In this document: in pieces, positions 1-62,858 of the stretch | Layout: every line of letters starts with the position of its first letter | Position numbering within the stretch: the stretch's first letter is position 1 | The notes under the pieces: generated by a model | Databases searched by the model: none | Told to the model about the DNA's origin: nothing | The model's input: the letters and a program-made list of their open reading frames with translations, nothing else | Virus record (IMG/VR): IMGVR_UViG_3300031974_002723 | Span: 1-62,858 of that record | Length of the DNA stretch: 62,858 nt | Direction: 5' to 3' (one strand) | Origin: a virus | Made by a program: the position numbers and the translations under genes

Positions 1-81
1 GTGAGTGTTTAAATGTTTGTACCCCCAAGAGGAATCGAACCTCTATCTGCGGTTTAGGAAACCGATGCTCTATCCGTTGAG
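1..81. repeat. Terminal direct repeat, left copy (contig circularity)
   Basis: Bases 1-81 are identical to 62778-62858. The copy lies inside the tRNA-Arg gene and ends mid-gene at the right edge, so it is best read as the overlap of a circular or circularly permuted assembly rather than a biological long terminal repeat. The unit genome is then 62,777 bp. Confidence 0.95.
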
Positions 82-91
82 CTATGGGGGT
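20..91 (-). tRNA. tRNA-Arg (anticodon CCT, reads AGG)
   Basis: On the minus strand the sequence folds as a full cloverleaf. The acceptor stem is ACCCCCA/TGGGGGT, the D stem is GCTC/GAGC, the anticodon loop is TTCCTAA with CCT at forward positions 56-58, and the T arm is AGAGG-TTCGATT-CCTCT. No CCA is encoded. The top anticodon-stem pair is a mismatch. AGG is the dominant arginine codon in the late genes sampled, so the tRNA probably serves late translation. It sits in the early minus-strand block between the 82-residue gene at the right edge and the 185-residue gene at 173-730. Confidence 0.95.
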
Positions 92-172
92 AGGGCGGGA
101 GAGAACCCTAAAAACTCTCCCTTGCATACTTAGATTACAGACACAAAGCGGGTATGCCAGCCGCCCACAAGT

Positions 173-730
173 TTACTCCCACTCGTCCATGGGGTCCGTC
201 CCCTTCTCGGATGCCCATCCGAGTTCTTGGAACAGCATCGCTGCATCAGGCACGTCTTCGCGGTTGCTTTCCGCCTCGTCCTGTGGCTGAGGGGTGCGAC
301 CCTCTGCATCGAGGTAGATGCGCTTGTTCTCTTGGTTGCGACCGAACTCCATGATGCTCGACGGGCATTGCACTTCGTCGTTCTCTGCCATGTCCAAGGC
401 ACGGCTCTTCATGTACTCGACACGGACCAGGTTCAGGTAGATGCACCCACGTCTGTGGTTGAAGGTCATCATGATGCCGTAGGTGGCGGGGTCTTGGTCG
501 TACCGCTCGGCGAGAGCCTGAGCCTCGCGCAGTTCGCCAGCCCAGTACGAGTACGCACCCTCAGGGTCCGTGGGTGAGATGACGGTGGCCTCTGCGTCAT
601 TGGCGTAGTAGTAGAAGCCGTAGGATTGCGGGTTGAGCAGAGCGTCACAGGTGACGATGGACTGCCCGTGGCAGATGGCGCGACCGAGAGACTCGGCGAA
701 GGCGCGGGTGTTGGTGTTATCGTTCAGCAT
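173..730 (-). CDS. Early hypothetical protein, 185 aa
   Basis: I do not recognise the family. The protein is acidic, with an aromatic patch (FYYYAND) near residue 40 and a strongly acidic tail ending DPMDEWE, and has no membrane segment. Eleven of its twelve arginines use CGN codons, unlike the late genes. It is the last gene of the left arm before the tRNA-Arg and lies 10 bp downstream of the 741-1013 gene, so it is probably co-transcribed from the promoter at 1040-1071. Its place among many small early genes suggests a host-takeover role, which is inference only. Confidence 0.75.
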   Translation of the reverse strand: MLNDNTNTRAFAESLGRAICHGQSIVTCDALLNPQSYGFYYYANDAEATVISPTDPEGAYSYWAGELREAQALAERYDQDPATYGIMMTFNHRRGCIYLNLVRVEYMKSRALDMAENDEVQCPSSIMEFGRNQENKRIYLDAEGRTPQPQDEAESNREDVPDAAMLFQELGWASEKGTDPMDEWE

Positions 731-740
731 GTCTATTCAA

Positions 741-1013
741 TTAGAGGTTCTGGGTGATGGTGTCGTAGTTCAGGTGCGGATTCCATTCCTTCATGTCATC
801 CACGATTTCTTGGGCCTTCATCCGAGCGTAGTCACGCTTCTGGGTTTCGGTTCCTGCCCGCTGTGGGGAGGGGATACGGATGAAGCGGGTGAAGGGACCC
901 TCTTCGTCTTCCATGGCTACGGCGTAGGAACCCTCGTCGTTGAGGATAGCGCGAGTGACGCTGTTGATGTAGCCCTCGACGACATCGAGGTAGGTGATGA
1001 GTTTGCGATTCAT
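741..1013 (-). CDS. Early hypothetical protein, 90 aa
   Basis: Unrecognised soluble protein. I start it at the ATG at 1013 (MNRKLITYLDVVEG) because a good promoter with its -7 box at 1040-1047 lies just upstream. An in-frame extension to 1070 would run through that promoter. The leader is CA-rich and ends ACACATG, as in other genes of this arm. It has mixed charge, with a run of basic and acidic residues (QKRDYARMKAQEIVDD) that is probably helical. It is the first gene of a short unit with the 185-residue gene that follows. Confidence 0.75.
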   Translation of the reverse strand: MNRKLITYLDVVEGYINSVTRAILNDEGSYAVAMEDEEGPFTRFIRIPSPQRAGTETQKRDYARMKAQEIVDDMKEWNPHLNYDTITQNL

Positions 1014-1039
1014 GTGTTGTGAGGTTTTGAATTCGTGGA

Positions 1040-1071
1040 CAAAGTTACAACGATTGTTTCTTATTTCCAAA
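1040..1071 (-). promoter_or_regulatory. Early promoter (TTTG-20-TAACTTTG)
   Basis: Read on the minus strand, TTTG (1068-1071) is separated by 20 nt from TAACTTTG (1040-1047), matching the Bacteroidota consensus of -33 TTTG and -7 TAnnTTTG. The bases after the -7 box (TCCACG) recur in the promoter at 2066-2097. It drives the gene starting at 1013. Confidence 0.8.
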
Positions 1072-1072
1072 T

Positions 1073-1318
1073 TTATTTTGCCTCCTCTTTAGAGGAGAGT
1101 TCTTGTGCGTTCATGTTTGCTTGTGCGAGGATCCGTTCCATGTCATACACGGAGTAGTCAGCCTCCCTAATGTTCTCAAGCTGGGCGGCTACAGCGTACC
1201 ACATCCGTGCGTGAAGCGGGTCGGATACGTCCTTCCAATTCTGGATGCACATGTCGATGAGTTGCTCGACCATGGCTTTGTGTGTGCGGTTCACGTCCGC
1301 TTCTGTGTACTTGTTCAT
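1073..1318 (-). CDS. Early hypothetical protein, 81 aa
   Basis: Unrecognised. I choose the ATG at 1318 (MNKYTEADVNRTHKAM) because it lies 5 bp after the stop of the 1324-2025 gene. The longer in-frame reading to 1438 overlaps that gene entirely and is rich in unlikely residues. The protein looks all-helical, with a repeated hydrophobic pattern (MVEQLIDMCIQNW, MWYAVAAQLENI). Its stop codon is packed against the -33 box of the next promoter at 1068-1071. Confidence 0.75.
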   Translation of the reverse strand: MNKYTEADVNRTHKAMVEQLIDMCIQNWKDVSDPLHARMWYAVAAQLENIREADYSVYDMERILAQANMNAQELSSKEEAK

Positions 1319-1323
1319 GTCTT

Positions 1324-2025
1324 TCAGATTTCGGTGGTGATGCTTCCCTCGCGGTTGTACACGAGGCGCTTGCAATTTTGTACAGGGAAGTAGTGGGTGC
1401 AAGAGTCGTCGAGGTCCACCATCGTGTCTTGAGGCCACTCAAGGCTACGCACCACATCTGCAAGGCAGTCGTAGCAGTAGATGAGGCTGTCAGTGTACAC
1501 TCGGTCCCAGCCTCCGTGGTTGGTCACGTCGTACCACTTGGCCTTGATGCGCTCCACCTCAAGGGAGATACCCTCCTCTGCCATGCGGATGGCGGTGGAC
1601 TTGTGTGTGATGGTGCGGACCATGTCGTCCATCTGGTCGTAGACCACGACCCCGTCACCGAGCATCACCCCGTCATACACTTGGATGAAGAGGGTGTGGA
1701 AGCCCCAATCGTCGATGTCTTCGGGGTCGATGGTGTCGCTGAACTTAGGGGTCAGTCTGACCCACGCACCATGCGGGTGCTCCTCGATGTCGTAGCGAAC
1801 GAGGTCTCTCTCTGTACGCTCGGTCATGTTTTCGATTCGCTCGGTGTAGTACTCCAAGCGGTCGTGTGCCCACTGGTCGATGTACTCCTCGACCATGGCC
1901 TTGGCGAGTTCAGGGGCGGCTACGTCCTCGACACGGCGGCAGGTGGTTTCGGAGTAGCCCTCGTTCATGCCACCGATGGAGTCGATGACGAAGTAGTGGG
2001 GTGCGGTACGCAGGTTAGTGTTCAT
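1324..2025 (-). CDS. Early hypothetical protein, 233 aa
   Basis: Unrecognised soluble protein and one of the largest left-arm genes. Visible features are a helical acidic middle (YTERIENMTERTERDL) and a C-terminal half with several cysteines. I see no catalytic motif I can name. It is expressed from the promoter at 2066-2097, through a leader of about 40 nt ending CTCACACCCATG. The 81-residue gene follows after 5 bp, probably in the same transcript. Confidence 0.75.
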   Translation of the reverse strand: MNTNLRTAPHYFVIDSIGGMNEGYSETTCRRVEDVAAPELAKAMVEEYIDQWAHDRLEYYTERIENMTERTERDLVRYDIEEHPHGAWVRLTPKFSDTIDPEDIDDWGFHTLFIQVYDGVMLGDGVVVYDQMDDMVRTITHKSTAIRMAEEGISLEVERIKAKWYDVTNHGGWDRVYTDSLIYCYDCLADVVRSLEWPQDTMVDLDDSCTHYFPVQNCKRLVYNREGSITTEI

Positions 2026-2065
2026 GGGTGTGAGTTTTGAATGTTGTTGGCTGAATTGCCGTGGA

Positions 2066-2097
2066 CAAAGTTAAGGCAAATGTTCCTATCTACCAAA
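2066..2097 (-). promoter_or_regulatory. Early promoter (TTTG-20-TAACTTTG)
   Basis: Minus-strand TTTG (2094-2097), 20 nt spacer and TAACTTTG (2066-2073), followed by TCCACG exactly as at 1040-1071. Both promoters also share TTTGG at the -33 element. It drives the 233-residue gene at 1324-2025. Confidence 0.82.
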
Positions 2098-2120
2098 TTT
2101 ATTTTCTAAGTGGCTGACTT

Positions 2121-2396
2121 TCAGCACTCTTTGCTTCGGGTGAGCAGGTCGTTGAACCTGTCGTCCTCGCCGTCCGTGCGCTCAAGCGCCCAGTCAAGGA
2201 CAGCATCGAACCCGTGGATGGTTTGGTTCGGGCGGCGGTGACGCTCAAGGTCAGACTCACGCACCCACCGCTCTACACGGATGGGACGGCCAAGGTCCAT
2301 GGCGTGGTCGAGGTGGTCCGCGAGGTCATCGAGGATGTTGCTATCGTTGCGCTGATAGATGTCGCCGTTGGCGGCGTGGATGAGGTAGGTACACAT
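2121..2396 (-). CDS. Early hypothetical protein, 91 aa
   Basis: Unrecognised. The start reads MCTYLIHAANGDIYQRND, and the protein is rich in Asp, Arg and His, acidic overall and without a membrane segment. Its ATG overlaps the stop of the upstream 50-residue gene as TGATG, so the two are likely translationally coupled. It ends just upstream of the promoter at 2066-2097. Confidence 0.72.
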   Translation of the reverse strand: MCTYLIHAANGDIYQRNDSNILDDLADHLDHAMDLGRPIRVERWVRESDLERHRRPNQTIHGFDAVLDWALERTDGEDDRFNDLLTRSKEC

Positions 2397-2548
2397 CAGT
2401 CCGTGTATTTGAGGGTGGTTGCGATTGCATCGCCCAGCACCTTGCCGAGCGGGTTGATTTCTGAGCCTTCAGAGGCAGGTACGGCGAGGAAGAACATCTC
2501 CGCCAGCATCAGTGCCTGTTGCACCTTTTGGATTTCGTCTTGTGTCAT
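2396..2548 (-). CDS. Early hypothetical small protein, 50 aa
   Basis: Begins MTQDEIQKVQQALMLAEMFF. The first half is an amphipathic helix, and a hydrophobic stretch (MFFLAVPA) lies near residue 20. The ATG at 2548 is preceded by a CA-rich spacer (AACACACACAAACAC) directly after the stop of the 27-residue gene. The stop overlaps the start of the next gene (TGATG). Family not recognised. Confidence 0.62.
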   Translation of the reverse strand: MTQDEIQKVQQALMLAEMFFLAVPASEGSEINPLGKVLGDAIATTLKYTD

Positions 2549-2563
2549 GTGTTTGTGTGTGTT

Positions 2564-2647
2564 TCAGTCGGCGATGAGAACGAATACGAGGAGGCCCATC
2601 ATAATGAGCGGCCCGCAAAAGGCCTGAAGGAATCCGATTTCTTCCAT
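2564..2647 (-). CDS. Early tiny membrane protein, 27 aa
   Basis: The reading frame MEEIGFLQAFCGPLIMMGLL... ends in one hydrophobic segment that would span a membrane, with acidic ends. It fills the space between the zinc-ribbon gene and the 50-residue gene, with CA-rich spacers on both sides (CACAGACATG in front). Gene spacing and composition support it, but nothing shows its function. Confidence 0.55.
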   Translation of the reverse strand: MEEIGFLQAFCGPLIMMGLLVFVLIAD

Positions 2648-2654
2648 GTCTGTG

Positions 2655-2936
2655 TCAGTCGAAGCTGTATCCGCACTCAGGGCAGAAGGGGTGAACGTCA
2701 GTGTATTCAGGACTTGCATCGCAGTCAGGGCAATCGACCTCGTACACGCACACAAGATCCGTGAACTTTGTGGGGCCGCGCTTGTCTGACTCGTCCGTGG
2801 GGAGGAACTCGTCGAGGGTCTGCATGACCGAATCAACGGCGGTGTGCAGGGAGTCATCGGCCTTGTATCCGAGGCGGCGGAGGATGCGGACAGCGAGGTC
2901 ACGCTTGAAGTCTTCGTAGTTCTGTGTGTTCTTCAT
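2655..2936 (-). CDS. Early zinc-ribbon protein, 93 aa
   Basis: The C-terminus carries two Cys pairs, CPDC (about residues 69-72) and CPEC (about 85-88), spaced as in a small zinc ribbon. The N-terminal 55 residues are helical and charged. Such proteins often bind nucleic acid or protein partners. The ATG lies close behind the stop of the 166-residue gene with a spacer ending CAGACAGACATG. Zinc binding is inferred from the Cys pattern. Confidence 0.72.
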   Translation of the reverse strand: MKNTQNYEDFKRDLAVRILRRLGYKADDSLHTAVDSVMQTLDEFLPTDESDKRGPTKFTDLVCVYEVDCPDCDASPEYTDVHPFCPECGYSFD

Positions 2937-2947
2937 GTCTGTCTGTA

Positions 2948-3448
2948 TTAGAGGGTGATTTCCTTGCTGTTTTCAATGCTGTAGATGGCCTTCTCTCCGC
3001 GCTCCCTACCGAGTGCCTTTGCCACGGAGATGTCCTCCACGAGGGTGGTCACGTCGAAGACGATGTCCTCGCCATCCACCCAAGTGCCGACACACAGGGG
3101 GTGCTGTGGCATCCATCCGTGTTCGTAGGCGGCGGCCCAAGTCTTCTCGAAAGCCCGCTTGAACTCCCTGAACAGGACTTGTGGGTGCTTAGAGTCGAGG
3201 TAGCCCTCGGCGATGTCTTCCCGAAGCTCCACCATGGACAGGCGGACTTCAGGCACACAGCCACCGACTGCGTGACCCCAACAGGGGCGCCAAGGGTCGG
3301 TCGGGAGGTCATTGTAGTTCAGGGTTCCAGCCATGTAGGTGTACACCATGTGGCCTGGTGTGAGCAGGATGGTGTCTCCGCCGTCAGCGAGGGTGCGGCC
3401 ATAGGACTCAGCGATGAGGCTGAAGTGGGGGTATTCGAAAGTCTTCAT
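2948..3448 (-). CDS. Early hypothetical protein, 166 aa
   Basis: Unrecognised soluble protein starting MKTFEYPHFSLIAESYGRTL. It has a Trp/Cys-containing middle (WRPCWGHAVGGC) and a C-terminal acidic helix, with no membrane segment. It is first in the transcription unit that begins at the promoter 3498-3530, with a leader of about 45 nt ending CTCACACACATG. Confidence 0.75.
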   Translation of the reverse strand: MKTFEYPHFSLIAESYGRTLADGGDTILLTPGHMVYTYMAGTLNYNDLPTDPWRPCWGHAVGGCVPEVRLSMVELREDIAEGYLDSKHPQVLFREFKRAFEKTWAAAYEHGWMPQHPLCVGTWVDGEDIVFDVTTLVEDISVAKALGRERGEKAIYSIENSKEITL

Positions 3449-3497
3449 GTGTGTGAGTGTTTTGAATGTTCGACTGAGGTGGTGTCGAATCGGACCG

Positions 3498-3530
3498 CTA
3501 AGTTAAGCACATCGACTCCACATTTCCAAA
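3498..3530 (-). promoter_or_regulatory. Early promoter (TTTG-21-TAACTTAG)
   Basis: Minus-strand TTTGGAAA (its TTTG at 3527-3530), 21 nt spacer, then TTAACTTAG with the -7 box TAACTTAG at 3498-3505. It resembles the two other left-arm promoters but has one mismatch in the -7 box (TTAG for TTTG). It lies upstream of the 166-residue gene. Confidence 0.62.
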
Positions 3531-3539
3531 TCTAATTTC

Positions 3540-3716
3540 TTACCCTTTAGGGTAGATTGCTTCGAAGGCCTCTTGTTGGCGGGCCATCTGTTCCACTTCC
3601 GTGTCTGTGTACACCACGCAGTCGCCACACGGGAGGCGGAACACGGACGAGCCGAGGGAGGTGAACAGGGGTTCTGCGCTGAGGTAGGCCGCCGCCTTCA
3701 GGATGTCAATCATCAT
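3540..3716 (-). CDS. Early hypothetical small protein, 58 aa
   Basis: Starts at a double ATG (MMIDILKAAAYLSAEPLF). An earlier TTG at 3722 is in frame but less likely. There is a short Cys pair (PCGDC), a helical acidic C-terminus and no membrane segment. A CA-repeat spacer separates it from the 108-residue gene. Family not recognised. Confidence 0.65.
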   Translation of the reverse strand: MMIDILKAAAYLSAEPLFTSLGSSVFRLPCGDCVVYTDTEVEQMARQQEAFEAIYPKG

Positions 3717-3743
3717 GTGCAATCGATCTTGTGTGTGTGTGTG

Positions 3744-4070
3744 TCAGTCGCGAGGCTTCGTCCACCATGTGGTGTCCATGCCTGTCCAAGGGAAGTAGGT
3801 CCCAAGTTGGAGGATGGGGGTTGACGCGGCTGTGTCTGTGAGCCACTTCCAATCCTGCATCCACTGCTCCCGAAGGGAGTCTTCCGTGTCTGTGTCTGCG
3901 GGTGAGGCCTTGTAGACCTTGTAGCGACCCCATCCGTCTGCGTAGACGTTCCATCCCCTGTGCATGACAAGGTGGATGATGGCCTGTTCGAGATTCCACG
4001 AAGTGGTGGGGACGATGAGCCAAGCGGTGGCTTCCTGTTGGGTGGTGAGTGTGTCTGTCATGTCTGTCAT
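3744..4070 (-). CDS. Early hypothetical protein, 108 aa
   Basis: Begins MTDMTDTLTTQQEATAWL. Rich in Trp (at least eight, including WMQDWKWL and TTWW) and Thr, and soluble. The Trp-rich C-terminus is unusual for a small early protein. The leader carries AACACACAAACACATG. A tRNA-like hairpin lies between this gene and the one upstream. Family not recognised. Confidence 0.7.
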   Translation of the reverse strand: MTDMTDTLTTQQEATAWLIVPTTSWNLEQAIIHLVMHRGWNVYADGWGRYKVYKASPADTDTEDSLREQWMQDWKWLTDTAASTPILQLGTYFPWTGMDTTWWTKPRD

Positions 4071-4084
4071 GTGTTTGTGTGTTT

Positions 4085-4127
4085 GAGCGCAGGGTGGAAT
4101 CGAACCACCCCAAGCACCATGTGCGCT
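4085..4127 (-). other. tRNA-like minihelix (acceptor stem plus T arm only)
   Basis: On the minus strand, AGCGCA (4122-4127) pairs with TGCGCT (4086-4091), stacked directly on a T-arm-like hairpin: stem GGGTGG/CCACCC and loop TTCGATT, which is a canonical T-loop. About 12 nt (CATGGTGCTTG region) replaces the D and anticodon arms, and no 5' half is present upstream. It fills a gene spacer. It may be a decayed tRNA or a structured RNA element in the early transcript. Confidence 0.55.
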
Positions 4128-4137
4128 TGTCTGTGTG

Positions 4138-4452
4138 TCACGCCTTGACGTGGCGGTTGAATGCAGGGTCCATCGTACTGGACAGTGTGTGTGGATACAC
4201 CTCCACGGCGTAGCTAAGCATGGCGTTCAAGACCTTCCGCATTTCCCACAGCTCTGCCTGTGTGTTCCATCGGGCGCCAATCGTCCTGTCTGTGAGGCGT
4301 TGCTTCCGTTCGAGTTGCTCCACCTTGTCTGCGGCAAGCCTAATGCAGGCACCGCACAGGAAGGGGTCTTCGTGAAAGATGCCGTAGAGGTAGTCAGCGG
4401 CCTTGGACGTGAACTCCATAGGAGTCGGGGAGGGGAGAGAAAAATTCATCAT
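4138..4452 (-). CDS. Early hypothetical protein, 104 aa
   Basis: I start at the double ATG at 4452/4449 (MMNFSLPSPTPMEFTSKA), directly after the CA-rich spacer AACACACAGACAC that follows the previous stop. It contains a Cys pair (FLCGACIRLAADKVEQL) opening a long amphipathic helix with heptad-like spacing. Unrecognised family. Confidence 0.7.
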   Translation of the reverse strand: MMNFSLPSPTPMEFTSKAADYLYGIFHEDPFLCGACIRLAADKVEQLERKQRLTDRTIGARWNTQAELWEMRKVLNAMLSYAVEVYPHTLSSTMDPAFNRHVKA

Positions 4453-4465
4453 GTGTCTGTGTGTT

Positions 4466-4612
4466 TCAGTGTGTGTTTGCGAGTTCCTTGTAGTACTCGA
4501 TGTTTTCTTTTGCAATCTGCTTTGCAGCCTCTGTGCGTGAGTGTTGCAGGAGTTGCTCGTGGAGGCGAATCTGCTTGTGGCAGTAGTCCCGAAGGGAGAG
4601 CTTAGCTTTCAT
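4466..4612 (-). CDS. Early hypothetical small protein, 48 aa
   Basis: Begins MKAKLSLRDYCHKQIRLHEQ. The whole protein looks like one long charged helix. The upstream spacer repeats the arm's signature (AACACACAGACACATG). In-frame extension beyond 4612 would read through the neighbouring gene in a low-complexity frame, so the internal ATG is chosen. Function unknown. Confidence 0.65.
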   Translation of the reverse strand: MKAKLSLRDYCHKQIRLHEQLLQHSRTEAAKQIAKENIEYYKELANTH

Positions 4613-4637
4613 GTGTCTGTGTGTTTCTGTGTGTGAA

Positions 4638-5261
4638 TCAGAGGCAATCGTCGAGGCTGATTTCGTCAGCGGCAACGCCGTATCCGTCCTGCAGAGCGGC
4701 CCACCGAACAGCGTCCTCAAGCTCCAACCCCGCAGGAACTTCGGAGAAGTCGCACCAGGTCTTGCGGATGACGTGAGCCTTGGCAGGGTTCTTGACCTCG
4801 ACCTCGACCTCCTTGCGGCGGTTGGTGGCCTCATCCCAAACCACGTCAACCTTGGGGGCGGTTTTCGCGGCTCGCTTCTGTGTGTTGGCCATGGACTGCT
4901 TCTGAGCCTGAGCCTCCAACTTGCCGTTGCTGTCCTTCGGACCTTTGCGGGCCTTACGCTTGAGGGACTTGGCGGCGACGGACTCCGTCTTGACCTCCAT
5001 CGGCTTTGCCGCCATGCGGATGACAGGCTTGGTGTGTGTCTGTGACACGGAGTCGTAGACAGCTTGGATGGCGGCGGCCTTCAGCTTGTCGGCCTTCTTT
5101 GCCACCTTGGTGGCCTTGCGAGGCTTCTTAGCCTCCCACACAGACAAGGCCTTGCGGTCGGCCTTCTCAGCGGCCCAAAGAGCCTTGTTAGCGGCCTTAC
5201 GGCCTTCGAGGGTGAGCGTCAGCTTCTGAGAAGCGGTGAGGGTGTAGGTCATGTTTGCCAT
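4638..5261 (-). CDS. Lys/Ala-rich early protein, 207 aa
   Basis: Starts MANMTYTLTASQKL (ATG 5261, with a second ATG at 5252). Residues about 30-160 are dominated by Lys and Ala in patterns such as KKPRKATKVAKKADKLKAAA, reminiscent of histone H1-like or nucleoid-associated tails, followed by an acidic, hydrophobic C-terminal domain ending ISLDDCL. It is the first gene transcribed leftward from the strand switch, from the promoter at 5303-5336. A DNA-binding or host-nucleoid role is an inference from composition only. Confidence 0.72.
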   Translation of the reverse strand: MANMTYTLTASQKLTLTLEGRKAANKALWAAEKADRKALSVWEAKKPRKATKVAKKADKLKAAAIQAVYDSVSQTHTKPVIRMAAKPMEVKTESVAAKSLKRKARKGPKDSNGKLEAQAQKQSMANTQKRAAKTAPKVDVVWDEATNRRKEVEVEVKNPAKAHVIRKTWCDFSEVPAGLELEDAVRWAALQDGYGVAADEISLDDCL

Positions 5262-5302
5262 GAGGTGAGTGTTTGAAGCCTCAGCGACGTTGCCGAGGAC
5301 CA

Positions 5303-5336
5303 CAAAGGTAGTGGATAGCTTGGGATAAATCGCAAA
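5303..5336 (-). promoter_or_regulatory. Early promoter (TTTG-22-TACCTTTG), head of the left arm
   Basis: Minus-strand TTTG (5333-5336), 22 nt, then TACCTTTG (5303-5310). It sits at the edge of the strand-switch region and reads into the 207-residue gene at 4638-5261 through a leader of about 40 nt ending CACTCACCTCATGGC. Confidence 0.72.
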
Positions 5337-5374
5337 TTTGAAGGGGGAGAATCTTCCTGCGCGATTTCTGCGCC

Positions 5375-5385
5375 CGCATTATGCG
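5375..5385. repeat. Operator-like palindrome CGCATTATGCG, copy 1
   Basis: An 11-bp palindrome (CGCAT-T-ATGCG) that recurs exactly at 5720-5730 and with small changes at 5420-5430, all inside the strand-switch spacer. Confidence 0.55.
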
Positions 5386-5419
5386 CATGGAAACAGGCGC
5401 TGAAGATTGGCGTGATGCA

Positions 5420-5430
5420 CGCATGATGCA
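5420..5430. repeat. Operator-like palindrome variant CGCATGATGCA
   Basis: Nine of eleven bases match the palindrome copies at 5375 and 5720. It lies 45 bp from copy 1 and could be a weaker site for the same factor. Confidence 0.4.
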
Positions 5431-5719
5431 GACACACACACAGGAGGCCTTGGTTCTGCCGTTTGGTGGATGGGATGAACGTGAATCGACGAAGCCCTAG
5501 CGAAGCGAAGCTTGGTGCGCAAAACCATGTGTGATTCGGCGTGTATAATGCAAGCGGAATGGAGTACGGTTTCGTGTGTGGAGGATTGGGGGTGGGATTG
5601 TCTCCCCTGTCGCTACTGCTATCGGCTACAGATTCGCTTCAATCAGTACTCCATCTGAACAGCTACAACGCATTGGCTACCAGCAAGATAGCAAAACGCT
5701 GAATGTTTTGGCGACGGTG

Positions 5720-5730
5720 CGCATTATGCG
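5720..5730. repeat. Operator-like palindrome CGCATTATGCG, copy 2
   Basis: Exact second copy of the 11-bp palindrome at 5375-5385, 345 bp away in the same non-coding spacer. Confidence 0.55.
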
Positions 5731-5959
5731 TAGGGTCGGGGTGCGGGAATGCGTTTGGGTGTGTGCGCGCGAGCGTCACGTAGTACGTATAATCCCCCAG
5801 ATCTGTATTACTCCACTCATTTTTAAGCGGGTAATCTGTTCTAACACAACAAATTAGCTTGGATGCGTTAGAATCTTACTCAAAGACTTGCATATGTCAA
5901 AAATCCGCTGTAACTTCGCCTAGCAGCTCAGCGCTATGATGGACAGTCGAGTTGCGATA

Positions 5960-6004
5960 AGCTTCTGAGAAGGTTTTTTGGAGTTGGAGAGGGAGTCAGA
6001 AGCT
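5960..6004. repeat. 9-bp inverted repeat before the first late promoter
   Basis: AGCTTCTGA (5960-5968) and TCAGAAGCT (5996-6004) are perfect inverted copies with a 27-nt G/T-rich centre. The repeat ends 33 bp before the TATATTTG at 6037, so it could be a regulator site or a hairpin. It is not followed by a T tract. Confidence 0.55.
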
Positions 6005-6036
6005 GTTTTGCTGTGCAGGCGCAAGGACTATCTTGT

Positions 6037-6044
6037 TATATTTG
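6037..6044 (+). promoter_or_regulatory. Late promoter TATATTTG, 4 nt before ATG
   Basis: A consensus Bacteroidota -7 box with no TTTG at -33. The ATG at 6049 begins 4 nt after the box, at the expected start of transcription. Confidence 0.68.
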
Positions 6045-6048
6045 CGCT

Positions 6049-6648
6049 ATGAGACCCAAGAAAAGGACTGGCAGGCGGCTTCGTCGCGAAGCGTTGGAGA
6101 TGTTTCCAGCTCTGAAGGCTTTGGGGAGGGTTACGGTAAAGGCTGATCCTGGATTTACGAGGGAGGCTACTGGAATAGGTGACATAGAGTACTTCGGTCC
6201 TGGTCAGAGGGTGGTCCGCTACCCCAGTGGGGCGGAGTTCAAGCACCCAGGTCCAGATAGGAGGCATGCTGTTCTCTTCAACCCAGAGACAAACAATGCT
6301 CAAGCTGTTGCTTTGGATATGCTTCACGGGATGTCAGAGGCTGACCCTAAGTTCAGGGGTATGCTGCAGGAGTTTGGGGAGGCCCTTGGAGAAGATGACG
6401 TGAGGTATTGGTATGAACAGGATCTGAAAGAGGGGTATGCTGGTGATGGGTATGAGCAGTACCGCCAGAACTACATTGACGGGAAGCTTCGTAATCTATT
6501 GTTTGAGGGGAGTGAAGAGGACTTCGCAAGATCACGCTATAACCCAAGAGAAAGACAGGATATGCGAGAGTACAACCCCAGGGCATACCAGGCTTTCGAG
6601 GATATACAGAGATATTTGAAAAGCAATGCTGATCAAGAAAGGAGATAA
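6049..6648 (+). CDS. First late gene, hypothetical protein, 199 aa
   Basis: Starts MRPKKRTGRRLRREALEMF. I prefer this ATG over the in-frame GTG at 6013, which lies upstream of the promoter box. The N-terminus is very basic, and the rest is acidic and aromatic with several Tyr-rich stretches near the C-terminus (EDDVRYWYEQD, GDGYEQYRQNY). No membrane segment or catalytic motif is recognised. It opens the late block and may be a virion or regulatory protein. Confidence 0.78.
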   Translation: MRPKKRTGRRLRREALEMFPALKALGRVTVKADPGFTREATGIGDIEYFGPGQRVVRYPSGAEFKHPGPDRRHAVLFNPETNNAQAVALDMLHGMSEADPKFRGMLQEFGEALGEDDVRYWYEQDLKEGYAGDGYEQYRQNYIDGKLRNLLFEGSEEDFARSRYNPRERQDMREYNPRAYQAFEDIQRYLKSNADQERR

Positions 6649-6754
6649 GTGGATTGTGTACGACTCTAAAGGGCAGAAGCGCTTGGGGGAGCACAGCAGC
6701 AGGAAGAAGGCGCTGGCACAGCTTCGTGCTATAGAAATCAATAAGAAGAAATAA
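6626..6754 (+). CDS. Small basic phage protein, 42 aa
   Basis: Begins MLIKKGDKWIVYDSKGQKRLG and continues with ...KKALAQLRAIEINKKK. It resembles a small protein seen in many environmental phages (a one-domain strand-strand-helix with an AL.QLRAIE motif). It overlaps the end of the 199-residue gene by 23 nt and stops 1 nt before the next ATG. Function unknown. Confidence 0.68.
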   Translation: MLIKKGDKWIVYDSKGQKRLGEHSSRKKALAQLRAIEINKKK

Positions 6755-6755
6755 G

Positions 6756-7238
6756 ATGAGACCGATAAAGAACGGTGGGGACCCGATAGACCCAAAGCGC
6801 CTGAAGAAAGGGTTGGGGTATGTAGAGAGCAGGAACAACCCTGCCGCTATGAACCCGAATAGCTCAGCTACGGGAATGTACCAGATGCTGTACAGCTTGA
6901 TTAAGAACGAGCCAGAGATGAGTGGGGTAAGCAGGGACAGCCTTTCTAGAGCACCGCACCTCCAGGAGATCCTGATGGACAGGAGAATTACAGAAGGTAT
7001 TGGGGGCCCTAGCCTTGAAAGGAATGCTGTTGATCTTGAGAGAGAGTATAAAGAACAGCTTGGAGACAAGTGGGTGTTTAGGCCTGATGAAGTGGCTGCC
7101 CTTACGCACTTCTTGGGGAGGCAGGGAACCAGAGAATACTTTGCTTCTATCAGGGACAATACAGAGTTCAAGGTTCCAGGGGTAAATAAGACTCCAGAAG
7201 ACTATTTGAGGGACTATAACAGAGGTTTGAATAATTAA
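6756..7238 (+). CDS. Lytic transglycosylase-like protein, 160 aa
   Basis: Likely cleaves the glycan strands of peptidoglycan. The N-terminal third carries the signature of SLT-type (lysozyme-fold) enzymes: YVESRNNPAA with the candidate catalytic Glu at residue 24, followed by NSSATGMYQM (about 35-44). There is no signal peptide, so it could act in lysis with a holin or travel in the virion to help DNA entry. An M15 endopeptidase lies about 1 kb downstream, giving complementary wall cuts. The catalytic Glu is read from the motif, not tested. Confidence 0.72.
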   Translation: MRPIKNGGDPIDPKRLKKGLGYVESRNNPAAMNPNSSATGMYQMLYSLIKNEPEMSGVSRDSLSRAPHLQEILMDRRITEGIGGPSLERNAVDLEREYKEQLGDKWVFRPDEVAALTHFLGRQGTREYFASIRDNTEFKVPGVNKTPEDYLRDYNRGLNN

Positions 7239-7246
7239 TATATTTG
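7239..7246 (+). promoter_or_regulatory. Late promoter TATATTTG, 4 nt before ATG
   Basis: TATATTTG overlaps the stop of the transglycosylase gene. The ATG at 7251 follows after CGTC (4 nt). No TTTG at the -33 position. Confidence 0.68.
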
Positions 7247-7250
7247 CGTC

Positions 7251-7373
7251 ATGGTGAAAGCAAAGAAGTCCTACAAGCGCGGTGGTAAAGTCGTTGCTCA
7301 GGGAGCAGATAAAAAAGACGTCCGTCGCGAGAAGAAGATGGACAGAATGATGCTTAAAAAGAAAAAGGCATGA
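7251..7373 (+). CDS. Small basic protein with GGKV motif, 40 aa
   Basis: Reads MVKAKKSYKRGGKVVAQGAD and ends in a Lys-rich tail (MMLKKKKA). The RGGKV motif recurs in other late proteins here (7370, 36159 and 50466 genes). Its stop overlaps the next ATG as ATGA, so coupling is likely. Such small basic late proteins may accompany DNA packaging, but this is speculative. Confidence 0.62.
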   Translation: MVKAKKSYKRGGKVVAQGADKKDVRREKKMDRMMLKKKKA

Positions 7374-8077
7374 TGAACTCTGGTACCATGTCCGATCGCC
7401 TGAGAGAGGCGATGGAAGAGAAAGGAAGGGAGGAGAACGGAACCTTGATCGGTCAGTTCGCCTCCACCGTTCGTAGGGAGCAATCCGACAGCGGTGAGAT
7501 GAGAGAGTTTGTCTGGGTCAACAAGGGCGAGGAGCTCGATTACGACGCCCCTGACGAGCAGTGGGAGAACACTCCTGGATCTTTTAAGGTGTATGGCAAC
7601 TGGAACGAGTACGCTCAGGGTCAAGATGAAGAAGGGAATATGTTCCTTCCTGACGAAGACTTCCCGTACATCAAGAATGCTGAGGGGCAGTATGTCCTTG
7701 ACGAGTCTACTTTTGAAGGTCGCTCCAGAAGCGATGAGATGGGAAGGCAGGAGCTCGGAGGTCAGGGTGCCTCACCGATGGAGGACCTGATGGAGAAGCT
7801 CAGCCAGATGCGCGGACAAGGTGGTGCCCCAGCTCCTGGAATGATGATGGGGGGCGGCAAGATCTACGCTGGTGGCGGTAAAATCGCAAGACAATCCAGA
7901 AAAGAAGACAGGTACGCAGCTCGTAACAGGATGCTCCCTGATCCCAGGACCAGCGAACAGAAAGCAGAAGCTTACAGAAAGCGCAGGAACCAGAGGATGC
8001 TGAAAGGCCTTATGGGGTTGGTTACTGGCGCTGTCGTAGGCGGTGGTGAGTACAACGTCAGACAACGCAAGTCGTGA
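7370..8077 (+). CDS. Late hypothetical protein with GGGKI repeats, 235 aa
   Basis: Starts MMNSGTMSDRLREAMEEKG at the ATGATG that overlaps the previous stop. The first 130 residues are acidic. About residues 155-175 hold Gly/Met-rich segments with two GGGKI copies, followed by a basic C-terminus with a hydrophobic patch (MLKGLMGLVTGAVVGGG) that might touch a membrane. No family recognised. The acidic-to-basic layout and GGK motif fit a virion or packaged protein. Confidence 0.72.
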   Translation: MMNSGTMSDRLREAMEEKGREENGTLIGQFASTVRREQSDSGEMREFVWVNKGEELDYDAPDEQWENTPGSFKVYGNWNEYAQGQDEEGNMFLPDEDFPYIKNAEGQYVLDESTFEGRSRSDEMGRQELGGQGASPMEDLMEKLSQMRGQGGAPAPGMMMGGGKIYAGGGKIARQSRKEDRYAARNRMLPDPRTSEQKAEAYRKRRNQRMLKGLMGLVTGAVVGGGEYNVRQRKS

Positions 8078-8277
8078 TAGGCGGAGACGATAAAAAGAAG
8101 CAGCGTGGTGCAGCCGCACCGTCTCAGGCTGGACTCTATGGGGGTACGCTGCGCCCTCGCCCAGCCAAAGCAAAGAAGAAAAAGAAGCCCAAGACCATCA
8201 ACTACGGGAAGTGTCGTGGCATGTTGAGTGTTGGGTTTGGTAAGGGGAGAAAGACCTCTGCTTCTTGTCGCAACTGA
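8074..8277 (+). CDS. Small basic late protein, 67 aa
   Basis: Starts at a GTG that overlaps the previous stop (GTGA). Very basic, with a lysine run (KAKKKKKPK) in the middle and two Cys in the C-terminal half. Its stop overlaps the next ATG as TGATG. Probably nucleic-acid binding by charge; family unknown. Confidence 0.62.
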   Translation: MIGGDDKKKQRGAAAPSQAGLYGGTLRPRPAKAKKKKKPKTINYGKCRGMLSVGFGKGRKTSASCRN

Positions 8278-8420
8278 TGGGTAGCAAGGGTTACTTTAAC
8301 CCCCGAATGAAATTAAAAGACTTCAATAAGAAGAGAAATGCGTTTGTCCAAAAACCTGACCCTACAAGAGTGTACAAAAAGCCTGACGGCAAAGCGACTT
8401 GGTTTAGAAAATCAGCCTGA
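8277..8420 (+). CDS. Small basic late protein, 47 aa
   Basis: Reads MGSKGYFNPRMKLKDFNKKR and ends ATWFRKSA. Its ATG overlaps the previous stop (TGATG), and its last 83 nt overlap the endolysin gene in another frame. Start coupling and composition support it. No function assigned. Confidence 0.5.
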   Translation: MGSKGYFNPRMKLKDFNKKRNAFVQKPDPTRVYKKPDGKATWFRKSA

Positions 8421-8799
8421 CGACCCTCAGATCACAAACCTAAAGCTTGTAGCAGAGCATGTCTTTCAACCTCTCAGAGATCACTTTGGAGTCCCGATCT
8501 ACGTCTCATCAGGATACAGGTCGCCGAAACTCAATTCTTCAATCGGTGGGAGTGCTACTTCTCAGCATTGCCAAGGCCGCGCTTTGGACCTGGATGCTGA
8601 TGTCTTCGGTGGGGTAAGCAATGCAGAGATTTTCCACTATATCAAAGACTGCTTGGATTTCGATCAGCTCATATGGGAGTTTGGTGATGACACCAATCCC
8701 TCATGGGTTCATGTCAGTTACAACTCCCCCACTGAGAACAGAGGGAGAGTCATGCGGGCTGCCAAGGATGGCGTCGGAACATATTACAAACTCTGGTAA
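8338..8799 (+). CDS. M15-type peptidase endolysin, 153 aa
   Basis: Zinc peptidase that should cut the peptide side chains of peptidoglycan (D-Ala-D-Ala carboxypeptidase / L-Ala-D-Glu endopeptidase type). The M15 signature is complete: SSGYRSPKLN (57-66), H77 and D84 in SQHCQGRALD, and the second zinc ligand H125 in SWVHVSY. The length is normal for a one-domain M15A enzyme. No signal peptide, so release needs a holin; candidates lie far downstream at 48069 and 49887-50469. Its 3' end overlaps a convergent minus-strand gene by 16 nt. Confidence 0.86.
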   Translation: MRLSKNLTLQECTKSLTAKRLGLENQPDDPQITNLKLVAEHVFQPLRDHFGVPIYVSSGYRSPKLNSSIGGSATSQHCQGRALDLDADVFGGVSNAEIFHYIKDCLDFDQLIWEFGDDTNPSWVHVSYNSPTENRGRVMRAAKDGVGTYYKLW

Positions 8800-9200
8800 A
8801 AGCGCTGGACGAGGAGCCTAGCCCTTTGCGTAAGCGCGTACCTAACTCTATAGTTGTACTTGGTCTCTTCTCTGAAGAGGTGATCATCGAGCGATTGTGA
8901 CGGCGTTAGCCTTTCGAAGTGCTTGTACAGGAGTTCCTCTGACTGCAAGGGGTATATGATCCTGTTCGCCATGTTGCTGCGGTTATACTGATACTGTTCA
9001 GCGGCATGGTCTATGGTAAAGAATTCTAGGTCGTAAGCCCACAGGAGGAACTCCAAGTGCTTCCAGTCAATATCATGGTGCTCGCAGAAGTCCTTCCTAA
9101 CAGAATGTAGATTCTTGAGGTAATTGTTGTTGATGTACTTCTCTTTCAGTTTAGAGAAGTCCCTGAACATGCGCTTCTTGGACACTTTTGACTTAGGCAT
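8784..9200 (-). CDS. Winged-helix (MarR-like) DNA-binding protein, 138 aa
   Basis: The only minus-strand gene inside the 46-kb late block. After a basic N-terminus (MPKSKVSKKRMF) the middle reads like a winged helix-turn-helix: LEFLLWAYDLEFFTIDHAA, then a recognition-helix-like NRSNMANRIIYPLQ, then a wing with YRVRYALTQRARLLVQRFY. It faces away from the 9220 gene, whose promoter overlaps its upstream region, and converges on the endolysin. A regulator of late or lysis genes is plausible. I saw no promoter of its own. Confidence 0.68.
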   Translation of the reverse strand: MPKSKVSKKRMFRDFSKLKEKYINNNYLKNLHSVRKDFCEHHDIDWKHLEFLLWAYDLEFFTIDHAAEQYQYNRSNMANRIIYPLQSEELLYKHFERLTPSQSLDDHLFREETKYNYRVRYALTQRARLLVQRFYQSL

Positions 9201-9215
9201 GATTACTTATCTTTG
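9187..9215 (+). promoter_or_regulatory. Late promoter TTTG-17-TATCTTTG, 4 nt before ATG
   Basis: TATCTTTG (9208-9215) precedes the ATG at 9220 by 4 nt. Here a TTTG (9187-9190) is present 17 nt upstream, so this late promoter may keep a -33 element. It overlaps the start region of the divergent winged-helix gene. Confidence 0.62.
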
Positions 9216-9219
9216 ATCT

Positions 9220-9525
9220 ATGAATTCAAAGGACAAGGAGTTTATCGCTGAAGCTTACTCCCTTATCGTTCAAATCGAGGAACTCATCAGAAGTTACGGA
9301 TACGAAGATAAGGTGATGTCGGCCATGATGCTCGGTGTCATCGATATTTCCCCAGACGACGACGTCCAAGAGGGGGACGAAGTACAGTTGAAGAGTGTGT
9401 TCAGCTACAACCTGGACAGTAAGCTTGAGCTGGAGATGGTGAAGGAAATCATGTCTCAGCAGTTCGATGATCCTGACGACGATATAGACAAACTCCTTGG
9501 AGACCTTGGTATATCACTGAACTGA
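9220..9525 (+). CDS. Acidic late hypothetical protein, 101 aa
   Basis: Starts MNSKDKEFIAEAYSLIVQIE. Helical at both ends and strongly acidic, especially the C-terminal segment (FDDPDDDIDKLLGDLG). Its stop overlaps the next ATG (TGATG). Unrecognised. Confidence 0.72.
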   Translation: MNSKDKEFIAEAYSLIVQIEELIRSYGYEDKVMSAMMLGVIDISPDDDVQEGDEVQLKSVFSYNLDSKLELEMVKEIMSQQFDDPDDDIDKLLGDLGISLN

Positions 9526-9761
9526 TGGATGGATTGATTAGAAAACTTGTGATCGGCAAAGACCCGAAAAACGGGATGGCATACTTTGTCGGGATGAAGG
9601 CTGGGCGAGGCCACGTCTCTGCCATTATACAGGACGAGTCCTACTTGCACAAGTTTGGTAAGTGCCGATACCTGGTATATATAGAAGGGCCAGAAGGAAC
9701 TGAGCTCTGGAAGGCGGTTGACGACATGCCGTGCCTACTTGAATTTGATCTAGACTTTTAA
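9525..9761 (+). CDS. Late hypothetical protein, 78 aa
   Basis: Starts MDGLIRKLVIGKDPKNGMAY. Alternating hydrophobic residues suggest a small beta-rich domain, ending LLEFDLDF. It resembles a short conserved protein found near co-chaperonin-like genes in Bacteroidota phages, by memory only. The next gene begins 4 bp after the stop. Confidence 0.7.
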   Translation: MDGLIRKLVIGKDPKNGMAYFVGMKAGRGHVSAIIQDESYLHKFGKCRYLVYIEGPEGTELWKAVDDMPCLLEFDLDF

Positions 9762-9765
9762 TACA

Positions 9766-10341
9766 ATGAAGACGCTCGACAAGTTTATCGTACAAATCGA
9801 AAAAGAACTACAAGACACCATAACCACAGACTCTGGACTAGAGCTCTACATAGACACCAAATACAATGAGTTTGAACACCGAACTACAGAAGGCGAAATC
9901 CTGGCTTATCCGCTCAAGTATGACACTGGTGCGGAAGCTGGAGATACTCTTTACTTCCATCATCACGTGGTTATCAATGGCGGTTCGCCACTGGTCAAGG
10001 AAGACAATCATTACATTGTCCAGTATGATGACGTCCATGCAGCTGCGAATCAAGCAATTGCGTACAAAAATCAGGACGGCATACACCCAATCAAGGGTTG
10101 GTGTCTGCTTGAGCCTGTTGAGGAAGATGACCCTGGACATTCTGGACTCGTTGAAGTGGTCACTCTCAAAGAGAAAGAAGTAACCCAAGGTGTGGTATCC
10201 TTTGACACATCAGAGCTTGAAGAGCTCGGAGTATCCCATGGGGACGTGGTTGGCTTCAAAAAGAACAGAGACTACAGGATTAAAATTGATGGCAAGGAAT
10301 ACTACAGGGTCGCGGTCACGGAGCTCCTCTACAAGCTTTGA
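9766..10341 (+). CDS. Tandem GroES-like co-chaperonin, 191 aa
   Basis: Likely assists a GroEL-type chaperonin in folding phage proteins, as T4 gp31 does. Each half shows the GroES (cpn10) pattern. Half 1 (about 1-100) has an EGEILAYP-type strand, then GAEAGDTLYFHHH and HYIVQYDDVHA. Half 2 (about 110-191) has TQGVVSF, GVSHGDVVGFKKN and YYRVAVTELLY. A normal co-chaperonin is about 95 residues, so this looks like an internal duplication or fusion. The mobile loop cannot be pinned down by eye. No GroEL gene is present. Confidence 0.62.
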   Translation: MKTLDKFIVQIEKELQDTITTDSGLELYIDTKYNEFEHRTTEGEILAYPLKYDTGAEAGDTLYFHHHVVINGGSPLVKEDNHYIVQYDDVHAAANQAIAYKNQDGIHPIKGWCLLEPVEEDDPGHSGLVEVVTLKEKEVTQGVVSFDTSELEELGVSHGDVVGFKKNRDYRIKIDGKEYYRVAVTELLYKL

Positions 10342-10612
10342 TACCCTTAAAGCCGCAGAAAAGCTGATGCAGGCTATGGCCATTGCCATTGACAATATGA
10401 TCGAAGAGGTGAAGAAGCCTGTCGATCAGGACATCAATGGTAGCGCCAGGAAAGCCGAACTTCAGTCAGTAAAACAAACCGCCATAGATTGCAAGGAGCT
10501 GCTTCGTGAGAGGCAATCCTTGGAGCAGATGGTTAAAGAACTTAGAGAAAATGGAGAAGTCCAAGAAGACAAAGACTACTCAGGCGGATTCGCAGAGAAG
10601 TTCAGCAAGTGA
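10289..10612 (+). CDS. Late helical hypothetical protein, about 107 aa
   Basis: From residue 15 on, the protein is one charged helical stretch (FDTLKAAEKLMQAMAIAIDN ... LLRERQSLEQMVKELREN), likely a coiled coil. The start is uncertain: the ATG at 10289 gives a 53-nt overlap with the co-chaperonin gene and a low-complexity RSRSSSTS beginning, while the ATG at 10367 gives 81 aa. Similar 'chaperone-next' helical proteins could be partners, but this is inference. Confidence 0.55.
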   Translation: MARNTTGSRSRSSSTSFDTLKAAEKLMQAMAIAIDNMIEEVKKPVDQDINGSARKAELQSVKQTAIDCKELLRERQSLEQMVKELRENGEVQEDKDYSGGFAEKFSK

Positions 10613-10742
10613 TCATACCTTGAGGACGGGGGATTTTGATTGGCAGCGTCATGAAACCATGCTGAATAAGAGAATGAATATTATCGGCAGCAATGGAAAT
10701 GACGGGTATCACTACTGGGAGGACAGTTGGAACGAAGAGTAA
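10551..10742 (+). CDS. Small late hypothetical protein, about 63 aa
   Basis: The reading frame runs MEKSKKTKTTQADSQRSS and ends in an aromatic acidic tail (GYHYWEDSWNEE) that looks selected. The start is unsure because the first third overlaps the preceding gene in another frame; a TTG at about 10620 is an alternative. It overlaps the start of the secreted-protein gene. Confidence 0.42.
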   Translation: MEKSKKTKTTQADSQRSSASDHTLRTGDFDWQRHETMLNKRMNIIGSNGNDGYHYWEDSWNEE

Positions 10743-11988
10743 AGGAGTTCTACTTGCTCTTTATATTGGTCTTTCTCTTGGCTCTGCGGCTCAGTGTGAC
10801 CTTGAGCTTGTAGGTGTAGACCTTATCGAAGGGACGGTAACGGTATCGTTCAACAACACTGAGAACTGTGGTGGCACAGGCGGACCCGACGGAATTTCTG
10901 AGATCCAGTTCGGGTTTCAGGCTTTAGACGAGAACTGCAACGCCATGAATGTCGGGTGGGACTTCCCGTCTGGCGTTTCTATTCCTGACGACTCGAATCA
11001 TCCTGGATGGGTGTACTCTGCTACTACTACGGAGACACCTAGCAACTGGACAAACCTGTATGGCGATGATATTGATCCCCCGTATTATACTGGTGAGGTT
11101 ATAGACTTCCCTATCTACAATGTGTACCAATCTTCATCTGGAGGTTTGTGGTACCAGATGGAGGATATCCTTGGATATTGGATTGACGAGGGGTATAGCA
11201 TACAAGTTGTTATTTGGCAGATCAGCTATGGCCCCACCATGTATGCTGAAGACGGTGGGTGGGCTGAGGTAGGACCCAACGGAGACGGGAGCAGCTGGGG
11301 GAGCGGGGTCTATGACGACGAGAACTTCCTTGACAACTGGGTTGTGATTGGTCCTTGTGGGGAGTGTGTCCCAGAGGTTGTAACGGATACGGTTTACGTA
11401 GACCTCCCTGCAGATACAGTAACCGTCTTTGAATCAGATACGATCATTCAGTATGATACCACATACACTTACATAACGGACACGTTGTACCTCGTCGATG
11501 TGGACACTTCATATATCACTTTAATCGACACCGTCTATCTTACTGATTATCAAACTGATACCGTCATTGTCGTTGACATAGACACTTCATATATTAGTTT
11601 AACTGACACCATATACGTTACTGAGTATCAAATAGATACAACGAGTGTATATGAATATGACATGGTTGAAGTTGACTGCAGTACAGGTCAGCCATGTGTC
11701 AGTCCGTTCTCTGATTGCTCTATATACATACCGAACTCTTTTACCCCTAACAACGATGGGGTGAACGATGTATGGGGAGCCGAGACGGACTCTTTTTGTT
11801 GGGCGAGCTGGAGAATGAAGGTGTTCTCAAGGACTGGCGAACTGGTATGGGAGAGTTACGATCCAGATGATATTTGGCTTGGTGGAGACGAGTACTATGT
11901 CCCTAACGACATGTATATTTACAGAGTGGAATGTGAGGGATACGGGGAGTCATACATCATAAACGGTCACGTGACCATTATCAGATAA
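10699..11988 (+). CDS. Secreted protein with T9SS type B sorting domain (CHU_C-like), 429 aa
   Basis: The N-terminus has a basic stretch, a hydrophobic core and a signal-peptidase-like site (VLLALYIGLSLGSAAQ/C, about 17-32). The last ~87 residues match the gliding-motility-associated CHU_C domain used as a type IX secretion signal: YIPNSFTPNNDGVNDVWG, then MKVFSRTGELVWES, then NGHVTIIR at the very end. Between them lie a Trp/Gly-rich domain with paired Cys (about 35-230) and Thr/Asp repeats (about 237-333). A host secretion system would export it, and a virus-encoded cargo is unusual. Roles could be surface display, receptor masking or superinfection exclusion. It sits in the late block, not in a cargo island. 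Confidence 0.8.
   Translation: MTGITTGRTVGTKSKGVLLALYIGLSLGSAAQCDLELVGVDLIEGTVTVSFNNTENCGGTGGPDGISEIQFGFQALDENCNAMNVGWDFPSGVSIPDDSNHPGWVYSATTTETPSNWTNLYGDDIDPPYYTGEVIDFPIYNVYQSSSGGLWYQMEDILGYWIDEGYSIQVVIWQISYGPTMYAEDGGWAEVGPNGDGSSWGSGVYDDENFLDNWVVIGPCGECVPEVVTDTVYVDLPADTVTVFESDTIIQYDTTYTYITDTLYLVDVDTSYITLIDTVYLTDYQTDTVIVVDIDTSYISLTDTIYVTEYQIDTTSVYEYDMVEVDCSTGQPCVSPFSDCSIYIPNSFTPNNDGVNDVWGAETDSFCWASWRMKVFSRTGELVWESYDPDDIWLGGDEYYVPNDMYIYRVECEGYGESYIINGHVTIIR
11494..11649 (+). repeat. Two tandem 78-bp repeats inside the secreted-protein gene
   Basis: Copies at 11494-11571 and 11572-11649 encode 26-residue units beginning VD[VI]DTSYI[ST]L and containing DT[VI]Y[LV]T[DE]YQ. The units differ mostly by conservative changes, and less perfect units precede them. 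Such Thr/Asp beta-stalk repeats are typical of Bacteroidota surface proteins ahead of a sorting domain. Confidence 0.75.
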
Positions 11989-12203
11989 TGAAAAGAGACT
12001 ATGACAAAGAGTACAGGAAGTACGGTAAGAGTGAGAAAGCTAAGAAGTACAGAGCTGCCCTCAATAAGTATAACCGTAAGAAAGGGACGTATGGTAACGG
12101 TGACGGGCTGGACGCCGCTCACGAGAGTGGGGTGATCAGAAGGTTTGTCAAAGCCTCCGTAAACAGAGCAAACAACAGGCCCAAGAAAAGGGCGAGTAAA
12201 TAA
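11988..12203 (+). CDS. Small conserved phage protein, 71 aa
   Basis: Starts MKRDYDKEYRKYGKSEKAKK at an ATG overlapping the previous stop. The pattern KYRAALNKYNRKKGTYGNGD, followed by LDAAHESG, is familiar from many environmental phages and may relate to small HNH-type folds, but the catalytic set is not evident. Very basic. Function unknown. Confidence 0.7.
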   Translation: MKRDYDKEYRKYGKSEKAKKYRAALNKYNRKKGTYGNGDGLDAAHESGVIRRFVKASVNRANNRPKKRASK

Positions 12204-12247
12204 ATTTTCGACGAGACGGCCCCCTACGCAAATGGGGTTGATCAAAC

Positions 12248-12321
12248 TGGGGCGTAGTTCAGTTGGTTAGAGCGTCTGTCTTATACACAGAAGGTCGAGG
12301 GTTCGAACCCCTCCGCCCCAA
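12248..12321 (+). tRNA. tRNA-Ile (anticodon TAT, reads AUA)
   Basis: Clean cloverleaf: acceptor TGGGGCG/CGCCCCA, D arm GTTC/GAGC, anticodon stem TCTGT/ACAGA with loop CTTATAC, so anticodon TAT. The T arm is GAGGG-TTCGAAC-CCCTC. CCA is not encoded. AUA-reading tRNAs with a UAU anticodon are uncommon in bacteria, which usually use a lysidine-modified CAU. Confidence 0.92.
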
Positions 12322-12333
12322 CAATTCAATACA

Positions 12334-12465
12334 ATGGCAAAACAAAACAGCACTTACAGCGAAAAGAAGAAGGTCAGCAGGCCTGGCGTGCATGCCAAAA
12401 CCAAATCGTCGAAAAACAAGACTTCCCAAAACTACAGGAAGGCTTACAGGGGACAGGGGAGGTAA
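12334..12465 (+). CDS. Small basic conserved phage protein, 43 aa
   Basis: Reads MAKQNSTYSEKKKVSRPGVH and ends NYRKAYRGQGR. This Lys/Arg/Ser-rich pattern ending in YRGQGR is a recurrent small protein just before terminase genes in Bacteroidota phages (from memory). It lies between the two tRNA genes. Confidence 0.66.
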   Translation: MAKQNSTYSEKKKVSRPGVHAKTKSSKNKTSQNYRKAYRGQGR

Positions 12466-12480
12466 TTTTCCCTTACCTTT

Positions 12481-12554
12481 GCTCCTGTAGCTCAGCTGGA
12501 TAGAGCATCTGCCTTCTAAGCAGACGGTCCCAGGTTCGAATCCTGGCAGGGGTA
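12481..12554 (+). tRNA. tRNA-Arg (anticodon TCT, reads AGA/AGG)
   Basis: Cloverleaf with acceptor GCTCCTG/CAGGGGT (two G-U pairs), D arm GCTC/GAGC, anticodon stem TCTGC/GCAGA with loop CTTCTAA (anticodon TCT), and T arm CCAGG-TTCGAAT-CCTGG. No encoded CCA. Together with tRNA-Arg(CCT) at 20-91 it covers both AGR codons favoured in the late genes. Confidence 0.94.
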
Positions 12555-12568
12555 CAATTGAATTCATC

Positions 12569-12751
12569 ATGAGTAAGTACAAGTGCGAGTGCGGCAAAAC
12601 CGCAGAACATACTGGAAGCGTATCCATCAAGGTGATCAACGGAGAAGTTCGTCACGATGTGAAGTGTGAATGCGGGAAGTACATGGAACTGGCCGAGAAG
12701 AAGGTCGGCGTCCCCTCATTCAAAAGCAATCGGTATGGACAGGTCCGATGA
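12569..12751 (+). CDS. Small zinc-ribbon-like protein, 60 aa
   Basis: Starts MSKYKCECGKTAEHTG and has a second CECG in VKCECGKYMEL, so two C-x-C pairs about 27 residues apart could bind one zinc. It precedes the large terminase and overlaps its start by 17 nt. A small terminase subunit is expected near here, but this lacks an obvious HTH, so I do not call it that. Confidence 0.66.
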   Translation: MSKYKCECGKTAEHTGSVSIKVINGEVRHDVKCECGKYMELAEKKVGVPSFKSNRYGQVR

Positions 12752-14846
12752 GATTATTCGGTTGGACAGCGCAGGTGAGCCTGGTGAGGTTATTTCGATC
12801 CACGGTCTTGACATTGCTCTTCCGAAAGTTCCAAAGAAGTCAGACATCCTCTTCCACGACCTCCCAAAGAAGTTGCAGATGTGGAAGCGCACCGATGTGC
12901 CACAGGAACTGTCGCGGGTTAGAAGTATGGATGAGTGGTTCGAGAAGCCTGCCGAGTTTCGACGCGCCTTTTCTCCTTACATCGAGCAGGAGTTTGAGCG
13001 CAGGCGCAACGGTGTTTGGTTTTACAACAATGGTGTGCCTACGTACATTACGGGAAGGCACTACATGTTTCTCCAATGGAGCAAAATCGATATCGGATAT
13101 CCTTCGTATCTTGCCTTCCAGCGTGAGATCTTTCTTCACATGGCTGCGTGCGAGGCTGATCCCCGTTGTATCGGTCAGCTATATACTAAGTGTCGCCGTT
13201 CTGGCTATACTAATATCTGTGCCGCTGTACTTGTTGACGAAGCTACGCAAGTAAAAGACAAGCTCCTTGGTATCCAGTCCAAGACTGGTAAAGACTCCCA
13301 GGAGAACATATTCATGAAGAAAGTGGTACCGATGTTCAAGTCGTACCCATTCTTCTTTAAACCTATTCAGGATGGCACGACGAACCCACGTATGGAACTC
13401 GCTTTTCGGGAACCATCAAAACGAATCACGAAGAAGAACAAGACGTCGCAGAAGGGCGATGCTCTCAACACAATCATCAACTGGAAGAACACCACAAACA
13501 ACGCCTACGACGGAGAAAAGCTCCATATGCTCTACCTCGACGAGGCTGGGAAGTGGGAGAAGCCAGTTGACATCAGAGAAGCCTGGCGAATTGAGCGGAC
13601 TTGTCTCATCGTTGGTAAGAAAATAATTGGTAAGGCCCTGGTGGGGTCTACCGTAAACCCAATGGATAAAGGTGGGGAAGAGTACAAAGCGCTTTGGGAA
13701 GATTCAGACCCTGCTGAACGCAATGCCAACGGAAGGACCAGGAGCGGTCTTTACCGTATTTTTATACCTGCTGATCACGCTCTTGAAGGGTTTTTTGATC
13801 GCTACGGCAACCCTGTTGTGGATGATCCTGATGCTCCGATAGAGGGTGTTGATGGCGAACCAGTCGATCAGGGCAGCAACACTTACCTCAAGAACGAGCG
13901 GGACAGCCTCAAGCATGACCCGTCAGAACTGAACGAGATTATTAGGCAGTTCCCGTTGACTGAAGATGAGGCGTTCAGGGATAGTATCGAGGGGAGTCTA
14001 TTCAACATCGGTAAGATCTACCAGCAGATAGACTGGAACAACAATCTCTACCCAAACCCAATTGTAAGAGGCAACTTCATTTGGAAGGAGAAAGACAAAG
14101 AGGTCATCTTCTCTCCAGACCCTAGGGGTAGGTTCAGGGTAGCATGGCAGCCACCAGCAGAAATGCGGAACAAGATTCATGAGGTTAGGGGCAAGAAGGT
14201 ACCACCTTATTCACAATTCGGTGTTGGTGGAGTAGACTCCTATGACTTGGACCAAACAGTGGATGGCAGAGGATCTAAAGGAGCTATGCACCTGTTCAAT
14301 AAGTTCAACATGAACGACAAGGTCCCTAGCAACATGTTTGTGTTGGAGTATGCCTCTAGGCCAGACTTAGCAAGCATATTCTACGAGGACGTACTGATGG
14401 CTGCGTTCTATTATGGTTACCCGCTTTTGATCGAGAACAATAAGTACGGTATCGTAAGGTATTTTGAATCAAGGGGTTACGACGGATATGTGATGGACAG
14501 GCCTGATCACTTGAAGACAGGTAATTCTAAAGTGAGTGTCAGAACGAAGGGCATCCCGTCGAACTCTCAAGACGTGATCCAGGCTCACGCTCATGCTATT
14601 GAGGCCTATATCCACAACCACGTAGGGATAAAGCCAGAAACAGACGACTTCGGGAATATGTATTTTAATGATACGCTAGAAGACTGGATCGGGTATAAAA
14701 TCACCAATAGAACCAAATACGACCTTACGATTAGCTCTGGTCTGGCACTGCTTGGGGCTCAGAAGGTTAAGGACAATAGGCCGAAGTCTAACCTATCCGA
14801 AAAGACCTTTTTCAGGAAGTCTAAGATAAAAGAGTGGCATCGCTAA
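12735..14846 (+). CDS. terL: Terminase large subunit, 703 aa
   Basis: ATP-driven motor and nuclease that packages DNA through the portal. I start at the ATG at 12735 (MDRSDEIIRLDS). The longer frame to 12666 overlaps the zinc-ribbon gene. The Walker A region is degenerate (TKCRRSGYT, 151-159), while Walker B is clear (LHMLYLDEAG, D269/E270). The segment LVGSTVNPMDKGGEEY followed by RTRSGLYRIFIPA is characteristic of crAss-like phage terminases as I remember them. The RNase H-like nuclease begins at VGGVDSYD (first Asp 501). The portal gene follows after 21 bp with its own promoter. Confidence 0.93.
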   Translation: MDRSDEIIRLDSAGEPGEVISIHGLDIALPKVPKKSDILFHDLPKKLQMWKRTDVPQELSRVRSMDEWFEKPAEFRRAFSPYIEQEFERRRNGVWFYNNGVPTYITGRHYMFLQWSKIDIGYPSYLAFQREIFLHMAACEADPRCIGQLYTKCRRSGYTNICAAVLVDEATQVKDKLLGIQSKTGKDSQENIFMKKVVPMFKSYPFFFKPIQDGTTNPRMELAFREPSKRITKKNKTSQKGDALNTIINWKNTTNNAYDGEKLHMLYLDEAGKWEKPVDIREAWRIERTCLIVGKKIIGKALVGSTVNPMDKGGEEYKALWEDSDPAERNANGRTRSGLYRIFIPADHALEGFFDRYGNPVVDDPDAPIEGVDGEPVDQGSNTYLKNERDSLKHDPSELNEIIRQFPLTEDEAFRDSIEGSLFNIGKIYQQIDWNNNLYPNPIVRGNFIWKEKDKEVIFSPDPRGRFRVAWQPPAEMRNKIHEVRGKKVPPYSQFGVGGVDSYDLDQTVDGRGSKGAMHLFNKFNMNDKVPSNMFVLEYASRPDLASIFYEDVLMAAFYYGYPLLIENNKYGIVRYFESRGYDGYVMDRPDHLKTGNSKVSVRTKGIPSNSQDVIQAHAHAIEAYIHNHVGIKPETDDFGNMYFNDTLEDWIGYKITNRTKYDLTISSGLALLGAQKVKDNRPKSNLSEKTFFRKSKIKEWHR

Positions 14847-14852
14847 CTTTGC

Positions 14853-14860
14853 TATATTTG
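14853..14860 (+). promoter_or_regulatory. Late promoter TATATTTG before the portal gene
   Basis: TATATTTG lies 7 nt before the portal ATG. A second overlapping -7-like box (TAACTTTG, 14844-14851) contains the terminase stop codon. No TTTG at -33. Confidence 0.65.
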
Positions 14861-14867
14861 CCGATAG

Positions 14868-17342
14868 ATGTACGGCAGCAAAGGAAATAAAAGCGTAAAC
14901 TTTCCTGACCCCTTGGCTCCCTCTGAAAAAAAGAAGGGGAAGGCCTATGGTCTTCAGTACGCCAAATCGATAGCTGCTCAGTGGGGCACTGTCGCTCAGG
15001 ACAACTCTCTGATGAAGAAGAGGAGGGTGGTTTTTGACAGGAACAGAAAGTACGCCAACGGAACCCAGGACACCTCGATATACAGGCAGCTTTTGACGAG
15101 CCTGGACCCGTCTAACGGGGACGGAAGCTTCCTGAACCTTGACTTCACTCCTGTCCCCATCCTCCCGAAGTTCGTGAGGATCGTGGTCAACAAGATTCTT
15201 TCTAGCGAACCATATCCGAACCTGGAGGCTGTGGATCCGCTCTCTTCTAGTGAGAAGGATCTGGAGAGAAAGAAAGTGGAGATGGCTGTAGCAAACAAGA
15301 AGAAGCTGCAGGCCATTCAAGAAAAGACAGGGGTGAACATCTCTGAGATGGATGAGATTCCTGACACTCTTGAGGAGGCAGAGATCTTCATCGGGAATAA
15401 CATCAAGTCTTCTTCTGAGATTGCCGCTCAGGTGGCGACCAACATGACCCTGAAGTGGAACGACTTCAGTGATTCTACTTACAGGAGGTGCGTCAATGAC
15501 CTTACCACCTGTGGTATGGCTGTCACCAAGCGCAGCAACGACCCCAACCAAGGGATTAAGGTTGAGTACGTCGATCCAGCGGAGTTCATACACAGCTACA
15601 CCAACGACCCCAACTTCGGGGACATTGTGTATGCTGGTCACGTGAAAATGATTCCGATCCACGAACTCAAGAGGATCGCTGGTGATCAGTTCACAGAAGA
15701 CGAATACAAGGAGATCGCTCAAGCCGCAGCAAAGAAGTATGGATATGATACCTCCAGGTTTGGTCAGTCCAGGTACGACGACTATCTGAAGAGACACAAG
15801 TTTGGGTATGACGAGTATATGGTTGAGGTTCTGGACTTTGAGTTCATTTCCATAGACCCGATATACTTTGAGGAGAAGGAGAGCAAGTACGGCAACGTAG
15901 GGTTCTATAAGAAAGGCGAGAACTACAAGGCTCCGTCCAACTCTGTTTACAAGAGGTCTGTTAGCAGGCTGGATAACTCCACTGTGTACGGCGGCACGTA
16001 CATCATGGGGTGCGACAAGATCTTCAACTACGGCCTGAAGACGAACATCCCGAAGAACATGCACGACCTGACCAGGGCGAACATGTCTTACTCCGTGGTG
16101 GCAACCAACATGGAGGACATGATCCCTAAGTCCATGGTGGATAGCTGCATTGGATTCGCGGACCAGCTTCAGCTTACACACCTGAAGATCCAGCAGGCAA
16201 TCGCAAAAGCAAAACCCGATGGCATCATCATTGATATCGAGGGTTTGGAGAATGTTCAGCTCGGAAAAGGAGGTGAACTCCAGCCGCTCGAACTGCACGA
16301 CATCTATGAGCAAACTGGCGTCTTCTACTACAGGAGTAAGAACCCTGAAGGCGGCTTCCAGAACCCTCCCATCAGGGAGATCAATAACAGTGTACGGAAC
16401 ATCAACGAGTTCATCGCGCTGTACAACCACTACCTGAGAATGATTCGTGATGCTACGGGCATCAACGAGGCTATGGACGGGACCACTCCGAAGGGCGAGC
16501 AGCTTGTTGGGGTTCGTCAGCAAGCCATTGCTGCAGGAAACAACGCTATCTACGACATCACGAACTCCTCCATGGTTTTGTTCAAAAAGGTGTGCTCAGA
16601 CATTGTCAAGTGCCTGCAGATCATCCCAAGGAACAGCATCCTGTTCAGGGCTTATGAAACCGCCATTGGAAAGGAGAACATGAGGATGATCAACACCTTC
16701 TCTAATCTGTCTATGTACAACTTCGGGGTCACCGTAGTTAAAGAGATGGAGGAGGTTGAAAAGCAGTATCTGGAACAAAACATCCAGGTGTCATTGGCTC
16801 AGAAAGAGCTCGACATCGAAGACGCCATCGCGATCAGGCAACTCAAGGACATCAACCAAGCTGAGAGACTGCTTGTGGTTAGGCGCAAGAAGCGCATGGC
16901 CGCAAACCAGCAGATAGCTCAGCAGAATGTTCAAATGCAAGCTCAGGCCCAGGCTCAGTCTGCACAGGCTGCAAGCCAGGCTAAGATGCAAGAGATGCAG
17001 ATGAAGGCTCAGATCGATTCGCAGATGGAGCAGATGAAGGCCCAACTGGAGGCCCAGATGGAGTCTCTCAAGCATGAGCACAGAAAGGAGATCGAAATGA
17101 TCAAGGCTCAGGCTACGCTTGGATTCAAGGAGGACGAGAAGAACTTCAGGGAAAAGCTCGAAGTCTTGAAAGAAGACAGAAAGGACGACAGAGTGAAGAA
17201 GCAGGCCACTGAGCAGAGCAAGCTCATTTCACAGAGGCAAGGCGAGCGCGGCGAACTTGCTGAGCAAGAGGAGGTTACCGAGGATACCGCACCGCAGGAC
17301 ATTATAAATCAGATCATACAAAATGGCACAAGTCAATCTTGA
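14868..17342 (+). CDS. Portal protein, 824 aa
   Basis: Forms the dodecameric DNA channel at one vertex of the head. Placement directly after terminase, size, and the segment VEYVDPAEFIHSYTNDPNF followed by VYAGHVKMIPIHELKRIA match crAss-like portals from memory. Residues about 640-790 form a long Gln/Ala/Glu/Lys-rich coiled coil (QAQAQAQSAQAASQAKM, then EMIKAQATLGF), longer than in most portals. The arginines checked in the first 130 residues are almost all AGG/AGA. Its end overlaps the next ATG by 20 nt. Confidence 0.9.
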   Translation: MYGSKGNKSVNFPDPLAPSEKKKGKAYGLQYAKSIAAQWGTVAQDNSLMKKRRVVFDRNRKYANGTQDTSIYRQLLTSLDPSNGDGSFLNLDFTPVPILPKFVRIVVNKILSSEPYPNLEAVDPLSSSEKDLERKKVEMAVANKKKLQAIQEKTGVNISEMDEIPDTLEEAEIFIGNNIKSSSEIAAQVATNMTLKWNDFSDSTYRRCVNDLTTCGMAVTKRSNDPNQGIKVEYVDPAEFIHSYTNDPNFGDIVYAGHVKMIPIHELKRIAGDQFTEDEYKEIAQAAAKKYGYDTSRFGQSRYDDYLKRHKFGYDEYMVEVLDFEFISIDPIYFEEKESKYGNVGFYKKGENYKAPSNSVYKRSVSRLDNSTVYGGTYIMGCDKIFNYGLKTNIPKNMHDLTRANMSYSVVATNMEDMIPKSMVDSCIGFADQLQLTHLKIQQAIAKAKPDGIIIDIEGLENVQLGKGGELQPLELHDIYEQTGVFYYRSKNPEGGFQNPPIREINNSVRNINEFIALYNHYLRMIRDATGINEAMDGTTPKGEQLVGVRQQAIAAGNNAIYDITNSSMVLFKKVCSDIVKCLQIIPRNSILFRAYETAIGKENMRMINTFSNLSMYNFGVTVVKEMEEVEKQYLEQNIQVSLAQKELDIEDAIAIRQLKDINQAERLLVVRRKKRMAANQQIAQQNVQMQAQAQAQSAQAASQAKMQEMQMKAQIDSQMEQMKAQLEAQMESLKHEHRKEIEMIKAQATLGFKEDEKNFREKLEVLKEDRKDDRVKKQATEQSKLISQRQGERGELAEQEEVTEDTAPQDIINQIIQNGTSQS

Positions 17343-17712
17343 TACGGCATCTAGGCTCGATATAATCTGCAGAAAAGGAGATTCATTTCAGATCGGAGTT
17401 GACTTCGGTATTGAGATGCCAGACCCTGATGCTGCTGGGGTTACTTACAGGATGGAAGTCAGGGACAGTGATACATCCAGCACAATCAGGTTGGCTGCAT
17501 CTGACTTCACGTTCACGAGGGGTGACGGAGCGTCTGTAACGAATGCGAAAATCACAATAGAGGCCCCAGATAGTGCTATGGACTTCAGCGGTCTGTTTGT
17601 GTATGACTTCCAGATTGAAGACAGCGGAACTCAGATCGGGTCTGAAAATAAAGTAAAGACCTATCTCTACGGAACCTTTAAGGCGGTAGAAGACATAACT
17701 GAGTCTGCATAA
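17323..17712 (+). CDS. Beta-rich baseplate/fibre-associated protein, 129 aa
   Basis: Starts MAQVNLDTASRLDIICRKGD. The pattern CRKGDSFQIGVDFG, then YRMEVRD, then GLFVYDFQIED, resembles the Ig-like N-terminal domain of BppU-type baseplate proteins. It overlaps the portal end by 20 nt and is followed by two long fibre genes, so an adaptor for fibres is a reasonable guess. Confidence 0.66.
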   Translation: MAQVNLDTASRLDIICRKGDSFQIGVDFGIEMPDPDAAGVTYRMEVRDSDTSSTIRLAASDFTFTRGDGASVTNAKITIEAPDSAMDFSGLFVYDFQIEDSGTQIGSENKVKTYLYGTFKAVEDITESA

Positions 17713-20006
17713 TGGCTGTTATCGTTGTAAATACAGGGCAGACAGTTACGATAAGCGCACCTACGGTCAATGACATATCCGTAGAGGTGCCCACTGTAAA
17801 CACTGTATCTGCAATCATATACCAGGGCCCAAAGGGAGATCAGGGCCCTGCTGGAGCAGGAAGCAATCTTACTGGAGAAGTAACTTCTGACGAAAGCTCT
17901 GTAGCCACAATATCTGACAATGTCGTAGACGAGGCCAACCTTAAAGTCTCTAATGCTCCGACGAACGGGTATGTACTGAGTGCAAACGACGCTGTTGATG
18001 GTGGCCTTCAATGGGTTGCTGCAACCGACGCGGCTCTTCAGACTGAAGTCGACGCAATTGAAACCTCTCTTGGTCTTGATTCTGACGGCACTCCGCCCGT
18101 AAGCGATGCGGGAGATTTTTTGATTTCTGACGGAACGAATTTCGGGGTTTCGGTTTATTCTCTCCCAACCCTAGACGGTGATGACGGTCAAGTTCTGACG
18201 ACTGATGGTGCTGGAAGCGTTTCTTTTGCGTACCCCAAAACCATTTCTGAAGACGTAAAAAACGTGAGTGGCGGAATCCTGTACAAGGGTACCCCAGTAC
18301 ACGTTACTGGGTCTGTTGGCAATTTGGCCGAAGTCATTGCCGCTGATGCTGCCACCAATTACCCAGCTCATTTTGTTCTTGACCAGGATCTTGCAGACGA
18401 GGGTGAGGGTCAAGGAATCGCTCTTGGATTCATCAACAATGTTGATGTACCAGACGCATCTATATACACTGAGGGACAGACGGTGTACCTTGGAGCTTCT
18501 GGTGGTTGGACCACCGTGAAGCCGACTGGAACAAACGCTATTCAGAACCTTGGTGTCATCATCAAGGTTAATGTTTCTGGCAATAAGATTTCTGGCATCA
18601 TCATGGGCGCTGGAAGGGCGAACGATGTCCCTAACATCCAGAACGGGTACTTCTGGCTTGGAAATGCAAGTGGGGTCGCTACACCAACAGACTTTGATAC
18701 TTCTGTGTCTAGCAATAGCGCTGTAGCCGCCAACACAGCTAAAGTTACCTTCCCTGGATTTGGAACGACAGCTGGAACAGCTCTTGAGGGTAACACAGCG
18801 CTTTTCGATGGCGATTACACGAGCTTGACGAACGTTCCGCTCACGTTTGCCCCGTCTGCTCATACGCACTCTCTAGCAGACATTACGGACTCTGGAACTT
18901 CTGCCGCCTTGGATGTGGCTGCTACTGGAGACGCTGCTGCTGGAGAGGTCGTGAAGGGCGACGACAGTAGGCTTACGGATGCACGTACACCTACTTCGCA
19001 CACACATTCAGCTGGAGATATAACCGACTTCGATACTGAGGTCTCGAACAACACGGACGTAACGGCGAATACAGCAAAGATCTCAAGTAAGATCTCTACC
19101 ACGAGCACAGCCCCAACATCTGCATCTGACTTTACGATAGGCGGGGTGGAGTTTGATATGCTGTTCGATGAGTCTGCGACTGGAACTGCGGCGTATTTGT
19201 ATGGGTTGAACTCTGCATCTACAGCCATATATAGGTGGAGTGGAACAAGAAGCACGATATTGACTTTGGACGTACAGAACTTTGCACTTCAGGATTCTGC
19301 TGGTAGCTCTATAAGCACTGGAACTACGTATGAGATAGGAGCAGATACAAGTCAGTGGAAGTCTGACTGCCAAGGATTCAATGCCACGTACAACAACGTG
19401 TCTGGCGGAACACTGTCTGGGACCAACCAGATATCTGTCTCGAACAGGAGTTCGTCTCAAACCTGGGGCTCTACTGCTCTCACCATTGATACGTCTGACC
19501 TTACTGGTACAGCCCCGAATCAAACGCTCGTTGACTTTAGGGATGGAGCTACAGCAGCGGACTTTGATGTCTACTACCCAACCGACGCTACGTGGGATTC
19601 AGCCGCGAGGAAGTCTCTTGGGTTCTCGTTGACGGCGAATGACGGGAGCACATCGGATACTGCGTCTCTCACGTATTATTTCAAGAACAGGGTGTTTTAC
19701 GGGGCAAGCAGCAATAGCTCACTGACGTCTGCTCAGATCATTGCTCTGGCAAACAGCCCGTTTACTGGGTCTGACTATACGCTTAGCAGCACTTCAATAT
19801 CCACCACTGGAACTCAATACGTTTACTACTGCTACCCAAGCAGATTTTCTGGAACTCCTGCGTTTTGGCTTGGTGGATTCGAGACCACTTTCACTGAGCT
19901 CACTGACGTCAGTGTGACCAACTCCAGCGGATATACGGAGACGTACAAAGTATACCAAAGTCCAAACCAATATACAGACGCAACCTTTACACTTGAAGTA
20001 CTCTAA
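17712..20006 (+). CDS. Tail fibre protein, 764 aa
   Basis: The first 50 residues end in a short collagen-like stretch (GPKGDQGPAGAG, 39-50), a common trimerising hinge. The rest is Ser/Thr/Asp/Gly-rich beta structure with fibre-type turns such as VSSNSAVAANTAKV and VSNNTDVTANTAKI. The C-terminal ~300 residues differ in texture and probably form the receptor-binding knob. It is directly followed (2 bp) by a second fibre gene sharing the ANTAKV and DRLD-type patterns. Confidence 0.8.
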   Translation: MAVIVVNTGQTVTISAPTVNDISVEVPTVNTVSAIIYQGPKGDQGPAGAGSNLTGEVTSDESSVATISDNVVDEANLKVSNAPTNGYVLSANDAVDGGLQWVAATDAALQTEVDAIETSLGLDSDGTPPVSDAGDFLISDGTNFGVSVYSLPTLDGDDGQVLTTDGAGSVSFAYPKTISEDVKNVSGGILYKGTPVHVTGSVGNLAEVIAADAATNYPAHFVLDQDLADEGEGQGIALGFINNVDVPDASIYTEGQTVYLGASGGWTTVKPTGTNAIQNLGVIIKVNVSGNKISGIIMGAGRANDVPNIQNGYFWLGNASGVATPTDFDTSVSSNSAVAANTAKVTFPGFGTTAGTALEGNTALFDGDYTSLTNVPLTFAPSAHTHSLADITDSGTSAALDVAATGDAAAGEVVKGDDSRLTDARTPTSHTHSAGDITDFDTEVSNNTDVTANTAKISSKISTTSTAPTSASDFTIGGVEFDMLFDESATGTAAYLYGLNSASTAIYRWSGTRSTILTLDVQNFALQDSAGSSISTGTTYEIGADTSQWKSDCQGFNATYNNVSGGTLSGTNQISVSNRSSSQTWGSTALTIDTSDLTGTAPNQTLVDFRDGATAADFDVYYPTDATWDSAARKSLGFSLTANDGSTSDTASLTYYFKNRVFYGASSNSSLTSAQIIALANSPFTGSDYTLSSTSISTTGTQYVYYCYPSRFSGTPAFWLGGFETTFTELTDVSVTNSSGYTETYKVYQSPNQYTDATFTLEVL

Positions 20007-20008
20007 CC

Positions 20009-22633
20009 ATGGCAGTTAAACTAGGAGATATAGTAAGTCAGCTTGGAGCGTTAGACACATACAAGCTTGTAAAGGGTAAGGACGTTGACCTTACTGATGC
20101 TGACGCCATGAGCGCTGACCTGGCTGACGAAGACCTCGTTCTTATTGACGACGGTGCTCTTGGAACCCAGGCCTCCACAAAGAAATCAGCGCTAAGCCGA
20201 TTTTGGACTTACATCGTTGGCAAGCTGTCCGCAGTCACTGACGTTAGCACTTACAGCTGGGTTATAGCCGAGGACAATCTTGTTTCTGACTCTGACACGA
20301 AAGTCCCCACTCAGGGCTCAGTAAAGGCGTATGTAGATGCCCAGGTTTCTGGTAGTGGAAGCATGAGCAGTTTTACTGTATCTGCAACCACGGACACCAC
20401 GCCTACGACCATAACGAATGGAGAGGATCTTTTCTTCGCCGACGGAGACCGAATCAACTGTGAGACTACTGCAGACGGGACCGTAACTATAAGTACCACA
20501 GCTACAACAAATCAGACAGACTCGTACCTGTTGGATAGAGCTAACCATACTGGTACTCAAACGGCTGCTACGATCAGCAACTTCGATACCGAGGTGGCCA
20601 ACAACTCCGCCGTTACCGCAAACACTGCCAAGGTGAGCGCGGATGGTCTGGTGACGACTCACAGCGATGTGACGAGTGCTGGTAGTGGCGCCATCATCAC
20701 ATCGGCGGAGCGCACGAAGCTGAATGGAATAGAGGCTTTGGCAGACGTTACCGACGCCGCAAATGTCACCTCTTCTTTGGTTGCCGCCACAACCATATCA
20801 GCACAGGATAAGACAACTATACAAAGCAACCTAAATGTAGATCCAGCAGGAACTGATAATTCATCCCCTACAAATATCACAATCACTGAAAACGCTTCTA
20901 CGGTGACCGTGGACTCATCAACAGGAAGCAGTGATGACATTCAAGCGGCCACCACAACCCTTGCTGGTGTAATGTCGGCTACCGATAAGACCAAGCTTAA
21001 TGGAATAGAGGCCTCAGCAGACGTTACTGACGCTGACAACGTGGCCGCTGCTGGCGCTGTAATGGAGTCTGACTTCACGTTAAACGGACAGCTTGTGATT
21101 GGTGGTACTAGCGGGACCGCTATTGCTACACTTACACAGGGCTCAAATGTCACGATTACGAATGGTGACGGATCCATTACGATCGCTTCTAGCCACCCTA
21201 CTATTTCCGCTGCTTCTAGCTCAGACAACAGTGGGAGAACATATATTCAAGACATAATTTTGGATAGCAACGGCCACGTAACTGGCATTGCTACAGCTAC
21301 TGAAACTGTCGTCAATACTGATACGACGTACAGTGCGGGTGATGGACTTGATCTGACTGGAACGACGTTCTCTGCTGACCTGAAGGCTAACGGTGGAATC
21401 GTTATTGAGGGGGTTGGTAATGAACTTGCTTTAGACCTTGGAGCCACTTCAATCACTGGAACTCTTTCAGTTGCGGATGGAGGAACCAATGCAACCAGCT
21501 TCGCCGACAAGTCTGTTGTCATCACTCAAGACACTGGTACAGATACCCTGTCTGCTGTTCCGATGACTACAAACGGTCAGCTCCTGATTGGAGGTACTAG
21601 CGGCCCTGCAGCGGCTACTCTAACTCAGGGTTCAAACGTAACGATTACAAACGCTGACGGGTCTATCACGATTGCGTCTAGTCACCCAACCATTTCAGCC
21701 GCCTCCAGCTCTGATAACAGTGGTAGAACCTACATTCAAGACATTATCCTTGATTCAAATGGTCACGTCACTGGATTGACTACAGCTACTGAGACGGTCA
21801 CGAATACGGACACTAAGATCAACGACGTTAGGGACAACGATACCCTTACTACAATTTCTGGTGTATACTCACTGAGGTTCACTGGGGATCTGGTCGCTGC
21901 TACTGGAACAACTGGAATCGCCACTGTTACGGTCGGCGGAAACATAGATAGGCTTGACGACGTAGACGAGACGATCACCCCAGCAGCTGGAGACGTATTG
22001 ATTTACAACGCGACTTCTGGGAAGTACGAAGCTCAAAACCTTACTGCTGGATCTAATGTTTCAATCACCAATGGAGACGGATCCATCACGATTTCAGCCA
22101 CTCAGCTTACGGAGGATCAGGTAGAAGACTACGTCGGCGGATTGATTGTTGGGGGGACGGACATCACCGCAACGTACAACGATACAGCTGGTACTCTGAC
22201 TATAGACGCAGATGACAAAACGAGCTACTACCCGACGACATCTGGTATTAGCTCCAATGGAGACGCATCTGGTGAAATTGTTTACCTCGGAAGCACTGAG
22301 GGACTGACGGCTGGAAATATCTACTATTACAACAGTTCTGGTGTTTGGACCGCCGCAGACGCAGATGCTGTATCAAGCGCAAGCGGCTTCCTTGGTATGG
22401 CTCTTGGAAGTGCATCTGCAACGGATGGGATGCTACTTCGTGGGTTTGGTAAAGTGAACTCAAACCTTGCCACTGTCGGAAGTGTTGTTTATCTGTCTAC
22501 TACTGCTGGAGCGGGGACCGAAACGGCCCCATCTGGTCCTGGAGACGTCGTGAGGGTCCTCGGTTACACTGTGAACGCCACCACGGACATCATGTACTTT
22601 AACCCGTCACCAGACTGGATTGAGCTTAGCTAA
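20009..22633 (+). CDS. Tail fibre protein with internal repeats, 874 aa
   Basis: Starts MAVKLGDIVSQLGALDTYKL. Low-complexity Thr/Ser/Asp/Ala sequence with repeated modules: two copies of about 78 residues (near 361-439 and 524-602) containing TLTQGSNVTIT and SGRTYIQDIILDSNGHVTG, and two of a LNGIEA[LS]ADVTDA unit. The SSDDIQAATTTLAGVMSATDK pattern is typical of long phage fibres. The C-terminus carries a domain seen in exposed fibre tips (GSVVYLSTTAGAGT). Stop and next ATG overlap by 1 nt. Confidence 0.82.
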   Translation: MAVKLGDIVSQLGALDTYKLVKGKDVDLTDADAMSADLADEDLVLIDDGALGTQASTKKSALSRFWTYIVGKLSAVTDVSTYSWVIAEDNLVSDSDTKVPTQGSVKAYVDAQVSGSGSMSSFTVSATTDTTPTTITNGEDLFFADGDRINCETTADGTVTISTTATTNQTDSYLLDRANHTGTQTAATISNFDTEVANNSAVTANTAKVSADGLVTTHSDVTSAGSGAIITSAERTKLNGIEALADVTDAANVTSSLVAATTISAQDKTTIQSNLNVDPAGTDNSSPTNITITENASTVTVDSSTGSSDDIQAATTTLAGVMSATDKTKLNGIEASADVTDADNVAAAGAVMESDFTLNGQLVIGGTSGTAIATLTQGSNVTITNGDGSITIASSHPTISAASSSDNSGRTYIQDIILDSNGHVTGIATATETVVNTDTTYSAGDGLDLTGTTFSADLKANGGIVIEGVGNELALDLGATSITGTLSVADGGTNATSFADKSVVITQDTGTDTLSAVPMTTNGQLLIGGTSGPAAATLTQGSNVTITNADGSITIASSHPTISAASSSDNSGRTYIQDIILDSNGHVTGLTTATETVTNTDTKINDVRDNDTLTTISGVYSLRFTGDLVAATGTTGIATVTVGGNIDRLDDVDETITPAAGDVLIYNATSGKYEAQNLTAGSNVSITNGDGSITISATQLTEDQVEDYVGGLIVGGTDITATYNDTAGTLTIDADDKTSYYPTTSGISSNGDASGEIVYLGSTEGLTAGNIYYYNSSGVWTAADADAVSSASGFLGMALGSASATDGMLLRGFGKVNSNLATVGSVVYLSTTAGAGTETAPSGPGDVVRVLGYTVNATTDIMYFNPSPDWIELS
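21089..21323 (+). repeat. Fibre-gene internal repeat, copy 1
   Basis: Encodes the same roughly 78-residue module as 21578-21813. Protein identity is very high, but many third codon positions differ. Confidence 0.75.
21578..21813 (+). repeat. Fibre-gene internal repeat, copy 2
   Basis: Second copy of the module at 21089-21323. The first residues differ (PAAATLTQ for TAIATLTQ), and the core from GSNVTIT to NGHVTG is nearly unchanged in protein. Confidence 0.75.
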
Positions 22634-23445
22634 TGCCTATCAATGAGATAAACGGGGTCGGATGGGCCAGTATAAATGAGATCGATGGAGTTTCAGCAGC
22701 CAACATCGCTGATGTAAGCGGTGTGGATGCCCCATCGTCTGGAGTGATTACGACGAATCTCATTCAGCACTGGGACTTCGGGAACACGAGCTTCTACCCA
22801 GGTAGCGGTACTACAATAACCGATTTGTCTGATCCGACTAAGACTGGATCACTGGTAAACGGAACGGTGGTGACTACATCTGGATCTGCGACATACGCTG
22901 ACTATGACGGTGTAAATGACTACGTAGAGTGCTCCATTGTAAATACGTTTGGTCAAAACCACACCTGCGAGATGTGGGCGAGGTTCCCTAATTTATCTGA
23001 CATTAAACGACTTCTATGGGTTAGAAACTATCAGAGTAACTGTGTTACTACCAATGGAGGATACTCCATGCAGTTTGATGCGGTCAACAAAAAGATATGG
23101 TTTACCGTTATGAATAACCTAAGTATACCTAGATATGAAAGTAGTGCTGTAACAGCTAGTACGAATACATGGTACCACATGGTAGCATCTATTAATGGTA
23201 GTTCGTTGAAGTTTTATTGGAACGGATCTTTGGTGAGCACACATACATCTACGACAAATAGGTTCCCTCCGTGCCAGACGGGTCTTGTATGCAGGACCAG
23301 TGCAGTAACCAGAAATAACGGAACTGTAAACACTTCCTTCTGCACTGAGCACGACATCGCGGAGCTTCGGATATACACTACGAATCTGTCTGCCACTGAT
23401 GTAACGACGAACTTCGACGCAACAAAGAGTAAGTATGGGTACTGA
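22633..23445 (+). CDS. LamG/concanavalin-like receptor-binding protein, 270 aa
   Basis: Residues 1-35 repeat NEI[ND]GV-type turns (an attachment motif). From about residue 40 the protein follows the LamG (concanavalin-like) jelly roll: HWDFGNTSFYPG, then YADYDGVNDYVEC, then TWYHMVASINGSSLKFYWNG, then DIAELRIYTTNLSATDV. Such domains bind sugars and often tip phage fibres. Its position after two fibre genes supports host recognition. Confidence 0.82.
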   Translation: MPINEINGVGWASINEIDGVSAANIADVSGVDAPSSGVITTNLIQHWDFGNTSFYPGSGTTITDLSDPTKTGSLVNGTVVTTSGSATYADYDGVNDYVECSIVNTFGQNHTCEMWARFPNLSDIKRLLWVRNYQSNCVTTNGGYSMQFDAVNKKIWFTVMNNLSIPRYESSAVTASTNTWYHMVASINGSSLKFYWNGSLVSTHTSTTNRFPPCQTGLVCRTSAVTRNNGTVNTSFCTEHDIAELRIYTTNLSATDVTTNFDATKSKYGY

Positions 23446-23656
23446 CGATTACTACAAGATCATATTGGTTACTGATCTAAAAAACTACAGCCAGTATGAA
23501 TACTATGAGCTTAGGACTAGCCTCGACGGAAGGGAGGTGATCCTTGAGTTCCCAGACCCAACAGGTATATCAGAAATTCAAACGTTGGCTCAAGTTCACG
23601 CATATATGTATGGCAACAACTCTAATTGGGTGGACTATACTGAAGAGCCAGACTGA
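23435..23656 (+). CDS. Late hypothetical protein, 73 aa
   Basis: Starts MGTDDYYKIILVTDLKNYSQ. Acidic and Tyr-rich. Overlaps the lectin-like gene by 11 nt. Unrecognised, perhaps a fibre chaperone by position. Confidence 0.65.
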   Translation: MGTDDYYKIILVTDLKNYSQYEYYELRTSLDGREVILEFPDPTGISEIQTLAQVHAYMYGNNSNWVDYTEEPD

Positions 23657-23670
23657 ACATTTATTGTTGT

Positions 23671-23678
23671 TATATTTG
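23671..23678 (+). promoter_or_regulatory. Late promoter TATATTTG, 5 nt before ATG
   Basis: TATATTTG followed by TAGTC and the ATG at 23684. No TTTG at -33. Confidence 0.66.
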
Positions 23679-23683
23679 TAGTC

Positions 23684-23977
23684 ATGTCTGACAACAGGGT
23701 TAAGAATCTTCTTAAAAAACACAGACTCGCTGGTGTGAACAAGCCTAAAAGGACGCCTTCACATCCGAAGAAGTCTCATATGGTGCTGGCTAAGGTGGGG
23801 GACAAGGTTCGGTTGATCCGCTTCGGTGAGCAGGGTGCCAGTACCGCTGGCAAGCCAAAATCAGGGGAGAGCGACAGGATGAAAAAGAAGAGATCAAGCT
23901 TTAAGGCCAGACACGGTAAAAACATAGCTAAAGGCAAGATGAGCGCAGCATACTGGGCAGACAAAGTAAAGTGGTAA
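23684..23977 (+). CDS. Small basic conserved phage protein, 97 aa
   Basis: Starts MSDNRVKNLLKKHRLAGVNK. The middle contains KVGDKVRLIRFGEQGAS, and the C-terminus reads SFKARHGKNIAKGKMSAAYW. This C-terminal pattern is widely found in marine and Bacteroidota phages; its role is unknown. Highly basic, so it may bind DNA. Confidence 0.75.
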   Translation: MSDNRVKNLLKKHRLAGVNKPKRTPSHPKKSHMVLAKVGDKVRLIRFGEQGASTAGKPKSGESDRMKKKRSSFKARHGKNIAKGKMSAAYWADKVKW

Positions 23978-23979
23978 TC

Positions 23980-24186
23980 ATGGACGCATTGACACAATTT
24001 GAAATTTTTGCTGTAGCTGGCTCGTTGATCGGGATGTGGCTCAAGTTTCAGAACGACTACACAACCCTAAAAGCTAGGGTTAGGTCTCTTGAGAACGATA
24101 ACGGAGAGCTCAAGCAGAACCTGAAACAGCTTCTTGAAGACATACAGGAGATCAAGCTTCTCCTTGCTAAAAACAAAGTAACATGA
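23980..24186 (+). CDS. Membrane-anchored coiled-coil protein, 68 aa
   Basis: Starts at the ATG at 23980 (MDALTQFEIFAVAGSLIGMW). One hydrophobic segment (FEIFAVAGSLIGMWLKF) is followed by a coiled coil (LKARVRSLENDNGELKQNLK). This layout resembles XhlA-type lysis accessories, but spanin or structural roles are possible. Confidence 0.66.
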   Translation: MDALTQFEIFAVAGSLIGMWLKFQNDYTTLKARVRSLENDNGELKQNLKQLLEDIQEIKLLLAKNKVT

Positions 24187-24527
24187 AATATCACGACGAC
24201 GTATCATTTGGTCAGATTGGCTGCGCGTACACTACCGCTTCCAGTGACGCTATCAAGGCCCCAACTGGAAAGGTCTTTGTTGCCATCACCATGGTAGCAG
24301 ACTGCACGTTTGATGCCGCTGGTGGCCTCGTTGCAGAGGACGCCGAGGCCTTCTTCAACACCGAAACTGCAGCCCACGACAAAGCCGATGGTTCTGAAAC
24401 TGAGGACTACGGTAGTGGCGGCCAGGTTGTTGACGCTGTCTCCTTCCCTAAGGGAATGACCATCTACGGAAGGTGGACTGAAGTTGATGTTGACACGGGC
24501 AGCTGCGTAGCTTACATCGGTCACTGA
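24183..24527 (+). CDS. Late beta-rich structural protein candidate, 114 aa
   Basis: Starts MKYHDDVSFGQIGCAYTTAS. Gly/Ala/Asp-rich and beta-like, ending YGRWTEVDVDTGSCVAYIGH. This type is common among small head or fibre decoration proteins. Overlaps its neighbours by 1-4 nt on both sides. Confidence 0.66.
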   Translation: MKYHDDVSFGQIGCAYTTASSDAIKAPTGKVFVAITMVADCTFDAAGGLVAEDAEAFFNTETAAHDKADGSETEDYGSGGQVVDAVSFPKGMTIYGRWTEVDVDTGSCVAYIGH

Positions 24528-24706
24528 TGAAGGCCGTAAAGGGCAAGGCTAAACTCAAGGTCTCCACCAAGAAAGTTGGTGTTGAGGCCCCTAGTGGATA
24601 TCACTGGATGGAAGAGTCTGGTAGGTACTACTTGATGGCTGGTGACTACAAGGCGCATCCTGGGGCTGTAGAGAAAGCTCAGTTTAAACTTGTAAACCAC
24701 AGCTAA
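24527..24706 (+). CDS. Small late protein, 59 aa
   Basis: Reads MKAVKGKAKLKVSTKKVGVE, then GYHWMEESGRYYLMAGDYKA, then VEKAQFKLVNHS. Basic N-terminus and aromatic middle. Its ATG overlaps the previous stop (TGATG), and its stop overlaps the next ATG (TAATG). Coupling supports a real gene; function unknown. Confidence 0.62.
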   Translation: MKAVKGKAKLKVSTKKVGVEAPSGYHWMEESGRYYLMAGDYKAHPGAVEKAQFKLVNHS

Positions 24707-25554
24707 TGATCGGACTTGGATTAGGTGTTGATCGGGGATTCGATGGCGGGGCGAATGGCGCTGCTTCTTTGTTGTTGGACGACTACAGTGGGGCTGCAGC
24801 TGCGTACTCTGTTCGCAAGCTGAGTGGCACTTACACGGGTAGCGCGATGAGGATTCGAAGGGACAACGACGACGCGGAGCTCGACATCGGGTTCGACGGC
24901 GATGGCAACCTTGATACCGCTGCTATTGCTACTCACTGCGATGTTAACAACGGGTATGTGAGCAAGTGGTATGATCAGAGCGGCAACAGCAATGACGCAG
25001 CACAAGCTGGATTCGGTAGTCAACCGCAAATCTACAACGGTGCGGCGGTGGTTACTGAGAACGGGAAGCCTGCGGTAAAGTTTAATGATGATGACCTAGT
25101 GATGGTCACCGCTGTTTCCGCTGTCACAATGAGCATTGTAGTAAAAGTTGATGCGAACACAACAAGTAGCAACTCCTACTTGTGGAGTGACACACCGTAC
25201 AACGCAGGCAGTGGTTTTCACGGTGGTGGCGCGTCACCTTCGCGTACGGGTTACGGAGTGCAAATTATAACGCCAACTATAGAAGGCTTTCAGGGCACGA
25301 CAGAAGACTTTGACCAGCATTTGGTGACATACCACGATGGAGCTACGGACACCTTATTTCAGGACGGAAGTAGTTACGCAACTGGTAGCTTATCGAATAC
25401 TCCGAGCGTGCAAAGGTTGGGCTCTCGCGGCAGCTATCAGTTGGCACTTGATGGTAAAATTCAAGAGCTTGTTTTGTGGGACACCTCAACCCAACAAAGC
25501 AACCGAACCGCCATCGAAACCGACCTCAACAACTACTTCTCCATCTACACCTAA
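24706..25554 (+). CDS. Concanavalin-like (AbfB-type) receptor-binding protein, 282 aa
   Basis: Starts MIGLGLGVDRGFDGGANGAA. The MIGLGLG start is shared with the protein at 48536. From about residue 26 the sequence follows the jelly roll of arabinofuranosidase-B-like domains: AYSVRKLSGTYTGSAMRIRR, then DIGFDGDGNLDTAA, then VSKWYDQSGNSNDA. A carbohydrate-binding fibre tip is likely. It is a second lectin-like gene 1.3 kb from the first, which may widen host range. Confidence 0.8.
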   Translation: MIGLGLGVDRGFDGGANGAASLLLDDYSGAAAAYSVRKLSGTYTGSAMRIRRDNDDAELDIGFDGDGNLDTAAIATHCDVNNGYVSKWYDQSGNSNDAAQAGFGSQPQIYNGAAVVTENGKPAVKFNDDDLVMVTAVSAVTMSIVVKVDANTTSSNSYLWSDTPYNAGSGFHGGGASPSRTGYGVQIITPTIEGFQGTTEDFDQHLVTYHDGATDTLFQDGSSYATGSLSNTPSVQRLGSRGSYQLALDGKIQELVLWDTSTQQSNRTAIETDLNNYFSIYT

Positions 25555-25964
25555 TGGCTACTATATATCTCCCCGTAGAGCCTCAGCTCGGAATGACATC
25601 TGCTGAACGCGCAAAGGCAATTAACGCTGAAGTATGGAGCTTACGCCGACCAGACTCTGTAAAGTCTCCTAATGACGTGACTCTCTACTATTACAGTACA
25701 GTCACACACCCGACTACAAGTCAAATGGCTATCATCGGTGATGATGAAGAACAGATTAAGGTTCACCCTTCCGTAGACTTAACTCAACTTATTGATTTAA
25801 TGCCTGAGGTACCGCAGGCCGAGAAGGATCAGCTTGTAGCGTACATAGAGGCAAACAAAGGCGGAACTGTTCCGTTTGCCGCACTCATCCCGTCTAGCTC
25901 TACTAAGCTCACTGAGGCTGAAGCTGACGCTGCTGGATGGTTTCCTGACCCTGACACTCCGTAA
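25554..25964 (+). CDS. Late hypothetical protein, 136 aa
   Basis: Starts MATIYLPVEPQLGMTSAERA at the ATG overlapping the previous stop. An in-frame extension upstream to 25476 would overlap the lectin gene and is Pro/His-rich, so I exclude it. Acidic C-terminus ending AGWFPDPDTP. Possibly a fibre-associated chaperone. Confidence 0.7.
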   Translation: MATIYLPVEPQLGMTSAERAKAINAEVWSLRRPDSVKSPNDVTLYYYSTVTHPTTSQMAIIGDDEEQIKVHPSVDLTQLIDLMPEVPQAEKDQLVAYIEANKGGTVPFAALIPSSSTKLTEAEADAAGWFPDPDTP

Positions 25965-25966
25965 TC

Positions 25967-26155
25967 ATGAGAGCGAAGAAATCAAAATCTAGAGTGAATG
26001 AGGCGGGCAACTACACAAAGCCTAGCCTTCGGAAGCGCATATTCAACAGGATAAAGGCTGGAAATAAAGGAGGGGATGCTGGTCAGTGGTCTGCCAGAAA
26101 AGCTCAGATGCTGGCTAGAGAATACAAAGCCGCTGGAGGTGGATACAAGAACTAA
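25967..26155 (+). CDS. Small basic conserved phage protein, 62 aa
   Basis: Reads MRAKKSKSRVNEAGNYTKPS, then RIFNRIKAGNKGGDAGQWSA, ending AGGGYKN. This family (AGNYTKP...GQWSARKAQ) is very common in environmental phages and some algal viruses. Role unknown; strongly basic. Confidence 0.78.
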   Translation: MRAKKSKSRVNEAGNYTKPSLRKRIFNRIKAGNKGGDAGQWSARKAQMLAREYKAAGGGYKN

Positions 26156-26394
26156 TGGGGCTCGCTAAATCACAAAGGAGTTTGAAGAAGTGGACCGCTC
26201 AGAAGTGGCGGACCTCCAGCGGAAAGAAGTCCGAAGGTAAGCGCAGGTATTTGCCTGATGCTGCATGGAACGCTCTTTCACCCGCCGAGAAAGCAGCCAC
26301 CAATAGAGCCAAGGCAGAAGGAGATAAGAAAGGGAAGCAGTTCGTCCGCCAACCCAAGAAGATAGCTAAGAAGGTGGCCAGATATCGTAAGTAA
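26155..26394 (+). CDS. Small basic conserved phage protein, 79 aa
   Basis: Starts MGLAKSQRSLKKWTAQKWRT and contains KRRYLPDAAWNALSPAEKAA and KGKQFVRQPKKIAKKVARYR. It is the usual partner of the preceding family in marine and Bacteroidota phages, and its ATG overlaps the previous stop. Probably packaged or DNA-associated; not proven. Confidence 0.78.
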   Translation: MGLAKSQRSLKKWTAQKWRTSSGKKSEGKRRYLPDAAWNALSPAEKAATNRAKAEGDKKGKQFVRQPKKIAKKVARYRK

Positions 26395-26402
26395 TTCACA
26401 CT

Positions 26403-26410
26403 TATATTTG
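26403..26410 (+). promoter_or_regulatory. Late promoter TATATTTG before scaffold and capsid genes
   Basis: TATATTTG is followed 14 nt later by the ATG at 26425, with TTTAATTC just before the ATG, as also before the 29391 gene. The short leader makes this unit slightly different from the 4-nt promoters. Confidence 0.65.
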
Positions 26411-26424
26411 CTAAAATTTAATTC

Positions 26425-27498
26425 ATGGAAGATCAACAAGTTAACCCTGCCGAGGGTCAGGAGTCTAGCGGCTTCACCTTCGTAGACGAGTCCGAGGTTG
26501 CAGCTGCAATGGCAGCTCAGCAAGAGGAACCGCAGGTTGAACAAGTACAAGAGCCTGTTGCCCCTGCCCCGCAGGAAGAACAGACTCAAAACATCGAGAC
26601 TTCAACGGAAGATACTCAGACTGAATATACAAGCCAATACTCTCAAGAAGACGTAGAAGGTGCGGTCTTGGAATACCTGAGCGAAAGGCTGGGTACTGAG
26701 ATTCAATCTCTCGACGACTTCATGGGGGTTCAGCAACAAGAGAGCGTGCTTGACGAGCGCATTGCGGCTATAGCGCAATTCGTAGAAGACACTGGCAGGG
26801 CTCCTCAAGATTGGTTCATTTACCAGCAGCTCAACCCTTCCGAAATGGATGACATGACTGCTATCCAGGTGCAAATGGCATCTGACTACCCGAACCTGTC
26901 ACAAGAAGAGGTCGCCACGCTGATGTCCAGTAAGTACAAGCTCGATCCTAATCTGCACACAGAGGATGAGGTGAAACTCTCGCAGTTGCAACTGAAAATC
27001 GACGCTCAGAATGCGCGTCAGGCCATCGACAAACTGAGAGATCAGTATGCCGCGCCTGAGGTGCAGGAGAGGGTTGACGACAGTTCTCCTTTCGACGAAA
27101 GCTGGTACAGCTCAATGCGGACTGAAACGGAAGCCCTTGATGGGGTCGAATTTGACCTTGGGAACGGGAATACTTTCACGTTTGGATTGAACAGCCAGTA
27201 CCGCAATGAGTTGATGGAGAAGAACACTCGCCTTGACGAGTTCTTTGATCCTTACGTCCAACGGGATGGGAGCTGGGACTACGACAAGCTGAATGTTCAC
27301 AGAGCCGTGCTCGACAATATGGAACAGATAGTTCAATCTGTCTACCGCCAAGGTATGGCAGACGGTCAGAAAGGCATTGTGAACCAGGCAGCTAACGTAA
27401 GCGTCCAGACCCCGAATCAAGGTGGGCAACCTCAGGAAGATAGCCTTGCAGCTCAGCTTCGGCAGGCGCTGGGAGGGGACTCTACCTGGTCTTTTTAA
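26425..27498 (+). CDS. Scaffolding protein candidate, 357 aa
   Basis: Placed immediately before the major capsid gene, with the usual scaffold composition: a Glu/Gln/Pro-rich disordered N-terminus (VEQVQEPVAPAPQEEQ), a long helical middle (about 90-300), and a Gln-rich C-terminus ending ALGGDSTWSF. It would guide capsid assembly and be removed or retained inside. I saw no protease motif. The family is not recognised, so the call rests on position and composition. Confidence 0.7.
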   Translation: MEDQQVNPAEGQESSGFTFVDESEVAAAMAAQQEEPQVEQVQEPVAPAPQEEQTQNIETSTEDTQTEYTSQYSQEDVEGAVLEYLSERLGTEIQSLDDFMGVQQQESVLDERIAAIAQFVEDTGRAPQDWFIYQQLNPSEMDDMTAIQVQMASDYPNLSQEEVATLMSSKYKLDPNLHTEDEVKLSQLQLKIDAQNARQAIDKLRDQYAAPEVQERVDDSSPFDESWYSSMRTETEALDGVEFDLGNGNTFTFGLNSQYRNELMEKNTRLDEFFDPYVQRDGSWDYDKLNVHRAVLDNMEQIVQSVYRQGMADGQKGIVNQAANVSVQTPNQGGQPQEDSLAAQLRQALGGDSTWSF

Positions 27499-27532
27499 AC
27501 AACAACAACAACACTCTTTATACTAAGAAATT
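27499..27532 (+). promoter_or_regulatory. CA-rich leader in front of the major capsid gene
   Basis: The spacer reads as repeats of ACA (AACAACAACAACAACACTC) then TTTATACTAAGAAATT before the ATG. There is no Shine-Dalgarno site. CA-rich unstructured leaders favour high translation in SD-poor systems. Confidence 0.55.
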
Positions 27533-28927
27533 ATGTCTGCAATTGCTGCAAGTAAAGCAGGTGGTGTGACTCTGAGCGGTCATGCTGCCTCTCTGAAAAC
27601 CGCTCCCGACAAGTACATCTCGTTGGGAGATCTCCTTGATCCGACCAAGCCCGACAACAGGGACCTTTTGGTGAACACCTACGGTGACCAGGGCATCACT
27701 GGATTCCTCCAGCTGACTGGCGCTGTCCGTAACGGTGGTACCGCCGATGAGGTTCAGTGGTGGGAAGAAGGTCGTCTCCACAAGACGGCTTCCATCACCC
27801 TCGCTGCTGGTTCGGCTACTGGTCAAGGAACACTGACCACTTCTGACACGCTCCGTGCTAACGACGTCCTCCTGACTCAAGCTGGCGACCGCCTGGTTGT
27901 GATCGACCCGACGTCCGCAAGCACTGACAACGTCAAGACCCTGGACGGAACCGCTGTGAACGCCATCACTGTCGCTGAAGACGTTGCCATCATCGGTAAC
28001 ATCTACGCTCAGGGTACGTCTCAGCCGAGCTCCTTCTACCAGACGGAGGTCAACAAGATGATCAACCCGTACTTCATCACCAAGGAAACCTACCACGTGA
28101 CTGGTTCCCAAGCCACGAACATTGGCTGGATCAACGTTGGTAACGGTGACTACAGGTGGTACGTGAAGGGCGAGATGGACACTCGTAAGCGTTTCATGAA
28201 CCAGCGTGAGATGATGATGCTGTTGGGTCAGAACCCCGTCAACCCGATCGGTGGTACTCTCGACTCCACTGCTGACCTCACCCTGACGGACGGCACGACG
28301 AACCTCGGCAGCATTGCTGGTTCTGAGGGCTACTTCCAAGCTGTTGAGCGCAGAGGTATCACGACGACGGGCACGTTTGGTGACGGTGCTGGATTCGCTG
28401 ACATTGACGAGATCATCTTCGAGCTCGACAAGCAAGGCGCTCCTGCTGAGTACGCCATGTACGTTGACACGGCTACGTCCCTCGCTATCGACGACATGCT
28501 TGCTGCTGGTATCGCTACCCAGACCACTGCTGGTCTGCCTGGTCAGTTCGGAGCCTTCCAGAACAGTGCCGACATGGCCGTTCAGCTTGGCTTCAAGAGC
28601 TTCTCCAGAGGTAGCTACACCTTCCACAAGCACGGTTGGAAGCTCCTGAGCGACCCGACCCTCCTCGGTGCGTTCACGAACAAGCCGTACAAAGGTGCTA
28701 TGGTTCCGATGACGCAGGTTGCTGACGCCAAGACTGGTGTTAAGTCCCCTGCTCTGGAGATGAACTACAAGGAAGTGAACGGCTACGGTCGTGAGCTTGA
28801 GCACTGGGTGGAAGGCGGTGGCGTCCTCGGATTCGCTACCAACGACCAGGACGTGGCTAAGTTCCACTACCGTTCTGAGGCCAACCTCGTGACCCGCGCT
28901 GCTAACCAGCACGTGGTGCTCACCTGA
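27533..28927 (+). CDS. Major capsid protein (crAss-like), 464 aa
   Basis: Forms the head shell (HK97 fold expected). Starts MSAIAASKAGGVTLSGHAAS. The segment GDYRWYVKGEMDTRKRFMNQ, followed by REMMMLLGQNPV, resembles crAss-like capsid proteins as I know them. It has a Gly/Thr-rich insertion around residues 65-130 and no obvious prohead protease site. Codons look optimised (CTC, CGT, AAC), unlike the AGR-rich neighbours. A hairpin follows the stop. Confidence 0.88.
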   Translation: MSAIAASKAGGVTLSGHAASLKTAPDKYISLGDLLDPTKPDNRDLLVNTYGDQGITGFLQLTGAVRNGGTADEVQWWEEGRLHKTASITLAAGSATGQGTLTTSDTLRANDVLLTQAGDRLVVIDPTSASTDNVKTLDGTAVNAITVAEDVAIIGNIYAQGTSQPSSFYQTEVNKMINPYFITKETYHVTGSQATNIGWINVGNGDYRWYVKGEMDTRKRFMNQREMMMLLGQNPVNPIGGTLDSTADLTLTDGTTNLGSIAGSEGYFQAVERRGITTTGTFGDGAGFADIDEIIFELDKQGAPAEYAMYVDTATSLAIDDMLAAGIATQTTAGLPGQFGAFQNSADMAVQLGFKSFSRGSYTFHKHGWKLLSDPTLLGAFTNKPYKGAMVPMTQVADAKTGVKSPALEMNYKEVNGYGRELEHWVEGGGVLGFATNDQDVAKFHYRSEANLVTRAANQHVVLT

Positions 28928-28941
28928 TAAATCTGAAGTGA

Positions 28942-28965
28942 GGGGAGGGGGTTTCGGCCCTCTCC
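28942..28965 (+). terminator. Terminator-like hairpin after the capsid gene
   Basis: GGGGAGGG (28942-28949) pairs with CCCTCTCC (28958-28965), 8 bp with one G-U, loop of 8. No clear T tract follows, so it may also protect the capsid mRNA end. Confidence 0.6.
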
Positions 28966-28989
28966 CTAATCTTCTCAATACAGAGAGAT

Positions 28990-29322
28990 ATGGCTGATAT
29001 GATTTTCCCCCTTTACTTCGACGCGGATCCAGTGGTGCTTACTGAGGCGCAGACTTCTTATGTCCCTACCACTAGCTCTGTTGAGCTGGATGCGTCGTTG
29101 GGTACGTTCGACGTCGCTCTTCAAGACGCCGAAAAAGTCGGTACCATGGTCTACTTCATGTGTACGACTGGTAATGCTCCGACGGTTACTTTTGCCACCT
29201 CAGCTGGTGGTGCAGACAGAGACAAGATCACTTTCACTAATGCCACTGCAGCAGCTTGTTTGTGGACTGAAAGCGGATGGAGAGCTGTAAGCGTTTATGG
29301 ACCTGAAACCATAGTTGCTTGA
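28990..29322 (+). CDS. Capsid decoration / head fibre protein candidate, 110 aa
   Basis: Starts MADMIFPLYFDADPVVLTEA. Thr/Ala/Gly/Val-rich beta-sandwich texture ending WRAVSVYGPETIVA, typical of small head decoration proteins placed just after the capsid gene. It is flanked by hairpins on both sides, so it can be expressed as its own unit. Confidence 0.68.
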   Translation: MADMIFPLYFDADPVVLTEAQTSYVPTTSSVELDASLGTFDVALQDAEKVGTMVYFMCTTGNAPTVTFATSAGGADRDKITFTNATAAACLWTESGWRAVSVYGPETIVA

Positions 29323-29337
29323 TAATCACTGGTAATT

Positions 29338-29361
29338 GAGTGGGGGCTGCGGCCCCTACTC
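29338..29361 (+). terminator. Terminator-like hairpin
   Basis: GAGTGGGGGC (29338-29347) pairs with GCCCCTACTC (29352-29361), one mismatch, loop TGCG. Weak T-rich sequence (TCTTACTTT) follows. Confidence 0.68.
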
Positions 29362-29390
29362 TCTTACTTTCACTTTTAAATTTTAATTCA

Positions 29391-30203
29391 ATGACTACTA
29401 CAACTAAGCGGGGCCCAGGCCGTCCCCCGACTAAAAAGGCCGAAACGAAGACTGCAGCACCTACGAGAAAGGTGTCAGTTAAAAGAGATGTGGCTACCGA
29501 CACCATCAAGGAGTTTAAGACCTTGAAGCCCAGTGGAGCCACGTTCATGATGCAACAGAAGGGCATCACCGTATATGACAAAGAACTGAATCAGATCAGG
29601 GAGATTAGATACTGTCCTAATGAGCCTAGCATCTGGAGGGACGAGCAGTCCGACAACGCAAGGCGAGAAAGCATTGTGTTTATCGACGGAAGGAAGTTCG
29701 TGCGTCCCGATCAACCAAATTTGCTTGCTTTCATGGAAGCTCACCCAGGCAACTCCGCTAACGGAGGTAAGCTGTTTGAGGTGGTGAACAAAGAGAAGAA
29801 GGCTGAGGTTGAGGTGGAGAAGGAGTTCCTTGTGGCTGACGCAATCATGCTGATTCGCAACAAGGACCTTGATGATCTGCTCAGCGTTGCCGTGGCTTTG
29901 GCCATTGACGTAGACAGGCCTGTTAACGAGATTAAGCACGACCTCTTGGTTTTCGCTAAGAAGAGTCCTCAGAGGTTCATTGAGTCCTTCGACAACCCTG
30001 TCGTTGAGATGAAGACGAAGATCAAGATGGCAGAGAAGTATCAAGTCATTAAGCTTGCTGCTGACGGTGTGAAGTGGTTTGACACGAACAAGCTCATCGT
30101 CTCTGTCCCAGCTGGAAAGGATCCGCTGGATGTTTTTGTTAGGTATTGTATGACTGAAGCCGCTGTCCCCATCGTTGAGGAGATGGAGAAACAGATTCAG
30201 TAA
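29391..30203 (+). CDS. Late hypothetical virion-module protein with AT-hook-like start, 270 aa
   Basis: Starts MTTTTKRGPGRPPTKKAETK; KRGPGRPPTKK resembles an AT-hook. The ATG at 29391 is preceded by TTTTAATTCA, as in the scaffold leader. An in-frame extension to 29340 overlaps the terminator. The middle is basic and mixed. The C-terminal half is helical (MLIRNKDLDDLLSVAVAL). By position between capsid decoration and connectors it may be a packaging or head-completion protein. Confidence 0.68.
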   Translation: MTTTTKRGPGRPPTKKAETKTAAPTRKVSVKRDVATDTIKEFKTLKPSGATFMMQQKGITVYDKELNQIREIRYCPNEPSIWRDEQSDNARRESIVFIDGRKFVRPDQPNLLAFMEAHPGNSANGGKLFEVVNKEKKAEVEVEKEFLVADAIMLIRNKDLDDLLSVAVALAIDVDRPVNEIKHDLLVFAKKSPQRFIESFDNPVVEMKTKIKMAEKYQVIKLAADGVKWFDTNKLIVSVPAGKDPLDVFVRYCMTEAAVPIVEEMEKQIQ

Positions 30204-30223
30204 GAACGACTAGAACCTTACGG

Positions 30224-30249
30224 AAAGGCCGCCTTCGGGCGGCTTTTTC
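30224..30249 (+). terminator. Rho-independent terminator
   Basis: GCCGCC-TTCG-GGCGGC (30228-30243) with a stable TTCG loop and a following TTTTTCTTTTC tract, in the classic form. It sits directly upstream of the next TATATTTG promoter. Confidence 0.85.
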
Positions 30250-30255
30250 TTTTCG

Positions 30256-30263
30256 TATATTTG
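30256..30263 (+). promoter_or_regulatory. Late promoter TATATTTG, 4 nt before ATG
   Basis: TATATTTG + TCTC + ATG (30268). The -33 position falls in the terminator stem, so no TTTG there is possible. This is the cleanest example of a late unit with a leaderless start. Confidence 0.7.
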
Positions 30264-30267
30264 TCTC

Positions 30268-31014
30268 ATGGCAGCAAGTGTAGCCGCAGCATACAGGACC
30301 CTGAAGGATCTGGCCAATAAGGATCAAAACGGATTTGTTACACCCACAGTGTTCAACAACTTCGCTCAGATCGCTCAGCTCAGAATTTTCAATCGTCTGT
30401 TCGATGAACTCAAGGATGCCAAGAGGCTGTCTCGCGCTCAGTTCAACCCTGGCAGAGACAAATCTAGGTTCAAGAGAATCGAAGAAGACTTGAGTTACTT
30501 TGCTAAGACGGCAATAATCAACAAGGCGAATGGCGTCTTTGACAAGACTACTGCGGCTGACGATGTCGCACGTATCATAAGCCTTACAACGAACGGAAGC
30601 GTCATTCTCGGTCAGTCTACTAGGACGGCCATTGACATGTGCTACGACGAGGATAAGATCGAAAGAATCTTGATCAGCGACCTGAGCAAGCCTACGGAGA
30701 ATGCTCCTGTAGCTCTGGTCAGCGAGAATATTGAGGTCTTTCCTGACAGCATAAACTCCATCCGAATGAGGTACTACAAGTATCCTCAGGGTGTGACCAG
30801 CGCTGGAGCCAGGACTGCAACTCCCCCTACCGTGGTGGTGGATGCTAACGATACGCCGCTGGCTACTTCTACGGACTTTGAGCTTCCCGACCACTACCTC
30901 AATGATATCGTGATGGAGATGGCTCAGCTCATCGGAATCAACCTCAGGGACCAGTTCGCTGCCGCAGCTGCTCAAGGAGAACAGACTGAGCGCAAACAAG
31001 AAAGTACATTCTGA
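30268..31014 (+). CDS. Connector/adaptor protein candidate, 248 aa
   Basis: Starts MAASVAAAYRTLKDLANKDQ. A helical protein with a long loop and a C-terminal Ala/Gln/Glu helix. Order and size match the ring or adaptor protein that follows the capsid module in crAss-like phages, but no motif is unique. The next gene starts by a 1-nt overlap. Confidence 0.68.
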   Translation: MAASVAAAYRTLKDLANKDQNGFVTPTVFNNFAQIAQLRIFNRLFDELKDAKRLSRAQFNPGRDKSRFKRIEEDLSYFAKTAIINKANGVFDKTTAADDVARIISLTTNGSVILGQSTRTAIDMCYDEDKIERILISDLSKPTENAPVALVSENIEVFPDSINSIRMRYYKYPQGVTSAGARTATPPTVVVDANDTPLATSTDFELPDHYLNDIVMEMAQLIGINLRDQFAAAAAQGEQTERKQESTF

Positions 31015-31832
31015 TGGCTAGGAACTACGTAACACTCGAACAGGTCGTAAATGACTTCATACTCACCCTAGACACGGATGACTATGCAAGCAGCGCTTCT
31101 GATTTCGCGATCAGAAGTTTTGCTCTTAGGGGGGTTCGTGAGATGGGGTTTGATCTTCTCAAGGTCATCAGGTCTTTGAAGCTGTCCGTTGACGCTAACA
31201 ATACTTCCACTCTCCCTGACGATTATGTGGATTGGTCTAAGATCGGTCTTGTGGGTAGTGATGGGTTGGTCTACGTACTTGGCGAGAACAAGAACATCAA
31301 TTATTCTCAGAAGTACTCTACTTCCAATGGGAATACTTACGATACGGACGGTGATGGACTTCTGGATAGGGAGGACGACAAGACGGCTACTTCTGGTGCT
31401 GGCAATGTCAACGATCTCGGAGACGGCATGGAGTCCTATATCTTCAGGAACTACATCTACGAAAACGATCACGGTCGTCTCTACGGAATTGGTGGGGGTC
31501 AATATCACGGCGAGTTCAGGGTAAACCTGGATCAGAACAGAATCGAACTCAAGACCAATACAAACGTGTCTGAGATCGTTATTGAATACGTGGCAGACGA
31601 AGGAAGGGCAACCAACCCTCAGGTTCACGTTTATGCAGAGGAAGCCTTGAGGGCTTATATCTACTACAAGATCATTGAGCGGAAGTCTTCTGTTCCCGCA
31701 AGCGAGAAGGCCAGGGCCAGACAGGAGTACTACAACGAGCGCAGGAAAGCCAATGCTCGCATGAAGTCCTTTACGAAGGAGGAGGCCCTCAAGACGATTC
31801 GTAAGAACTACAAGCAAGCACCTAAGGGCTAA
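31014..31832 (+). CDS. Head-tail connector protein candidate, 272 aa
   Basis: Starts MARNYVTLEQVVNDFILTLD. It contains an EF-hand-like DTDGDGLLDRED near residue 110, suggesting a calcium-stabilised loop. The C-terminus is basic and helical (KSFTKEEALKTIRKNYKQ). Position after the adaptor and before the large tail protein fits a second connector ring. Confidence 0.68.
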   Translation: MARNYVTLEQVVNDFILTLDTDDYASSASDFAIRSFALRGVREMGFDLLKVIRSLKLSVDANNTSTLPDDYVDWSKIGLVGSDGLVYVLGENKNINYSQKYSTSNGNTYDTDGDGLLDREDDKTATSGAGNVNDLGDGMESYIFRNYIYENDHGRLYGIGGGQYHGEFRVNLDQNRIELKTNTNVSEIVIEYVADEGRATNPQVHVYAEEALRAYIYYKIIERKSSVPASEKARARQEYYNERRKANARMKSFTKEEALKTIRKNYKQAPKG

Positions 31833-34800
31833 TGATCGATAAGACTTTCCCGAACAGACTACAGACTGATACCGATCAGAAGTATGTGCGCCCAGAGGTG
31901 GGGGAGATGGTGGACGCTCAAAACGTCACTATCTCTGAAGGGGGTACGAACTCTGGTGGAGTCATTAAGAACGTTAGGGGTACGACAGCAGCCACTGCAA
32001 CGGCAGAGAATAGGATTGTAGACGGAGACGCCTTTACAGTTATCGGTAGCGTCTCAGATCCTCAGCGTGGATACATATACTGGTTTGTTTCCGACGATAG
32101 CGGGAACACAGAGGACGCCATTTACAGGCAGGATGTAAGCGACAACACTTACGAGATTGTCATTAAGAGCACTGCTCTGAACTTCAGGTCTACTGATTTC
32201 GTCAAGGCTGACGTTGTAAATGCAGCGTTCCAGCAGGACGATGTTGTGCAAACAGCACTGTTCTTTACGGACAACTACAACCCACCTAGAAAAATCAACG
32301 TCGATAGAGCCATCAATGGTGACTACGACGGCATTACACTGAACAGTCAGGTTCACAACCTTGGTGACGCCATCTCCACGGTCAAAGCGGCTGAAACCAG
32401 GAACCCGACCTTCTACTTCTCTACAGACGAAGACATCCAGGGGAATAAGTTCGTCAATGCTGCATATCAGTTTGCTACGCAATATGTGTATCGGGATGGC
32501 GAGGTTTCTGCTATCTCTCCATACTCCCCATTGGCCGTCTCCGCTGCAGCGGCACTAAGGAATCAAGAGGGCGATGACTCTGCGTCTCTCGCCCCGTACA
32601 CTCAAAATGTATGTGAGGTAACCCTGAATGTAAACCCTGTTTTGCCAGATATGGCTGAGGTTAGGCTTTTGGCTAGAGAGGGGAATAATGGGGCTTTCTT
32701 TATCGTTGATCAGTTTGATCCGTCTCAGGACATTTCAAGAAACGTCTACGGCACGAACAAAGACGTCTTCAATGCCGCTACGCAGATATATAGGTTCTAT
32801 AATGACAGGAACGGAGCCCTGATATCTCAGGTTGAGGTCAACAAGCTGTACGATAACGTTCCTTTCCTTGCTGCTGGACAAACAGTGGCAAGCAGCAGGC
32901 TTATGTACTCCAACTACACGGAGGGTAGAGCCAACATAGACATTTCAAACCCAGCTACGTTTACTGTAAACTACTCTGAAGCGTCTGTAGCTGGAAGGGA
33001 AGTGATGAATACTGCTGATCACTCTGCGGACACGCTGACTCAGCAGGCACTTACAGATATAGACGTACTCATAGACCTTCTTGCTGCAAGCGGTCCTATG
33101 GACGGGCTCTTGACTTCGGGGACTGCAGTTTCTACGACCCCAGTCCCGATCGGCACTCTACTCAACATCGGGTTTGATTTCGCTCCTACGCTGACCTTGT
33201 CTAGGTCTACGGCTACCGACCTGTGCTCTGTAGATGTGACTCAAATCGACGACTCTACTGGAGTTCAAACCAATGGGACCCTGAACTTCGATGAGCTTGT
33301 GCTTGACACAATTGCTGCTGAATCGACTAGCCATTCGGTTCTCATCAACATTACTACTGGAACCGCCACTACTGTATCTGGTTTGGCTTCGCTGATAATA
33401 GATGAGCTCGAAGAAATCCAGGACGTACCCGTTGTTTACGACCTTTCTTCTACTCAGGCAAGTAGCGTAGTCGGGGGTGTTTCGTCACTTTCGACCATTT
33501 CTGGAAACGTCACTGTATACTACAATTTCGAGGAGTTCGACCAGACCGAGGGGAACTCGACGGTGTCTATAAAACCAGTTGTTAGTAGAATAGACTTTAG
33601 TGAGTGTTTCTATGATACTGGAGGGGACTCCACGATGTTTGGTAGCACCGAGGATGAAGTCAACGTACTTATTGGGACCCCCACTCAGGCTCAGTTTTCG
33701 TTCACCAGCGTGGGTGCCACCTACCTGACTGAAAAGAGGACAGAGATGTCCATAGTGAACGTCAATGGATCGTTCAAGGCTGGATGCTCTCACTCCTTCG
33801 GGATTGTATTCTACGACAGATTCAATAGGTCTGGTAACGTCCAGGAGCTTGGTAGCGTATATGTAGACGCGCTCCCAGAGAGGTCGAGTGGATATGGACC
33901 AGCGTCTATAACCATTGACTTTGCTAACGCCTTTGCCAGTGCTGTACCAGACTGGGCTGTTAGGTACCAGATCGTGTACCCTGGAAGGTCTTCTATCGGG
34001 GATTTCACACAGTACACAGTGGGGGGTGGATACAGGGCCCTCAAAAAAGACACTGACGGAGACTACACTGGAACGGCTGCAGATAGCAATTCGAAAAGGA
34101 TATACGTATCCTTAAAGAATCTTGACCTCTACCAAGAGGAGAAAGGCGCGACCAGGGAATACTCTTTCACTGAGGGCGATAAGCTCAGGGTCATAAAGGG
34201 AAGAGACGCAACAGACTCAGCAGACGAGTACTACACTGCAAGCGATTCAACAATCATTGAATTTGATGTCGTTGGCGTAGAAATTCTGAGTGGTACGATC
34301 GGCGACAACCCAATAGAAGCTACAGCAATAGGGTCTGAACACAAAGGAACCTTTATTGTCTTGGAGTGCCCCGCAATCAATTCTGGGGCCAACGGGACGG
34401 ACGGGAATCCGCTGACATACACTGGCTTCGATTGGGACGATATGGCCACCAACAACTACTGGGATAGAAACATAGTTGTTGAAATCTACTCTCCGAAGTC
34501 AGAACAAGAGAATAAGGTCTATTATGAGATTGGTCATGGCGGTAGAGTTGGAGCCAGAAAAGACCCTCTTGTAAACGAGCTTGGAGACGAGATAACCGTT
34601 ACAAACGGCGATATTTTTGTCAGGCCAATATCTTGTAAATCAGTTCATTACTCGGCTGGATGGAAATCTGACGTGCCTGAAGACTGGCCTTACGAAACGC
34701 TACCTCTTGAGAGCTCTTCTTGGACTGATGCAAAGTCTGTAACCGACTGGCACAGAGGCAGGGCTCACGTCATCTTTGAGGAGGCCGCAGAAGTGAGGAG

Positions 34801-36145
34801 ACGCAACGGAATCACATACAGCGACGCATACGCTGAGGACGTCGAGGTATTTTCACTATCATCATTCAACGCTAGTCTCGGAAACTTCTTTAGCCTTGAT
34901 GCTGCCAATGGAGCATGCAACTACATCGGCGGCATGAGAGACGGATATCTGGCGGCCCTGCAAGAGAACAGTGTGGCCAGGGTCCCTCTCGGAAAGGACA
35001 TTATCACATCTCCAAACCAGAGCGGGATTGTGTCATTGAGCACAAGAGTACTTGGTGAGCCATTCTACTATATTGGTGACTTCGGATGTGGCGACAATCC
35101 TGAGTCTGTTCTTATCCGCGATGGAGGGTTGTTCTTTGTCGATACGTCTAGAAAAAAGGTCGTTAGGCTTACAGGTGAGGGGTTGTCTCCGATTTCTGAG
35201 AACGGTATAGACTCGCTCTTCAAAGACCAGTACGATCTGTTTAACGCTCAGGGCGGAACTAGGATCGTTAGCGGGTATGACCCAGAGGATAATCAGTACT
35301 ATGTGACCCTTCGGGCAGTAGGCACGTATGGCGGTATTACTCTCGGATACAGCGTTGGAAACAACACTTGGCAGAGCAGGTATACGTTCTATCCAGACAT
35401 GTATGCCGACCAGAATAGCACGATGTACAGCGCTTTCTACGTGGATCCAGTTGGAGACGACAACGCCATCATCTTCCACTCCCACGACAACGAAACAGAC
35501 TACAACACGTTCTATGGGACTGCAGCGACGTCTATCGTCAAGGTCGTAAGCAATTACAATCCTAGTATGGTCAAGGTGTTCAATGCAGTATCTCTTGAAA
35601 CAGACAGCGATACGTGGGGCGTTACGAGGATTGAGTCCAGCGAAGGGGCATACTCTGCGAGCACGAACCTCACTGAGATCGAGGGGTCTTTGTATGGGAA
35701 TATCGCGATGGACGAGTCGGGTGATTCTACGAGACACATCATACCGATTGGTGCAGTAGCTACTGGGTATACCCCGAATATTGCAACCGTTCCGTTTGAC
35801 AATAGGGTCAATGTACTTTCTCTTCCTGTGGGGGCTACTGTTATGGAGGTCGAGCTTGACGGAACGCTGGTCAATATCGGGACTCCCATCGGTGGCAACC
35901 CAACCGTAAGGACTCTTGGCAGCGTAAGTGGGATCAGGGAGATCACGCTCAATGCCGCTACTTCTGTCGACCTTGATGGAAAGAACCTGGTTCTTGTTAC
36001 AGACCAGTCTCAAAACGGAGACCCAATACGTGGCCATTGGGCCGAAATAACACTAACAAATGCTCAGACTACTCAGTTCGAGTTGTTCTGCGTAAACACT
36101 CACTTTGTGGATTCCAAGCAAAACCACGCATTAGGACAGCAATAA
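31832..36145 (+). CDS. Large tail (stabilisation/hub) protein, 1437 aa
   Basis: Starts MIDKTFPNRLQTDTDQKYVR, matching the start of the large 'stabilisation' tail protein of crAss-like phages from memory. Texture is long beta-rich Ser/Thr/Asp with several Gly/Asn loops. The last ~80 residues form an isolated beta domain. It probably forms the tail hub. It overlaps the previous gene by 1 nt and is followed by a 4-nt-spaced promoter. Confidence 0.78.
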   Translation: MIDKTFPNRLQTDTDQKYVRPEVGEMVDAQNVTISEGGTNSGGVIKNVRGTTAATATAENRIVDGDAFTVIGSVSDPQRGYIYWFVSDDSGNTEDAIYRQDVSDNTYEIVIKSTALNFRSTDFVKADVVNAAFQQDDVVQTALFFTDNYNPPRKINVDRAINGDYDGITLNSQVHNLGDAISTVKAAETRNPTFYFSTDEDIQGNKFVNAAYQFATQYVYRDGEVSAISPYSPLAVSAAAALRNQEGDDSASLAPYTQNVCEVTLNVNPVLPDMAEVRLLAREGNNGAFFIVDQFDPSQDISRNVYGTNKDVFNAATQIYRFYNDRNGALISQVEVNKLYDNVPFLAAGQTVASSRLMYSNYTEGRANIDISNPATFTVNYSEASVAGREVMNTADHSADTLTQQALTDIDVLIDLLAASGPMDGLLTSGTAVSTTPVPIGTLLNIGFDFAPTLTLSRSTATDLCSVDVTQIDDSTGVQTNGTLNFDELVLDTIAAESTSHSVLINITTGTATTVSGLASLIIDELEEIQDVPVVYDLSSTQASSVVGGVSSLSTISGNVTVYYNFEEFDQTEGNSTVSIKPVVSRIDFSECFYDTGGDSTMFGSTEDEVNVLIGTPTQAQFSFTSVGATYLTEKRTEMSIVNVNGSFKAGCSHSFGIVFYDRFNRSGNVQELGSVYVDALPERSSGYGPASITIDFANAFASAVPDWAVRYQIVYPGRSSIGDFTQYTVGGGYRALKKDTDGDYTGTAADSNSKRIYVSLKNLDLYQEEKGATREYSFTEGDKLRVIKGRDATDSADEYYTASDSTIIEFDVVGVEILSGTIGDNPIEATAIGSEHKGTFIVLECPAINSGANGTDGNPLTYTGFDWDDMATNNYWDRNIVVEIYSPKSEQENKVYYEIGHGGRVGARKDPLVNELGDEITVTNGDIFVRPISCKSVHYSAGWKSDVPEDWPYETLPLESSSWTDAKSVTDWHRGRAHVIFEEAAEVRRRNGITYSDAYAEDVEVFSLSSFNASLGNFFSLDAANGACNYIGGMRDGYLAALQENSVARVPLGKDIITSPNQSGIVSLSTRVLGEPFYYIGDFGCGDNPESVLIRDGGLFFVDTSRKKVVRLTGEGLSPISENGIDSLFKDQYDLFNAQGGTRIVSGYDPEDNQYYVTLRAVGTYGGITLGYSVGNNTWQSRYTFYPDMYADQNSTMYSAFYVDPVGDDNAIIFHSHDNETDYNTFYGTAATSIVKVVSNYNPSMVKVFNAVSLETDSDTWGVTRIESSEGAYSASTNLTEIEGSLYGNIAMDESGDSTRHIIPIGAVATGYTPNIATVPFDNRVNVLSLPVGATVMEVELDGTLVNIGTPIGGNPTVRTLGSVSGIREITLNAATSVDLDGKNLVLVTDQSQNGDPIRGHWAEITLTNAQTTQFELFCVNTHFVDSKQNHALGQQ

Positions 36146-36146
36146 C

Positions 36147-36154
36147 TATATTTG
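36147..36154 (+). promoter_or_regulatory. Late promoter TATATTTG, 4 nt before ATG
   Basis: TATATTTG right after the stop of the tail gene, then TATC and the ATG at 36159. Confidence 0.68.
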
Positions 36155-36158
36155 TATC

Positions 36159-37079
36159 ATGCCAGCACCAGCTATACTTCCTTTTCTTCCCCTTATTGGT
36201 CAGGCCGTTGGGCAGGGCATAAGGGCTATTGGTGGTGCCAGAAGGGCCAAGGCTGAAGAAGGGTTTTACAAAGACCTTCAAACTTCTGGTGAGCAGCAAG
36301 CAAAAGAACTGACTCAAAAAAGAGAAGGGCTCTACGAGGTGGGCCCTACGATGCGTAAGTATCTGCAGTACGCTATGCAGGACCCAGCTGCAGATCTAGA
36401 GCGACAAGAAGCCCAGCGTCAGTCTGGAATGGCCGTTGGAGCTCTGAAGGCAGGTGGTGCTAGGGCGATCCTTGGCGGTCTCGGAGCGCAGCAGCAGCAA
36501 GCAGCAACGAACATGGCTCGAATCGCTGCTGACGAGCAGGCAAGAAAAACTGGGGCTCTGTCTACTTATGGACGGGTTGAGGAGAATCTTAGGGGTAGGC
36601 AGTTGTCTGACGTCGGGGCTGACCTTGATACGGCAAGAGAGCAAGCCGCTTCTGGCTTGAGGGGGGCATTCATGGCGGACCAATACAGAAGAAGCATGGG
36701 TACTGAGGCTCTCGCTGGACTGGCTGGTCTTGCAGGGCAGGCTGCTGGAATGGGTGCGTTTGGAGACGGAACTGGAGGCGGATCTGCCGCAGAAAACTTC
36801 AATAACGCTGACCCCGCAACTCAGGCTTGGTTTATGGACCCTGAAAATCAGGCTATGCTTAATGCGGCTAGGTTCGCGTTTGAAAGAGGAGGTAAAGTGA
36901 AGAAGACCCCTGGTGAGTTCTCTCACGCTACCAATCCAATCAGCGTCATGAAGGACGGAGCTAAGATCGGGGAGCTGACTGGAGGTGAATACGTCCTGAA
37001 TCCTGAGCAGGCCAAGGCGATTGCCAAGCAAAGCGACATCGCCCGCAGGTTGTTTAAGAAGTTTGATAGAGAAGCCTGA
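36159..37079 (+). CDS. Ejection/internal virion protein candidate with GGK motif, 306 aa
   Basis: Starts MPAPAILPFLPLIGQAVGQG, a hydrophobic start that may meet a membrane. The middle is Ala/Gly/Gln-rich helical (GLAGLAGQAAGMGAFGDG), as in DNA ejection proteins. The C-terminus has RGGKVKKTPGEFSHATNP and GGEYVLNPEQAKAIAKQSDI, a pattern seen in many environmental phage internal proteins. Probably packaged in the virion and injected. Confidence 0.7.
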   Translation: MPAPAILPFLPLIGQAVGQGIRAIGGARRAKAEEGFYKDLQTSGEQQAKELTQKREGLYEVGPTMRKYLQYAMQDPAADLERQEAQRQSGMAVGALKAGGARAILGGLGAQQQQAATNMARIAADEQARKTGALSTYGRVEENLRGRQLSDVGADLDTAREQAASGLRGAFMADQYRRSMGTEALAGLAGLAGQAAGMGAFGDGTGGGSAAENFNNADPATQAWFMDPENQAMLNAARFAFERGGKVKKTPGEFSHATNPISVMKDGAKIGELTGGEYVLNPEQAKAIAKQSDIARRLFKKFDREA

Positions 37080-38371
37080 TGCTATACGGAGCCATAGACG
37101 TAACGCCAACAAGGAAGGCCCCAGACTACTTCGGTAAAGTCACGGAGGACCTGAAGGCAATGCAGTTTGCCCAGGAGGCCGAGAAGAAAGTCAAAGAGGC
37201 TACTGAAAAAGCATCTAAGGCGGCCATGGGTGACCCAACGGAGGCCAGCCTCCTGACCACGTGGGATGCTCACGGTGGTGCCGCTCAGCAAGCTGCAGAG
37301 CAGCTCATGGGCATGAAAGACGACTTGATGAAGACTGAGGAGGGAAGGGCTCAATGGCAGACCTACCTCAATGAGCTTGATCAATTCATAAAATACGCAG
37401 AACAAGACTACAAGGTCACAAGCCCTATTGCTCAGAATAACATGAACAATATCATGAGCGGCCTTGAATACGAAGGTCGCATGCACGACACTCGTGGTAT
37501 TGGTGAGTACGAGAGTATGATGGATGATGATGACAATCGGAATCGGTATACTGTTCGCTTTGAAGGCGGCCATATGGTTGTCGATGATGGAACTGAAGCC
37601 ATGCGCGTGAACGACCCTAGGCTCTTCCAGCTTAACCGTTATGACGCGAAGTTGGAAAGGCTCCCCCCTCTCGATCCAGATGTCTTCTACAGAAATAAGG
37701 TTCCTAATAGGCAGAGCATTCAAACCTCTGAACAGGCAAAACAGGCTGTAAGAGATCAGATCAGCATGAACAACAGGAATCTTGAGGATGCTGTTGAATG
37801 GTGGGTTAGAAACACCGACGAAGGCAAGAATTCTGGTATGTCTGCGAAAGAAGTCATCAGCGATAACCAAGGACTGCTTTCGGACGCATTGGATGCTTAT
37901 GTCAACGCATCTGTAGAGAATTGGGCCAAGACAGACATATCAAGTAAAAGCAAGAAGCCCACTGCAGAAAGCCTCAGGAATACTGCATTTAACGACAGTC
38001 TTGACGATATAGGCTTATCTCAAAAAGACGATATTTTTGTTGATCCAGAGACTGGAGATCAAGCATACGATGCTATCAATGTTGCCGATTACAGCTTCCC
38101 AGGTGAATACAATCCAACTATTGACACGTCCTCTTTTCCAGAAGAATCTAGGATAGAAGACGAAGACGGCCTTCCAGTCCAAATCCAGGGGACCAATATA
38201 ATAATGACCCGTGGGCAAATTCCTGTTTTGGTGGGGTCGAATATTACTGAGCCTGTTGAGCTTGTCGGACCTGTAGAGACTAGTGTTAAAAGACAGATAG
38301 ACAGGATATACGGAGACGGTAGCTACGAAAAAATAATCACTAAGCTGACAGATCAGGCTTACAGTGACTAA
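37079..38371 (+). CDS. Internal virion protein candidate, 430 aa
   Basis: Starts MLYGAIDVTPTRKAPDYFGK. Charged and helical, with an acidic middle (MMDDDDNRNRYTV) and no membrane segment. It lies between two ejection-type genes and overlaps the previous stop (TGATGC). No family recognised. Confidence 0.68.
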   Translation: MLYGAIDVTPTRKAPDYFGKVTEDLKAMQFAQEAEKKVKEATEKASKAAMGDPTEASLLTTWDAHGGAAQQAAEQLMGMKDDLMKTEEGRAQWQTYLNELDQFIKYAEQDYKVTSPIAQNNMNNIMSGLEYEGRMHDTRGIGEYESMMDDDDNRNRYTVRFEGGHMVVDDGTEAMRVNDPRLFQLNRYDAKLERLPPLDPDVFYRNKVPNRQSIQTSEQAKQAVRDQISMNNRNLEDAVEWWVRNTDEGKNSGMSAKEVISDNQGLLSDALDAYVNASVENWAKTDISSKSKKPTAESLRNTAFNDSLDDIGLSQKDDIFVDPETGDQAYDAINVADYSFPGEYNPTIDTSSFPEESRIEDEDGLPVQIQGTNIIMTRGQIPVLVGSNITEPVELVGPVETSVKRQIDRIYGDGSYEKIITKLTDQAYSD

Positions 38372-38384
38372 CGCCCTATTTCAT

Positions 38385-38392
38385 TATCTTTG
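38385..38392 (+). promoter_or_regulatory. Late promoter TATCTTTG before the giant gene
   Basis: TATCTTTG with a leader of 18 nt that includes AGAGGT just before ATG, one of the few places with a Shine-Dalgarno-like string. Confidence 0.58.
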
Positions 38393-38410
38393 TTTGATTA
38401 AGCAGAGGTA

Positions 38411-41400
38411 ATGGAAGAAGATTACAATCAGGTAATAGAAAGACTTAGGTCTCGCGGAAAGACTGACGACTTCATTGTAAATACCCTGGTTTATGACCCT
38501 AGGTATGGGGTTGATCGAGCCAGAGCGAAAGTTTTGGTTGGAGTTTTCGATAAAAAAAAAGACTCGCAAGAAATCACTGGCATTTCGGCTTCACAGCCTT
38601 CGGGTATCGCTTTGGACTCTTCTTTGGAAGAGGGCCAGAAAGTTGAGGCTGCATATGCCAATCCTAGCATAGACGAAACCAAGCTCGACCCTGCGCTCAG
38701 CCAGTGGCGTAGCTACCACCTCGCGACGGGCATGACTCCTGGAGACAGGGATGTCAACATGTACGACGAGGAAGACATGAGGATGTCATACGTTACTGAC
38801 GCTGTAGACTGGTCGATAAGTAACGGTAAGTTTGAAGAAGGGATTACCAGAGAAGATATCCTTGGAAACAACAAGGACAAGAAGTTCGACCCTGAGAAAG
38901 CCACTATTGCTAAGGAGGCGTTTGACGATTTCTGGTCTAACGTTCCTGATGAGGTAAAAGAATATCAGGCAGACGAAGAACAGATTAAGCAGAGAGTTGC
39001 GGCGTCTAGATCCCTCTCTATTATCAAGGAGTACTCAAAGAGGATGGAGCAAGACTTTAAGTCTGCTCACAACGAGCTTATGGCCTCTAACAAGGAGTAC
39101 AAGGATAAGGTAGAGCACTTTCAGAAAAGGGCAGCGAAAGGAGAGATCTCTGAGATAGACGCTACCAAGGAGATAAACAGGTACTTCAACATATACTCCT
39201 CGGATTTCTTCAAGGACAGGCTCGATGCATATAGAGACGAGATCATAAGCTCTCTACCTGAGGAGATGGCCAACGACAATGACTTCCTTGAGGATCTGTC
39301 TGAGGACATTTACGACAGGACCAACGGTCAGATGAAGCTGAACCTGGACAGGGATGGGGTATACAACGAAGATACTTGGGGTATCACGTCCATGTTCTAC
39401 GGCATGGCCGCAAATACGATGGATCTGTTGGCTGGACCTTTGTCATACGTGGGTAGTTCAAACGCTCCGTTCTTTGGGTACGATAGTATGGAGGACATGG
39501 GCCTTGATATCTACGGAACATTTAAAGAAGCGAGCAACAAGCTCAGAGGAGAGCAGAGAGAATACTCTGACCTGTTCGAAGATGATTGGAGGGGGTGGAA
39601 TGTGTTCAACAAGCTGGGACATCTTGGATTGGAACTTGTTGATTCTGGCGGAGAGATGGTCCCGTACCTTTTTGCAGGTAGCCTTCCTGGCGCATTGTTC
39701 TTGACGGGAACAATGAACACGTACATTGACAGCAAGTACCAAGACAGAGACAAAATAGAGAGGGGATTTGCCCCTGTTTTTGGATACAATGAAGTAGGCG
39801 GAGAGGCTGCAAGGCTAATAATGTCTCTTTCTGTTGGTGCTGTACAAGAGTACTCTAAAGGCATATTGCAAAGGGTTGGCGGTAGATTTTTAGGCAAAGG
39901 AACTGCCGCTGCATCTGATAGGTACATCTCTAAACTTCTCGGCGGAACTGCTGGGGAAGTGACCAAGGGACGTGCTTTCTCGGCGTACCTTCTTGGTCAA
40001 GGAGTTGACGCTCTCAAAGAAGGTGGACAGGAAGTCATTGAGAACGCGATACAGAGAGCGGCTGAGGTGGGGCTTGGAAACAGCGATCTCACCATGTCTG
40101 AGTTCTTGGCTGAATCACAGATGTCCTTTGTTGAGGGTGTTAAAGGAACCGTAGGTATTGCTGGTGGCGGTGCTGTACTGAATAGAAAAGGTGCCCTTCA
40201 GTCTGGTGAGAGGATTCTCGGTATTGACTCAAGCATTCTGACTGGACCTGCGGCAGCTACAAATTCCATCGCAGACCCTAGTTCAGTAGACGCTGAGGAA
40301 GGATCTGACGCTCCAGTCCTGTCGAACATTGACAGAGAAACTTACGGGAAGACCCCTGAGGAGATTAGGAAACACAAGCTGAAAAACGAGGAGAGATACA
40401 GAGTCATCAAGCTTCGTCACCCGCAGTCTTTTGAGAGTATTCAGAAGATGGACGAAAGGCTGATGGTTCTTGCCCATACAGCAGAAGCGATATACGCAAA
40501 GGCAGAAGACAGAAATGTACTCGACCCGAAAGAAGTGGAGAGACTGGAGGCTGCTCAAAGGGAGTTCAAGTCTCTCATTGAGGCACGCCACAGGCTGTTT
40601 ACTTCATTTGATAATGAGCCTACTGCCCTTACTGAAGCTGAAGCCATTGCCGTTGAGAGGGCTCATGTCGCAAAAGCGATGAATGAGATGGACCTCGACA
40701 TCAGGCAGACAAGGGAGGAGATGCAGAAGATGAAGGAAGAGGAAGGAACCCTCTTCTATGATGCCGATGCATACGCAGAAGCAGAAAACAGACTCGAAAG
40801 TCTGAAGAGACGTCAGGCCACTGCAAGGAAACTCATCGGGGAACTGGAGGTCGCCCACAAAGCGGACGCTGAGGCCAGAGCCCAAAGCAACATCAAGACA
40901 AAAGATGGTAGGGACCCTATAGCTGAGAGGACTTCTGACGCTGTTCTTTCTGCTCAGAACTCCCTTCTTGATTTCATGGGGATCAAGAATCAAGAGTTCG
41001 ACCCTGAAGCTCCTGCTCAAACCTCTTCTACGTGGTCGGCTGAAACCCAATCTAAAAATCACTACGAAGACGAAGCGAGCAAGGGTAGTACTTACACTTT
41101 GGACGGGGTCAACCAAGCTGGAAAGCCCAAGGCAAGCGTCAGCATATTTAATGAGAGGAGCGAGGTTGTCGATGGTGAGATGACCCAAGAGGAGATGACT
41201 CAGAAGCTCCAAGAGTTCTACGAGAATAACAAGGATATTCTGGAGGGCAACGAAGACATCTTGGCGATCGGCACCTTCTACGACGCTGAAAGCGGAAAGA
41301 CCTATATCGACATCTCTTCTGTTCTGGATAAGGACATTGCAGCTAGACTCGGAAAAGAGTACAATCAGATCTCAGTGTGGGATTTGGAGCTGATGAAAGA

Positions 41401-44400
41401 GATCAAGACTGGCGGTGACGGGACGGTTAAAGGCAAGATGAAGCCTGAAGCCGACAGGATTGCTGACATCAGGAATATCTTGGAGGAAGAGACCCAGCGT
41501 CAAAAAGAATCTCAAGTCGAGGCCGAAGGCGCTGAAGCTACGAACCAGGCCGTCGACACGGAGTCTGCTCGCGCTGATCGTGGAATCAGGGGTCAGTACA
41601 AGGACTACGGCGCCAATAAAGATGGAAGTGTTGGGGTCGTGGCAGAAGGCCCGTTGACCAGGCAGATGGCAAAATGGATTAACTCCAGGCTGCCTAGAAC
41701 CATTAAGAATATCCTTGGGGAGGGCAAGAAACTGACCATTAGGGTTCACAATACGGCTGAGTCTGGACACTTCTCGAATGGTAAGGGAGATGGCGAGATC
41801 AACGGATACTACGTTGAAGTAAACGGAAAGGACATCACGATTCACGTCAACCCTGAGTACATATCAAAGAAGATGGACAAGACTGGCAAGACTCTGGAGG
41901 CGGTTATGCTTGAGGAGTTGCAGCACGTGATGATCGGGCCTGTCCTCAATAAGATATACTTGGAGAACCCAGCCTTGGCTCAAAAAATGCTGGCCGAGAT
42001 GTTCGAGCTTGCTAAGCTCCATCCTGACGGAAAGCTTGTGGAGCAGATCAAGCAGAAGGAAAAGGATTACAAGGCATACTACAAGGGTTTTGATAAAGAC
42101 GGGAAGCCGCTCGATAAGGACTTGACGGATGAGCAAAGGGCTATTGTTTTTGAAGAAATGGTCCTTGAACTCACTTCTGAGCTTGGTTTGGTTTGGGATG
42201 GAGTCAACCCAGAGCAGAAGAAGTCTTTCTTCGACAAGCTCAGGGTCTGGTTCAACAAAGTGTTCCAGGCGGCTGGAGCTAACGAGTTTGTAATCAAGGA
42301 TGTAACCAGCGTAGAGCAGCTCGTTGAAGCCATGGCTGCTATTCATAGCAGAGGTGCAGGGGTATCACTTGACGCGAGAGTAAAGAACAGACTCAACAAC
42401 AACGAGCGCGGTGCGTACTCAAAGGCCAGACCCGTGAGGGTTCAGTCTCTTCCAGACGAAGGTTCATTTACGGTAAGGTTTATGATGCCGAGATACGGCA
42501 GGGGCTCAACCGAGATGTCTGGAGTGTACACAGAATCTGTTCTTGCTTCTATGGATTTCAACGGGAAGTGGCACTTCGTAAACTGGTGGAAGACGGCTAC
42601 TAGGATGGGCCAAGACCGCCACGGAGGATGGGAGATAAAAATGGAGGGTGAAACGGAGTTCAAGCCGCTTGATGCAGATGCAATGAAGCGGTGGAAGATG
42701 AGCCCTCCGAGGCGCAAAATGACTTACACCGAGCAAGTAGCACAAGAGTCTCGAAGAAAGCAAGAAGAAGCCTCTTCCATCAGGGAGCTCCAGGATGAGT
42801 TTGCGGAAGGAAAGGACACCTACGAAAAGCAAAAGCATAGAGACAGGGCCATTCTGAAGGCCGCCGAGGAGGTGTTTGGCGAAGAAGAAGTCCAGAACAG
42901 AATGGAAGAGAGCAACAGGGGTGGCAAGTATTTCTCTACTACCAAGTACACCTCTGAAGAGCTGACTCAGATCCGATTGAAGCTGGAGGAGAACTACGGG
43001 TTGAGAAAGCCTGAAGATGGAGACGATGTGATGGTTGAGCGTGCGAGCGGAAGCTTTTACGTGAACGATATGAGGAGGCGCCAGAATCAAACCAATCAAG
43101 AAAGGTTGGATGAGATGGAAGAGGCGGCCAAGAGAATTGTGTGTGGAGGAGTAGCCTTTAACTGTCCCATTGGTAATGAAGCGTTGGCAAGGCTGGACAT
43201 GATGAGGATTGTGTCTGAGTCATTGTATGGCAAGGATCCGACGCCAGAAAACATGGCTCAGGGACTCGCTACTCTTGCTGAATGGTCTCACTTGAAGCGA
43301 CTGGAAAGAACTGGAAGAGACATCAGAACTATCGACGAGGAAATCAAGTCTGTCTTCGATCAGGTCTCGGACTTTGTTGAGGAGATTCACCCGCCGTCCA
43401 TGCTTCCTGCTAATCACAGGGATCACTTTGGCGTGTTCGTCGCAATCTTGGCCGCTACGTCTAACGGGGTGTACTCACCCAACAACGTTCGTGTAGCGAT
43501 TCTGATTTACGACAAGTACCTCTCTGGAATTGCAGGGGGAAGGCTTCCTTCTAAGGCTCTCGACGGTGAGTACATAAAGAAGATTAGAGAGGCAAACCCA
43601 GATGTTCTGGTCGACAAGGATGACATAAATAAGCAGAGGGCTGGAAGCATAGCCAACGCGCTTCAAGGGATACTGGCAGACGCAGACGATTACTACGACC
43701 CTAAGACTGGAAGGTTTGACTCCGAGAAAATGGCTAAGCGCTACGGAACAAAGAGACGTGGAAAGCCTGGGCCAGGAGGTAGAAGCATACTTGGAATCGA
43801 CGCAGAGAAGACTGGGGAGCACGCTGCAGGTATGATGGGGTATGGTAAGCACGCACACCTCGCAAATGAAAAACACAACAGGAGGGTTCACCATGCACTC
43901 CAAGGGAAACTGGCCCTCCCTGTTGAAGACCTGGTGATATCACAAGATGCGATAAAGGCAGCCGAGTCTCTTGCGGAGCTTCATGAAGTGACCGATGCAG
44001 AGATAAACGCACAGCTTAAAAAATTCAACAAAGCAGAAGGTGGCCCCCTTACCGAGTCGGATCACGGATGGAATGATCCAGCTGTTCGTGCTATTGCCGC
44101 AATGTATGCCATAAGGAATCGCAAGCCAGGGACAAAGATTTATAGGGATGCATCTTCTATGTTGCACACCCTTCTCAAGAGGTCCAGTGCTTATGACGGA
44201 GGTAGCTCACGGCTTGATGTGGATGAAACCAAAACTAGGCTAGTGCAAGAAAAGGCCGCCAATGAGCTGAACAAAAGATTCCATAATGACGGTGTCGATG
44301 CGGAGTTTACTGCATACCATGTCCAGCAGCTGATGTTCGAAACCATGACGGCTGAGATGGCCGCATATAAAGAGGGTGAACTGAAAGACTACTCATACGC

Positions 44401-47400
44401 GGCTGTACTGGACGAGGCTATCCAAAGCATGAGGGACGGCAATGAAGGGCTTGATGCTGATATGGGGGCAAGTGAGATGGTGACCGCTCTAGACAACATG
44501 GGGAATATCACCAGAGAGCGTGCTCAGATGTCCTTTGACTTCCCGTCAACTGGAAGGGTTGACAATGAGGTTCTTGCCCACGACCATCCTCTGTACAGAA
44601 ACAGGGAGATGAAGGATGTCGGAATGGTCAAGCAAGGAGACAGCTTCGTTGTTATGTCTGACGCACTGGTTAGCGAGGCCCTCCAGTCTGACAAGAGGTC
44701 CATGCAGATCATGGATGAAAACAACCCTGTCGAGAAGGGACAGAAGGTTGCGATTAGGCTGAACCTGAACGTAAAGAAGAATACTGGCGTTCCTGTTCAA
44801 ACGGTTCACGACAAGACTGCCACTGGAAAGGCTCTCAGGTACTCTGGCGCAGTCACCTTGAGGAATGTCGAACTTGCTGTAAATCAAGACGCTAGAGAGA
44901 AGATTGTCACCTTCCAAGAGAACAAGTTCCCTATGGCCGCAGTGCAGGGTGAATACGTTTCTGAAGGAGTGGAGTCAAGTCAGCTTGACGGAGTGAAGGC
45001 TGTGTTCAATCCGTTCAGGGAGCACCTGTTCGTTGACGCTTCGGGCAGGGCCATTAAGTCTGCTGAAGAAGCGACCGTGATTGGTAACACTGTTGTCCTT
45101 CGTGGTAAGATCGAATACTTTAAGATGGATGACCCGATCCTTCAGAGGGGTAAGGTTGAAAGCGACAAGGGTAAGGCTAGGCGTATCCTTCGCGGAGATA
45201 AGTACGAGAAGCAACTCAAGAGGTTCCAGGCTTACGCAGAGGGCGCTCTGGGCATGACGTTCAATAACAGGGCTGAGCTCGAAGCCGCGTATGACAGCAT
45301 GCAGGTTGGTTCTAAGGTTGCATTGTCTGAGTCTGATGTGGCTGAAAACATGGAAGTCGCCAGAGAGCGGGCCAGTATCGGTGGATTCATCAAGCAAGGC
45401 AAGATGAGGCAGACGGCACGTAAGCAGGCTGGGTCCTTCTTGAGCACCACGAGGGAGGCCATCATCGCGAACCCTGAGAACTACATCGCGCCTCAGAGCA
45501 TCAAGAAGATCAAGTCTGAGCTTGAGGACATGACGGACCAAGAACTGGTTCAACACCTTACCGACGAATCTGTTGGTAGGTTGTCTGAGAGAAACGACGA
45601 CATCGGAGTTCTCGCTGGTGCCGAGATGATCAGGCGCGCCATTGCTAGAGGCGAAGTAGACAGAATCCCCGCCATTGTTGCGGAACTGGCTGCAATCGGA
45701 ACCACGGCAGGTAGAATCCTTCGTCACTTCAGGGAGCTCAAGGCCAGCACCCCAAAGGGTCTGGCATCGATCATCGAGTCTGCTGTAACCAATAACGGAA
45801 ACCAACTTTCTGACGCTCAAAAGGCTGAGCTCAAGCAGATTACAGAGCAACTCTTCGTGGAGCAGTCAAAGGTTGAAGACCTCACGAGAAGGGCTGTGGC
45901 AGGAGAGAAGGTGGATGCAGAGCTTGAGGCGGCCATAGACGCCATGAAGGACACTGAAAGAAAGCTGGATACGTTCACCACCAAGTACGTTGAGAAAGGA
46001 TGGGGTACGTTGTTCGGTCAGTTGGTTCAGGGTAACCTCCTCACCACCATTTCTCAGATGTTCAACATCGGGGCTAACATGGTGAACGCTGTCGGCTATG
46101 TGGCCGTTGACCTCGTGTCCCTCCCGTTCGAGGCCGCTATGATGAAGATCGGAAAGGCCATGGGTAAGAACATTGAGGATCGCCGCAAGGCCAGCCTCAT
46201 GGCTTATATGTACGGGTTCAGAAAGTTCGGAAGAGGATTTATTGAGGCGGCGGACCAAGTGATTACTGGTCAAGACAGGGAGCTTTCTGAGTGGAGAATG
46301 GCGAGAGGACTGGCACCGTTCAGGTCGTTGAAGGCGGCATTCGAAAAGGATCTGCCCCTTGGTCCTGACGGAAAAGGTAGTCTGTCTCAGAGGTCTAAGC
46401 TGTTTGTGCAGGGTACGTTCGGTATCCCCGCAGAGGTGATGTTCAGGCTCTTGTCTCTTGGTGACGTTCCGTTCAGGAGGTTCGCTGAGGGTGTTGATTT
46501 GTACCAGTCGGCCAAGTCCATGGGTCTGGAGGGCGAGGCGTTGCAACGCTACCTCAAGTACCCAAGCAAGAGAGACTTGCAGAGGGCGCAAAGAGAGGGC
46601 AGGAAGCTGACGTTCCAGGAAGAGACGGCGGCTAGTAAGAACGTAAACAACGTTCTCTCATCCCTTGAGGGTATCGTGGCAAGAGGTCTTGATTCAATCG
46701 GCATTAACGGACAGGAGTTCGCTAAGGCCCTGTTCAAGACCATGCTCCCGTACCGCTCCACCCCTGCAAACATTCTGTACGAGACGTTCACGTGGGTTAA
46801 CCCTTACGTGGGTACGATCAGGATGGCTACCCAGCTCAGGAATGGCGACGTTGAGGAGAGCTCCAAGACTCTCGCTAAGATGATGCTTGGTGCGGTCACC
46901 ATGGAGGCGGCCCTCATGCTTATCTCTGAAGGCGTCATCTCTGGCCCTGTCATGTGGGATGAAGATGAGGAGAAGAACATGGCGTATGACGTGTTCCCTC
47001 CGAGCAGCATCAACATCTCTGCGCTTCGCAGGTTGGTCAACGGAGAGGACCCAGCTCATCAGGCTGACGACTACTTCTTCAAGTACGATAAGCTTGGAAT
47101 GTTCGGGGCGATCATGTCCACCGCAGTCCAGAGTACTGACCCTGAGAAGCTCAAGCAGAGAGACTACAGCTCTCCGATTCAGTTTGCTTCGAACACAGTG
47201 TCCGACTTCTTCGGTGCGGGTTCGTTCTCTGCTATCTCCGCGATGATGGAGCAGAGCTTTGTGCAGGGATTGAACGGGTTCATCAAAGTCCTGATCGGAG
47301 ACAACGTCGAGCGGGACCTGGAGAACTTCCTGACCACGATGTTCAAGGCGGGCAGCGCAGCAGTTCTCCCGAACCAGCTTAACGCATTCTACAGGGCTGA

Positions 47401-48079
47401 AAGAGGTTATCTCCCTGACAGCAGGCTGAGCAGAGGCGTTGGCGAACAGGGTGGAATCTCAGGCCTCGCAGAGCGTCTCATCAAGAAGTTCGAGTATACG
47501 ATTAGGGACAGGACGTTCGGTCTCTCTGACTTCCCAGTTAGGGTGAACTGGAAGGGCGAGGATATCACTCAGACTCCGAGGGGTGCAAACCAGATTGCAT
47601 ATCAGCTGTTCGACATCACGAAGTCAAGGCAAGGCAGTGCTGACCCGCTCTCCAATGAGATCTGGAGGTTGTACGAACAGACTGAGGAATTCACTGGTGT
47701 GTGCGGCACTCCGACCTACGCAAGTAGCAGGAAGCTCAGCGTACCGAACATCACCTCTAAGAAGGACATCAAGATGGTGAAGGACCTTGGCAGGGGGTAT
47801 ACATGGGTTAACGACGAGGAGTTCATGGCCGAGAAGGTGTACTTGACTACAGAGCAAATCAACAAGCTCATGAAGGTTAGCGGTCAGGCCAGATACAAAG
47901 AGGCAATGGAACTGATTCAAACCAAGAAGTATCAGGACGCTAACGACCAGGACAGGATTGAGATGCTGAACGAAGTCGCAGACAACTACAACAGCTCGAA
48001 GGAGTACGGGCCTAACGGATACAGGCGGCACACGATCCTTCTCTTCGACATGCTTCAAGAGATTTACGATGGCAGATAA
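38411..48079 (+). CDS. Giant polyvalent / ejection protein, 3222 aa
   Basis: Over 15% of the genome. Starts MEEDYNQVIERLRSRGKTDD. It reads like the multi-domain 'large polyvalent proteins' of phages, thought to be injected with DNA. The first ~500 residues include a membrane-like stretch (YLFAGSLPGALFLTGTM). Near 1160-1175 is a degenerate metallopeptidase-like helix (LEELQHVMIG; EExxH instead of HExxH). Near 1680-1730 is a segment (FVAILAATSNGVYSPNNVRV) typical of polyvalent proteins. From about 2530 it has hydrophobic LPD-type regions (QGNLLTTISQMFNIGANMVN). I see no RNA polymerase motif (no DFDGD). It overlaps the holin start by 11 nt. Confidence 0.75.
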   Translation: MEEDYNQVIERLRSRGKTDDFIVNTLVYDPRYGVDRARAKVLVGVFDKKKDSQEITGISASQPSGIALDSSLEEGQKVEAAYANPSIDETKLDPALSQWRSYHLATGMTPGDRDVNMYDEEDMRMSYVTDAVDWSISNGKFEEGITREDILGNNKDKKFDPEKATIAKEAFDDFWSNVPDEVKEYQADEEQIKQRVAASRSLSIIKEYSKRMEQDFKSAHNELMASNKEYKDKVEHFQKRAAKGEISEIDATKEINRYFNIYSSDFFKDRLDAYRDEIISSLPEEMANDNDFLEDLSEDIYDRTNGQMKLNLDRDGVYNEDTWGITSMFYGMAANTMDLLAGPLSYVGSSNAPFFGYDSMEDMGLDIYGTFKEASNKLRGEQREYSDLFEDDWRGWNVFNKLGHLGLELVDSGGEMVPYLFAGSLPGALFLTGTMNTYIDSKYQDRDKIERGFAPVFGYNEVGGEAARLIMSLSVGAVQEYSKGILQRVGGRFLGKGTAAASDRYISKLLGGTAGEVTKGRAFSAYLLGQGVDALKEGGQEVIENAIQRAAEVGLGNSDLTMSEFLAESQMSFVEGVKGTVGIAGGGAVLNRKGALQSGERILGIDSSILTGPAAATNSIADPSSVDAEEGSDAPVLSNIDRETYGKTPEEIRKHKLKNEERYRVIKLRHPQSFESIQKMDERLMVLAHTAEAIYAKAEDRNVLDPKEVERLEAAQREFKSLIEARHRLFTSFDNEPTALTEAEAIAVERAHVAKAMNEMDLDIRQTREEMQKMKEEEGTLFYDADAYAEAENRLESLKRRQATARKLIGELEVAHKADAEARAQSNIKTKDGRDPIAERTSDAVLSAQNSLLDFMGIKNQEFDPEAPAQTSSTWSAETQSKNHYEDEASKGSTYTLDGVNQAGKPKASVSIFNERSEVVDGEMTQEEMTQKLQEFYENNKDILEGNEDILAIGTFYDAESGKTYIDISSVLDKDIAARLGKEYNQISVWDLELMKEIKTGGDGTVKGKMKPEADRIADIRNILEEETQRQKESQVEAEGAEATNQAVDTESARADRGIRGQYKDYGANKDGSVGVVAEGPLTRQMAKWINSRLPRTIKNILGEGKKLTIRVHNTAESGHFSNGKGDGEINGYYVEVNGKDITIHVNPEYISKKMDKTGKTLEAVMLEELQHVMIGPVLNKIYLENPALAQKMLAEMFELAKLHPDGKLVEQIKQKEKDYKAYYKGFDKDGKPLDKDLTDEQRAIVFEEMVLELTSELGLVWDGVNPEQKKSFFDKLRVWFNKVFQAAGANEFVIKDVTSVEQLVEAMAAIHSRGAGVSLDARVKNRLNNNERGAYSKARPVRVQSLPDEGSFTVRFMMPRYGRGSTEMSGVYTESVLASMDFNGKWHFVNWWKTATRMGQDRHGGWEIKMEGETEFKPLDADAMKRWKMSPPRRKMTYTEQVAQESRRKQEEASSIRELQDEFAEGKDTYEKQKHRDRAILKAAEEVFGEEEVQNRMEESNRGGKYFSTTKYTSEELTQIRLKLEENYGLRKPEDGDDVMVERASGSFYVNDMRRRQNQTNQERLDEMEEAAKRIVCGGVAFNCPIGNEALARLDMMRIVSESLYGKDPTPENMAQGLATLAEWSHLKRLERTGRDIRTIDEEIKSVFDQVSDFVEEIHPPSMLPANHRDHFGVFVAILAATSNGVYSPNNVRVAILIYDKYLSGIAGGRLPSKALDGEYIKKIREANPDVLVDKDDINKQRAGSIANALQGILADADDYYDPKTGRFDSEKMAKRYGTKRRGKPGPGGRSILGIDAEKTGEHAAGMMGYGKHAHLANEKHNRRVHHALQGKLALPVEDLVISQDAIKAAESLAELHEVTDAEINAQLKKFNKAEGGPLTESDHGWNDPAVRAIAAMYAIRNRKPGTKIYRDASSMLHTLLKRSSAYDGGSSRLDVDETKTRLVQEKAANELNKRFHNDGVDAEFTAYHVQQLMFETMTAEMAAYKEGELKDYSYAAVLDEAIQSMRDGNEGLDADMGASEMVTALDNMGNITRERAQMSFDFPSTGRVDNEVLAHDHPLYRNREMKDVGMVKQGDSFVVMSDALVSEALQSDKRSMQIMDENNPVEKGQKVAIRLNLNVKKNTGVPVQTVHDKTATGKALRYSGAVTLRNVELAVNQDAREKIVTFQENKFPMAAVQGEYVSEGVESSQLDGVKAVFNPFREHLFVDASGRAIKSAEEATVIGNTVVLRGKIEYFKMDDPILQRGKVESDKGKARRILRGDKYEKQLKRFQAYAEGALGMTFNNRAELEAAYDSMQVGSKVALSESDVAENMEVARERASIGGFIKQGKMRQTARKQAGSFLSTTREAIIANPENYIAPQSIKKIKSELEDMTDQELVQHLTDESVGRLSERNDDIGVLAGAEMIRRAIARGEVDRIPAIVAELAAIGTTAGRILRHFRELKASTPKGLASIIESAVTNNGNQLSDAQKAELKQITEQLFVEQSKVEDLTRRAVAGEKVDAELEAAIDAMKDTERKLDTFTTKYVEKGWGTLFGQLVQGNLLTTISQMFNIGANMVNAVGYVAVDLVSLPFEAAMMKIGKAMGKNIEDRRKASLMAYMYGFRKFGRGFIEAADQVITGQDRELSEWRMARGLAPFRSLKAAFEKDLPLGPDGKGSLSQRSKLFVQGTFGIPAEVMFRLLSLGDVPFRRFAEGVDLYQSAKSMGLEGEALQRYLKYPSKRDLQRAQREGRKLTFQEETAASKNVNNVLSSLEGIVARGLDSIGINGQEFAKALFKTMLPYRSTPANILYETFTWVNPYVGTIRMATQLRNGDVEESSKTLAKMMLGAVTMEAALMLISEGVISGPVMWDEDEEKNMAYDVFPPSSINISALRRLVNGEDPAHQADDYFFKYDKLGMFGAIMSTAVQSTDPEKLKQRDYSSPIQFASNTVSDFFGAGSFSAISAMMEQSFVQGLNGFIKVLIGDNVERDLENFLTTMFKAGSAAVLPNQLNAFYRAERGYLPDSRLSRGVGEQGGISGLAERLIKKFEYTIRDRTFGLSDFPVRVNWKGEDITQTPRGANQIAYQLFDITKSRQGSADPLSNEIWRLYEQTEEFTGVCGTPTYASSRKLSVPNITSKKDIKMVKDLGRGYTWVNDEEFMAEKVYLTTEQINKLMKVSGQARYKEAMELIQTKKYQDANDQDRIEMLNEVADNYNSSKEYGPNGYRRHTILLFDMLQEIYDGR

Positions 48080-48512
48080 AAAGTTTACAGACACAGCCGC
48101 TGGCAAGTGGCTTACGGAAAAGCTCCCAGAGATAGCTTCTAAGTTCACCAACGTGCTCCCAGACCAGGGGGCGCTTGGTGTTGTCAAAAGAATCGTGGAC
48201 GGAAGCCCAGAGTTGAGCGCGGCTGAGAAGATGGAGTTTGAGAGACTGGCGGCTGAGCAGGAGATCAGCGCTCAGGAGCAAGTCACCCGTAGATGGGAGG
48301 CTGATGCTAAGGGTGATGTCAAGCTTGCTAAGTACATCAGGCCAGTGACCCTGATCGTTCTCACTGTGTTCTTCATGACTGTCATGGTTTGGGATGGACT
48401 AGACCAAACATTTATGCCCCCAGAAAACTACATCAATCTGTTGGAGATCATAATGCTTACGGTGTTCGGAGCATACTTCGCTGGGCGGACTATAGAAAAA
48501 GTAAAAAGGTGA
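48069..48512 (+). CDS. Holin (3TM type), 147 aa
   Basis: Starts MADKKFTDTAAGKWLTEKLP. Two clear membrane segments, YIRPVTLIVLTVFFMTVMVW and YINLLEIIMLTVFGAYFAG, follow a charged helical N-terminal half. The [KR]xIRPVTLI pattern matches the 3TM holin family (GTA_holin_3TM-like). It would form the membrane lesion that lets the M15 endolysin and transglycosylase reach the wall. It overlaps the giant gene by 11 nt. Confidence 0.78.
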   Translation: MADKKFTDTAAGKWLTEKLPEIASKFTNVLPDQGALGVVKRIVDGSPELSAAEKMEFERLAAEQEISAQEQVTRRWEADAKGDVKLAKYIRPVTLIVLTVFFMTVMVWDGLDQTFMPPENYINLLEIIMLTVFGAYFAGRTIEKVKR

Positions 48513-48535
48513 CCACAATAAGAATAGTAATAATT

Positions 48536-49858
48536 ATGATTGGACTCGGACTTGGAAGATGCTACCCAACTTACATGGGGGCATTATGTACAGACCTTGT
48601 GGTGGAGTGGCCTGAATCACAGCAGAATACTGATAGCGTTTTCTCGAATACTGGGGAAACGACAGAAACGGGGCAATCTATTGGTGGAGTTGATGACGCA
48701 ATAAAGATCACATTAAATGCCGATGCCACTTATCTACTTATTTCAGTAGGCTCCGACGTGATAACAGACCCTCACGTGTCTGCAACCATGTCTATTGATG
48801 TGTACACCGCCTCCTCTGGAATTCACGTTGATTACATTTATCTAAGAGGGTTTAACCTAGTTACTGATACTACTAGTGAGGGTTTGATTAGCGTCACACC
48901 AAACCAATGGAACACGCTGACGTACACTGTTGATTATAACGATTTGTATAGCGCACAATCGAGAGATAATCACAGGATCGCGTTCAACGTGAGGCCCTCC
49001 AGTGATCCAGCGGACCCAGAAATTCCTTCCGCCAATCCGATATACCTTAAAAATCTTAGCTTCAGCTACCATTGTGAAGAGCCAGTATATGTTCCAGAAA
49101 CTCTGAGCTACATAGATGTAGCCTCATGTTCTTATGATACATCTACGCTCACGGCGTCTTGCGTTTTTGAGGACTTCAGTAGCGCATATACTTCTACGTC
49201 GATTCCATTCTCGTATAGCTATGGTGGGTTCACACTGGATCTCCAAAGTGGAAATAGCCAATTTCAGCTTTTCTCACAGCTGCAAAGCGGAGAAGTAAGC
49301 GTTGTCTCTTTTGGGGGTAAGGATAATGTGCTCAAAGTATTGATGGGCACTACTGGTTTTGCCGATGGTTTTAGCCAGATTAGACTTGATCTGAACTTCC
49401 AGAGTGTCTTGAAAGACAGTAGCGGCAACTTGATACCGTTCAACACCATAGGGTGGCCTGATTATACTCATGTAATTGAGTACGAATATTATTTTGACAT
49501 CAACCCTACAGAAGACGACAATTCAGAAAACTTTGCGTACCACCGTTCCAATACTGTCTATGCTACAGGAGGATCAGCAACCCATACACTTTCAACTCAG
49601 ACACATACAGCGGATCTAGACGGAGGGCACAGAAAATGGAATACGGTAAGTTTGGTGCTGTGCGATCAGTACGTAGATAATGACCCAACCAAGATTAGGC
49701 AGCTTGATGTTTCTGGTTCTGGAAGTAATGGAGGGGCCAGGGCTTTGCATATACCCCCTGGACTTACAGCAACCGATCCTCAAGACGTCTCAAACCTCTA
49801 CGGCCCATCTGTGATTTACATATCAAAGTTCATACACAAAGTGTATCCGAGAACATAA
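48536..49858 (+). CDS. Beta-rich fibre-like protein with MIGLGLG start, 440 aa
   Basis: I start at the ATG at 48536 (MIGLGLGRCYPTYMG) because the same MIGLGLG start occurs in the lectin-like protein at 24706. A GTG at 48509 that overlaps the holin stop is the alternative. Long Thr/Ser/Asp/Tyr-rich beta structure, with a C-terminal segment DGGHRKWNTVSLVLC. Probably another receptor-binding or tail protein, oddly placed within the lysis/ejection group. Confidence 0.68.
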   Translation: MIGLGLGRCYPTYMGALCTDLVVEWPESQQNTDSVFSNTGETTETGQSIGGVDDAIKITLNADATYLLISVGSDVITDPHVSATMSIDVYTASSGIHVDYIYLRGFNLVTDTTSEGLISVTPNQWNTLTYTVDYNDLYSAQSRDNHRIAFNVRPSSDPADPEIPSANPIYLKNLSFSYHCEEPVYVPETLSYIDVASCSYDTSTLTASCVFEDFSSAYTSTSIPFSYSYGGFTLDLQSGNSQFQLFSQLQSGEVSVVSFGGKDNVLKVLMGTTGFADGFSQIRLDLNFQSVLKDSSGNLIPFNTIGWPDYTHVIEYEYYFDINPTEDDNSENFAYHRSNTVYATGGSATHTLSTQTHTADLDGGHRKWNTVSLVLCDQYVDNDPTKIRQLDVSGSGSNGGARALHIPPGLTATDPQDVSNLYGPSVIYISKFIHKVYPRT

Positions 49859-49886
49859 CATCAAACAAAAGAACAATACCTTCGCC

Positions 49887-50186
49887 ATGAAAGAAATACT
49901 AGAACAGATTGGGATCAACGTCGGTATCAGCGTGGCTGGACTATTTGGGTCCTTGCTCATGATCGGAAAGACGGCAACCACAAATCTCAAGACCACATTC
50001 TTTTCCCTCGTTTCTGGAGTGGCGTCTGCTAACTATATTACACCCATCGTACTGGATATCAGCGGTGTGGCCGATAAGTATCAGCTCTCTATCGGATTCA
50101 TTCTTGGCTTTCTTGGGCTGAAGGGGGTCGAGATCATAAGCAGCAGACTGCTGAATGAAGACGTAATCAAGAATAACAATGACTGA
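49887..50186 (+). CDS. Small membrane protein, holin-like, 99 aa
   Basis: Starts MKEILEQIGINVGISVAGLF. It has at least two hydrophobic segments (IGINVGISVAGLFGSLLMIG and YQLSIGFILGFLGLKGVEII) with a polar end. This resembles small phage holin or antiholin candidates. It pairs with the next membrane gene (overlap 8 nt), as in holin/antiholin sets. Confidence 0.62.
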   Translation: MKEILEQIGINVGISVAGLFGSLLMIGKTATTNLKTTFFSLVSGVASANYITPIVLDISGVADKYQLSIGFILGFLGLKGVEIISSRLLNEDVIKNNND

Positions 50187-50469
50187 AATAAACCTCATTT
50201 GCAACATCATCATCGCTGGATCCATGTCCGCGTTTATCGTGTTTGCTTTCGGTAGAAGTAACTCTAGGCTTTATAGGCTCCCTGTGTACGAGCAATACCT
50301 TGTTAAGGCTGGGCTCTCATTGATTTCTGCTGGGGCTATGTTCAACGCTTTCACGCTTTCTACTCCTCCGTGGACTGAGGTTCTTCTGAATATTGGGTTG
50401 GCACTCACGTTTGTGTGGGCAGCCGTGTTTCACTACAACCACTTCGTAAAGAAAGCTAACGAAGAATGA
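50179..50469 (+). CDS. Small 3TM membrane protein, 96 aa
   Basis: Starts MTEINLICNIIIAGSMSAFI. About three hydrophobic segments (ICNIIIAGSMSAFIVFAFG, AGLSLISAGAMFNAFTL, LLNIGLALTFVWAAVFHY). It could be a second holin or antiholin, or a superinfection-exclusion protein. Its stop overlaps the next ATG (ATGA). Confidence 0.62.
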   Translation: MTEINLICNIIIAGSMSAFIVFAFGRSNSRLYRLPVYEQYLVKAGLSLISAGAMFNAFTLSTPPWTEVLLNIGLALTFVWAAVFHYNHFVKKANEE

Positions 50470-52454
50470 GAGCGAAAAAAAGCTGGCCTCCAGGAAACGA
50501 AATCTATGATCGTGACCAACAGATCGCTTATGCTAACATGCTACATCAGCTGGCTGCAGAATATGACGCAGCACAGGCTAGGCTCGATCAAGGTGAGATA
50601 CGCCCATCCCCGACATACCCAAACCTTTCCCCTTACCCGACGATTCAAGCTACAGAGCGTAGCCCTGAGTTGAGAGAAGAAAGGGGAAGGGCTAATCCAG
50701 CGTTTCAGTTGCTGGATAACTTTACTCCTATTGGTGATGTAAACGTCATTGCTGAGGGGCTTGGGTCTTTGCTGGAAAGAGACTGGGTTGGTGGTGGTGT
50801 TTCCCTCGGCGCTGGGCTTATATCCCTGCTTGGGCCTGGGAGCATAAGAACGGGTAAAGGGAGTCAGCGTCTGTTAGATCAATCTGGAAAGAAAGGGGTT
50901 TCTGTAAAGGCCATTAAGCAAGCAGCCCAAGGTGGTGACGTATCCAAGTCTGAAAAGGCTTTCCTGGGGATGCTGGCGACTAGAGCCGAGAACGCTGGCA
51001 TGACTCACGTAGACCCAGGAAACATGGGGACTGGAGGCTTGCGGTCAGTTAACGAGGAGGGCACCTCTTGGATGGACAACTGGGGGGTCGATCGGATAAT
51101 GGGCATCAACGAACTTGAAGCAGACGAGATTGCCGAGGCTGTTCAGTCAGGTAGGACTGCTGACCTGTGGGAGAGTGACATTGTGTTTAACGAACTCTCC
51201 GAACCAGGAGCGGTTGACGTGATTAAGCTGAAGGGAGATCAAGCAGTGTACGGACCCGCCAGCAGGAAGCACTTCCATGATGGAACACCAGGCCACGGCG
51301 GTATACATGCTCACGTTAGGGCTGTGCAAGACCCAAGCGAGCTTGTCAAAAGGCAGGAGGGAAAATGGAGTGACGGAAGGAACGTGTACACCATGCTTGA
51401 AATACAGAGCGATGCATTTCAAGCGGCTCACACGTCTAGATACTCCAATGTACTTGGTGACCCAAGTCACGATGTAATTCATGGGTCCAGCGCGTTAACT
51501 AGGATGGCCGCTGAAACGCCAGATAAGTTGACGTCTGTAATAGATAACATCGACGAGGTGTCAGACGCCATCATCGAAGCGATGGAGAAAGAAGGATTTG
51601 CACCGAACATGGAGACGGGCAAAATGCCAAAGGATTTGTATGACCAGTTTGGAAGCAGTTTGAGCGCCAAGAAGCCAGGAAACAGAGGTGGATTCCAGGG
51701 CATGATGGAAAGGCTTATCCAAAGCGGTCGTGTAACTCAAGAGCAGGTGGATGACTTTATCGTTGCTCAGCAAAGAGAGTTTGGGGAAGGCAGCTACTAT
51801 GACTTCAGGTTCGCGGAAGGAATCACAGAGCGAGAAGCGTTTGGTAGAAGGACTGGGATATACGACGAGTGGGATGAGGCTATTGACTACCACGAACCTT
51901 ATGAGATGCACCCGTGGGTTAGAGACGCCCTCGAAGTAAAGAAAAGCAACAAAGCATACAGAGAAGACATAGCTAGTCAGGAGTTTCTCAGCCATGCAGA
52001 ACTTGTAGGAAAGGGCCTGAAGGAGAAGTCCCCTATGAAGAAGACGTGGGTCAGGGAGGCGCTGGCCGCGTACTTTGAAAAAGGAGCCAGTAAAGGGGCC
52101 GAGGCGTTCAGGATCCCGACAAGGGAGACCGTAAACAAGATCCAAAACTACGACGAGTTCCTTAGGCAGTCAGATGTTACACGTAGAAGCCTCGTTAACC
52201 CTGAAGATGCCGAAGGCCTTCTGACCAAAGAAAAGGTTGAAGTCATCCTGAAGAGATACGACGATCTTCCAGAAGAGCTGAAGAAGATGGGGGTGGACGT
52301 AAGCAAGATCGAGACAGTAACTGACAGGTTTGGAAACACGTGGCTTGAGATCCCTCGCGATGCTGTTCCGTCCTCTGTTAAGGTGTTCCGTGATGGCGGT
52401 AGAATCAAGCCCGTTAAGGCGAGGACTTCTGGCGTCAGGGCAAAGAAGTGGTAA
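50466..52454 (+). CDS. Polyvalent virion protein with HAHVR...EIQSD domain, 662 aa
   Basis: Starts MRAKKSWPPGNEIYDRDQQI. The middle contains HGGIHAHVRAVQD, then YTMLEIQSDAFQAAH, and later MKKTWVREALAAYFEKGASK, matching a domain found in many large phage polyvalent proteins. Its function is unknown. The C-terminus carries FRDGGRIKP, related to the GGK motif of other late proteins. It is the last late gene, meeting the early block at a shared hairpin. Confidence 0.74.
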   Translation: MRAKKSWPPGNEIYDRDQQIAYANMLHQLAAEYDAAQARLDQGEIRPSPTYPNLSPYPTIQATERSPELREERGRANPAFQLLDNFTPIGDVNVIAEGLGSLLERDWVGGGVSLGAGLISLLGPGSIRTGKGSQRLLDQSGKKGVSVKAIKQAAQGGDVSKSEKAFLGMLATRAENAGMTHVDPGNMGTGGLRSVNEEGTSWMDNWGVDRIMGINELEADEIAEAVQSGRTADLWESDIVFNELSEPGAVDVIKLKGDQAVYGPASRKHFHDGTPGHGGIHAHVRAVQDPSELVKRQEGKWSDGRNVYTMLEIQSDAFQAAHTSRYSNVLGDPSHDVIHGSSALTRMAAETPDKLTSVIDNIDEVSDAIIEAMEKEGFAPNMETGKMPKDLYDQFGSSLSAKKPGNRGGFQGMMERLIQSGRVTQEQVDDFIVAQQREFGEGSYYDFRFAEGITEREAFGRRTGIYDEWDEAIDYHEPYEMHPWVRDALEVKKSNKAYREDIASQEFLSHAELVGKGLKEKSPMKKTWVREALAAYFEKGASKGAEAFRIPTRETVNKIQNYDEFLRQSDVTRRSLVNPEDAEGLLTKEKVEVILKRYDDLPEELKKMGVDVSKIETVTDRFGNTWLEIPRDAVPSSVKVFRDGGRIKPVKARTSGVRAKKW

Positions 52455-52458
52455 AGAA

Positions 52459-52482
52459 AGAGGGGACCCGAAGGCCCCCTCT
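52459..52482. terminator. Terminator at the convergence of early and late blocks
   Basis: AGAGGGG (52459-52465) pairs with CCCCTCT (52476-52482). On the minus strand the stem is followed by a T-rich run (TTTCTTT), so it is a better terminator for the leftward ribonucleotide reductase transcript. The rightward side lacks a T tract. The remaining spacer to 52560 holds no gene I can see. Confidence 0.75.
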
Positions 52483-52560
52483 CTAAGGTTAGCGAAATTA
52501 CCCCGCACTAAGTCGGTGTAACGGTGCTAAGATAGTACAACTGGCTTATCCAGCATTCGC

Positions 52561-54453
52561 TTATCGGACGGGACATGCTCCAGTATCGCAGTTGTCGATC
52601 TCGACTTCTTCGAGCGAAACGCTGTCCAAGGACGTGATCGGGGTGACACTAGCTTTCATCTCCTCGTACTGCTCTTTCGTAATCTCTTCCAGCGGAGCCT
52701 GATCGAAACCATGATCGCTGTGGAGGAGGAAGGAAACAGACTTGGTGTTGTGGTAGTTGTCGTGCAACCACCAGCGAATAGCCTCCAGCTCTTCCTTGCG
52801 GTAGTAGATGGTTACGCTAACGCTGTTGTCGCTCCACTCCAGTTGCAGGCGCTTGATGACCTCCAGCTGATCGATAGCAGACATGTCCGTACCGAACTGC
52901 GTGCCCTCAGGGAAGGAACACGGGAAGCTGACCACCACGGTGCTGTGGTCCTCGGTCCCGTCGAAGTTACGGACGTACTCTACGTGGTACCCATTGCTCC
53001 GAGCAACTCGTGCAAGCTCGCTATCTGTAGCCATTCGGATTCTCCTAATGTAGTATTGGGAGTATCCAGGGTGAGCCCCTGGTGTAACACCAGCAAGTAG
53101 AGACAGCGTTCCAGAGGGCTTAACTGTAGTAAGTTTAATGGAAGGAGGGAAACCATGGAGTTTCGAGTATTCTTCGTCGTACTTGCGAATATACGTATAG
53201 GCTTTATCCAACCAAGACTTTTGTTCTTCAGTAGCCTGCAGGTAGCCCGTCACACCAATCCCCATCCTCATGTTCTTGTGGACGATGTCCTCGGTCTCCT
53301 TGAGGGAGCATGGGATGGCGAGGCTGTGCTTGTTCACCCTGTACAGATAGCGCAACACCTTCCTCAACTCCTCATAGTTCTCGATGTTCGGGAGGTACAC
53401 CTCAGCCAAACAGCAGGTCTCGAAGTTGGCGAGGCTCTGCTCAGCACAGGGGTTGTATCCCATGACATCGGGGTCGGGGTATTGAACGTCACCCGTCCTG
53501 CCCTGCCTACGTGAAGCGGTCAGGTTGATCAACCCGTAAGGCTCTCCGTTACCCTTGTATCCATCCCAGAACTCCTCAGGAAGCTTCCCGATGTCGTCGC
53601 AGATGACGGAGTTATTGGACATGGCCCTCCAGTTCGGGATGTTGCCCAAGTCCCAACGCTTAGCACGCAGGAACTCGATGTCGTCATGATCACCCAGCGC
53701 GATTTGAGCGGATCGGCGGACGTTACCAGCCACCACGATCTTACCGATGATGTTCATGATATCGAGGCAATCCACGCTGGACAGGCGGCGGCCAGCCTTG
53801 GCGTTCAGGATCTTGTTGATCTCCAGCATACCCCAGACCAGGTCCTCGCTACCGCTGGCGGTACCACCGAAGCCCTTGATCTTTGCGCCCTTCGGACGGA
53901 TGAGGTGAGTGGCAAAGCGGAATCCTTCTCCAGTCTCGAAGCTTGCACGGAGGACCTTGTCCAACAGCTTCACCCATCCCTCACGAGAATCAGGGACAAT
54001 GAAGTCGGCGTCGTTGGAGTCGTCGCGTTCCACCTGAACCTTCGACTTCACCTTCGGGAGCTGGTACACGTGCTCGCGCTGGATGTTGAATCCCACCCCG
54101 CTTCCGAGCATAAGCATCTCGAAGGCCCAAGTGAACGGGCGGATAGGCTCATCTACCACAACGAAAGAACAGTTTTGCAAGGACGGGAGACCAAGGCGAT
54201 CGACGGTCTTGGTGCCGAGTTGCCACAGGAATCGTCCAGCCACGGTGCCTTTCAGCTCCAGCATGATGTTCCTGAGCTCCTCCTGCTCATACTCTTGGAA
54301 GTTGCATCCGAGCTGTTCGTTGCACGCCTGTACGACGCGCTCAACGGTATCGGGCCACTCCTCAGTCTTTCCGTCTTCGGTAGGTCGAGAGTACGTTCGC
54401 TTGAACGTGGGGTATCCTACCTCACCCCATGGGATAAGTTTTTCTGTCTTCAT
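52561..54453 (-). CDS. rtpR: Adenosylcobalamin-dependent ribonucleoside-triphosphate reductase (class II, monomeric), 630 aa
   Basis: Converts ribonucleoside triphosphates to deoxy forms for replication, using a B12-generated thiyl radical. The active-site pattern is intact: C95 in QNCSF, C336 and E338 in NPCAEQ, and C347 eleven residues after C336, the spacing of C408, E410 and C419 in the Lactobacillus enzyme. The C-terminal redox pair is C622 and C627 (CDTGAC). At 630 residues it is shorter than the ~740 of the bacterial enzyme. No cobalamin synthesis gene is present, so the host must supply B12. It is the last gene of the replication block. Confidence 0.93.
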   Translation of the reverse strand: MKTEKLIPWGEVGYPTFKRTYSRPTEDGKTEEWPDTVERVVQACNEQLGCNFQEYEQEELRNIMLELKGTVAGRFLWQLGTKTVDRLGLPSLQNCSFVVVDEPIRPFTWAFEMLMLGSGVGFNIQREHVYQLPKVKSKVQVERDDSNDADFIVPDSREGWVKLLDKVLRASFETGEGFRFATHLIRPKGAKIKGFGGTASGSEDLVWGMLEINKILNAKAGRRLSSVDCLDIMNIIGKIVVAGNVRRSAQIALGDHDDIEFLRAKRWDLGNIPNWRAMSNNSVICDDIGKLPEEFWDGYKGNGEPYGLINLTASRRQGRTGDVQYPDPDVMGYNPCAEQSLANFETCCLAEVYLPNIENYEELRKVLRYLYRVNKHSLAIPCSLKETEDIVHKNMRMGIGVTGYLQATEEQKSWLDKAYTYIRKYDEEYSKLHGFPPSIKLTTVKPSGTLSLLAGVTPGAHPGYSQYYIRRIRMATDSELARVARSNGYHVEYVRNFDGTEDHSTVVVSFPCSFPEGTQFGTDMSAIDQLEVIKRLQLEWSDNSVSVTIYYRKEELEAIRWWLHDNYHNTKSVSFLLHSDHGFDQAPLEEITKEQYEEMKASVTPITSLDSVSLEEVEIDNCDTGACPVR

Positions 54454-54481
54454 TTTTTAAAAGGAAAGGCTTGCAAGATAG

Positions 54482-54982
54482 TCAGAATTCTCTTGAGTAC
54501 CGCCATACTCGGTAGGTACTTAAAGTCCTGAGGTCGTGCAAGTTAAGTTTGGTTATCAGATCCTGGCGGTCCTTCCTGCGGTACTTCTGCTTGTAGGCAT
54601 CCCTCTTGTTGGAGACGATCGTTGCGTCCCTGAGTTCGTCCTCAGTGTAGTGCAGAAGTTCCACCCGATCCACGATTGAGAATCCTCCTTCCTCTGGCAT
54701 ATCGAAGGCGATGATCTTTGCACCACCGTACAGCCAGCCAGGATTCCCTCTTACGTTCATTAACTCCACCCAAATCTCGTCGGGCAGGTTGTTACCCTTT
54801 ACGTCCACTCCCCACTTACCCATGTTGTTATGGGCAAGCCAGTAGTCTACATGCTCGTGTATGTCCTCAGTATGCGAGGACTTCTTTACGTCCAGACCTA
54901 ACTCCTCAGCCGCTCTCACAAACCGAACCTCAGCTACCCTTCCCGTCGAGCCCGAATAGGCCCTCCGCTTTTGGCTCACCAT
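54482..54982 (-). CDS. PD-(D/E)XK nuclease-like protein, 166 aa
   Basis: Starts MVSQKRRAYSGSTGRVAEVR. Residues about 40-66 read HEHVDYWLAHNNMGKWGVDV followed by KGN: an Asp in a beta hairpin, then D-x-K, the core of PD-(D/E)XK nucleases. The C-terminus is basic (RDAYKQKYRRKDRQDLITKL). It may process DNA ends or degrade host DNA for nucleotide supply. The call rests on this motif only. Confidence 0.62.
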   Translation of the reverse strand: MVSQKRRAYSGSTGRVAEVRFVRAAEELGLDVKKSSHTEDIHEHVDYWLAHNNMGKWGVDVKGNNLPDEIWVELMNVRGNPGWLYGGAKIIAFDMPEEGGFSIVDRVELLHYTEDELRDATIVSNKRDAYKQKYRRKDRQDLITKLNLHDLRTLSTYRVWRYSREF

Positions 54983-55193
54983 GAGCTTCGTAGAATTGGT
55001 TAGAGGCTTCGCGAACGAGGTCCAGCTCGTAGTTGATCTGTTGCCGAACCTTTTGGGTCAGCTCGATCACGTATCCTGGGTGCCGCTTTGGATCACCCTC
55101 GCGGTTGTAGAGGTCTTCATAGAAGTTCGCTATCAGGCGGTGCATCCTCTCGCATGCTATTCCGTAGCTTCTTCCCACGTCTTCCTTTGTCAT
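54930..55193 (-). CDS. Hypothetical protein, 87 aa
   Basis: Starts MTKEDVGRSYGIACERMHRL and is mostly helical with mixed charge. It overlaps both neighbours (53 and 77 nt), which lowers confidence, but the unique middle part reads as a normal protein. Unrecognised; possibly a partner of the two flanking nucleases. Confidence 0.6.
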   Translation of the reverse strand: MTKEDVGRSYGIACERMHRLIANFYEDLYNREGDPKRHPGYVIELTQKVRQQINYELDLVREASNQFYEAHGEPKAEGLFGLDGKGS

Positions 55194-55644
55194 GTGGTAT
55201 GTTGTCTTTGATTATACTTATCGCTTGTTCGACCTGCTGTCGATTCTTACAAATGAACAGCATAGGTAGCGGTTTTCCAAGTTCGGTTAAGTATTTCATA
55301 AACAGCTTCCAGCGCATAGGGAAGTCGTGGTGAGAATGAAGGAAGCCCTTCGTCTCTATGATCCAGCTCTCGTCCTTCGCAACGAAGTCGGGCTTGTAAC
55401 GTATCGGGAGCGCAACACTGTTGCTCCGATCGGTCATCTCCTTCTTCTTGGAGGTCATCTTCCAGTACGTTCCTTCGTATCGGAATCTGTCCATGAGCGT
55501 ATACTCATGTTCCTCGTAGGAAAAAGGTATCCCCGATTCAGCAAGAAGGTCAGCGCAAGTCTTCTCAAGACCACTCTTATACCTTCCTAACTCCCTCTTC
55601 TTGGCAGATTTCCTTCTGGAAGTCTGTCCTCTTTTTCGCTTCAC
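55117..55644 (-). CDS. Endonuclease I-like Holliday junction resolvase, 175 aa
   Basis: Expected to cleave branched DNA before packaging, as T7 gp3 does. After a basic leader the motif order matches T7 endonuclease I: RYKSGLEKTCADLLAESGIP (E26), then RYKPDFV (D86), then WIIETKG (E97, K99). At 175 residues it is near the usual 150. The C-terminus is basic. Confidence 0.82.
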   Translation of the reverse strand: MKRKRGQTSRRKSAKKRELGRYKSGLEKTCADLLAESGIPFSYEEHEYTLMDRFRYEGTYWKMTSKKKEMTDRSNSVALPIRYKPDFVAKDESWIIETKGFLHSHHDFPMRWKLFMKYLTELGKPLPMLFICKNRQQVEQAISIIKDNIPHDKGRRGKKLRNSMREDAPPDSELL

Positions 55645-55660
55645 ATGGGGAAGTTACAGC

Positions 55661-57466
55661 TTAAATCGATGCGAACGTCTCATTTGGGGACATCTTAAAA
55701 GTTTTGTAGTTGTTGAATTCATTTCCAATGGGTTGGAACAGCTTCTCCTGTGTATAATTCGACCTGAAGGCCGTCATTGAGGTGTCCATAGTGAAGGTCA
55801 AAGGCTCGTCAATCGACGTTGGCATACCTCCAGTCTCGACATCGCGAACCTTCCTGACATGAAGTTCGGTGGTTTTCTTGATGTTGTTGTCTGGCGCCTG
55901 GACCTTGCGGTGGATCGTAAGGAAGCAGTCGGCTCGGTTCACGAACTTGCCGCCACCCTCGGTATCCTCAGCATACGGGGCCACAGGCAATCCGTCGTCA
56001 CCCTTGCGGCGTTGCGCTTCGGTAACAGCGTGCATGTTCAACCAGACCGCTACGTCATTGGCGTTGGAGAACGTAAGGAACTCCGAAGCCGCTTGGTAGT
56101 GGTAGTCGTGGCTGTTGCCCTGACCGCTAAGCTCAAGCTTGAGGCTGTTGTACGGGTCAACCAGAACAGCATCGAACTTCTCTTGACGGTAAATCTTCTC
56201 AAGGAAGACAATGATGTCGGTGTAGCTGTACACTTGGTTGTTGCTGATGACGGTGAAGTGGTCGTTCACCCACTTGTATGCGGTCTTACGCTGATCGTAG
56301 GTCATGTCCCCAATCTTGCGGTTCGTCGCAAACTGCATGAGCGTCATCTTGAGCGAAGCAGTCCTGTTCTCCGAGGAGTACACCACCCACTTCCAGTTGT
56401 GTCGCCGTGCGGCGTTCACCATCAGGTAGAGCATCATGGTCGTCTTGCCGACGTTGCTGTGGCCGTTGATGATAGTGAACTCCTTCTTGTATCGGAAGTG
56501 TTGGTCCAGCTTGGCATCACCCGTGTCGAGCCCAACTTGAATCCGACCGTTGGCGTAGTCGTCAATCCATCGGAAGTCTTCGTCGTCAGATGAGATGAAG
56601 GACATGTCCCCGTCATTGATGAGGAGCTCACGCTGGGCGTTCTGCTCGGCACCGATGACATCCTTGATGGGGTCGTTCTTACCTCTCTCCAATCCTTCTC
56701 GGATGGTCTTGAGGGCGTGCTCTTCGCTGTCGATGTCGCGCTTGGTAATCTCGCGCATCAGGATCCTGACGGCCTCTTCTTCCTCGATACGTCCAGCACC
56801 GACAAATCCACCCAGCAGTCGGGCGGCACGCAGGAGGGTGTTGTGCTTCTCCCCGTCATCGCACTGGCGAATCATGCGGCAGGCGAGGTTGAGCTTCATG
56901 TAGTCCGTGAACTCCCCCTTCTTGGCCTCTTGCACCTGCTCGCTACGCTCAGAGGCAAATGCCCCGAACTTCTGCGCCCCAGGATTGAGGATGAGGTCAG
57001 GGTCGTAGGACTCGAAGCAAGCGCGAGACTCGTTGACACCAGACTCGTCAACCTCAAGGTCGTACTGCTTGTGGAAGTAGTTCTTGAGTGCTCGGAAGTG
57101 ATCGCGGTGCCGCTCAGGGTTGGTTACCCGAACCAGCGCCTTGAGCCCGTCGCCCGACGGAGAAACCCAACAGGAGTAGACGTAAGCGTCAGTAGCCAGG
57201 ATCGACTTGGATTTCTCAACGTCAATGTGATCGAAGTCCAGTACAATGAGTCCGCTGTGATCGAACAGACCCTCGTCACTGCGGTCTGAGAACTCGCCGC
57301 TAAAGCAGACAATCGGAAGCTGTTTCTTTGCGTCTTTGTCGCCATCACGAACAGACTCAATCGTGGTTTTCGACTGGCCCTCGCGGATCCTCCCAAGGGC
57401 AGTATGGATATCCACATGGTGTGGGTTGTCCTTGTCGTACAGGTTCTTGAAGAACGTTACTTTCAT
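55661..57466 (-). CDS. VirE_N/BT4734-like domain fused to DnaB-type helicase, 601 aa
   Basis: Replicative helicase candidate. Residues about 1-175 resemble the BT4734-like (VirE N-terminal) domain common in Bacteroidota mobile elements (SGLIVLDFDH, then WVSPSGDGLKALVRV). Residues about 310-560 form a RecA-like helicase with Walker A GHSNVGKTT (335-343) and Walker B AVLVDPYNSL (433-442). The middle is charged and helical. No primase catalytic motif is evident, so host primase or the N domain must supply primers. DNA polymerase is absent from the window. Confidence 0.84.
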   Translation of the reverse strand: MKVTFFKNLYDKDNPHHVDIHTALGRIREGQSKTTIESVRDGDKDAKKQLPIVCFSGEFSDRSDEGLFDHSGLIVLDFDHIDVEKSKSILATDAYVYSCWVSPSGDGLKALVRVTNPERHRDHFRALKNYFHKQYDLEVDESGVNESRACFESYDPDLILNPGAQKFGAFASERSEQVQEAKKGEFTDYMKLNLACRMIRQCDDGEKHNTLLRAARLLGGFVGAGRIEEEEAVRILMREITKRDIDSEEHALKTIREGLERGKNDPIKDVIGAEQNAQRELLINDGDMSFISSDDEDFRWIDDYANGRIQVGLDTGDAKLDQHFRYKKEFTIINGHSNVGKTTMMLYLMVNAARRHNWKWVVYSSENRTASLKMTLMQFATNRKIGDMTYDQRKTAYKWVNDHFTVISNNQVYSYTDIIVFLEKIYRQEKFDAVLVDPYNSLKLELSGQGNSHDYHYQAASEFLTFSNANDVAVWLNMHAVTEAQRRKGDDGLPVAPYAEDTEGGGKFVNRADCFLTIHRKVQAPDNNIKKTTELHVRKVRDVETGGMPTSIDEPLTFTMDTSMTAFRSNYTQEKLFQPIGNEFNNYKTFKMSPNETFASI

Positions 57467-57641
57467 TGTATTCGTGTTCTAGAATGAGTTGTAGGTAGTG
57501 GATGGCTTTCTTGATGTCGTCTGCCCCACCCTTTTTAGCATGACGACTTACGTACTTGACAACGTTGCCCTCCATGAATGAGAGCTCGTTGCGGTTGATG
57601 TATTCGATGGGCTCAATGGCCATCTTGTAATGCTTGCTCAT
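57357..57641 (-). CDS. DUF3310 protein (T7 gp1.7-like), 94 aa
   Basis: Residues 1-62 match DUF3310: HYKMAIEPIEYINRNELSFM, EGNVVKYVSRHAKKGG, then DDIKKAIHYLQLILE. Members include T7 gp1.7, reported to act as a nucleotide kinase, so it may supply dNTPs with the reductase. The last 30 residues overlap the helicase start by 110 nt and look less conserved, so the true end may differ. Confidence 0.84.
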   Translation of the reverse strand: MSKHYKMAIEPIEYINRNELSFMEGNVVKYVSRHAKKGGADDIKKAIHYLQLILEHEYNESNVLQEPVRQGQPTPCGYPYCPWEDPRGPVENHD

Positions 57642-57895
57642 ATCGCGTTGCTGTTTACATGTCCGTGTGTCTTGACATCTCTGACACCTCTGATGATGAT
57701 GCGCTTCTCACCCTTGAAGGTCTTGCCGTAGCATTCACGCTTCAGCCTCTCCATGGTGCGAGGGCAGTTCTTCATCAGCTCACTTGGGGTGCAGTACCTA
57801 GACACCGCCCACGATTCTTTATTGATCGTGCTCTTGTTCTTCTTGTACGCTACGTCCAGCGTCATCGAGTATATCTGGGGCTTTGAGGTTTGCAT
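57638..57895 (-). CDS. Hypothetical protein, 85 aa
   Basis: Starts MQTSKPQIYSMTLDVAYKKN and is basic, ending HGHVNSNAI. There are two Cys in the middle (RYCTPSELMKNCPRT) and no motif I recognise. Its stop overlaps the DUF3310 start and its start overlaps the previous gene by 77 nt. Confidence 0.6.
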   Translation of the reverse strand: MQTSKPQIYSMTLDVAYKKNKSTINKESWAVSRYCTPSELMKNCPRTMERLKRECYGKTFKGEKRIIIRGVRDVKTHGHVNSNAI

Positions 57896-58208
57896 TCCAC
57901 TTGCGCTTTAGTTTCTTCGATATCCAGACCATATCTACCCGCTGTCCAATCTTCTCCCATGTATCTGGGCGAGTCAGGACGACGCAGTTGTCCCCCTCTT
58001 TGTTCGGGATGAACAGGAGCAGAAAGTCAGCGTCGAATTTAGGTACGGATACAGTGAAGTCTTTGTCGTAGTTCTCTGCGTGAACGTGAAAGGACATTCG
58101 CTTCCCGTTCTTACTGGCAGAGAAAGTTTGGGGGCTGAGAAACTCGATGTCTCTCAACCCCCATTCGATCATGGCGTATATGCCGAATCCTTTAGAAAGG
58201 AAGGTCAT
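57819..58208 (-). CDS. Hypothetical protein, 129 aa
   Basis: I start at the ATG at 58208 (MTFLSKGFGIYAMIEWGLRD) because the longer reading overlaps the SSB-like gene in a low-complexity frame. It has a beta-rich middle (FTVSVPKFDADFLLLFIPN) and an acidic tail (SVQEEQEHDQ). The EWGLRD...FDADFLLLF pattern could be a divergent nuclease fold, which I cannot confirm. Confidence 0.6.
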   Translation of the reverse strand: MTFLSKGFGIYAMIEWGLRDIEFLSPQTFSASKNGKRMSFHVHAENYDKDFTVSVPKFDADFLLLFIPNKEGDNCVVLTRPDTWEKIGQRVDMVWISKKLKRKWNANLKAPDILDDAGRSVQEEQEHDQ

Positions 58209-58497
58209 CTTGGGCCACTTGATGGCTGGCCGCCTTAGCCTCACGCTTCTCCTTAGCGGCTTCGCTATTCGGGTTGAAGACACGGGCGCAGGCCTTGCCA
58301 TTCTTGCTCATGAACAACGTCACGTAGACATTGCCACCACGACCTTGCTCGTCACGGCGGGTGACGTATTGGTCGAGCATGTCTTTCAGCTCGTTGTCTT
58401 TGAGACGAACAGACCAGCTCATCAGCTCGTTGTTGTCATTGAACTTGGGTTCGTCGGCCCACCCGACGAGAACGGAGTCGTACTTAGTATCGCTCAT
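58192..58497 (-). CDS. SSB-like single-strand DNA-binding protein, 101 aa
   Basis: Starts MSDTKYDSVLVGWADEPKFN. A small beta-rich protein ending in an acidic tip DDLPF, the hallmark of bacterial SSB C-termini that recruit replication proteins. An OB fold is plausible but not visible by eye. It sits directly between the helicase group and the exonuclease/annealing pair, which all need ssDNA binding. Confidence 0.6.
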   Translation of the reverse strand: MSDTKYDSVLVGWADEPKFNDNNELMSWSVRLKDNELKDMLDQYVTRRDEQGRGGNVYVTLFMSKNGKACARVFNPNSEAAKEKREAKAASHQVAQDDLPF

Positions 58498-58509
58498 TTG
58501 TTTATTGGA

Positions 58510-58578
58510 TTATGGGTAAAGAATTAATTGGATTAGTGTGATGACGACAGTCAAGGCCAGTGTGTATGCCATGACCAT
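58510..58578 (-). CDS. Possible tiny membrane protein, 22 aa
   Basis: The frame reads MVMAYTLALTVVITLIQLIL then YP, one strong hydrophobic helix with no charge. It occupies the 105-nt space between the exonuclease and SSB-like genes. Only composition and gap filling support it. Confidence 0.3.
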   Translation of the reverse strand: MVMAYTLALTVVITLIQLILYP

Positions 58579-58603
58579 CGAAAGCCCGTAGGCAAGGTAC
58601 GCT

Positions 58604-59392
58604 TTATACTTTGAATCGAAGGTAATCTTGAACTGGTGTACGTCCCTCTCTAAGGAACTTTTCAATTCTCTCAATGGCATCGTTGAACTTCATTTCGCCA
58701 GCAAAGAGAGTCTCTTCTGAGCACTCCACGATCGCTGGCAGGTAAGGAAACGTCTTCTCTTGCACGAGCCAGTAGAACTCGCTTACACCGAAGACCTTGG
58801 TGTAGATGTACGCTTGGATGTCGTAACTGAAATCCCGAACGCTGTACCTGAACTTGGATACGGACTTGGTAGACTTGGAGTCCACAATGAATCCGTCACC
58901 GAGGCAGTCGAGGAATCCCTTGACCTTGATGGGTCCGAGCATCTCGTTGAACTCAACTTGGTACTTGGCACTCGACAGGTACTGATCGGCAAGCCCGCAT
59001 TCTTCGAGCCTGTCAATCATGTCGTTCGCCATCTTCCAATCCTCAGGGGACACCAGCTTCTTGTCATTGGACTCAGCCTCCGCAATCATCTCTGCCTTGA
59101 GCTTCTTGAACTCAGCAGACATACTTGGGCGCTTCATCTTCCTGACTGCATCAGAGCACAGGTCCAGGATCCTGTCGTCAGATACGACGGTGTACAGGTT
59201 CATCGCCTTATCGCGCTCGAAGAGGAGCATGTCGTAGAGAGTACCGAAGTCCAGTGCAGGAGACTCGAACTTCAGTTCTTTCTTCATGTACAGGTCGAAC
59301 TTGGCCATGTCGTCAAGCGCAACCTTGAGAGAGGAGTACGACAAGTGTGACTTGCCGTACCTCTCTTCGAGGGCTTTAGGGATATCAATCAT
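58604..59392 (-). CDS. RecE-like (exonuclease VIII / PDDEXK) exonuclease, 262 aa
   Basis: Likely resects double-strand ends to 3' single strands. Core motifs: G-rich ALDFGTLYD (about 46-54), KGFLD with D162, IVDSKST with D171 and K173, then FSYDIQAYIYTKV (Q193), the order seen in RecE-type PD-(D/E)XK nucleases. It is placed next to an annealing-protein candidate, forming a typical two-component recombination pair; the genes overlap by 4 nt. Confidence 0.82.
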   Translation of the reverse strand: MIDIPKALEERYGKSHLSYSSLKVALDDMAKFDLYMKKELKFESPALDFGTLYDMLLFERDKAMNLYTVVSDDRILDLCSDAVRKMKRPSMSAEFKKLKAEMIAEAESNDKKLVSPEDWKMANDMIDRLEECGLADQYLSSAKYQVEFNEMLGPIKVKGFLDCLGDGFIVDSKSTKSVSKFRYSVRDFSYDIQAYIYTKVFGVSEFYWLVQEKTFPYLPAIVECSEETLFAGEMKFNDAIERIEKFLREGRTPVQDYLRFKV

Positions 59393-59931
59393 CGAACAAA
59401 CTTCTTGAGACCAGCTTTCTGCTTGTCGGACAACTCGTCACCGTACTTACCGATGATGCTGTCGTATGCCTTCTGCTTGTCAGTTTGACCCTTGATGTAG
59501 TTCACGGCCTTGTCCATGATCGAGGTCTCGGACTTGGGCTCACGCTTCGGGGCGGAATTGGCGGGTGCTGAGTCCTGCTGAGCAATCGCATCTTGGACCT
59601 CATTCGCAGAAGCGATAGACACGTCAATACCGATACCAAGCATAGCCAGAGCACGCCCTACTGCAGAGGTTTCGCAGTTCTCGACGTAGCTCGTCTTGTT
59701 GATGTTGCTTGCGGTCTTCACCTCGTGGGCGTGTCCCACTGCAACAATGCTACCCTGGGGGTCGGTGATGGAAGCGCGGCAAAGGCACTCGGCATCGGTG
59801 AGCATGGGAAACTCAGTATGGATGCCCCAGTTCTTGTACTGCTCTTCTTGACGAAAAAACTTGATACGCTCGTTAACTTCAACGTACTGCTTGCCACGGA
59901 TGTTCGTGGTCTTGAACTTGTAATTACTCAT
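59389..59931 (-). CDS. ERF/Rad52-superfamily annealing protein candidate, 180 aa
   Basis: Starts MSNYKFKTTNIRGKQYVEVN. The core reads NKTSYVENCETSAVGRALAM then LGIGIDVSIASANEV, a pattern I associate with ERF-like single-strand annealing proteins of phages. The C-terminal third is Pro/Ala/Lys-rich and helical (DKQKAYDSIIGKYGDELSDK). It should anneal strands made by the exonuclease that follows. The start overlaps the 66-residue gene by 4 nt. Confidence 0.68.
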   Translation of the reverse strand: MSNYKFKTTNIRGKQYVEVNERIKFFRQEEQYKNWGIHTEFPMLTDAECLCRASITDPQGSIVAVGHAHEVKTASNINKTSYVENCETSAVGRALAMLGIGIDVSIASANEVQDAIAQQDSAPANSAPKREPKSETSIMDKAVNYIKGQTDKQKAYDSIIGKYGDELSDKQKAGLKKFVR

Positions 59932-60128
59932 TTCAATTCTGATTTCATTTGATTAGCCATCTCCTTTGCTCCAAGAGCGTCTTTGGGGGCGTATTTCGGA
60001 TTGTACCATACGTACTCTCCATCTTCGTTAATGGTGTACTTTATCTTTCCTTCCAACACCCAGGCCTTCAGCCTTTCTTCAATGTCGGCCTCAGTGATGT
60101 CTCCGAATGGATTCTTAAATAAACTCAT
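59928..60128 (-). CDS. Hypothetical protein, 66 aa
   Basis: Starts MSLFKNPFGDITEADIEERL. A short helix then a beta-like region (KYTINEDGEYVWYN) and a Lys-rich end. Overlaps both neighbours by 4 nt. Unrecognised; position suggests a recombination or replication accessory. Confidence 0.68.
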   Translation of the reverse strand: MSLFKNPFGDITEADIEERLKAWVLEGKIKYTINEDGEYVWYNPKYAPKDALGAKEMANQMKSELK

Positions 60129-60547
60129 TTGTCTTCAGTTTGCGGGATTGGGATTGAGTCGAGTTCGTTGCGGAGGATAGCACACTCCTGTTCTAAAATG
60201 TAGATTTGATTCGTGAGGTTAGCGAGGCGGTCTGCCTTGCTGGTCGCAGAAAGTCGATTGTCTACAATGAGCTTCGCTTTCTCATACAGGTCTTCATATC
60301 CTTTCCAGAATTGAAGGTTGTCAGCATGGTTGATGGTCATGTGCGCTACGGTCGATCGATCTCGTCCGAGCACCTCTGCAACCTCTTGCTGATTGTCTGC
60401 CCAGTGGGACAGGGCTACGCCGATGGCGTTGCGTGCTTTGACTTGGTCGGCACGCCGACTGTTGTCTGGGATAACGCCGATGGCGGCGTAATAGGTCTCT
60501 ACTGCTGAGAGCATTAGCAACCTACGATTGTGTGGATTGAATTTCAT
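60125..60547 (-). CDS. Protein with DnaA domain IV-like DNA-binding motif, 140 aa
   Basis: Residues about 37-85 read VKARNAIGVALSHWADNQQE, VAEVLGRDRSTVAHM and NHADNLQFWKGYEDLY. This resembles the DnaA domain IV signature (GGRDHSTVxHA within a helical HTH), including a preceding R and following helix. No AAA+ domain is present, so it could mark an origin and recruit host proteins, or compete with host DnaA. The last 40 residues are a coiled coil (LTNQIYILEQECAILRNEL). A structured spacer lies upstream. Confidence 0.65.
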   Translation of the reverse strand: MKFNPHNRRLLMLSAVETYYAAIGVIPDNSRRADQVKARNAIGVALSHWADNQQEVAEVLGRDRSTVAHMTINHADNLQFWKGYEDLYEKAKLIVDNRLSATSKADRLANLTNQIYILEQECAILRNELDSIPIPQTEDK

Positions 60548-60592
60548 TTGGGATGTGAATTTAGTGTGTTCATGTCAAATCCGCAAGGAAAA

Positions 60593-60660
60593 GGCGGACT
60601 TTGTTTCTTCGGGCTACTCACGGCCTGTCACGGGCTCTCCCCGCGCACCATGCGTCCGCC
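60593..60660 (-). other. Inverted-repeat-bounded structured spacer upstream of the DnaA-like gene
   Basis: GGCGGAC (60593-60599) and GTCCGCC (60654-60660) can pair and enclose two smaller hairpins (CGGG-CTCTC-CCCG at 60631-60643 and a weak 3-bp GGC/GCC at 60612-60625). It lies between the 113-residue gene and the DnaA-like gene, GC-richer than the surroundings. It could be an RNA leader element, an origin element or an attenuator. Confidence 0.5.
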
Positions 60661-60665
60661 CTGGG

Positions 60666-61007
60666 TCAGCGTTCTGACTCCATCTCCTTGGTGATTGCTT
60701 CGTGGATAGCTACATACTTGATCATGGATACCATGACGCTTTCGAGCTTGTCACGAAGGTTGTGCATTTCGATTTTGACACCACTGTCGTATCCAAAGAT
60801 ATCGCAACGCTCATCGATGAACTTCCCAGCAATGCTGTTGTTGTGTTCAATGAACTGACTCAAGTGAGCGGCAATGGGCAGGGATGCCCACAGCGTCACG
60901 TCGTCTTCGAGGATGTCCTCGCAAGCGAAGACCTTGGCTACAACGTCCTCCTTGGTGTTGTCCGATGTCATCTCTGCAACAATGCGGATGGCTCGCTCAT
61001 TCGTCAT
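60666..61007 (-). CDS. Early hypothetical protein, 113 aa
   Basis: Starts MTNERAIRIVAEMTSDNTKE. A helical protein with an acidic patch (ACEDILEDDVT) and a C-terminal helix (KLESVMVSMIKYVAIHEAIT). Unrecognised. Its ATG overlaps the end of the 49-residue gene by 11 nt. Confidence 0.7.
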   Translation of the reverse strand: MTNERAIRIVAEMTSDNTKEDVVAKVFACEDILEDDVTLWASLPIAAHLSQFIEHNNSIAGKFIDERCDIFGYDSGVKIEMHNLRDKLESVMVSMIKYVAIHEAITKEMESER

Positions 61008-61146
61008 GGGGGCGGTGGTGGATTAGGACGGGGTCACCTGCACCGCGCTTGTCGGCCAGTTCCCAGTCGGGGGTTACACAAATTTCTCCAGTGCCGAGCT
61101 TGTATGCCCAGATGCACTCGTCTTGGGGGTCAATCACTATCATCAT
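60997..61146 (-). CDS. Early small protein, 49 aa
   Basis: Reads MMIVIDPQDECIWAYKLGTG and ends HHRPHDE. A beta-like start (IVIDPQDECIWAYKL) and aromatic content suggest a folded mini-domain. Its start overlaps the previous stop (ATGATG). Function unknown. Confidence 0.6.
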   Translation of the reverse strand: MMIVIDPQDECIWAYKLGTGEICVTPDWELADKRGAGDPVLIHHRPHDE

Positions 61147-61289
61147 CCGATTGTTTTTCCGTAAATCTTTTCTTTGAGGTCGTCTACATACCCGCCCAGG
61201 ACCACTGCCTTTGAGTAGTCGTGCCTACGCAGTTCGTTGAGGCACTTGTCCATGAGCGAGAAGATTTCAAATTCATGTCTCTGCTTCAT
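61143..61289 (-). CDS. Early small protein, 48 aa
   Basis: Reads MKQRHEFEIFSLMDKCLNEL and ends YGKTIG. Two short helices with a Gly-Gly turn. Overlaps the neighbours by 4-17 nt on each side. Unrecognised. Confidence 0.6.
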   Translation of the reverse strand: MKQRHEFEIFSLMDKCLNELRRHDYSKAVVLGGYVDDLKEKIYGKTIG

Positions 61290-61437
61290 CTTGCATCTTG
61301 AGTTTAAGTTTCGCTTCGTAGCTGTTGACCATGGCTTCCAGCATGATGACGTACCTGCGGTCGCCAGTCTCTTCGAGACGATCCGTCAGGTGCTCAATCA
61401 TGGCAAGCATGTCGTTCATGTACTCGTCTGTTATCAC
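61273..61437 (-). CDS. Early small helical protein, 54 aa
   Basis: Starts at a GTG that overlaps the previous stop (GTGA); an ATG at 61419 is the alternative (48 aa). The sequence is nearly all helix with a heptad-like pattern (MNDMLAMIEHLTDRLEETGD), probably a coiled-coil oligomer. Unknown role. Confidence 0.55.
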   Translation of the reverse strand: MITDEYMNDMLAMIEHLTDRLEETGDRRYVIMLEAMVNSYEAKLKLKMQDEAET

Positions 61438-62081
61438 GCTTCAATGCTTTCGATGGTGAATGCACCCCACAGGAATGTGCGGCGAGTGGTCCTGACCTTG
61501 GTCGTCGTGACCTTAGCCTCTGGGGTATTTACTTTGACCCAAGTCTTACCATCCCACTGGTAGTCAGCCTTAAGGTGCTTCAGCCATCGCCTGTTCATGG
61601 CGACCTTTGTTCGCCCAGGGAGTAAGTCATTTTGATTCAGGTTAACCCACAGAATAGAGCCGTCCCACCTCGTGTTGTTCATAACGAAATCAACGAGGTT
61701 AGCGTCTTCTTCTGCGGTCCACCCCGTCTTCGATTCAGTGGACGAAATCCCATTGACTCGTTTGTACCTGTCGATTGCAGTCCGAACAGACTGGTGCGAG
61801 ATTCCAAAATCTTTCCCAATCTGCCGAGTGGTGCATCCATTCGTGTGCGCCTCGTAGATTGCTTTGTAATCAATCTTGTGAGAAATCATGCGGGCTGACC
61901 CAATGGTCTTGATGTTCCAGTCTCGCTCCAGCTTGCGCCTGTGTGACCTAATATCCCTGCCCCCGATCAACTCTTTCTTCTTCACCTTGTAGGCAAGGAA
62001 GTTCCCTTCTTCGTCAGAGTACTTGTCGTACAACTCAACAAGTTGTTCTTCTTCTTCTGTGGTCCAGTATTTACGTCTCAT
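61434..62081 (-). CDS. Myb/SANT-like and HTH DNA-binding protein, 215 aa
   Basis: Probable early transcription regulator. Residues 5-30 (YWTTEEEEQLVELYDKYSDE) and about 122-150 (GWTAEEDANLVDFVMNNTRW) each look like a Myb/SANT helix set with the first conserved Trp. Between them lies a helix-turn-helix (TTRQIGKDFGISHQSVRTAI, about 83-102). Two SANT-like arms around an HTH are unusual in phages. It heads the junction group of small genes and may control the early or late switch. Confidence 0.7.
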   Translation of the reverse strand: MRRKYWTTEEEEQLVELYDKYSDEEGNFLAYKVKKKELIGGRDIRSHRRKLERDWNIKTIGSARMISHKIDYKAIYEAHTNGCTTRQIGKDFGISHQSVRTAIDRYKRVNGISSTESKTGWTAEEDANLVDFVMNNTRWDGSILWVNLNQNDLLPGRTKVAMNRRWLKHLKADYQWDGKTWVKVNTPEAKVTTTKVRTTRRTFLWGAFTIESIEA

Positions 62082-62091
62082 GTCTTTGTGT

Positions 62092-62424
62092 TTATCGATT
62101 GTCTTGCGCGGCGTGGATTCTGTTGATGTAGGAGTCGCGCTCTCTCCTGAGTTGTTCGTTTACTGCTGTAAGAGACTTGACCTCTTCTTTCCACTCGTCG
62201 ATAGCGGCGAGGGCCTCGACGTAGCGGGCATGCAGGGAGTTGCATGAGGAGGTGATGGCGGCCATCTCGTCACCCACGCTGTCGAGGAAGACGGCGATGT
62301 ATTCGAGGTCGTTAGCCACGTCAAAATCCGTGAGCGACTCAATGACCTTGGTGATGCGCTTCTGTGCGCCTTCGATAGTTGTTTCCATAACGTAGATGTT
62401 TTTGTTTTCGTGTCCTTCAATCAT
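62092..62424 (-). CDS. Early coiled-coil protein, 110 aa
   Basis: I start at the ATG at 62424 (MIEGHENKNIYVMETTIEGA), which overlaps the stop of the 35-residue gene (ATGA). The longer reading to 62499 covers that gene. The protein is mainly a coiled coil (EWKEEVKSLTAVNEQLRRER). Unrecognised. Confidence 0.65.
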   Translation of the reverse strand: MIEGHENKNIYVMETTIEGAQKRITKVIESLTDFDVANDLEYIAVFLDSVGDEMAAITSSCNSLHARYVEALAAIDEWKEEVKSLTAVNEQLRRERDSYINRIHAAQDNR

Positions 62425-62528
62425 GTCATTACGTCTGAGAGGATGTGTACAAAGCTTGCGGCCCCCAACACGATTGCCGTGTAGATGAGCAGTTGCCAAA
62501 AGGTGGCGGATTTAAATACGTCTTTCAT
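62421..62528 (-). CDS. Early tiny membrane protein, 35 aa
   Basis: Reads MKDVFKSATFWQLLIYTAIV, LGAASFVHILSDVMT: one membrane helix with a basic N-terminus. Both ends overlap the neighbours as ATGA, the best evidence that it is real. Confidence 0.62.
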   Translation of the reverse strand: MKDVFKSATFWQLLIYTAIVLGAASFVHILSDVMT

Positions 62529-62773
62529 TGGTTCTTGTATCGTTGGATGAGTTCTTTCTTCGGGTCTCCGTAGAGTTCGTCGTACAACTCCATTTCGTTG
62601 AAGCTGTCTCCGTCACGCAGGTGATTAGCGAGTTCGTCCAGCCAGTCACGCTCGTACTCCAATACCCACTTGTCGAACCGAAGGTCGAGGATGAGATAGG
62701 CGATTTCCGCAGGGGTCTTGCGTGAGATTTCATGCATCACTTTGTCGATGCGTTCTTGCTTAAATGTGCTCAT
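62525..62773 (-). CDS. Early hypothetical protein, 82 aa
   Basis: Starts MSTFKQERIDKVMHEISRKT and is helical with mixed charge (WVLEYERDWLDELANHLRDG). It has the CA-rich leader ACACTCACAGACATG. It lies between the tRNA-Arg at the contig junction and the 35-residue gene. Unrecognised. Confidence 0.72.
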   Translation of the reverse strand: MSTFKQERIDKVMHEISRKTPAEIAYLILDLRFDKWVLEYERDWLDELANHLRDGDSFNEMELYDELYGDPKKELIQRYKNQ

Positions 62774-62777
62774 GTCT

Positions 62778-62858
62778 GTGAGTGTTTAAATGTTTGTACC
62801 CCCAAGAGGAATCGAACCTCTATCTGCGGTTTAGGAAACCGATGCTCTATCCGTTGAG
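62778..62858. repeat. Terminal direct repeat, right copy
   Basis: Identical to bases 1-81; assembly overlap of a circular map. Confidence 0.95.
62797..62858 (-). tRNA. tRNA-Arg(CCT), partial copy cut by the contig end
   Basis: The first 62 forward bases of the tRNA described at 20-91, repeated at the right end. It is the same gene, not a second one. Confidence 0.93.

Follow-up and report, generated by a model that had tools for sequence, protein, structure and literature searches.

The window, the whole 62,858-nt stretch of phage DNA analysed here, raises the question of how a phage whose host is probably a member of the Bacteroidota distinguishes early from late promoters, and whether its late genes need a phage protein for transcription. 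The sigma-ABfr promoter consensus of Bacteroidota is TTTG at -33 and TAnnTTTG at -7. The initial annotation had described four minus-strand early promoters that keep the -33 TTTG and set them against isolated late TATATTTG boxes. It proposed that early genes use the unmodified host sigma factor while late genes require a phage factor in place of the -33 contacts.

Two promoter classes

All four minus-strand sites, with their 20–22 bp spacers, were found as described (Table 1). The pattern TTTG N20-22 TA[AC]CTTNG occurs four times in the window, whereas 100 dinucleotide shuffles gave it 0.15 times on average and never more than 2 times. The -33 TTTG stands at about 20 bp spacing in all four. 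Agreement with the -7 consensus TAnnTTTG is exact in three (1040, 2066 and 5303, whose boxes end in TTTG), but the 3498 box, TAACTTAG, is one base off TTTG, a minor correction to the initial description.

Table 1. Promoter elements and related features of the window
Feature	Position (strand)	Box	-33 TTTG (strand)	Spacer (bp)	ATG	Distance to ATG (nt)	Remarks
Early promoter 1	5303..5310 (-)	TACCTTTG	5333..5336 (-)	22	5261	41	Predicted start site ~5298; kept in G010 and G013, and in G004 without TTTG
Early promoter 2	3498..3505 (-)	TAACTTAG	3527..3530 (-)	21	3448	49	Identical box in G004 and G013
Early promoter 3	2066..2073 (-)	TAACTTTG	2094..2097 (-)	20	2025	40	Kept in G004, G010 and G013
Early promoter 4	1040..1047 (-)	TAACTTTG	1068..1071 (-)	20	1013	26	Close copy in G001
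Divergent intergenic region	5337..6036 (.)						Between early and late operons; conserved blocks
Late box	6037..6044 (+)	TATATTTG			6049	4	First gene of plus-strand cluster
Late box	7239..7246 (+)	TATATTTG			7251	4	
MarR-fold protein	8784..9200 (-)						138 aa; conserved across clade
Late-type box	9208..9215 (+)	TATCTTTG			9220	4	
Late box	14853..14860 (+)	TATATTTG			14868	7	Portal gene; box kept in relatives
Late box	23671..23678 (+)	TATATTTG			23684	5	
Late box	26403..26410 (+)	TATATTTG			26425	14	Short leader
Late box	30256..30263 (+)	TATATTTG			30268	4	Immediately 3' of terminator-like hairpin and T-tract; box kept in relatives
Late box	36147..36154 (+)	TATATTTG			36159	4	Box kept in relatives
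Late-type box	38385..38392 (+)	TATCTTTG			38411	18	Leadered

The same early promoters recur in relatives, with the divergent layout retained. In eight phages, the window included, the early regions contain 37 boxes, nine of which are TAAATTTG, each serving as the -33 of the box that follows; TTTG at a spacer of 20–23 precedes 26 of the other 28, all such counts of boxes and spacings being inflated by related sequences. The two boxes without it are G004 15143 and G010 293. At many sites the -33 element TAAATTTG also fits the -7 consensus. Thirty early-type sites were collected, with a box ending in TTTG in 26 and TTAG in four; one of them, G010 46090 (minus), is a late-strand site and could be a chance match. 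Early boxes stand 19–53 nt from their ATG, with an A/C-rich leader between. Among leadered candidates picked by -7 sequence and ATG distance only, TTTG was at 20–22 in 26 of 139, where other spacers predict 1.9, an enrichment whose p-values ignore relatedness.

By contrast, TTTG at 20–22 bp was found at none of 70 late TATATTTG boxes adjoining start codons (a set drawn from part of the first-scan loci, with L068-L075 excluded). It was likewise at none of 28 held-out late boxes near an ATG, three of which have TTTG at 18–19. Because 26 of 28 early boxes keep the element and none in either late set does, the contrast drawn initially stands, and two promoter classes are supported, early with a -33 TTTG and late without, the labels early and late being assigned by gene content.

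Late promoters compared with host promoters

The early class matches both published elements, TTTG and TAnnTTTG, which supports the proposal that early genes would use the unmodified host sigma factor. The companion proposal, that a phage protein must stand in for the -33 contacts at the late -7-only promoters, which would be silent in uninfected cells, is possible but in our judgement unlikely. What speaks for it, besides the lack of TTTG, is the late box itself, which is exactly TATATTTG in 75 of 86 cases near an ATG, stricter than in sampled host boxes, and which has a T four bases upstream in 82–89% of cases, compared with 31–46% of host boxes from three Bacteroidota genomes. Single-element late promoters read with a phage sigma are also known from phiEco32 (PMC8948821). 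However, the same three genomes have TTTG at 20–22 bp in only four of 151 start-proximal boxes (these genomes are 32–36% GC against about 50% for the phage, and may differ from its host), and F. johnsoniae promoters are likewise reported to have little -33 signal (PMC6847099). A missing -33 element is thus normal in the phylum, and the need for a phage factor is not supported. Nor was sigma-70 region 2 (PF04542) found in any of the six phages searched; the region-4-like family PF08281 gave matches only below cut-off, in two of the six. A late system of the phiEco32 type, with its phage-encoded sigma, was rejected on these searches.

Relative to sigma-ABfr promoters, then, the early sites match both elements and the late sites the -7 only, the -33 having been dropped and the -7 mostly fixed as TATATTTG. 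It is the early class that departs from F. johnsoniae (PMC6847099) and from the three sampled genomes, in that its -33 element is nearly always there while theirs is weak or absent. Late boxes also differ from the sampled host boxes in their stricter TATATTTG and T at -4, a difference that a phage-altered polymerase could account for.

T4 late promoters (gp55/gp33) have one element and no -35 equivalent. The late genes here resemble those of T4 and phiEco32 (PMC8948821) in having a single element just upstream of the start, with nothing equivalent to a -35; they differ from both in that no sigma-like gene was found in the six phages searched and that their element is the -7 consensus of the host itself. 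In phiKZ, late promoters are TATG, with G as the start site (as told in PMC5312081), a likeness in that the late element lies at the extreme 5' end of the transcript; phiKZ has its own multisubunit polymerase, whereas here Pfam and PHROGs returned no RNA polymerase family for the proteins searched, among them the 3222-aa and 1437-aa products. A crude look for D.D.D motifs in five large products gave one site, in the 1437-aa product, and a divergent virion polymerase is possible.

The product of the 8784 gene is a candidate regulator. Its AlphaFold model (mean pLDDT 74.6) has a predicted MarR winged-helix fold, with MepR and NadR as best Foldseek matches (E ~1e-3, TM 0.52–0.63); it had no Pfam match. 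The Myb/HTH-like 61434 product was dropped as lead regulator because the loci searched yielded no match to it at E<=1e-4. A single operator, GCGCATWATGCGC, was also rejected: two copies lie between the divergent operons with one mismatch each, and its three matches in the window (shuffles 3/100) are not very rare. Rfam found only tRNAs.

The early -33 element

Because TAAATTTG itself fits TAHHTTTG and stands upstream in the nine cases counted above, the early TTTG could be the end of a second -7 box, about 28 bp upstream, making tandem promoters rather than -33/-7 pairs. This is improbable: TTTG lacks the preceding TA at 5303 (CAAATTTG) and at the first promoters of G010, G009, G013 and G012, and the 20–23 bp spacing agrees with the published -33.

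A slightly more doubtful alternative is that early promoters are alike only because their cassettes were duplicated recently and share ancestry, the -33 itself not being under selection. TCCACG after the box, pointed out initially for two promoters, is present at 1040 and 2066, and since these cassettes also share AAAATAAATTTGG, TAACTTTGTCCACG and some leader letters, the two copies may be duplicates, not independent events. Yet across sub-families TTTG and TANCTTNG stay constant while the spacers vary in sequence and length (20–23), which speaks against this alternative.

Spacing of late boxes to start codons

The distance from box to ATG gives a sharper contrast than the -33 element on which the initial annotation had settled: early 19–53 nt, late mostly 4, 5 or 7 nt. 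Among 86 non-redundant close-clade boxes at 3–8 nt from an ATG, the gap was 4 in 54, 5 in 14, 7 in 16 and 6 in none (identical flanks merged; minimum ORF 40 aa, or 35 in the held-out set; divergent loci L024-L031, L033-L035 and L068-L079 excluded). Over gaps of 0–60, 100 of 187 TATATTTG-to-ORF pairs, redundancy included, were at 4, 5 or 7. Held-out loci added 58 TATATTTG boxes, of which 57 lie on the late strand; an ORF-starting ATG lay within 13 nt of 28, with a gap of 4 in 22 and 5 in six. The other 30 comprise 19 without an ORF ATG within 60 nt and 11 at 14–41 nt. A -7 box 4–5 nt before the start codon, the arrangement of a leaderless promoter, was thus found in 68 of 86 cases and in all 28 of the held-out boxes that have an ORF ATG within 13 nt. 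Two late-strand boxes of the window, 26403 and 38385, are leadered, against a fully leaderless late class.

That TATATTTG is a translation or coding signal is highly improbable: its fixed distance from start codons would suit a ribosome signal, but it is the published -7 consensus, the gap equals the spacing from box to start site, and it often lies 3' of a terminator-like hairpin or apparent tRNA end.

The box is concentrated in this clade. In nine close phages TATATTTGNNNNATG has a density of 58 per Mb; across 148 Bacteroidota genomes it is 1.0 per Mb, and a reversed-pattern control gives 0.65. In phi38:1, elemoE, Panino and four divergent relatives there were five in 445 kb, or 11 per Mb, above hosts but far below the close clade. 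Since 15 of 18 boxes at gaps 0–8 in divergent loci have a gap of 4, 5 or 7, and the density there is lower, the late-box spacing habit is probably older than the close clade and weaker in divergent loci.

In F. johnsoniae, transcription starts 4–5 nt past TAHHTTTG (PMC6847099); late boxes lying mostly 4, 5 or 7 nt before ATG, the late mRNAs are expected to have no leader or almost none. In Flavobacterium and Bacteroides, leaderless mRNAs likewise have the box 4–5 nt before ATG. A gap-4 peak is also seen in the sampled host promoters, a minority there (10 of 151 in the three genomes), so the same geometry may serve the host polymerase. Leaderless mRNAs are reported at 5.5% in F. psychrophilum (PMC9723704) and 5' UTRs under 10 nt at about 3.7% in B. 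thetaiotaomicron (PMC7366714); the form that is a minority there is the commonest type among the phage late promoters.

Model and implications

We consider it likely that the phage has two promoter and leader designs, leadered -33/-7 early and leaderless or nearly leaderless -7-only late, with timing inferred from gene content. Full sigma-ABfr-type promoters (TTTG, 20–23 bp, TANCTTTG) would fire the minus-strand operon early, read by unmodified host polymerase, and a start site 4–5 nt past the box would leave an A/C-rich leader of about 15–49 nt. Late, the -7-only element TTnnTATATTTG on the opposite strand, 4–7 nt ahead of the start codon, would begin transcription at the AUG or within 0–3 nt of it. 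Host sigma-A polymerase probably reads both classes, and a phage regulator, the conserved MarR-fold 8784 product being first candidate, may set the order. Here the phage start sites are placed by F. johnsoniae spacing, and the polymerase and regulator are putative.

Bacteroidota translation does not use Shine-Dalgarno sequences. Leaderless mRNAs are reported to be rare in the phylum, and late promoters with almost no leader appear unusual there; those of this clade appear built for leaderless messages. A literature search, mostly of titles and abstract openings, returned little on promoters or temporal control in Bacteroidota phages, and nothing on this clade's promoters or on an early-leadered to late-leaderless switch in such phages.

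A further reading, which we regard as a long shot, is that the phage switches translation mode along with transcription, from leadered early to leaderless late mRNAs. Infection would then tilt host ribosomes or initiation factors toward leaderless AUGs, and late in infection these would out-compete the messages of the host and of the early genes. The two classes would make a natural set for studying how sigma-ABfr handles promoters that have or lack a -33 element, and a test case for initiation on leaderless AUGs by ribosomes that ignore Shine-Dalgarno sequences. For uncultured phages of this clade, the promoter pattern further offers predictions of start sites and of start codons.

Two promoter classes

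The initial annotation divided this phage's promoters into two classes, and the division holds. Early-region boxes were counted in eight phages without conditioning on TTTG. This gave 37 boxes, of which 9 were TAAATTTG upstream copies; with these set aside, 26 of the remaining 28 had TTTG 20–23 bp away. By contrast, TTTG lay 20–22 bp upstream of none of 70 late boxes in a first set and none of 28 in a held-out set. The early and late labels rest on the gene content of the two strands only.

The four minus-strand early promoters (1040, 2066, 3498 and 5303) were present as described, except that the 3498 box reads TAACTTAG. Matches to TTTG N20-22 TA[AC]CTTNG numbered 4 in the window, against 0.15 expected, and a pattern search for TTTGN19-23TANCTTTG found it in 10 of 18 records, confined to one strand within each. 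Across 30 non-redundant early sites the fourth base of the box was C in 28, and the gap from box to ATG was 19–53 nt (median 40). The leaders are 36% A and 33% C, with G at only 4% in the last 18 nt. The spacers include two recurrent sub-families, TTTGGAAWTGTSGAAT and TTTGGTRGATAYRAACATTTG, which may point to common ancestry or to an operator. In about half of these 30 promoters a short hairpin (ACCCTAAAGGGT and CTCCTCTAAAGAGGAG are examples) stands immediately 5' of AAAATAAATTTGG, both in the window (1082–1097 and 3541–3554) and in relatives; pairing is conserved despite variable sequence, and no T-tract follows.

Late boxes occur far above expectation: 7 window copies of TATATTTG (0.7 expected) and 4 of TATATTTGNNNNATG (0.01 expected). 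In close relatives we counted 86 non-redundant boxes 3–8 nt 5' of an ORF of at least 40 aa, 75 of them TATATTTG. Gaps to the ATG were 4 nt in 54, 5 in 14 and 7 in 16, with one box each at 3 and 8 and none at 6. A held-out set of 80 loci, fetched later via another gene, supplied 58 new TATATTTG boxes, 57 on the late strand; the gap was 4 in 22, 5 in 6, no other value up to 13, and 14–41 in 11, while 19 had no ORF-starting ATG within 60 nt. T at -4 preceded 82% of late boxes in the close-relative set and 89% in the held-out set. Nine close phages carry TATATTTG at a density of 58 per Mb, versus 11 in seven divergent or named phages; in 148 Bacteroidota genomes it was 1.0 per Mb (control 0.65). 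At relatives' loci L109, L111, L121, L134 and others, a leaderless-type TATATTTG promoter lies a few bases past an apparent tRNA 3' end.

Host and genome layout

The record has an 81-bp terminal direct repeat. Relatives of its head protein comprise 34 viral contigs at 47–78% identity, and more distant ones (about 28–30%) belong to phages of Flavobacterium, Cellulophaga and Maribacter. These distant relatives, together with a CHU_C domain in another phage protein, point to a Bacteroidota host.

Features of the phage genome
Feature	Position	Strand	Remarks
Minus-strand region	5.3 kb down to 0, continuing 62.8 to 52.5 kb	-	small genes, plus exonuclease and primase/helicase genes for replication
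Plus-strand region	6.0 to 52.5 kb	+	terminase, portal, virion genes
Region without called gene, ~700 bp	5337–6036		lies between the early and late operons, which diverge from it; long blocks kept in related phages G004, G010, G013, partly G006; may serve as origin, in packaging or in control
Conserved MarR-fold protein	8784–9200	-	opposite to late genes; start codon within 8 nt of TATCTTTG box at 9208
CHU_C protein	10693–11988		Pfam PF13585 match (E 2.6e-11), a type IX secretion signal domain
Tandem TAACTTTG and TATATTTG	14844–14860		separated by one base; 5' of portal gene
Head protein	27533–28927
Terminator-like hairpin and T-tract	30225–30263		GCCGCC TTCG GGCGGC TTTTTCTTTT; continuous with TATATTTG box of 30268 gene; fusion conserved in many relatives
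1437-aa product	31832–36145		crAss muzzle C-terminal domain (PF25729, E 1.1e-8)

Comparison with host promoters

It had also been proposed that late genes need a phage factor replacing -33 contacts. For F. johnsoniae, PMC6847099 describes a -33 motif that is far less evident. A sample of 800 kb from three Bacteroidota genomes contained 151 boxes near long-ORF starts; 10 had a gap of 4, and only 4 had TTTG at 20–22 bp. Lack of the -33 element is therefore ordinary in host promoters, which removes the main ground for such a factor and leaves it unsupported. Against the sampled host promoters it is the early class, not the late, that is unusual, since it keeps -33. The strict late box and its T at -4 still leave room for a phage factor.

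A search of six phages turned up no sigma region 2. The MarR-fold product is a candidate regulator, nothing more: its predicted winged helix (mean pLDDT 74.6) had MepR and NadR as best Foldseek hits (E about 1e-3). Homologues occur in the related phages G004, G005, G006 and G008–G013, and weaker ones in the divergent G014–G016; the viral collection yielded 173 stretches encoding a relative (80 retained), and no match was found among named phages.

Predicted start sites and leaders

Many F. johnsoniae promoters have 4 or 5 nt from TAHHTTTG to the start site, and leaders exceed 10 nt in 87% of predicted transcripts (PMC6847099). By that spacing, late boxes at gaps of 4–5 nt should start transcription at the AUG, and those at gap 7 would give a predicted leader of 2–3 nt. 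Leaderless and near-leaderless messages are rare by the figures in PMC9723704 (leaderless share 5.5%) and PMC7366714 (5' UTRs <10 nt, about 3.7%). With start sites so predicted, the main difference between the classes is likely that of leadered early versus leaderless late mRNA.

Follow-up and report, generated by a model that had tools for sequence, protein, structure and literature searches.

Genome IMGVR_UViG_3300031974_002723, 62,858 nt long and referred to here in its entirety as the window, displays a promoter-like box a few nucleotides ahead of the start codon of several putative virion genes. This raises the question of where the late mRNAs begin, and whether a leader is present before the first AUG. 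The first-pass annotation of this DNA proposed that these mRNAs are leaderless. The late box is found at a fixed 4–5 nt from the start codon of most first genes. Comparative evidence strongly supports leaderless late mRNAs, and the probability is put at about 0.83 that they are transcribed as such from promoters read by the host sigma-ABfr. "Late" is used here on the basis of gene content and strand.

Promoter boxes in the window

The promoters and adjoining elements are as follows.

1040..1071, minus strand: early-type promoter TTTG-N20-TAACTTTG, ATG 26 nt downstream
2066..2097, minus strand: early-type promoter TTTG-N20-TAACTTTG, ATG 40 nt downstream
6018..6036, plus strand: conserved element GGCGCAAGGACT..., beginning 19 nt ahead of the first late box
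6037..6051, plus strand: first late promoter, TATATTTG + CGCT + ATG, gap 4, gene 6049–6648
7239..7253, plus strand: TATATTTG + CGTC + ATG, gap 4; the box adjoins the stop codon of ORF 6756–7238
9208..9222, plus strand: TATCTTTG + ATCT + ATG, gap 4, gene 9220–9525
14853..14870, plus strand: TATATTTG + 7 nt + ATG, portal gene 14868–17342 (portal by PHROG 6547)
23671..23686, plus strand: TATATTTG + TAGTC + ATG, gap 5, gene 23684–23977
26403..26427, plus strand: TATATTTG + 14 nt + ATG, leadered; heads the operon with the likely major capsid gene 27533–28927
30222..30270, plus strand: intrinsic terminator 30222–30249 with its T-tract running into TATATTTG (30256) + TCTC + ATG 30268, gap 4
36147..36161, plus strand: TATATTTG + TATC + ATG, gap 4, gene 36159–37079; the box is 1 nt past the stop of ORF 31832–36145
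38385..38413, plus strand: TATCTTTG + 18 nt + ATG, leadered, gene 38411–48079 (3222 aa)

There are nine late boxes, seven of TATATTTG and two of TATCTTTG (9208 and 38385). Five of the nine are exactly 4 nt from ATG, one is at 5 nt, one at 7 nt and two are leadered (14 and 18 nt). The positions and gaps reported earlier (gap 4 at 6037, 7239, 9208, 30256 and 36147, gap 7 at 14853 and gap 5 at 23671) are all correct, and the two boxes counted there without a coordinate are those at 26403 and 38385. TATATTTG occurs seven times on the plus strand and not at all on the minus strand, with 0.39 expected per strand under a first-order Markov model. TAT[AC]TTTG-N4-ATG is present five times on the two strands of the window vs. 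0.04 expected, and the probability that at least five of nine late boxes are at exactly gap 4 is ~2e-7.

TATATTTG and TATCTTTG both agree with the −7 box of the Bacteroidota sigma-ABfr promoter, whose host consensus is TAHHTTTG (PMC6847099). The early promoters have the form TTTG-N20-TAACTTTG, lie ~26–50 nt from ATG and are kept in relatives. As had been pointed out, eight of the nine late promoters lack a −33 TTTG; only the box at 9208 has one (9187–9190), at a near-normal spacing of 17. Among 79 non-redundant leaderless promoters TTTG at spacing 17–23 is found in two, and the sigma-ABfr −33 element (~19–21 nt) is thus not a feature of this group. A clear −33 motif is also absent from F. johnsoniae host promoters and is not obligatory in Flavobacterium (PMC6847099). 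The earlier proposal of a distinct late class based on the missing −33 element holds as a real contrast with the early promoters, but the property is not diagnostic of leaderless promoters, since leadered late promoters lack the element as well.

Spacing in related loci and the predicted transcription start

The relatives sample consists of 114 related viral loci with 385 distinct promoter-ORF pairs; gene starts were predicted from open reading frames and conservation. In these pairs 94 gaps are of 4 nt and 27 of 5 nt, with gaps 0–3, 6 and 8–13 nearly empty, while mutated boxes in the same relatives give a flat gap profile. A search for the spaced motif, suggested at the outset as a check, yields a gap-4 peak in the relatives that is far above any chance level. 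In this phage clade 38% of the TAT[AC]TTTG promoters that have an ORF nearby are at gap 4–5. In candidate host genomes 116 sites are at gap 4 vs. 105 at gap 6, i.e. no gap-4 preference (the host assignment is weak, from one binned contig). The mutated boxes, the Markov expectation and these host counts rule out chance or base composition as the cause of gap 4. Gap 4 is found in 30 unrelated protein families where 3.4 are expected under uniform gaps, which rules out common descent of a few promoters as the sole reason.

Most open reading frames at gap 4 or 5 are closed upstream (98 of 121); the others have an upstream in-frame ATG (5) or GTG/TTG (18). One such codon is the GTG at 6013, in frame with the 6049 gene. 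The N-terminus of gene 9220–9525 is conserved in relatives from ATG 9220. Start codons at gap 4 are ATG in 92 cases, GTG in one and TTG in none, the near-exclusive use of AUG that a leaderless unit would display. AUG is favoured on leaderless mRNA and other start codons work poorly there.

The base preceding ATG is a pyrimidine in 30 of 30 gap-4 families (one representative per family). Where this box precedes a leadered late gene, a purine stands five bases past it (A 66%, G 17%), which independently points to +1 at that position. In F. johnsoniae the box covers −12 to −5, and transcription starts 4–5 nt past it (PMC6847099). The gap-4 spacing and the pyrimidine-A step, taken with this published distance, point to +1 at the A of ATG. 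Over their first 40 nt the predicted mRNAs fold more weakly than over an internal stretch of these genes (−3.8 vs. −6.8 kcal/mol, n = 89, p = 4e-9), a difference to which a lower GC content contributes.

A slightly different placement, with transcription often starting 1–4 nt upstream of ATG and selection maintaining a leader of 0–4 nt, is unlikely. It would accommodate the 27 gap-5 sites, which vary at the fourth base past the box and may therefore be transcribed from the base just before ATG. It would also suit the portal promoter (14853), where the gap of 7 predicts a 0–3 nt leader; this single gene family speaks against a strict form of leaderlessness. In relatives the portal gap is 5–7 in ~25 and 14–32 in others of the clade. 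Against this placement are the dominance of gap 4, the almost invariant pyrimidine before ATG and the near absence of gaps 6 and 8–12.

It could also be argued that the distance from box to ATG is kept for a different purpose, with TATATTTG working at the RNA level, in translation or otherwise, within a longer mRNA whose true promoter is farther upstream. Many boxes do lie within longer gene arrays, at a median of 12 nt past the preceding stop codon, and read-through mRNAs carrying the box as a leader are likely. But the same box at 13–40 nt serves leadered genes, where it is directly preceded by a T-rich tract and followed by the purine five bases on; it matches the host −7 consensus; one promoter is directly 3′ of an intrinsic terminator; and no SD-like or Kozak-like A-rich pattern is seen at gap-4/5 starts. 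An RNA signal is therefore highly improbable, and the box is best regarded as a promoter element. The distance to the preceding gene in the clade is nearly the same for leaderless and leadered late promoters (median 12 vs. 11 nt), which rules out space saving as the only cause of the short gap. High G+C was dropped as a cause, its correlation with leaderlessness being weak (Spearman 0.26, p = 0.03, a statistic that ignores kinship).

Sister groups and the change at promoter 30268

Translated searches (tblastn) show that the terminase and capsid protein match those of Cellulophaga phages, Azobacteroides phage and Flavobacterium elemo. The phage is a relative of Crassvirales and is not filed here as a member. 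Elemovirus, MW202828-like phages and Crassvirales (phi14:2, crAss001) share related terminase, portal and capsid proteins and the same late −7 box, but are mostly leadered. Gap 4–5 is found in 0 of 115 elemo-like and 6 of 80 MW202828-like promoters, crAss001 late promoters are essentially all leadered, and phi14:2 has a few sites at gap 4–6, with gap 4 at 47346, gap 5 at 11736 and gap 6 at 38767 of locus L089. Sites noted in elemoE are at 9176 and 36429 of locus L086. A brief look at unrelated Bacteroidota phages gave no gap-4/5 site in B40-8 and 2 of 9 in P12024S.

Since crAss-like phages have giant virion RNA polymerases (PMC10136315), and a −33 element is present on early promoters and missing from late ones, a phage-specific polymerase or sigma factor might read the late promoters, in which case the F. 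johnsoniae start rule need not hold. This is very unlikely. The box is the host consensus, the fifth-base purine independently backs the same start rule, and late genes of crAss001 and phi14:2 are presumed to be transcribed by the host enzyme. The DxDxD signature of the Crassvirales giant virion RNA polymerase is not present in window ORFs (D[FY]DxD was sought in long ORFs), and a phage-encoded polymerase was set aside on this ground. The 3222-aa protein gave no match to pieces of the phi14:2 RNA polymerase, and a scan of phage proteins turned up no sigma factor.

The gene at ATG 30268 is a virion structural gene (PHROG 14543). Its orthologous promoter has gap 4 in 17 phages and 17–20 in six, with 12–18 and 16–25 in sister groups, and a single leadered/leaderless switch on the MCP tree suffices. 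At this promoter the leaderless state seems to have arisen once, probably through a single deletion-like loss of ~13–15 nt in a leadered ancestor, after which strong selection would have acted on the box-ATG spacing. Orthologues of the 23684 gene show gap 4 (10), 5 (4) and 13 (1) in this clade and 16–31 in the elemo-like clade. The 26403 promoter is leadered in its orthologues without exception (gap 14–24 in group A, 15–25 with one of 44 in B, and 23–35 in C).

Translation and comparison with known systems

An SD-like motif 3–14 nt before the start is present in 0 of 39 late genes vs. 19% of other ATGs, in accordance with the SD-independent translation postulated for them. About 7 of the ~39 late genes could be leaderless, in each case the first gene of a transcript. 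Leaderless virion mRNAs as originally proposed thus gain support from the exact spacing in 30 families, the pyrimidine-A step, the near-exclusive ATG, the closed upstream frames and a tree that needs just one switch, but the proposal applies to first genes only. Of the nine late promoters two are leadered, one of them (26403) giving the major capsid operon a short leader.

The phage appears to be a lytic podovirus-like phage of a marine Bacteroidota host, with promoters of the host primary sigma (sigma-ABfr) −7 kind. In the late region most transcripts have TAT[AC]TTTG at a constant 4 (or 5) nt ahead of the start codon of their first gene. Initiation by RNA polymerase would take place at the pyrimidine-purine step 4–5 nt past the box, and the first mRNA base would thus be the A of AUG. 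A 30S or 70S ribosome would then begin at this 5′-terminal AUG with no leader, and downstream genes may use ordinary SD-less internal initiation. That the leaderless class is a translational early/late switch, with late ribosomes (e.g. 70S or altered 30S) preferring a 5′-terminal AUG over leadered host and early mRNAs, is doubtful. No phage ribosomal protein was found among 10 late proteins scanned.

In excerpts of a survey of leaderless genes (PMC3160421), those of Actinobacteria and Deinococcus-Thermus have a −10-like "TA" signal ~10–12 bp ahead of the start codon. As in the phage, a core at a fixed short distance places the mRNA start at or beside the start codon, but the core there is the sigma-70 TANNNT in place of the Bacteroidota TAT[AC]TTTG. 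In these excerpts Bacteroidetes are listed with "atypical" genes, outside the TA-led examples. Phage mRNAs without a 5′ UTR are an established kind, e.g. in lambda (a remark in the AR9 paper, PMC5312081); the Bacteroidota phages differ in having a systematic set of late units with a host-type promoter. Searches of an open-access library turned up no account of leaderless late transcription in Bacteroidota phages.

Only a small share of mRNAs is leaderless in B. thetaiotaomicron, F. psychrophilum and F. johnsoniae (PMC7366714, PMC9723704, PMC6847099). Short 5′ UTRs make up ~3.7% (<10 nt, PMC7366714), 5.5% (PMC9723704) and 13% (leaders ≤10 nt, PMC6847099). The −7 box and SD-less machinery are common to host and phage, but leaderless mRNAs are rare in the hosts, in contrast to the 38% at gap 4–5 in the phage clade. 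Bacteroidota ribosomes work without Shine-Dalgarno pairing, and their start-codon choice could be studied in a natural setting in a large marine phage clade where many late transcripts would begin at AUG. As a simple rule, box plus 4 nt may help to predict where promoters and start codons lie in metagenomic phages; sister promoters, leadered vs. leaderless, permit clean swap comparisons.

The first late promoter (6037) has counterparts in 13 other loci, all at gap 4 or 5 despite differing downstream genes. GGCRCRARRACT is present 19–20 nt from the first late box in 14 distinct loci, and the element at 6018..6036 is a candidate activator site.

Late boxes of the window and the predicted start site

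Structural genes occupy the + strand of the window from ~6 to 52 kb, and the - strand carries replication genes and early-type promoters; the labels late and early are assigned from this strand and gene layout. Seven TATATTTG boxes are found, on the late strand only, and TATCTTTG at 9208 and 38385 brings the late boxes to nine. The distance from box to ATG (termed the gap) is, in genome order, 4, 4, 4, 7, 5, 14, 4, 4 and 18 nt. Every coordinate in the first-pass annotation is correct, and the exact 4-nt spacing described there is upheld, as TAT[AC]TTTG-N4-ATG occurs 5 times against 0.04 expected. The -33 element is also mostly missing, as had been noted: near-normal TTTG spacing is seen at one of the nine boxes.

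The portal gene displays a tandem arrangement:
14844-14860, + strand: boxes TAACTTTG and TATATTTG, immediately 5′ of the portal gene

The first of these boxes is present in degenerate form in relatives. At positions 30222-30263 the T-tract belonging to an intrinsic terminator continues straight into the next -7 box, with terminator, promoter and start codon packed into <50 bp. This arrangement is kept across three phage groups.

The F. johnsoniae box covers -12 to -5, and transcription often begins 4-5 nt past it (PMC6847099). A pyrimidine directly precedes the ATG at 96% of gap-4 sites in the phages, and the same holds for all 30 family representatives at gap 4. The pyrimidine-purine step is the usual initiator. 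Late promoters that share this box but are leadered show A or G at the fifth base after it in 83% of cases, where the ATG imposes nothing on that base. Start codons at gap 4 are ATG (92), GTG (1) and TTG (0). An upstream in-frame stop precedes any start codon in 98 of 121 gap-4/5 open reading frames, N-terminal conservation begins at this ATG, and the initial 40 nt of these mRNAs have weak structure. SD-like motifs are absent from the window late genes (0/39 vs 19% of other ATGs). The +1 position at gap-4 late promoters is predicted to be the A of the ATG.

Predicted leaderless promoters in related phages

Relatives were sampled by terminase (80) and capsid (34), and a TAHHTTTG box ≤45 nt before an ATG-initiated open reading frame of ≥50 codons was counted as a pair. 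With redundancy removed, the 385 pairs form a bimodal distribution: gap 4 accounts for 94, gap 5 for 27 and gap 7 for 28 (the portal promoter in most cases), gaps 0-3, 6 and 8-13 are almost empty, and leadered pairs spread broadly between 14 and ~40. The gap-4 peak is absent with mutated boxes as control. With one vote per protein family (single-linkage BLAST clusters), gap 4 is found in 30 of 86 families vs 3.4 expected under uniform gaps.

Two sister groups were retrieved via the MW202828 and elemo terminases. Of the TAT[AC]TTTG promoters, 38% have a gap of 4-5 in the window clade; the share is 7.5% for MW202828-like phages and 0% for elemo-like ones. Upstream of gene 30268 the promoter shows gap 4 in 17 phages of the window clade and 17-20 in six others, compared with 12-18 among MW202828-like phages and 16-25 for the true orthologues of the elemo-like clade. 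A quick capsid-protein tree, in which the window was run without a state label though its gap is 4, displays a single gap change at this promoter; the leaderless phages make up one supported group, nested within the leadered phages. The N4 spacer letters vary between leaderless phages and the length stays at 4.

The leaderless reading appears to hold for the leading gene of most late transcripts; its extension to virion genes in general was too broad, and the operon of the likely major capsid gene is leadered in all groups. Predicted leaderless late transcripts can be stated for the clade, not just the window. Leaderless mRNA as such is already known; no report of its systematic use on a host-type -7 box in Bacteroidota phages was found in the literature searched.

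In three Bacteroidota, the published share of leaders that are very short or lacking is 3.7% (PMC7366714), 5.5% (PMC9723704) and ~13% (PMC6847099). One metagenome-assembled genome contains a relative of this phage, and 20 genomes related to that assembly served as candidate hosts, a weak assignment; TATATTTG-N4-ATG occurs 116 times vs 105 for TATATTTG-N6-ATG (both strands summed), and a sharp gap-4 peak is not seen in these 20 genomes. Real boxes at short gaps before open reading frame starts exceed scrambled motifs, which argues that some short-leader genes exist in the candidate hosts.

Late and early promoter classes

The -33 TTTG is missing from leaderless and leadered late promoters alike, so its absence is a trait of late promoters, not of leaderlessness, and one not unusual for the host type. 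Both kinds have a T-rich tract 4-9 nt 5′ of the box, as does F. johnsoniae around -18 (PMC6847099). Early-type promoters, on the opposite strand, are clearly distinct and have both a -33 TTTG and a -7 box:
1040-1071, - strand: TTTG-N20-TAACTTTG
2066-2097, - strand: TTTG-N20-TAACTTTG
5303-5336, - strand: early-type promoter

At 1071 and 2097 the ATG lies 26-40 nt downstream; TAACTTTGTCCACG is common to two of the window's early-type promoters. Early promoters of relatives read AAATAAATTTGG-N20-21-TATCTTTG, with the ATG 36-50 nt downstream.

A candidate late activator site and a possible late activator are:
6018-6036: conserved element GGCGCAARRACT(GT), 19-20 nt 5′ of the first late gene's box
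61434-62081, - strand: putative DNA-binding regulator (Myb/HTH-like domains; D5-like transcriptional regulator family)

The element also occurs in 13 other loci and, despite differing downstream genes, is confined to the position before the first late gene's box.

Genome and affinity

The terminase, the portal protein and several of the virion proteins have matches among PHROG families. The nearest annotated phages by terminase are MW202828 (48% identity) and Flavobacterium elemo phages (41%), with Cellulophaga and Azobacteroides phages also among them; the capsid protein matches elemo, Cellulophaga and Maribacter phage Panino. These matches relate the phage, by sequence similarity, to the crAss-like Bacteroidota phages. 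It is not classed as a Crassvirales member because a search of the window for an RNA polymerase signature found none. Two further proteins are:
38411-48079, + strand: 3222-aa protein, sole match Phage_L5_gp82, no RNA polymerase motif detected
10693-11988, + strand: phage protein with C-terminal CHU_C type IX secretion signal domain (E = 2.6e-11)

The virus record of 62,858 bases has an 81-bp direct terminal repeat (1-81 and 62778-62858) and thus probably maps the genome completely, as a closed circle. A tRNA-Arg spans the repeat.

Follow-up and report, generated by a model that had tools for sequence, protein, structure and literature searches.

The window analysed here, 62,858 nucleotides long (positions 1 to 62,858 of IMG/VR virus record IMGVR_UViG_3300031974_002723), carries a gene for a cargo of the Bacteroidota type IX secretion system (T9SS) in a variable slot that also holds a small basic protein gene and two tRNAs (Table 1). 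The preliminary description had placed this gene between a co-chaperonin-like gene and the terminase, and profile matches agree on both sides: the upstream neighbour belongs to phrog_13932, and TerL, which starts at 12666, belongs to phrog_6681 (E 1e-212) and is followed by a portal gene (phrog_6547). The tRNAs, the small genes around the cargo gene and the modular exchange reported below go beyond that description. The window TerL shares 41-48% identity with those of Elemovirus phages of Flavobacterium and of MW202828, and 34-37% with those of Cellulophaga phages such as phi18:3 and phi38:1. The cargo gene lies in the genome of a podovirus of Bacteroidota, with Elemovirus and the crAss-like phages as relatives, and not in bacterial DNA. 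No integrase was noticed among the proteins scanned, which were part of the window's complement. Elsewhere the window encodes a 1437-residue protein with a crAss muzzle C-terminal domain (31832-36145), a 3222-residue ORF (38411-48079) and, on the minus strand, a class II-like phage ribonucleotide reductase (52564-54453).

Table 1. Coordinates of the cargo gene, its protein domains and the neighbouring features in the window
Feature	Position	Strand	Basis or remark
Promoter motif TTTG-N-TAnnTTTG, Bacteroidetes-type	9187..9215	+	ends 5 bases 5' of ATG 9220, start of a gene cluster
GroES-like co-chaperonin, upstream neighbour	9766..10341	+	phrog_13932, E 1.9e-44
Small gene between co-chaperonin and cargo	ends 10612
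Variable slot, from end of small gene to TerL	10613..12665	+
T9SS type B cargo gene, 431 aa	10693..11988	+	ATG 10693 or in-frame ATG 10699; stop TAA 11986-11988
Sec/SPI signal peptide, aa 1-33, cleavage predicted before Gln34	10693..10791	+	sequence; Q-rule in relatives
Head domain, aa 34-225, virus-restricted, beta-rich, VIWQI core	10792..11367	+	viral loci, genome scans, AF2
Thr/Asp/Tyr-rich repetitive stalk	11368..11724	+	alignment A1; pLDDT ~25
Type B T9SS C-terminal sorting domain (CHU_C / TIGR04131), aa 345-431	11725..11985	+	profile matches
71-aa basic protein	11988..12203	+	3' of cargo gene here; 5' of it in L012, L021, L023 and L030
tRNA-Ile(tat)	12248..12322	+
tRNA-Arg(tct)	12481..12555	+

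The motif listed first in Table 1 is possibly the operon promoter of the cluster that begins at 9220; four such sites are seen in the window versus 0.79 expected from shuffling, the other three lying on the minus strand at 1040-1071, 2066-2097 and 5303-5336. Scans for sigma-70 promoters and terminators around the cargo gene gave results near the shuffled expectation.

Among relatives retrieved through TerL, an intact slot without the cargo gene often holds glycosyltransferases of groups 1 and 2, an NDP-sugar epimerase, a GDSL acylhydrolase, a UDP-galactopyranose mutase or a DegT aminotransferase, and in some of them it holds nothing or small lipoprotein-like ORFs. These surface-sugar enzymes suggest that genes in the slot serve to modify the cell surface, with virion glycosylation as the alternative. 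The cargo gene was seen in three of the 80 TerL-retrieved loci, many of which end near the slot (L035, L041 and, as a fragment, L038), and is an accessory gene.

Architecture of the cargo protein

The ORF had been read as 10699-11988 in the preliminary description, and it is indeed open to its stop from either candidate start. The same description had recognized a signal peptide, a Thr/Asp stalk and a type B C-terminal domain (CTD), and had proposed searches with TIGR04131 and PF13585; all three elements hold up. The N-terminus consists of a hydrophobic segment followed by A-A|Q-C, the stalk is made up of DTxY-type repeats evident in the sequence and in the alignment, and both profiles exceed their curated cut-offs. 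CHU_C (PF13585) matches residues 345-416 (E 2.6e-11, 43.9 bits, cut-off 27), the only match to this profile in the virus record, and TIGR04131 matches residues 345-431 of 431 through to the profile end (E 2.8e-9, 37 bits, cut-off 35). Judged by sequence, the ORF thus shows the complete layout of a type B cargo of the T9SS.

A lipoprotein reading of the Cys that follows the signal peptide was rejected because Gln, and not A, G or S, precedes it, and a lipobox requires one of the latter at position -1. In 44 of 44 non-redundant full-length relatives, which had been gathered with 'QC' at the head start as a requirement, the residue before Gln is A, S or G, as in the Q-rule, the cleavage of Bacteroidetes signal peptides before Gln (PMC5837995). 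The distance from head to CTD ranges from about 71 to 271 residues in relatives, reflecting a stalk of variable length. The residues invariant in 16 viral CTDs are P-N-x-F-x-P-x-x-D-G-x-N-D, W, R-x-G, W-x-G and Y; secretion of SprB is described as needing five CTD motifs, A to E.

Many Trp, Tyr, Gly, Asn and Asp residues of the head are invariant. An enzyme or a known binding domain was sought there in Pfam, NCBIfam and PHROGs, and none was found; PHROGs gave no match to the cargo protein, and profile searches returned no solved relative. Structure prediction yielded a usable model for the head only. The AF2 model of the full-length cargo is poor (pLDDT 50, with CTD blocks at about 65-81 and the stalk at about 25), and Foldseek ranked PorZ (5m11) second at E 7e-3, above the significance limit. 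The head model, built from 37 sequences, reached pLDDT 71 and pTM 0.74 and is weak at 147-175. Its fold matched no PDB entry at E<=0.001 and has two structural relatives in BFVD, A0A516LPX6 (E 3.4e-18) and A0A7S9STS8 (E 1.2e-6); the latter, from Virus NIOZ-UU157, is annotated as 'Gliding motility-associated C-terminal domain-containing protein'.

A virus-restricted head on exchangeable sorting domains

A first scan of viral sequences recovered 30 loci encoding proteins of the same architecture at 47-100% identity, and a scan with the head profile recovered 63 viral loci. The layout is constant throughout the family: signal peptide, Gln, head, variable stalk and CTD. At least five phage contexts hold the head. 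In context A, that of the window, the gene lies between the small gene 3' of the co-chaperonin and TerL; gene order varies inside this context, the cargo gene preceding the 71-residue protein gene and tRNA-Ile in the window and following both in L012, L021, L023 and L030. In context B, where TerL is about 48-50% identical, it lies about 1-4 kb past the start of a gene resembling that at 27533-28927 of the window, which encodes a virion structural protein, probably the major capsid protein. In context C (L025-L027 and L140) it neighbours TerL and portal genes that are divergent and lie on the opposite strand, in context D (L117) a contig of 109 kb carries it together with QueC and GTP cyclohydrolase, and in context E (L137) it adjoins a giant virion protein.

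Position next to TerL in one lineage and 3' of the major capsid region in another is what a virion or tail-associated protein could show, the resemblance of its beta domain to a T9SS domain being due to chance. We consider this very improbable, as a Sec signal peptide and a CTD would lead the protein away from cytoplasmic virion assembly, and the gene is optional, shifts position among close relatives and lacks a PHROG match.

Several arrangements around the gene were noted in passing. tRNAs flank it on one or both sides in several relatives, and in L002 a tRNA-Ile(tat) at 2604-2678 overlaps the apparent cargo start, ATG 2616, so that the tRNA gene would also encode the n-region of the signal peptide; L003 is arranged alike. 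ARAGORN also called a tRNA-Trp inside the head coding sequence of L016 and L017 (plus strand, about +94..+188 from the head start), probably a false call. In L117, a PAPP-A-like M43 metallopeptidase (5869-7944) directly 5' of the head gene begins with a Q-rule signal peptide of its own (LYGQ) and ends in a sequence that resembles, by eye, a type A T9SS tail and falls below every Pfam cut-off; given this signal peptide and tail, the phage may export two proteins.

No head was confirmed in a scan of GTDB species limited to two short patterns, and the head profile found a single, truncated copy in about 830 Bacteroidota genomes. This copy (L245), at the end of a bacterial MAG contig, is in frame with a PAF-acetylhydrolase, 54 bases past a tRNA-Ser, and the fusion may be a transfer remnant or an assembly artefact. 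CTD relatives are commonly carried by Flavobacteriales. Both the typical Flavobacteriales CTD and the truncated bacterial copy would suit a gene of bacterial origin on a contig that is chimeric or contaminated. This explanation is scarcely credible and was rejected, because a second contig has the locus at 100% identity and phage synteny recurs in many others; heads are, moreover, otherwise missing from the ~830 genomes.

The CTD itself extends further among viruses: a scan with a single short motif found 187 viral stretches encoding a relative, and this head sits on 49 of the 79 CTD proteins detected in newly fetched loci. Profile comparison links two other head groups to it, A5 (97.1%, E 4.7e-11) and A6 (97.7%, E 2.1e-12), and a core like 'VIWQI' is common to all three; A5 and A6 were each absent from 299 Flavobacteriales genomes. 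Ten CTD proteins with other heads gave only CHU_C above the Pfam cut-offs. CTD-only matches in two uncultured phages, LR745206 (634 kb) and LR756502 (642 kb), indicate that huge phages also carry T9SS sorting domains.

Closely similar heads sit on distant CTDs in several pairs of loci, namely L154/L155 (head 96%, CTD 41% identity), L023/L005 (94% and 40%) and, from different phage lineages, L030/L127 (87% and 37%). DNA identity is about 70-98% from the junction of signal peptide and head through the head, drops within the stalk and is about 40% outside. L004 and L016 match in the head and the downstream flank and differ in the CTD, and L257 combines a short unrelated head with a conserved slot, signal peptide and stalk and with a CTD 71% identical to that of the window. 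Across 15 dereplicated loci, TerL and CTD identity matrices are correlated (r 0.46, reached in 0 of 2000 permutations), versus r 0.11 (p 0.17) for TerL and head. These patterns show that the head recombines as a cassette across CTD backbones, with chimeras of metagenome assembly as an alternative for some combinations. The median dN/dS of 0.064 for the head and 0.077 for the CTD indicates that both are under purifying selection. We propose that the CTD is an address label matched to host or lineage and the head a functional module traded among phages. A correlation of the CTD, without one of the head, with TerL predicts that CTDs encode host compatibility, which is relevant to the way in which a type B CTD selects its shuttle.

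Export route and candidate function

Cargo with a type B CTD depends on a PorP/SprF shuttle, and it is the CTD that determines where the cargo ends up (PMC12618676); PorP-like proteins anchor such CTDs (PMC9143113). No PorP_SprF gene was found in the window or in 10 related phage records, and each of four Flavobacteriales genomes used as a control has 7-15. The cargo, if secreted, must therefore borrow the shuttle of its host. The missing adjacent shuttle gene is compatible with membership in type B, because Flavobacterium johnsoniae also has orphan cargoes of this type (PMC12618676). As pairs of type B CTD and shuttle can be specific (PMC12618676), such borrowing could fail in some hosts.

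We infer export, surface location, timing and exclusion function along the following lines. The cargo would be made in the cytoplasm late in infection and exported by Sec, with removal of the signal peptide before Gln34; the type B CTD would take it through the host SprA translocon, where it would be handed to a host shuttle of the PorP/SprF family, and the stalk would hold the phage-specific head outside the infected cell. Given the established biology of type B CTDs, display of the head on the surface of the infected cell is very probable. The most likely job of the head would be to stop further phage adsorption by masking a surface receptor; competition with SprB-like surface adhesins for the shuttle could lead to the same result. 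Parts of the gliding machinery are proposed receptors of Flavobacterium phages (PMC7345892), so a displayed phage protein could block adsorption, and receptor masking or a superinfection block, both suggested in the preliminary description, would be consistent with the slot contents. We therefore favour, with a probability of roughly 0.55, the explanation that this orphan T9SS type B cargo is a surface-display device of the phage, most likely blocking further adsorption. Superinfection exclusion or surface interference, taken as the function in its own right, is a tentative assignment at slightly less than even odds. Against the favoured explanation count a head with neither a recognised fold nor a receptor- or ligand-type motif, the optional presence of the gene among TerL relatives, and the slot's sugar enzymes, which could modify virions.

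The same export route could serve adhesion, the displayed head attaching the infected cell to particles, to algal polysaccharide or to cells nearby; progeny would then be released among new hosts, or the cell would gain nutrients. A head borne on a stalk and rich in invariant Trp, Tyr, Gly, Asn and Asp would suit a binding domain, and the exchange of heads between unrelated phages is expected of a generally useful binder. Pfam, however, gave no carbohydrate-binding family and the PDB no fold match, and a slot shared with surface-sugar enzymes fits a change of the surface better; adhesion is thus rather unlikely. More improbable still is a decoy, in which the CTD would saturate the host PorP/SprF or translocon and reduce the display of SprB-like adhesins serving as phage receptors or gliding parts, the head being incidental. 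It would accord with the lack of a detected phage shuttle in the records searched, with the extra shuttle that secretion of overproduced type B CTD fusions takes (PMC12618676) and with the gliding parts proposed as receptors (PMC7345892), but the head is strongly constrained and is itself the part exchanged, and is therefore unlikely to be incidental.

Beyond the single locus, adsorption control through display may be a platform common to Bacteroidota phages, in which a virus-specific head superfamily, not normally host cargo, would be carried on interchangeable type B address domains that exploit host PorP/SprF and would be traded between unrelated phages; we offer this as a conjecture, a little short of an even chance. 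If true, phages hijack secretion and gliding machinery specific to Bacteroidota to place their own proteins on the infected cell. The gene family is common enough for study.

Comparison with known systems

The preliminary description knew of no such system in phages, a statement that two earlier reports overtake: Cryophage encodes a T9SS type A cargo (Bellas et al. 2020, PMC7468147), and for crAss-BACON contigs, proteins with T9SS sorting domains are mentioned 5' of the head genes (de Jonge et al. 2019, PMC6949934). That phages encode T9SS cargo is therefore known. The Cryophage cargo is likewise phage-encoded, accessory and variable between variants; it differs in carrying type A domains on an endoglucanase, a GH39 and a PA14 protein, and in being described from one phage. 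The cargo of the window has instead a type B CTD, a virus-restricted head and, according to Pfam, no enzyme or PA14 domain, and its family spans at least five phage contexts with cassette exchange between head and CTD. The crAss-BACON phages, also of Bacteroidota, share T9SS-tagged proteins located 5' of the head section; the passage that treats them is a passing mention of BACON or unspecified heads, and family, exchange and shuttle analyses do not form part of it.

Among host proteins, SprB and the other type B adhesins of F. johnsoniae (PMC12618676, PMC9143113) resemble the cargo in their signal peptide, type B CTD and predicted display through SprA and PorP/SprF, and it is like the F. johnsoniae orphans of type B that have a single shuttle in common. 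The cargo studied here differs in being phage-encoded, in lacking an adjacent shuttle gene and in a head undetected in host cargo. Porphyromonas gingivalis phages (PMC10367356) offer a further likeness in exported Q-rule proteins with a proposed alteration of the host surface, and differ in that the T9SS goes unmentioned; A0A7S9STS8 and A0A516LPX6, the structural relatives of the head, are deposited BFVD records. A search of the open-licence PMC literature for phage T9SS together with superinfection exclusion returned only Cryophage (PMC7468147), and within that literature a type B family that borrows its shuttle, swaps its heads and bears a virus-restricted head appears to be new.
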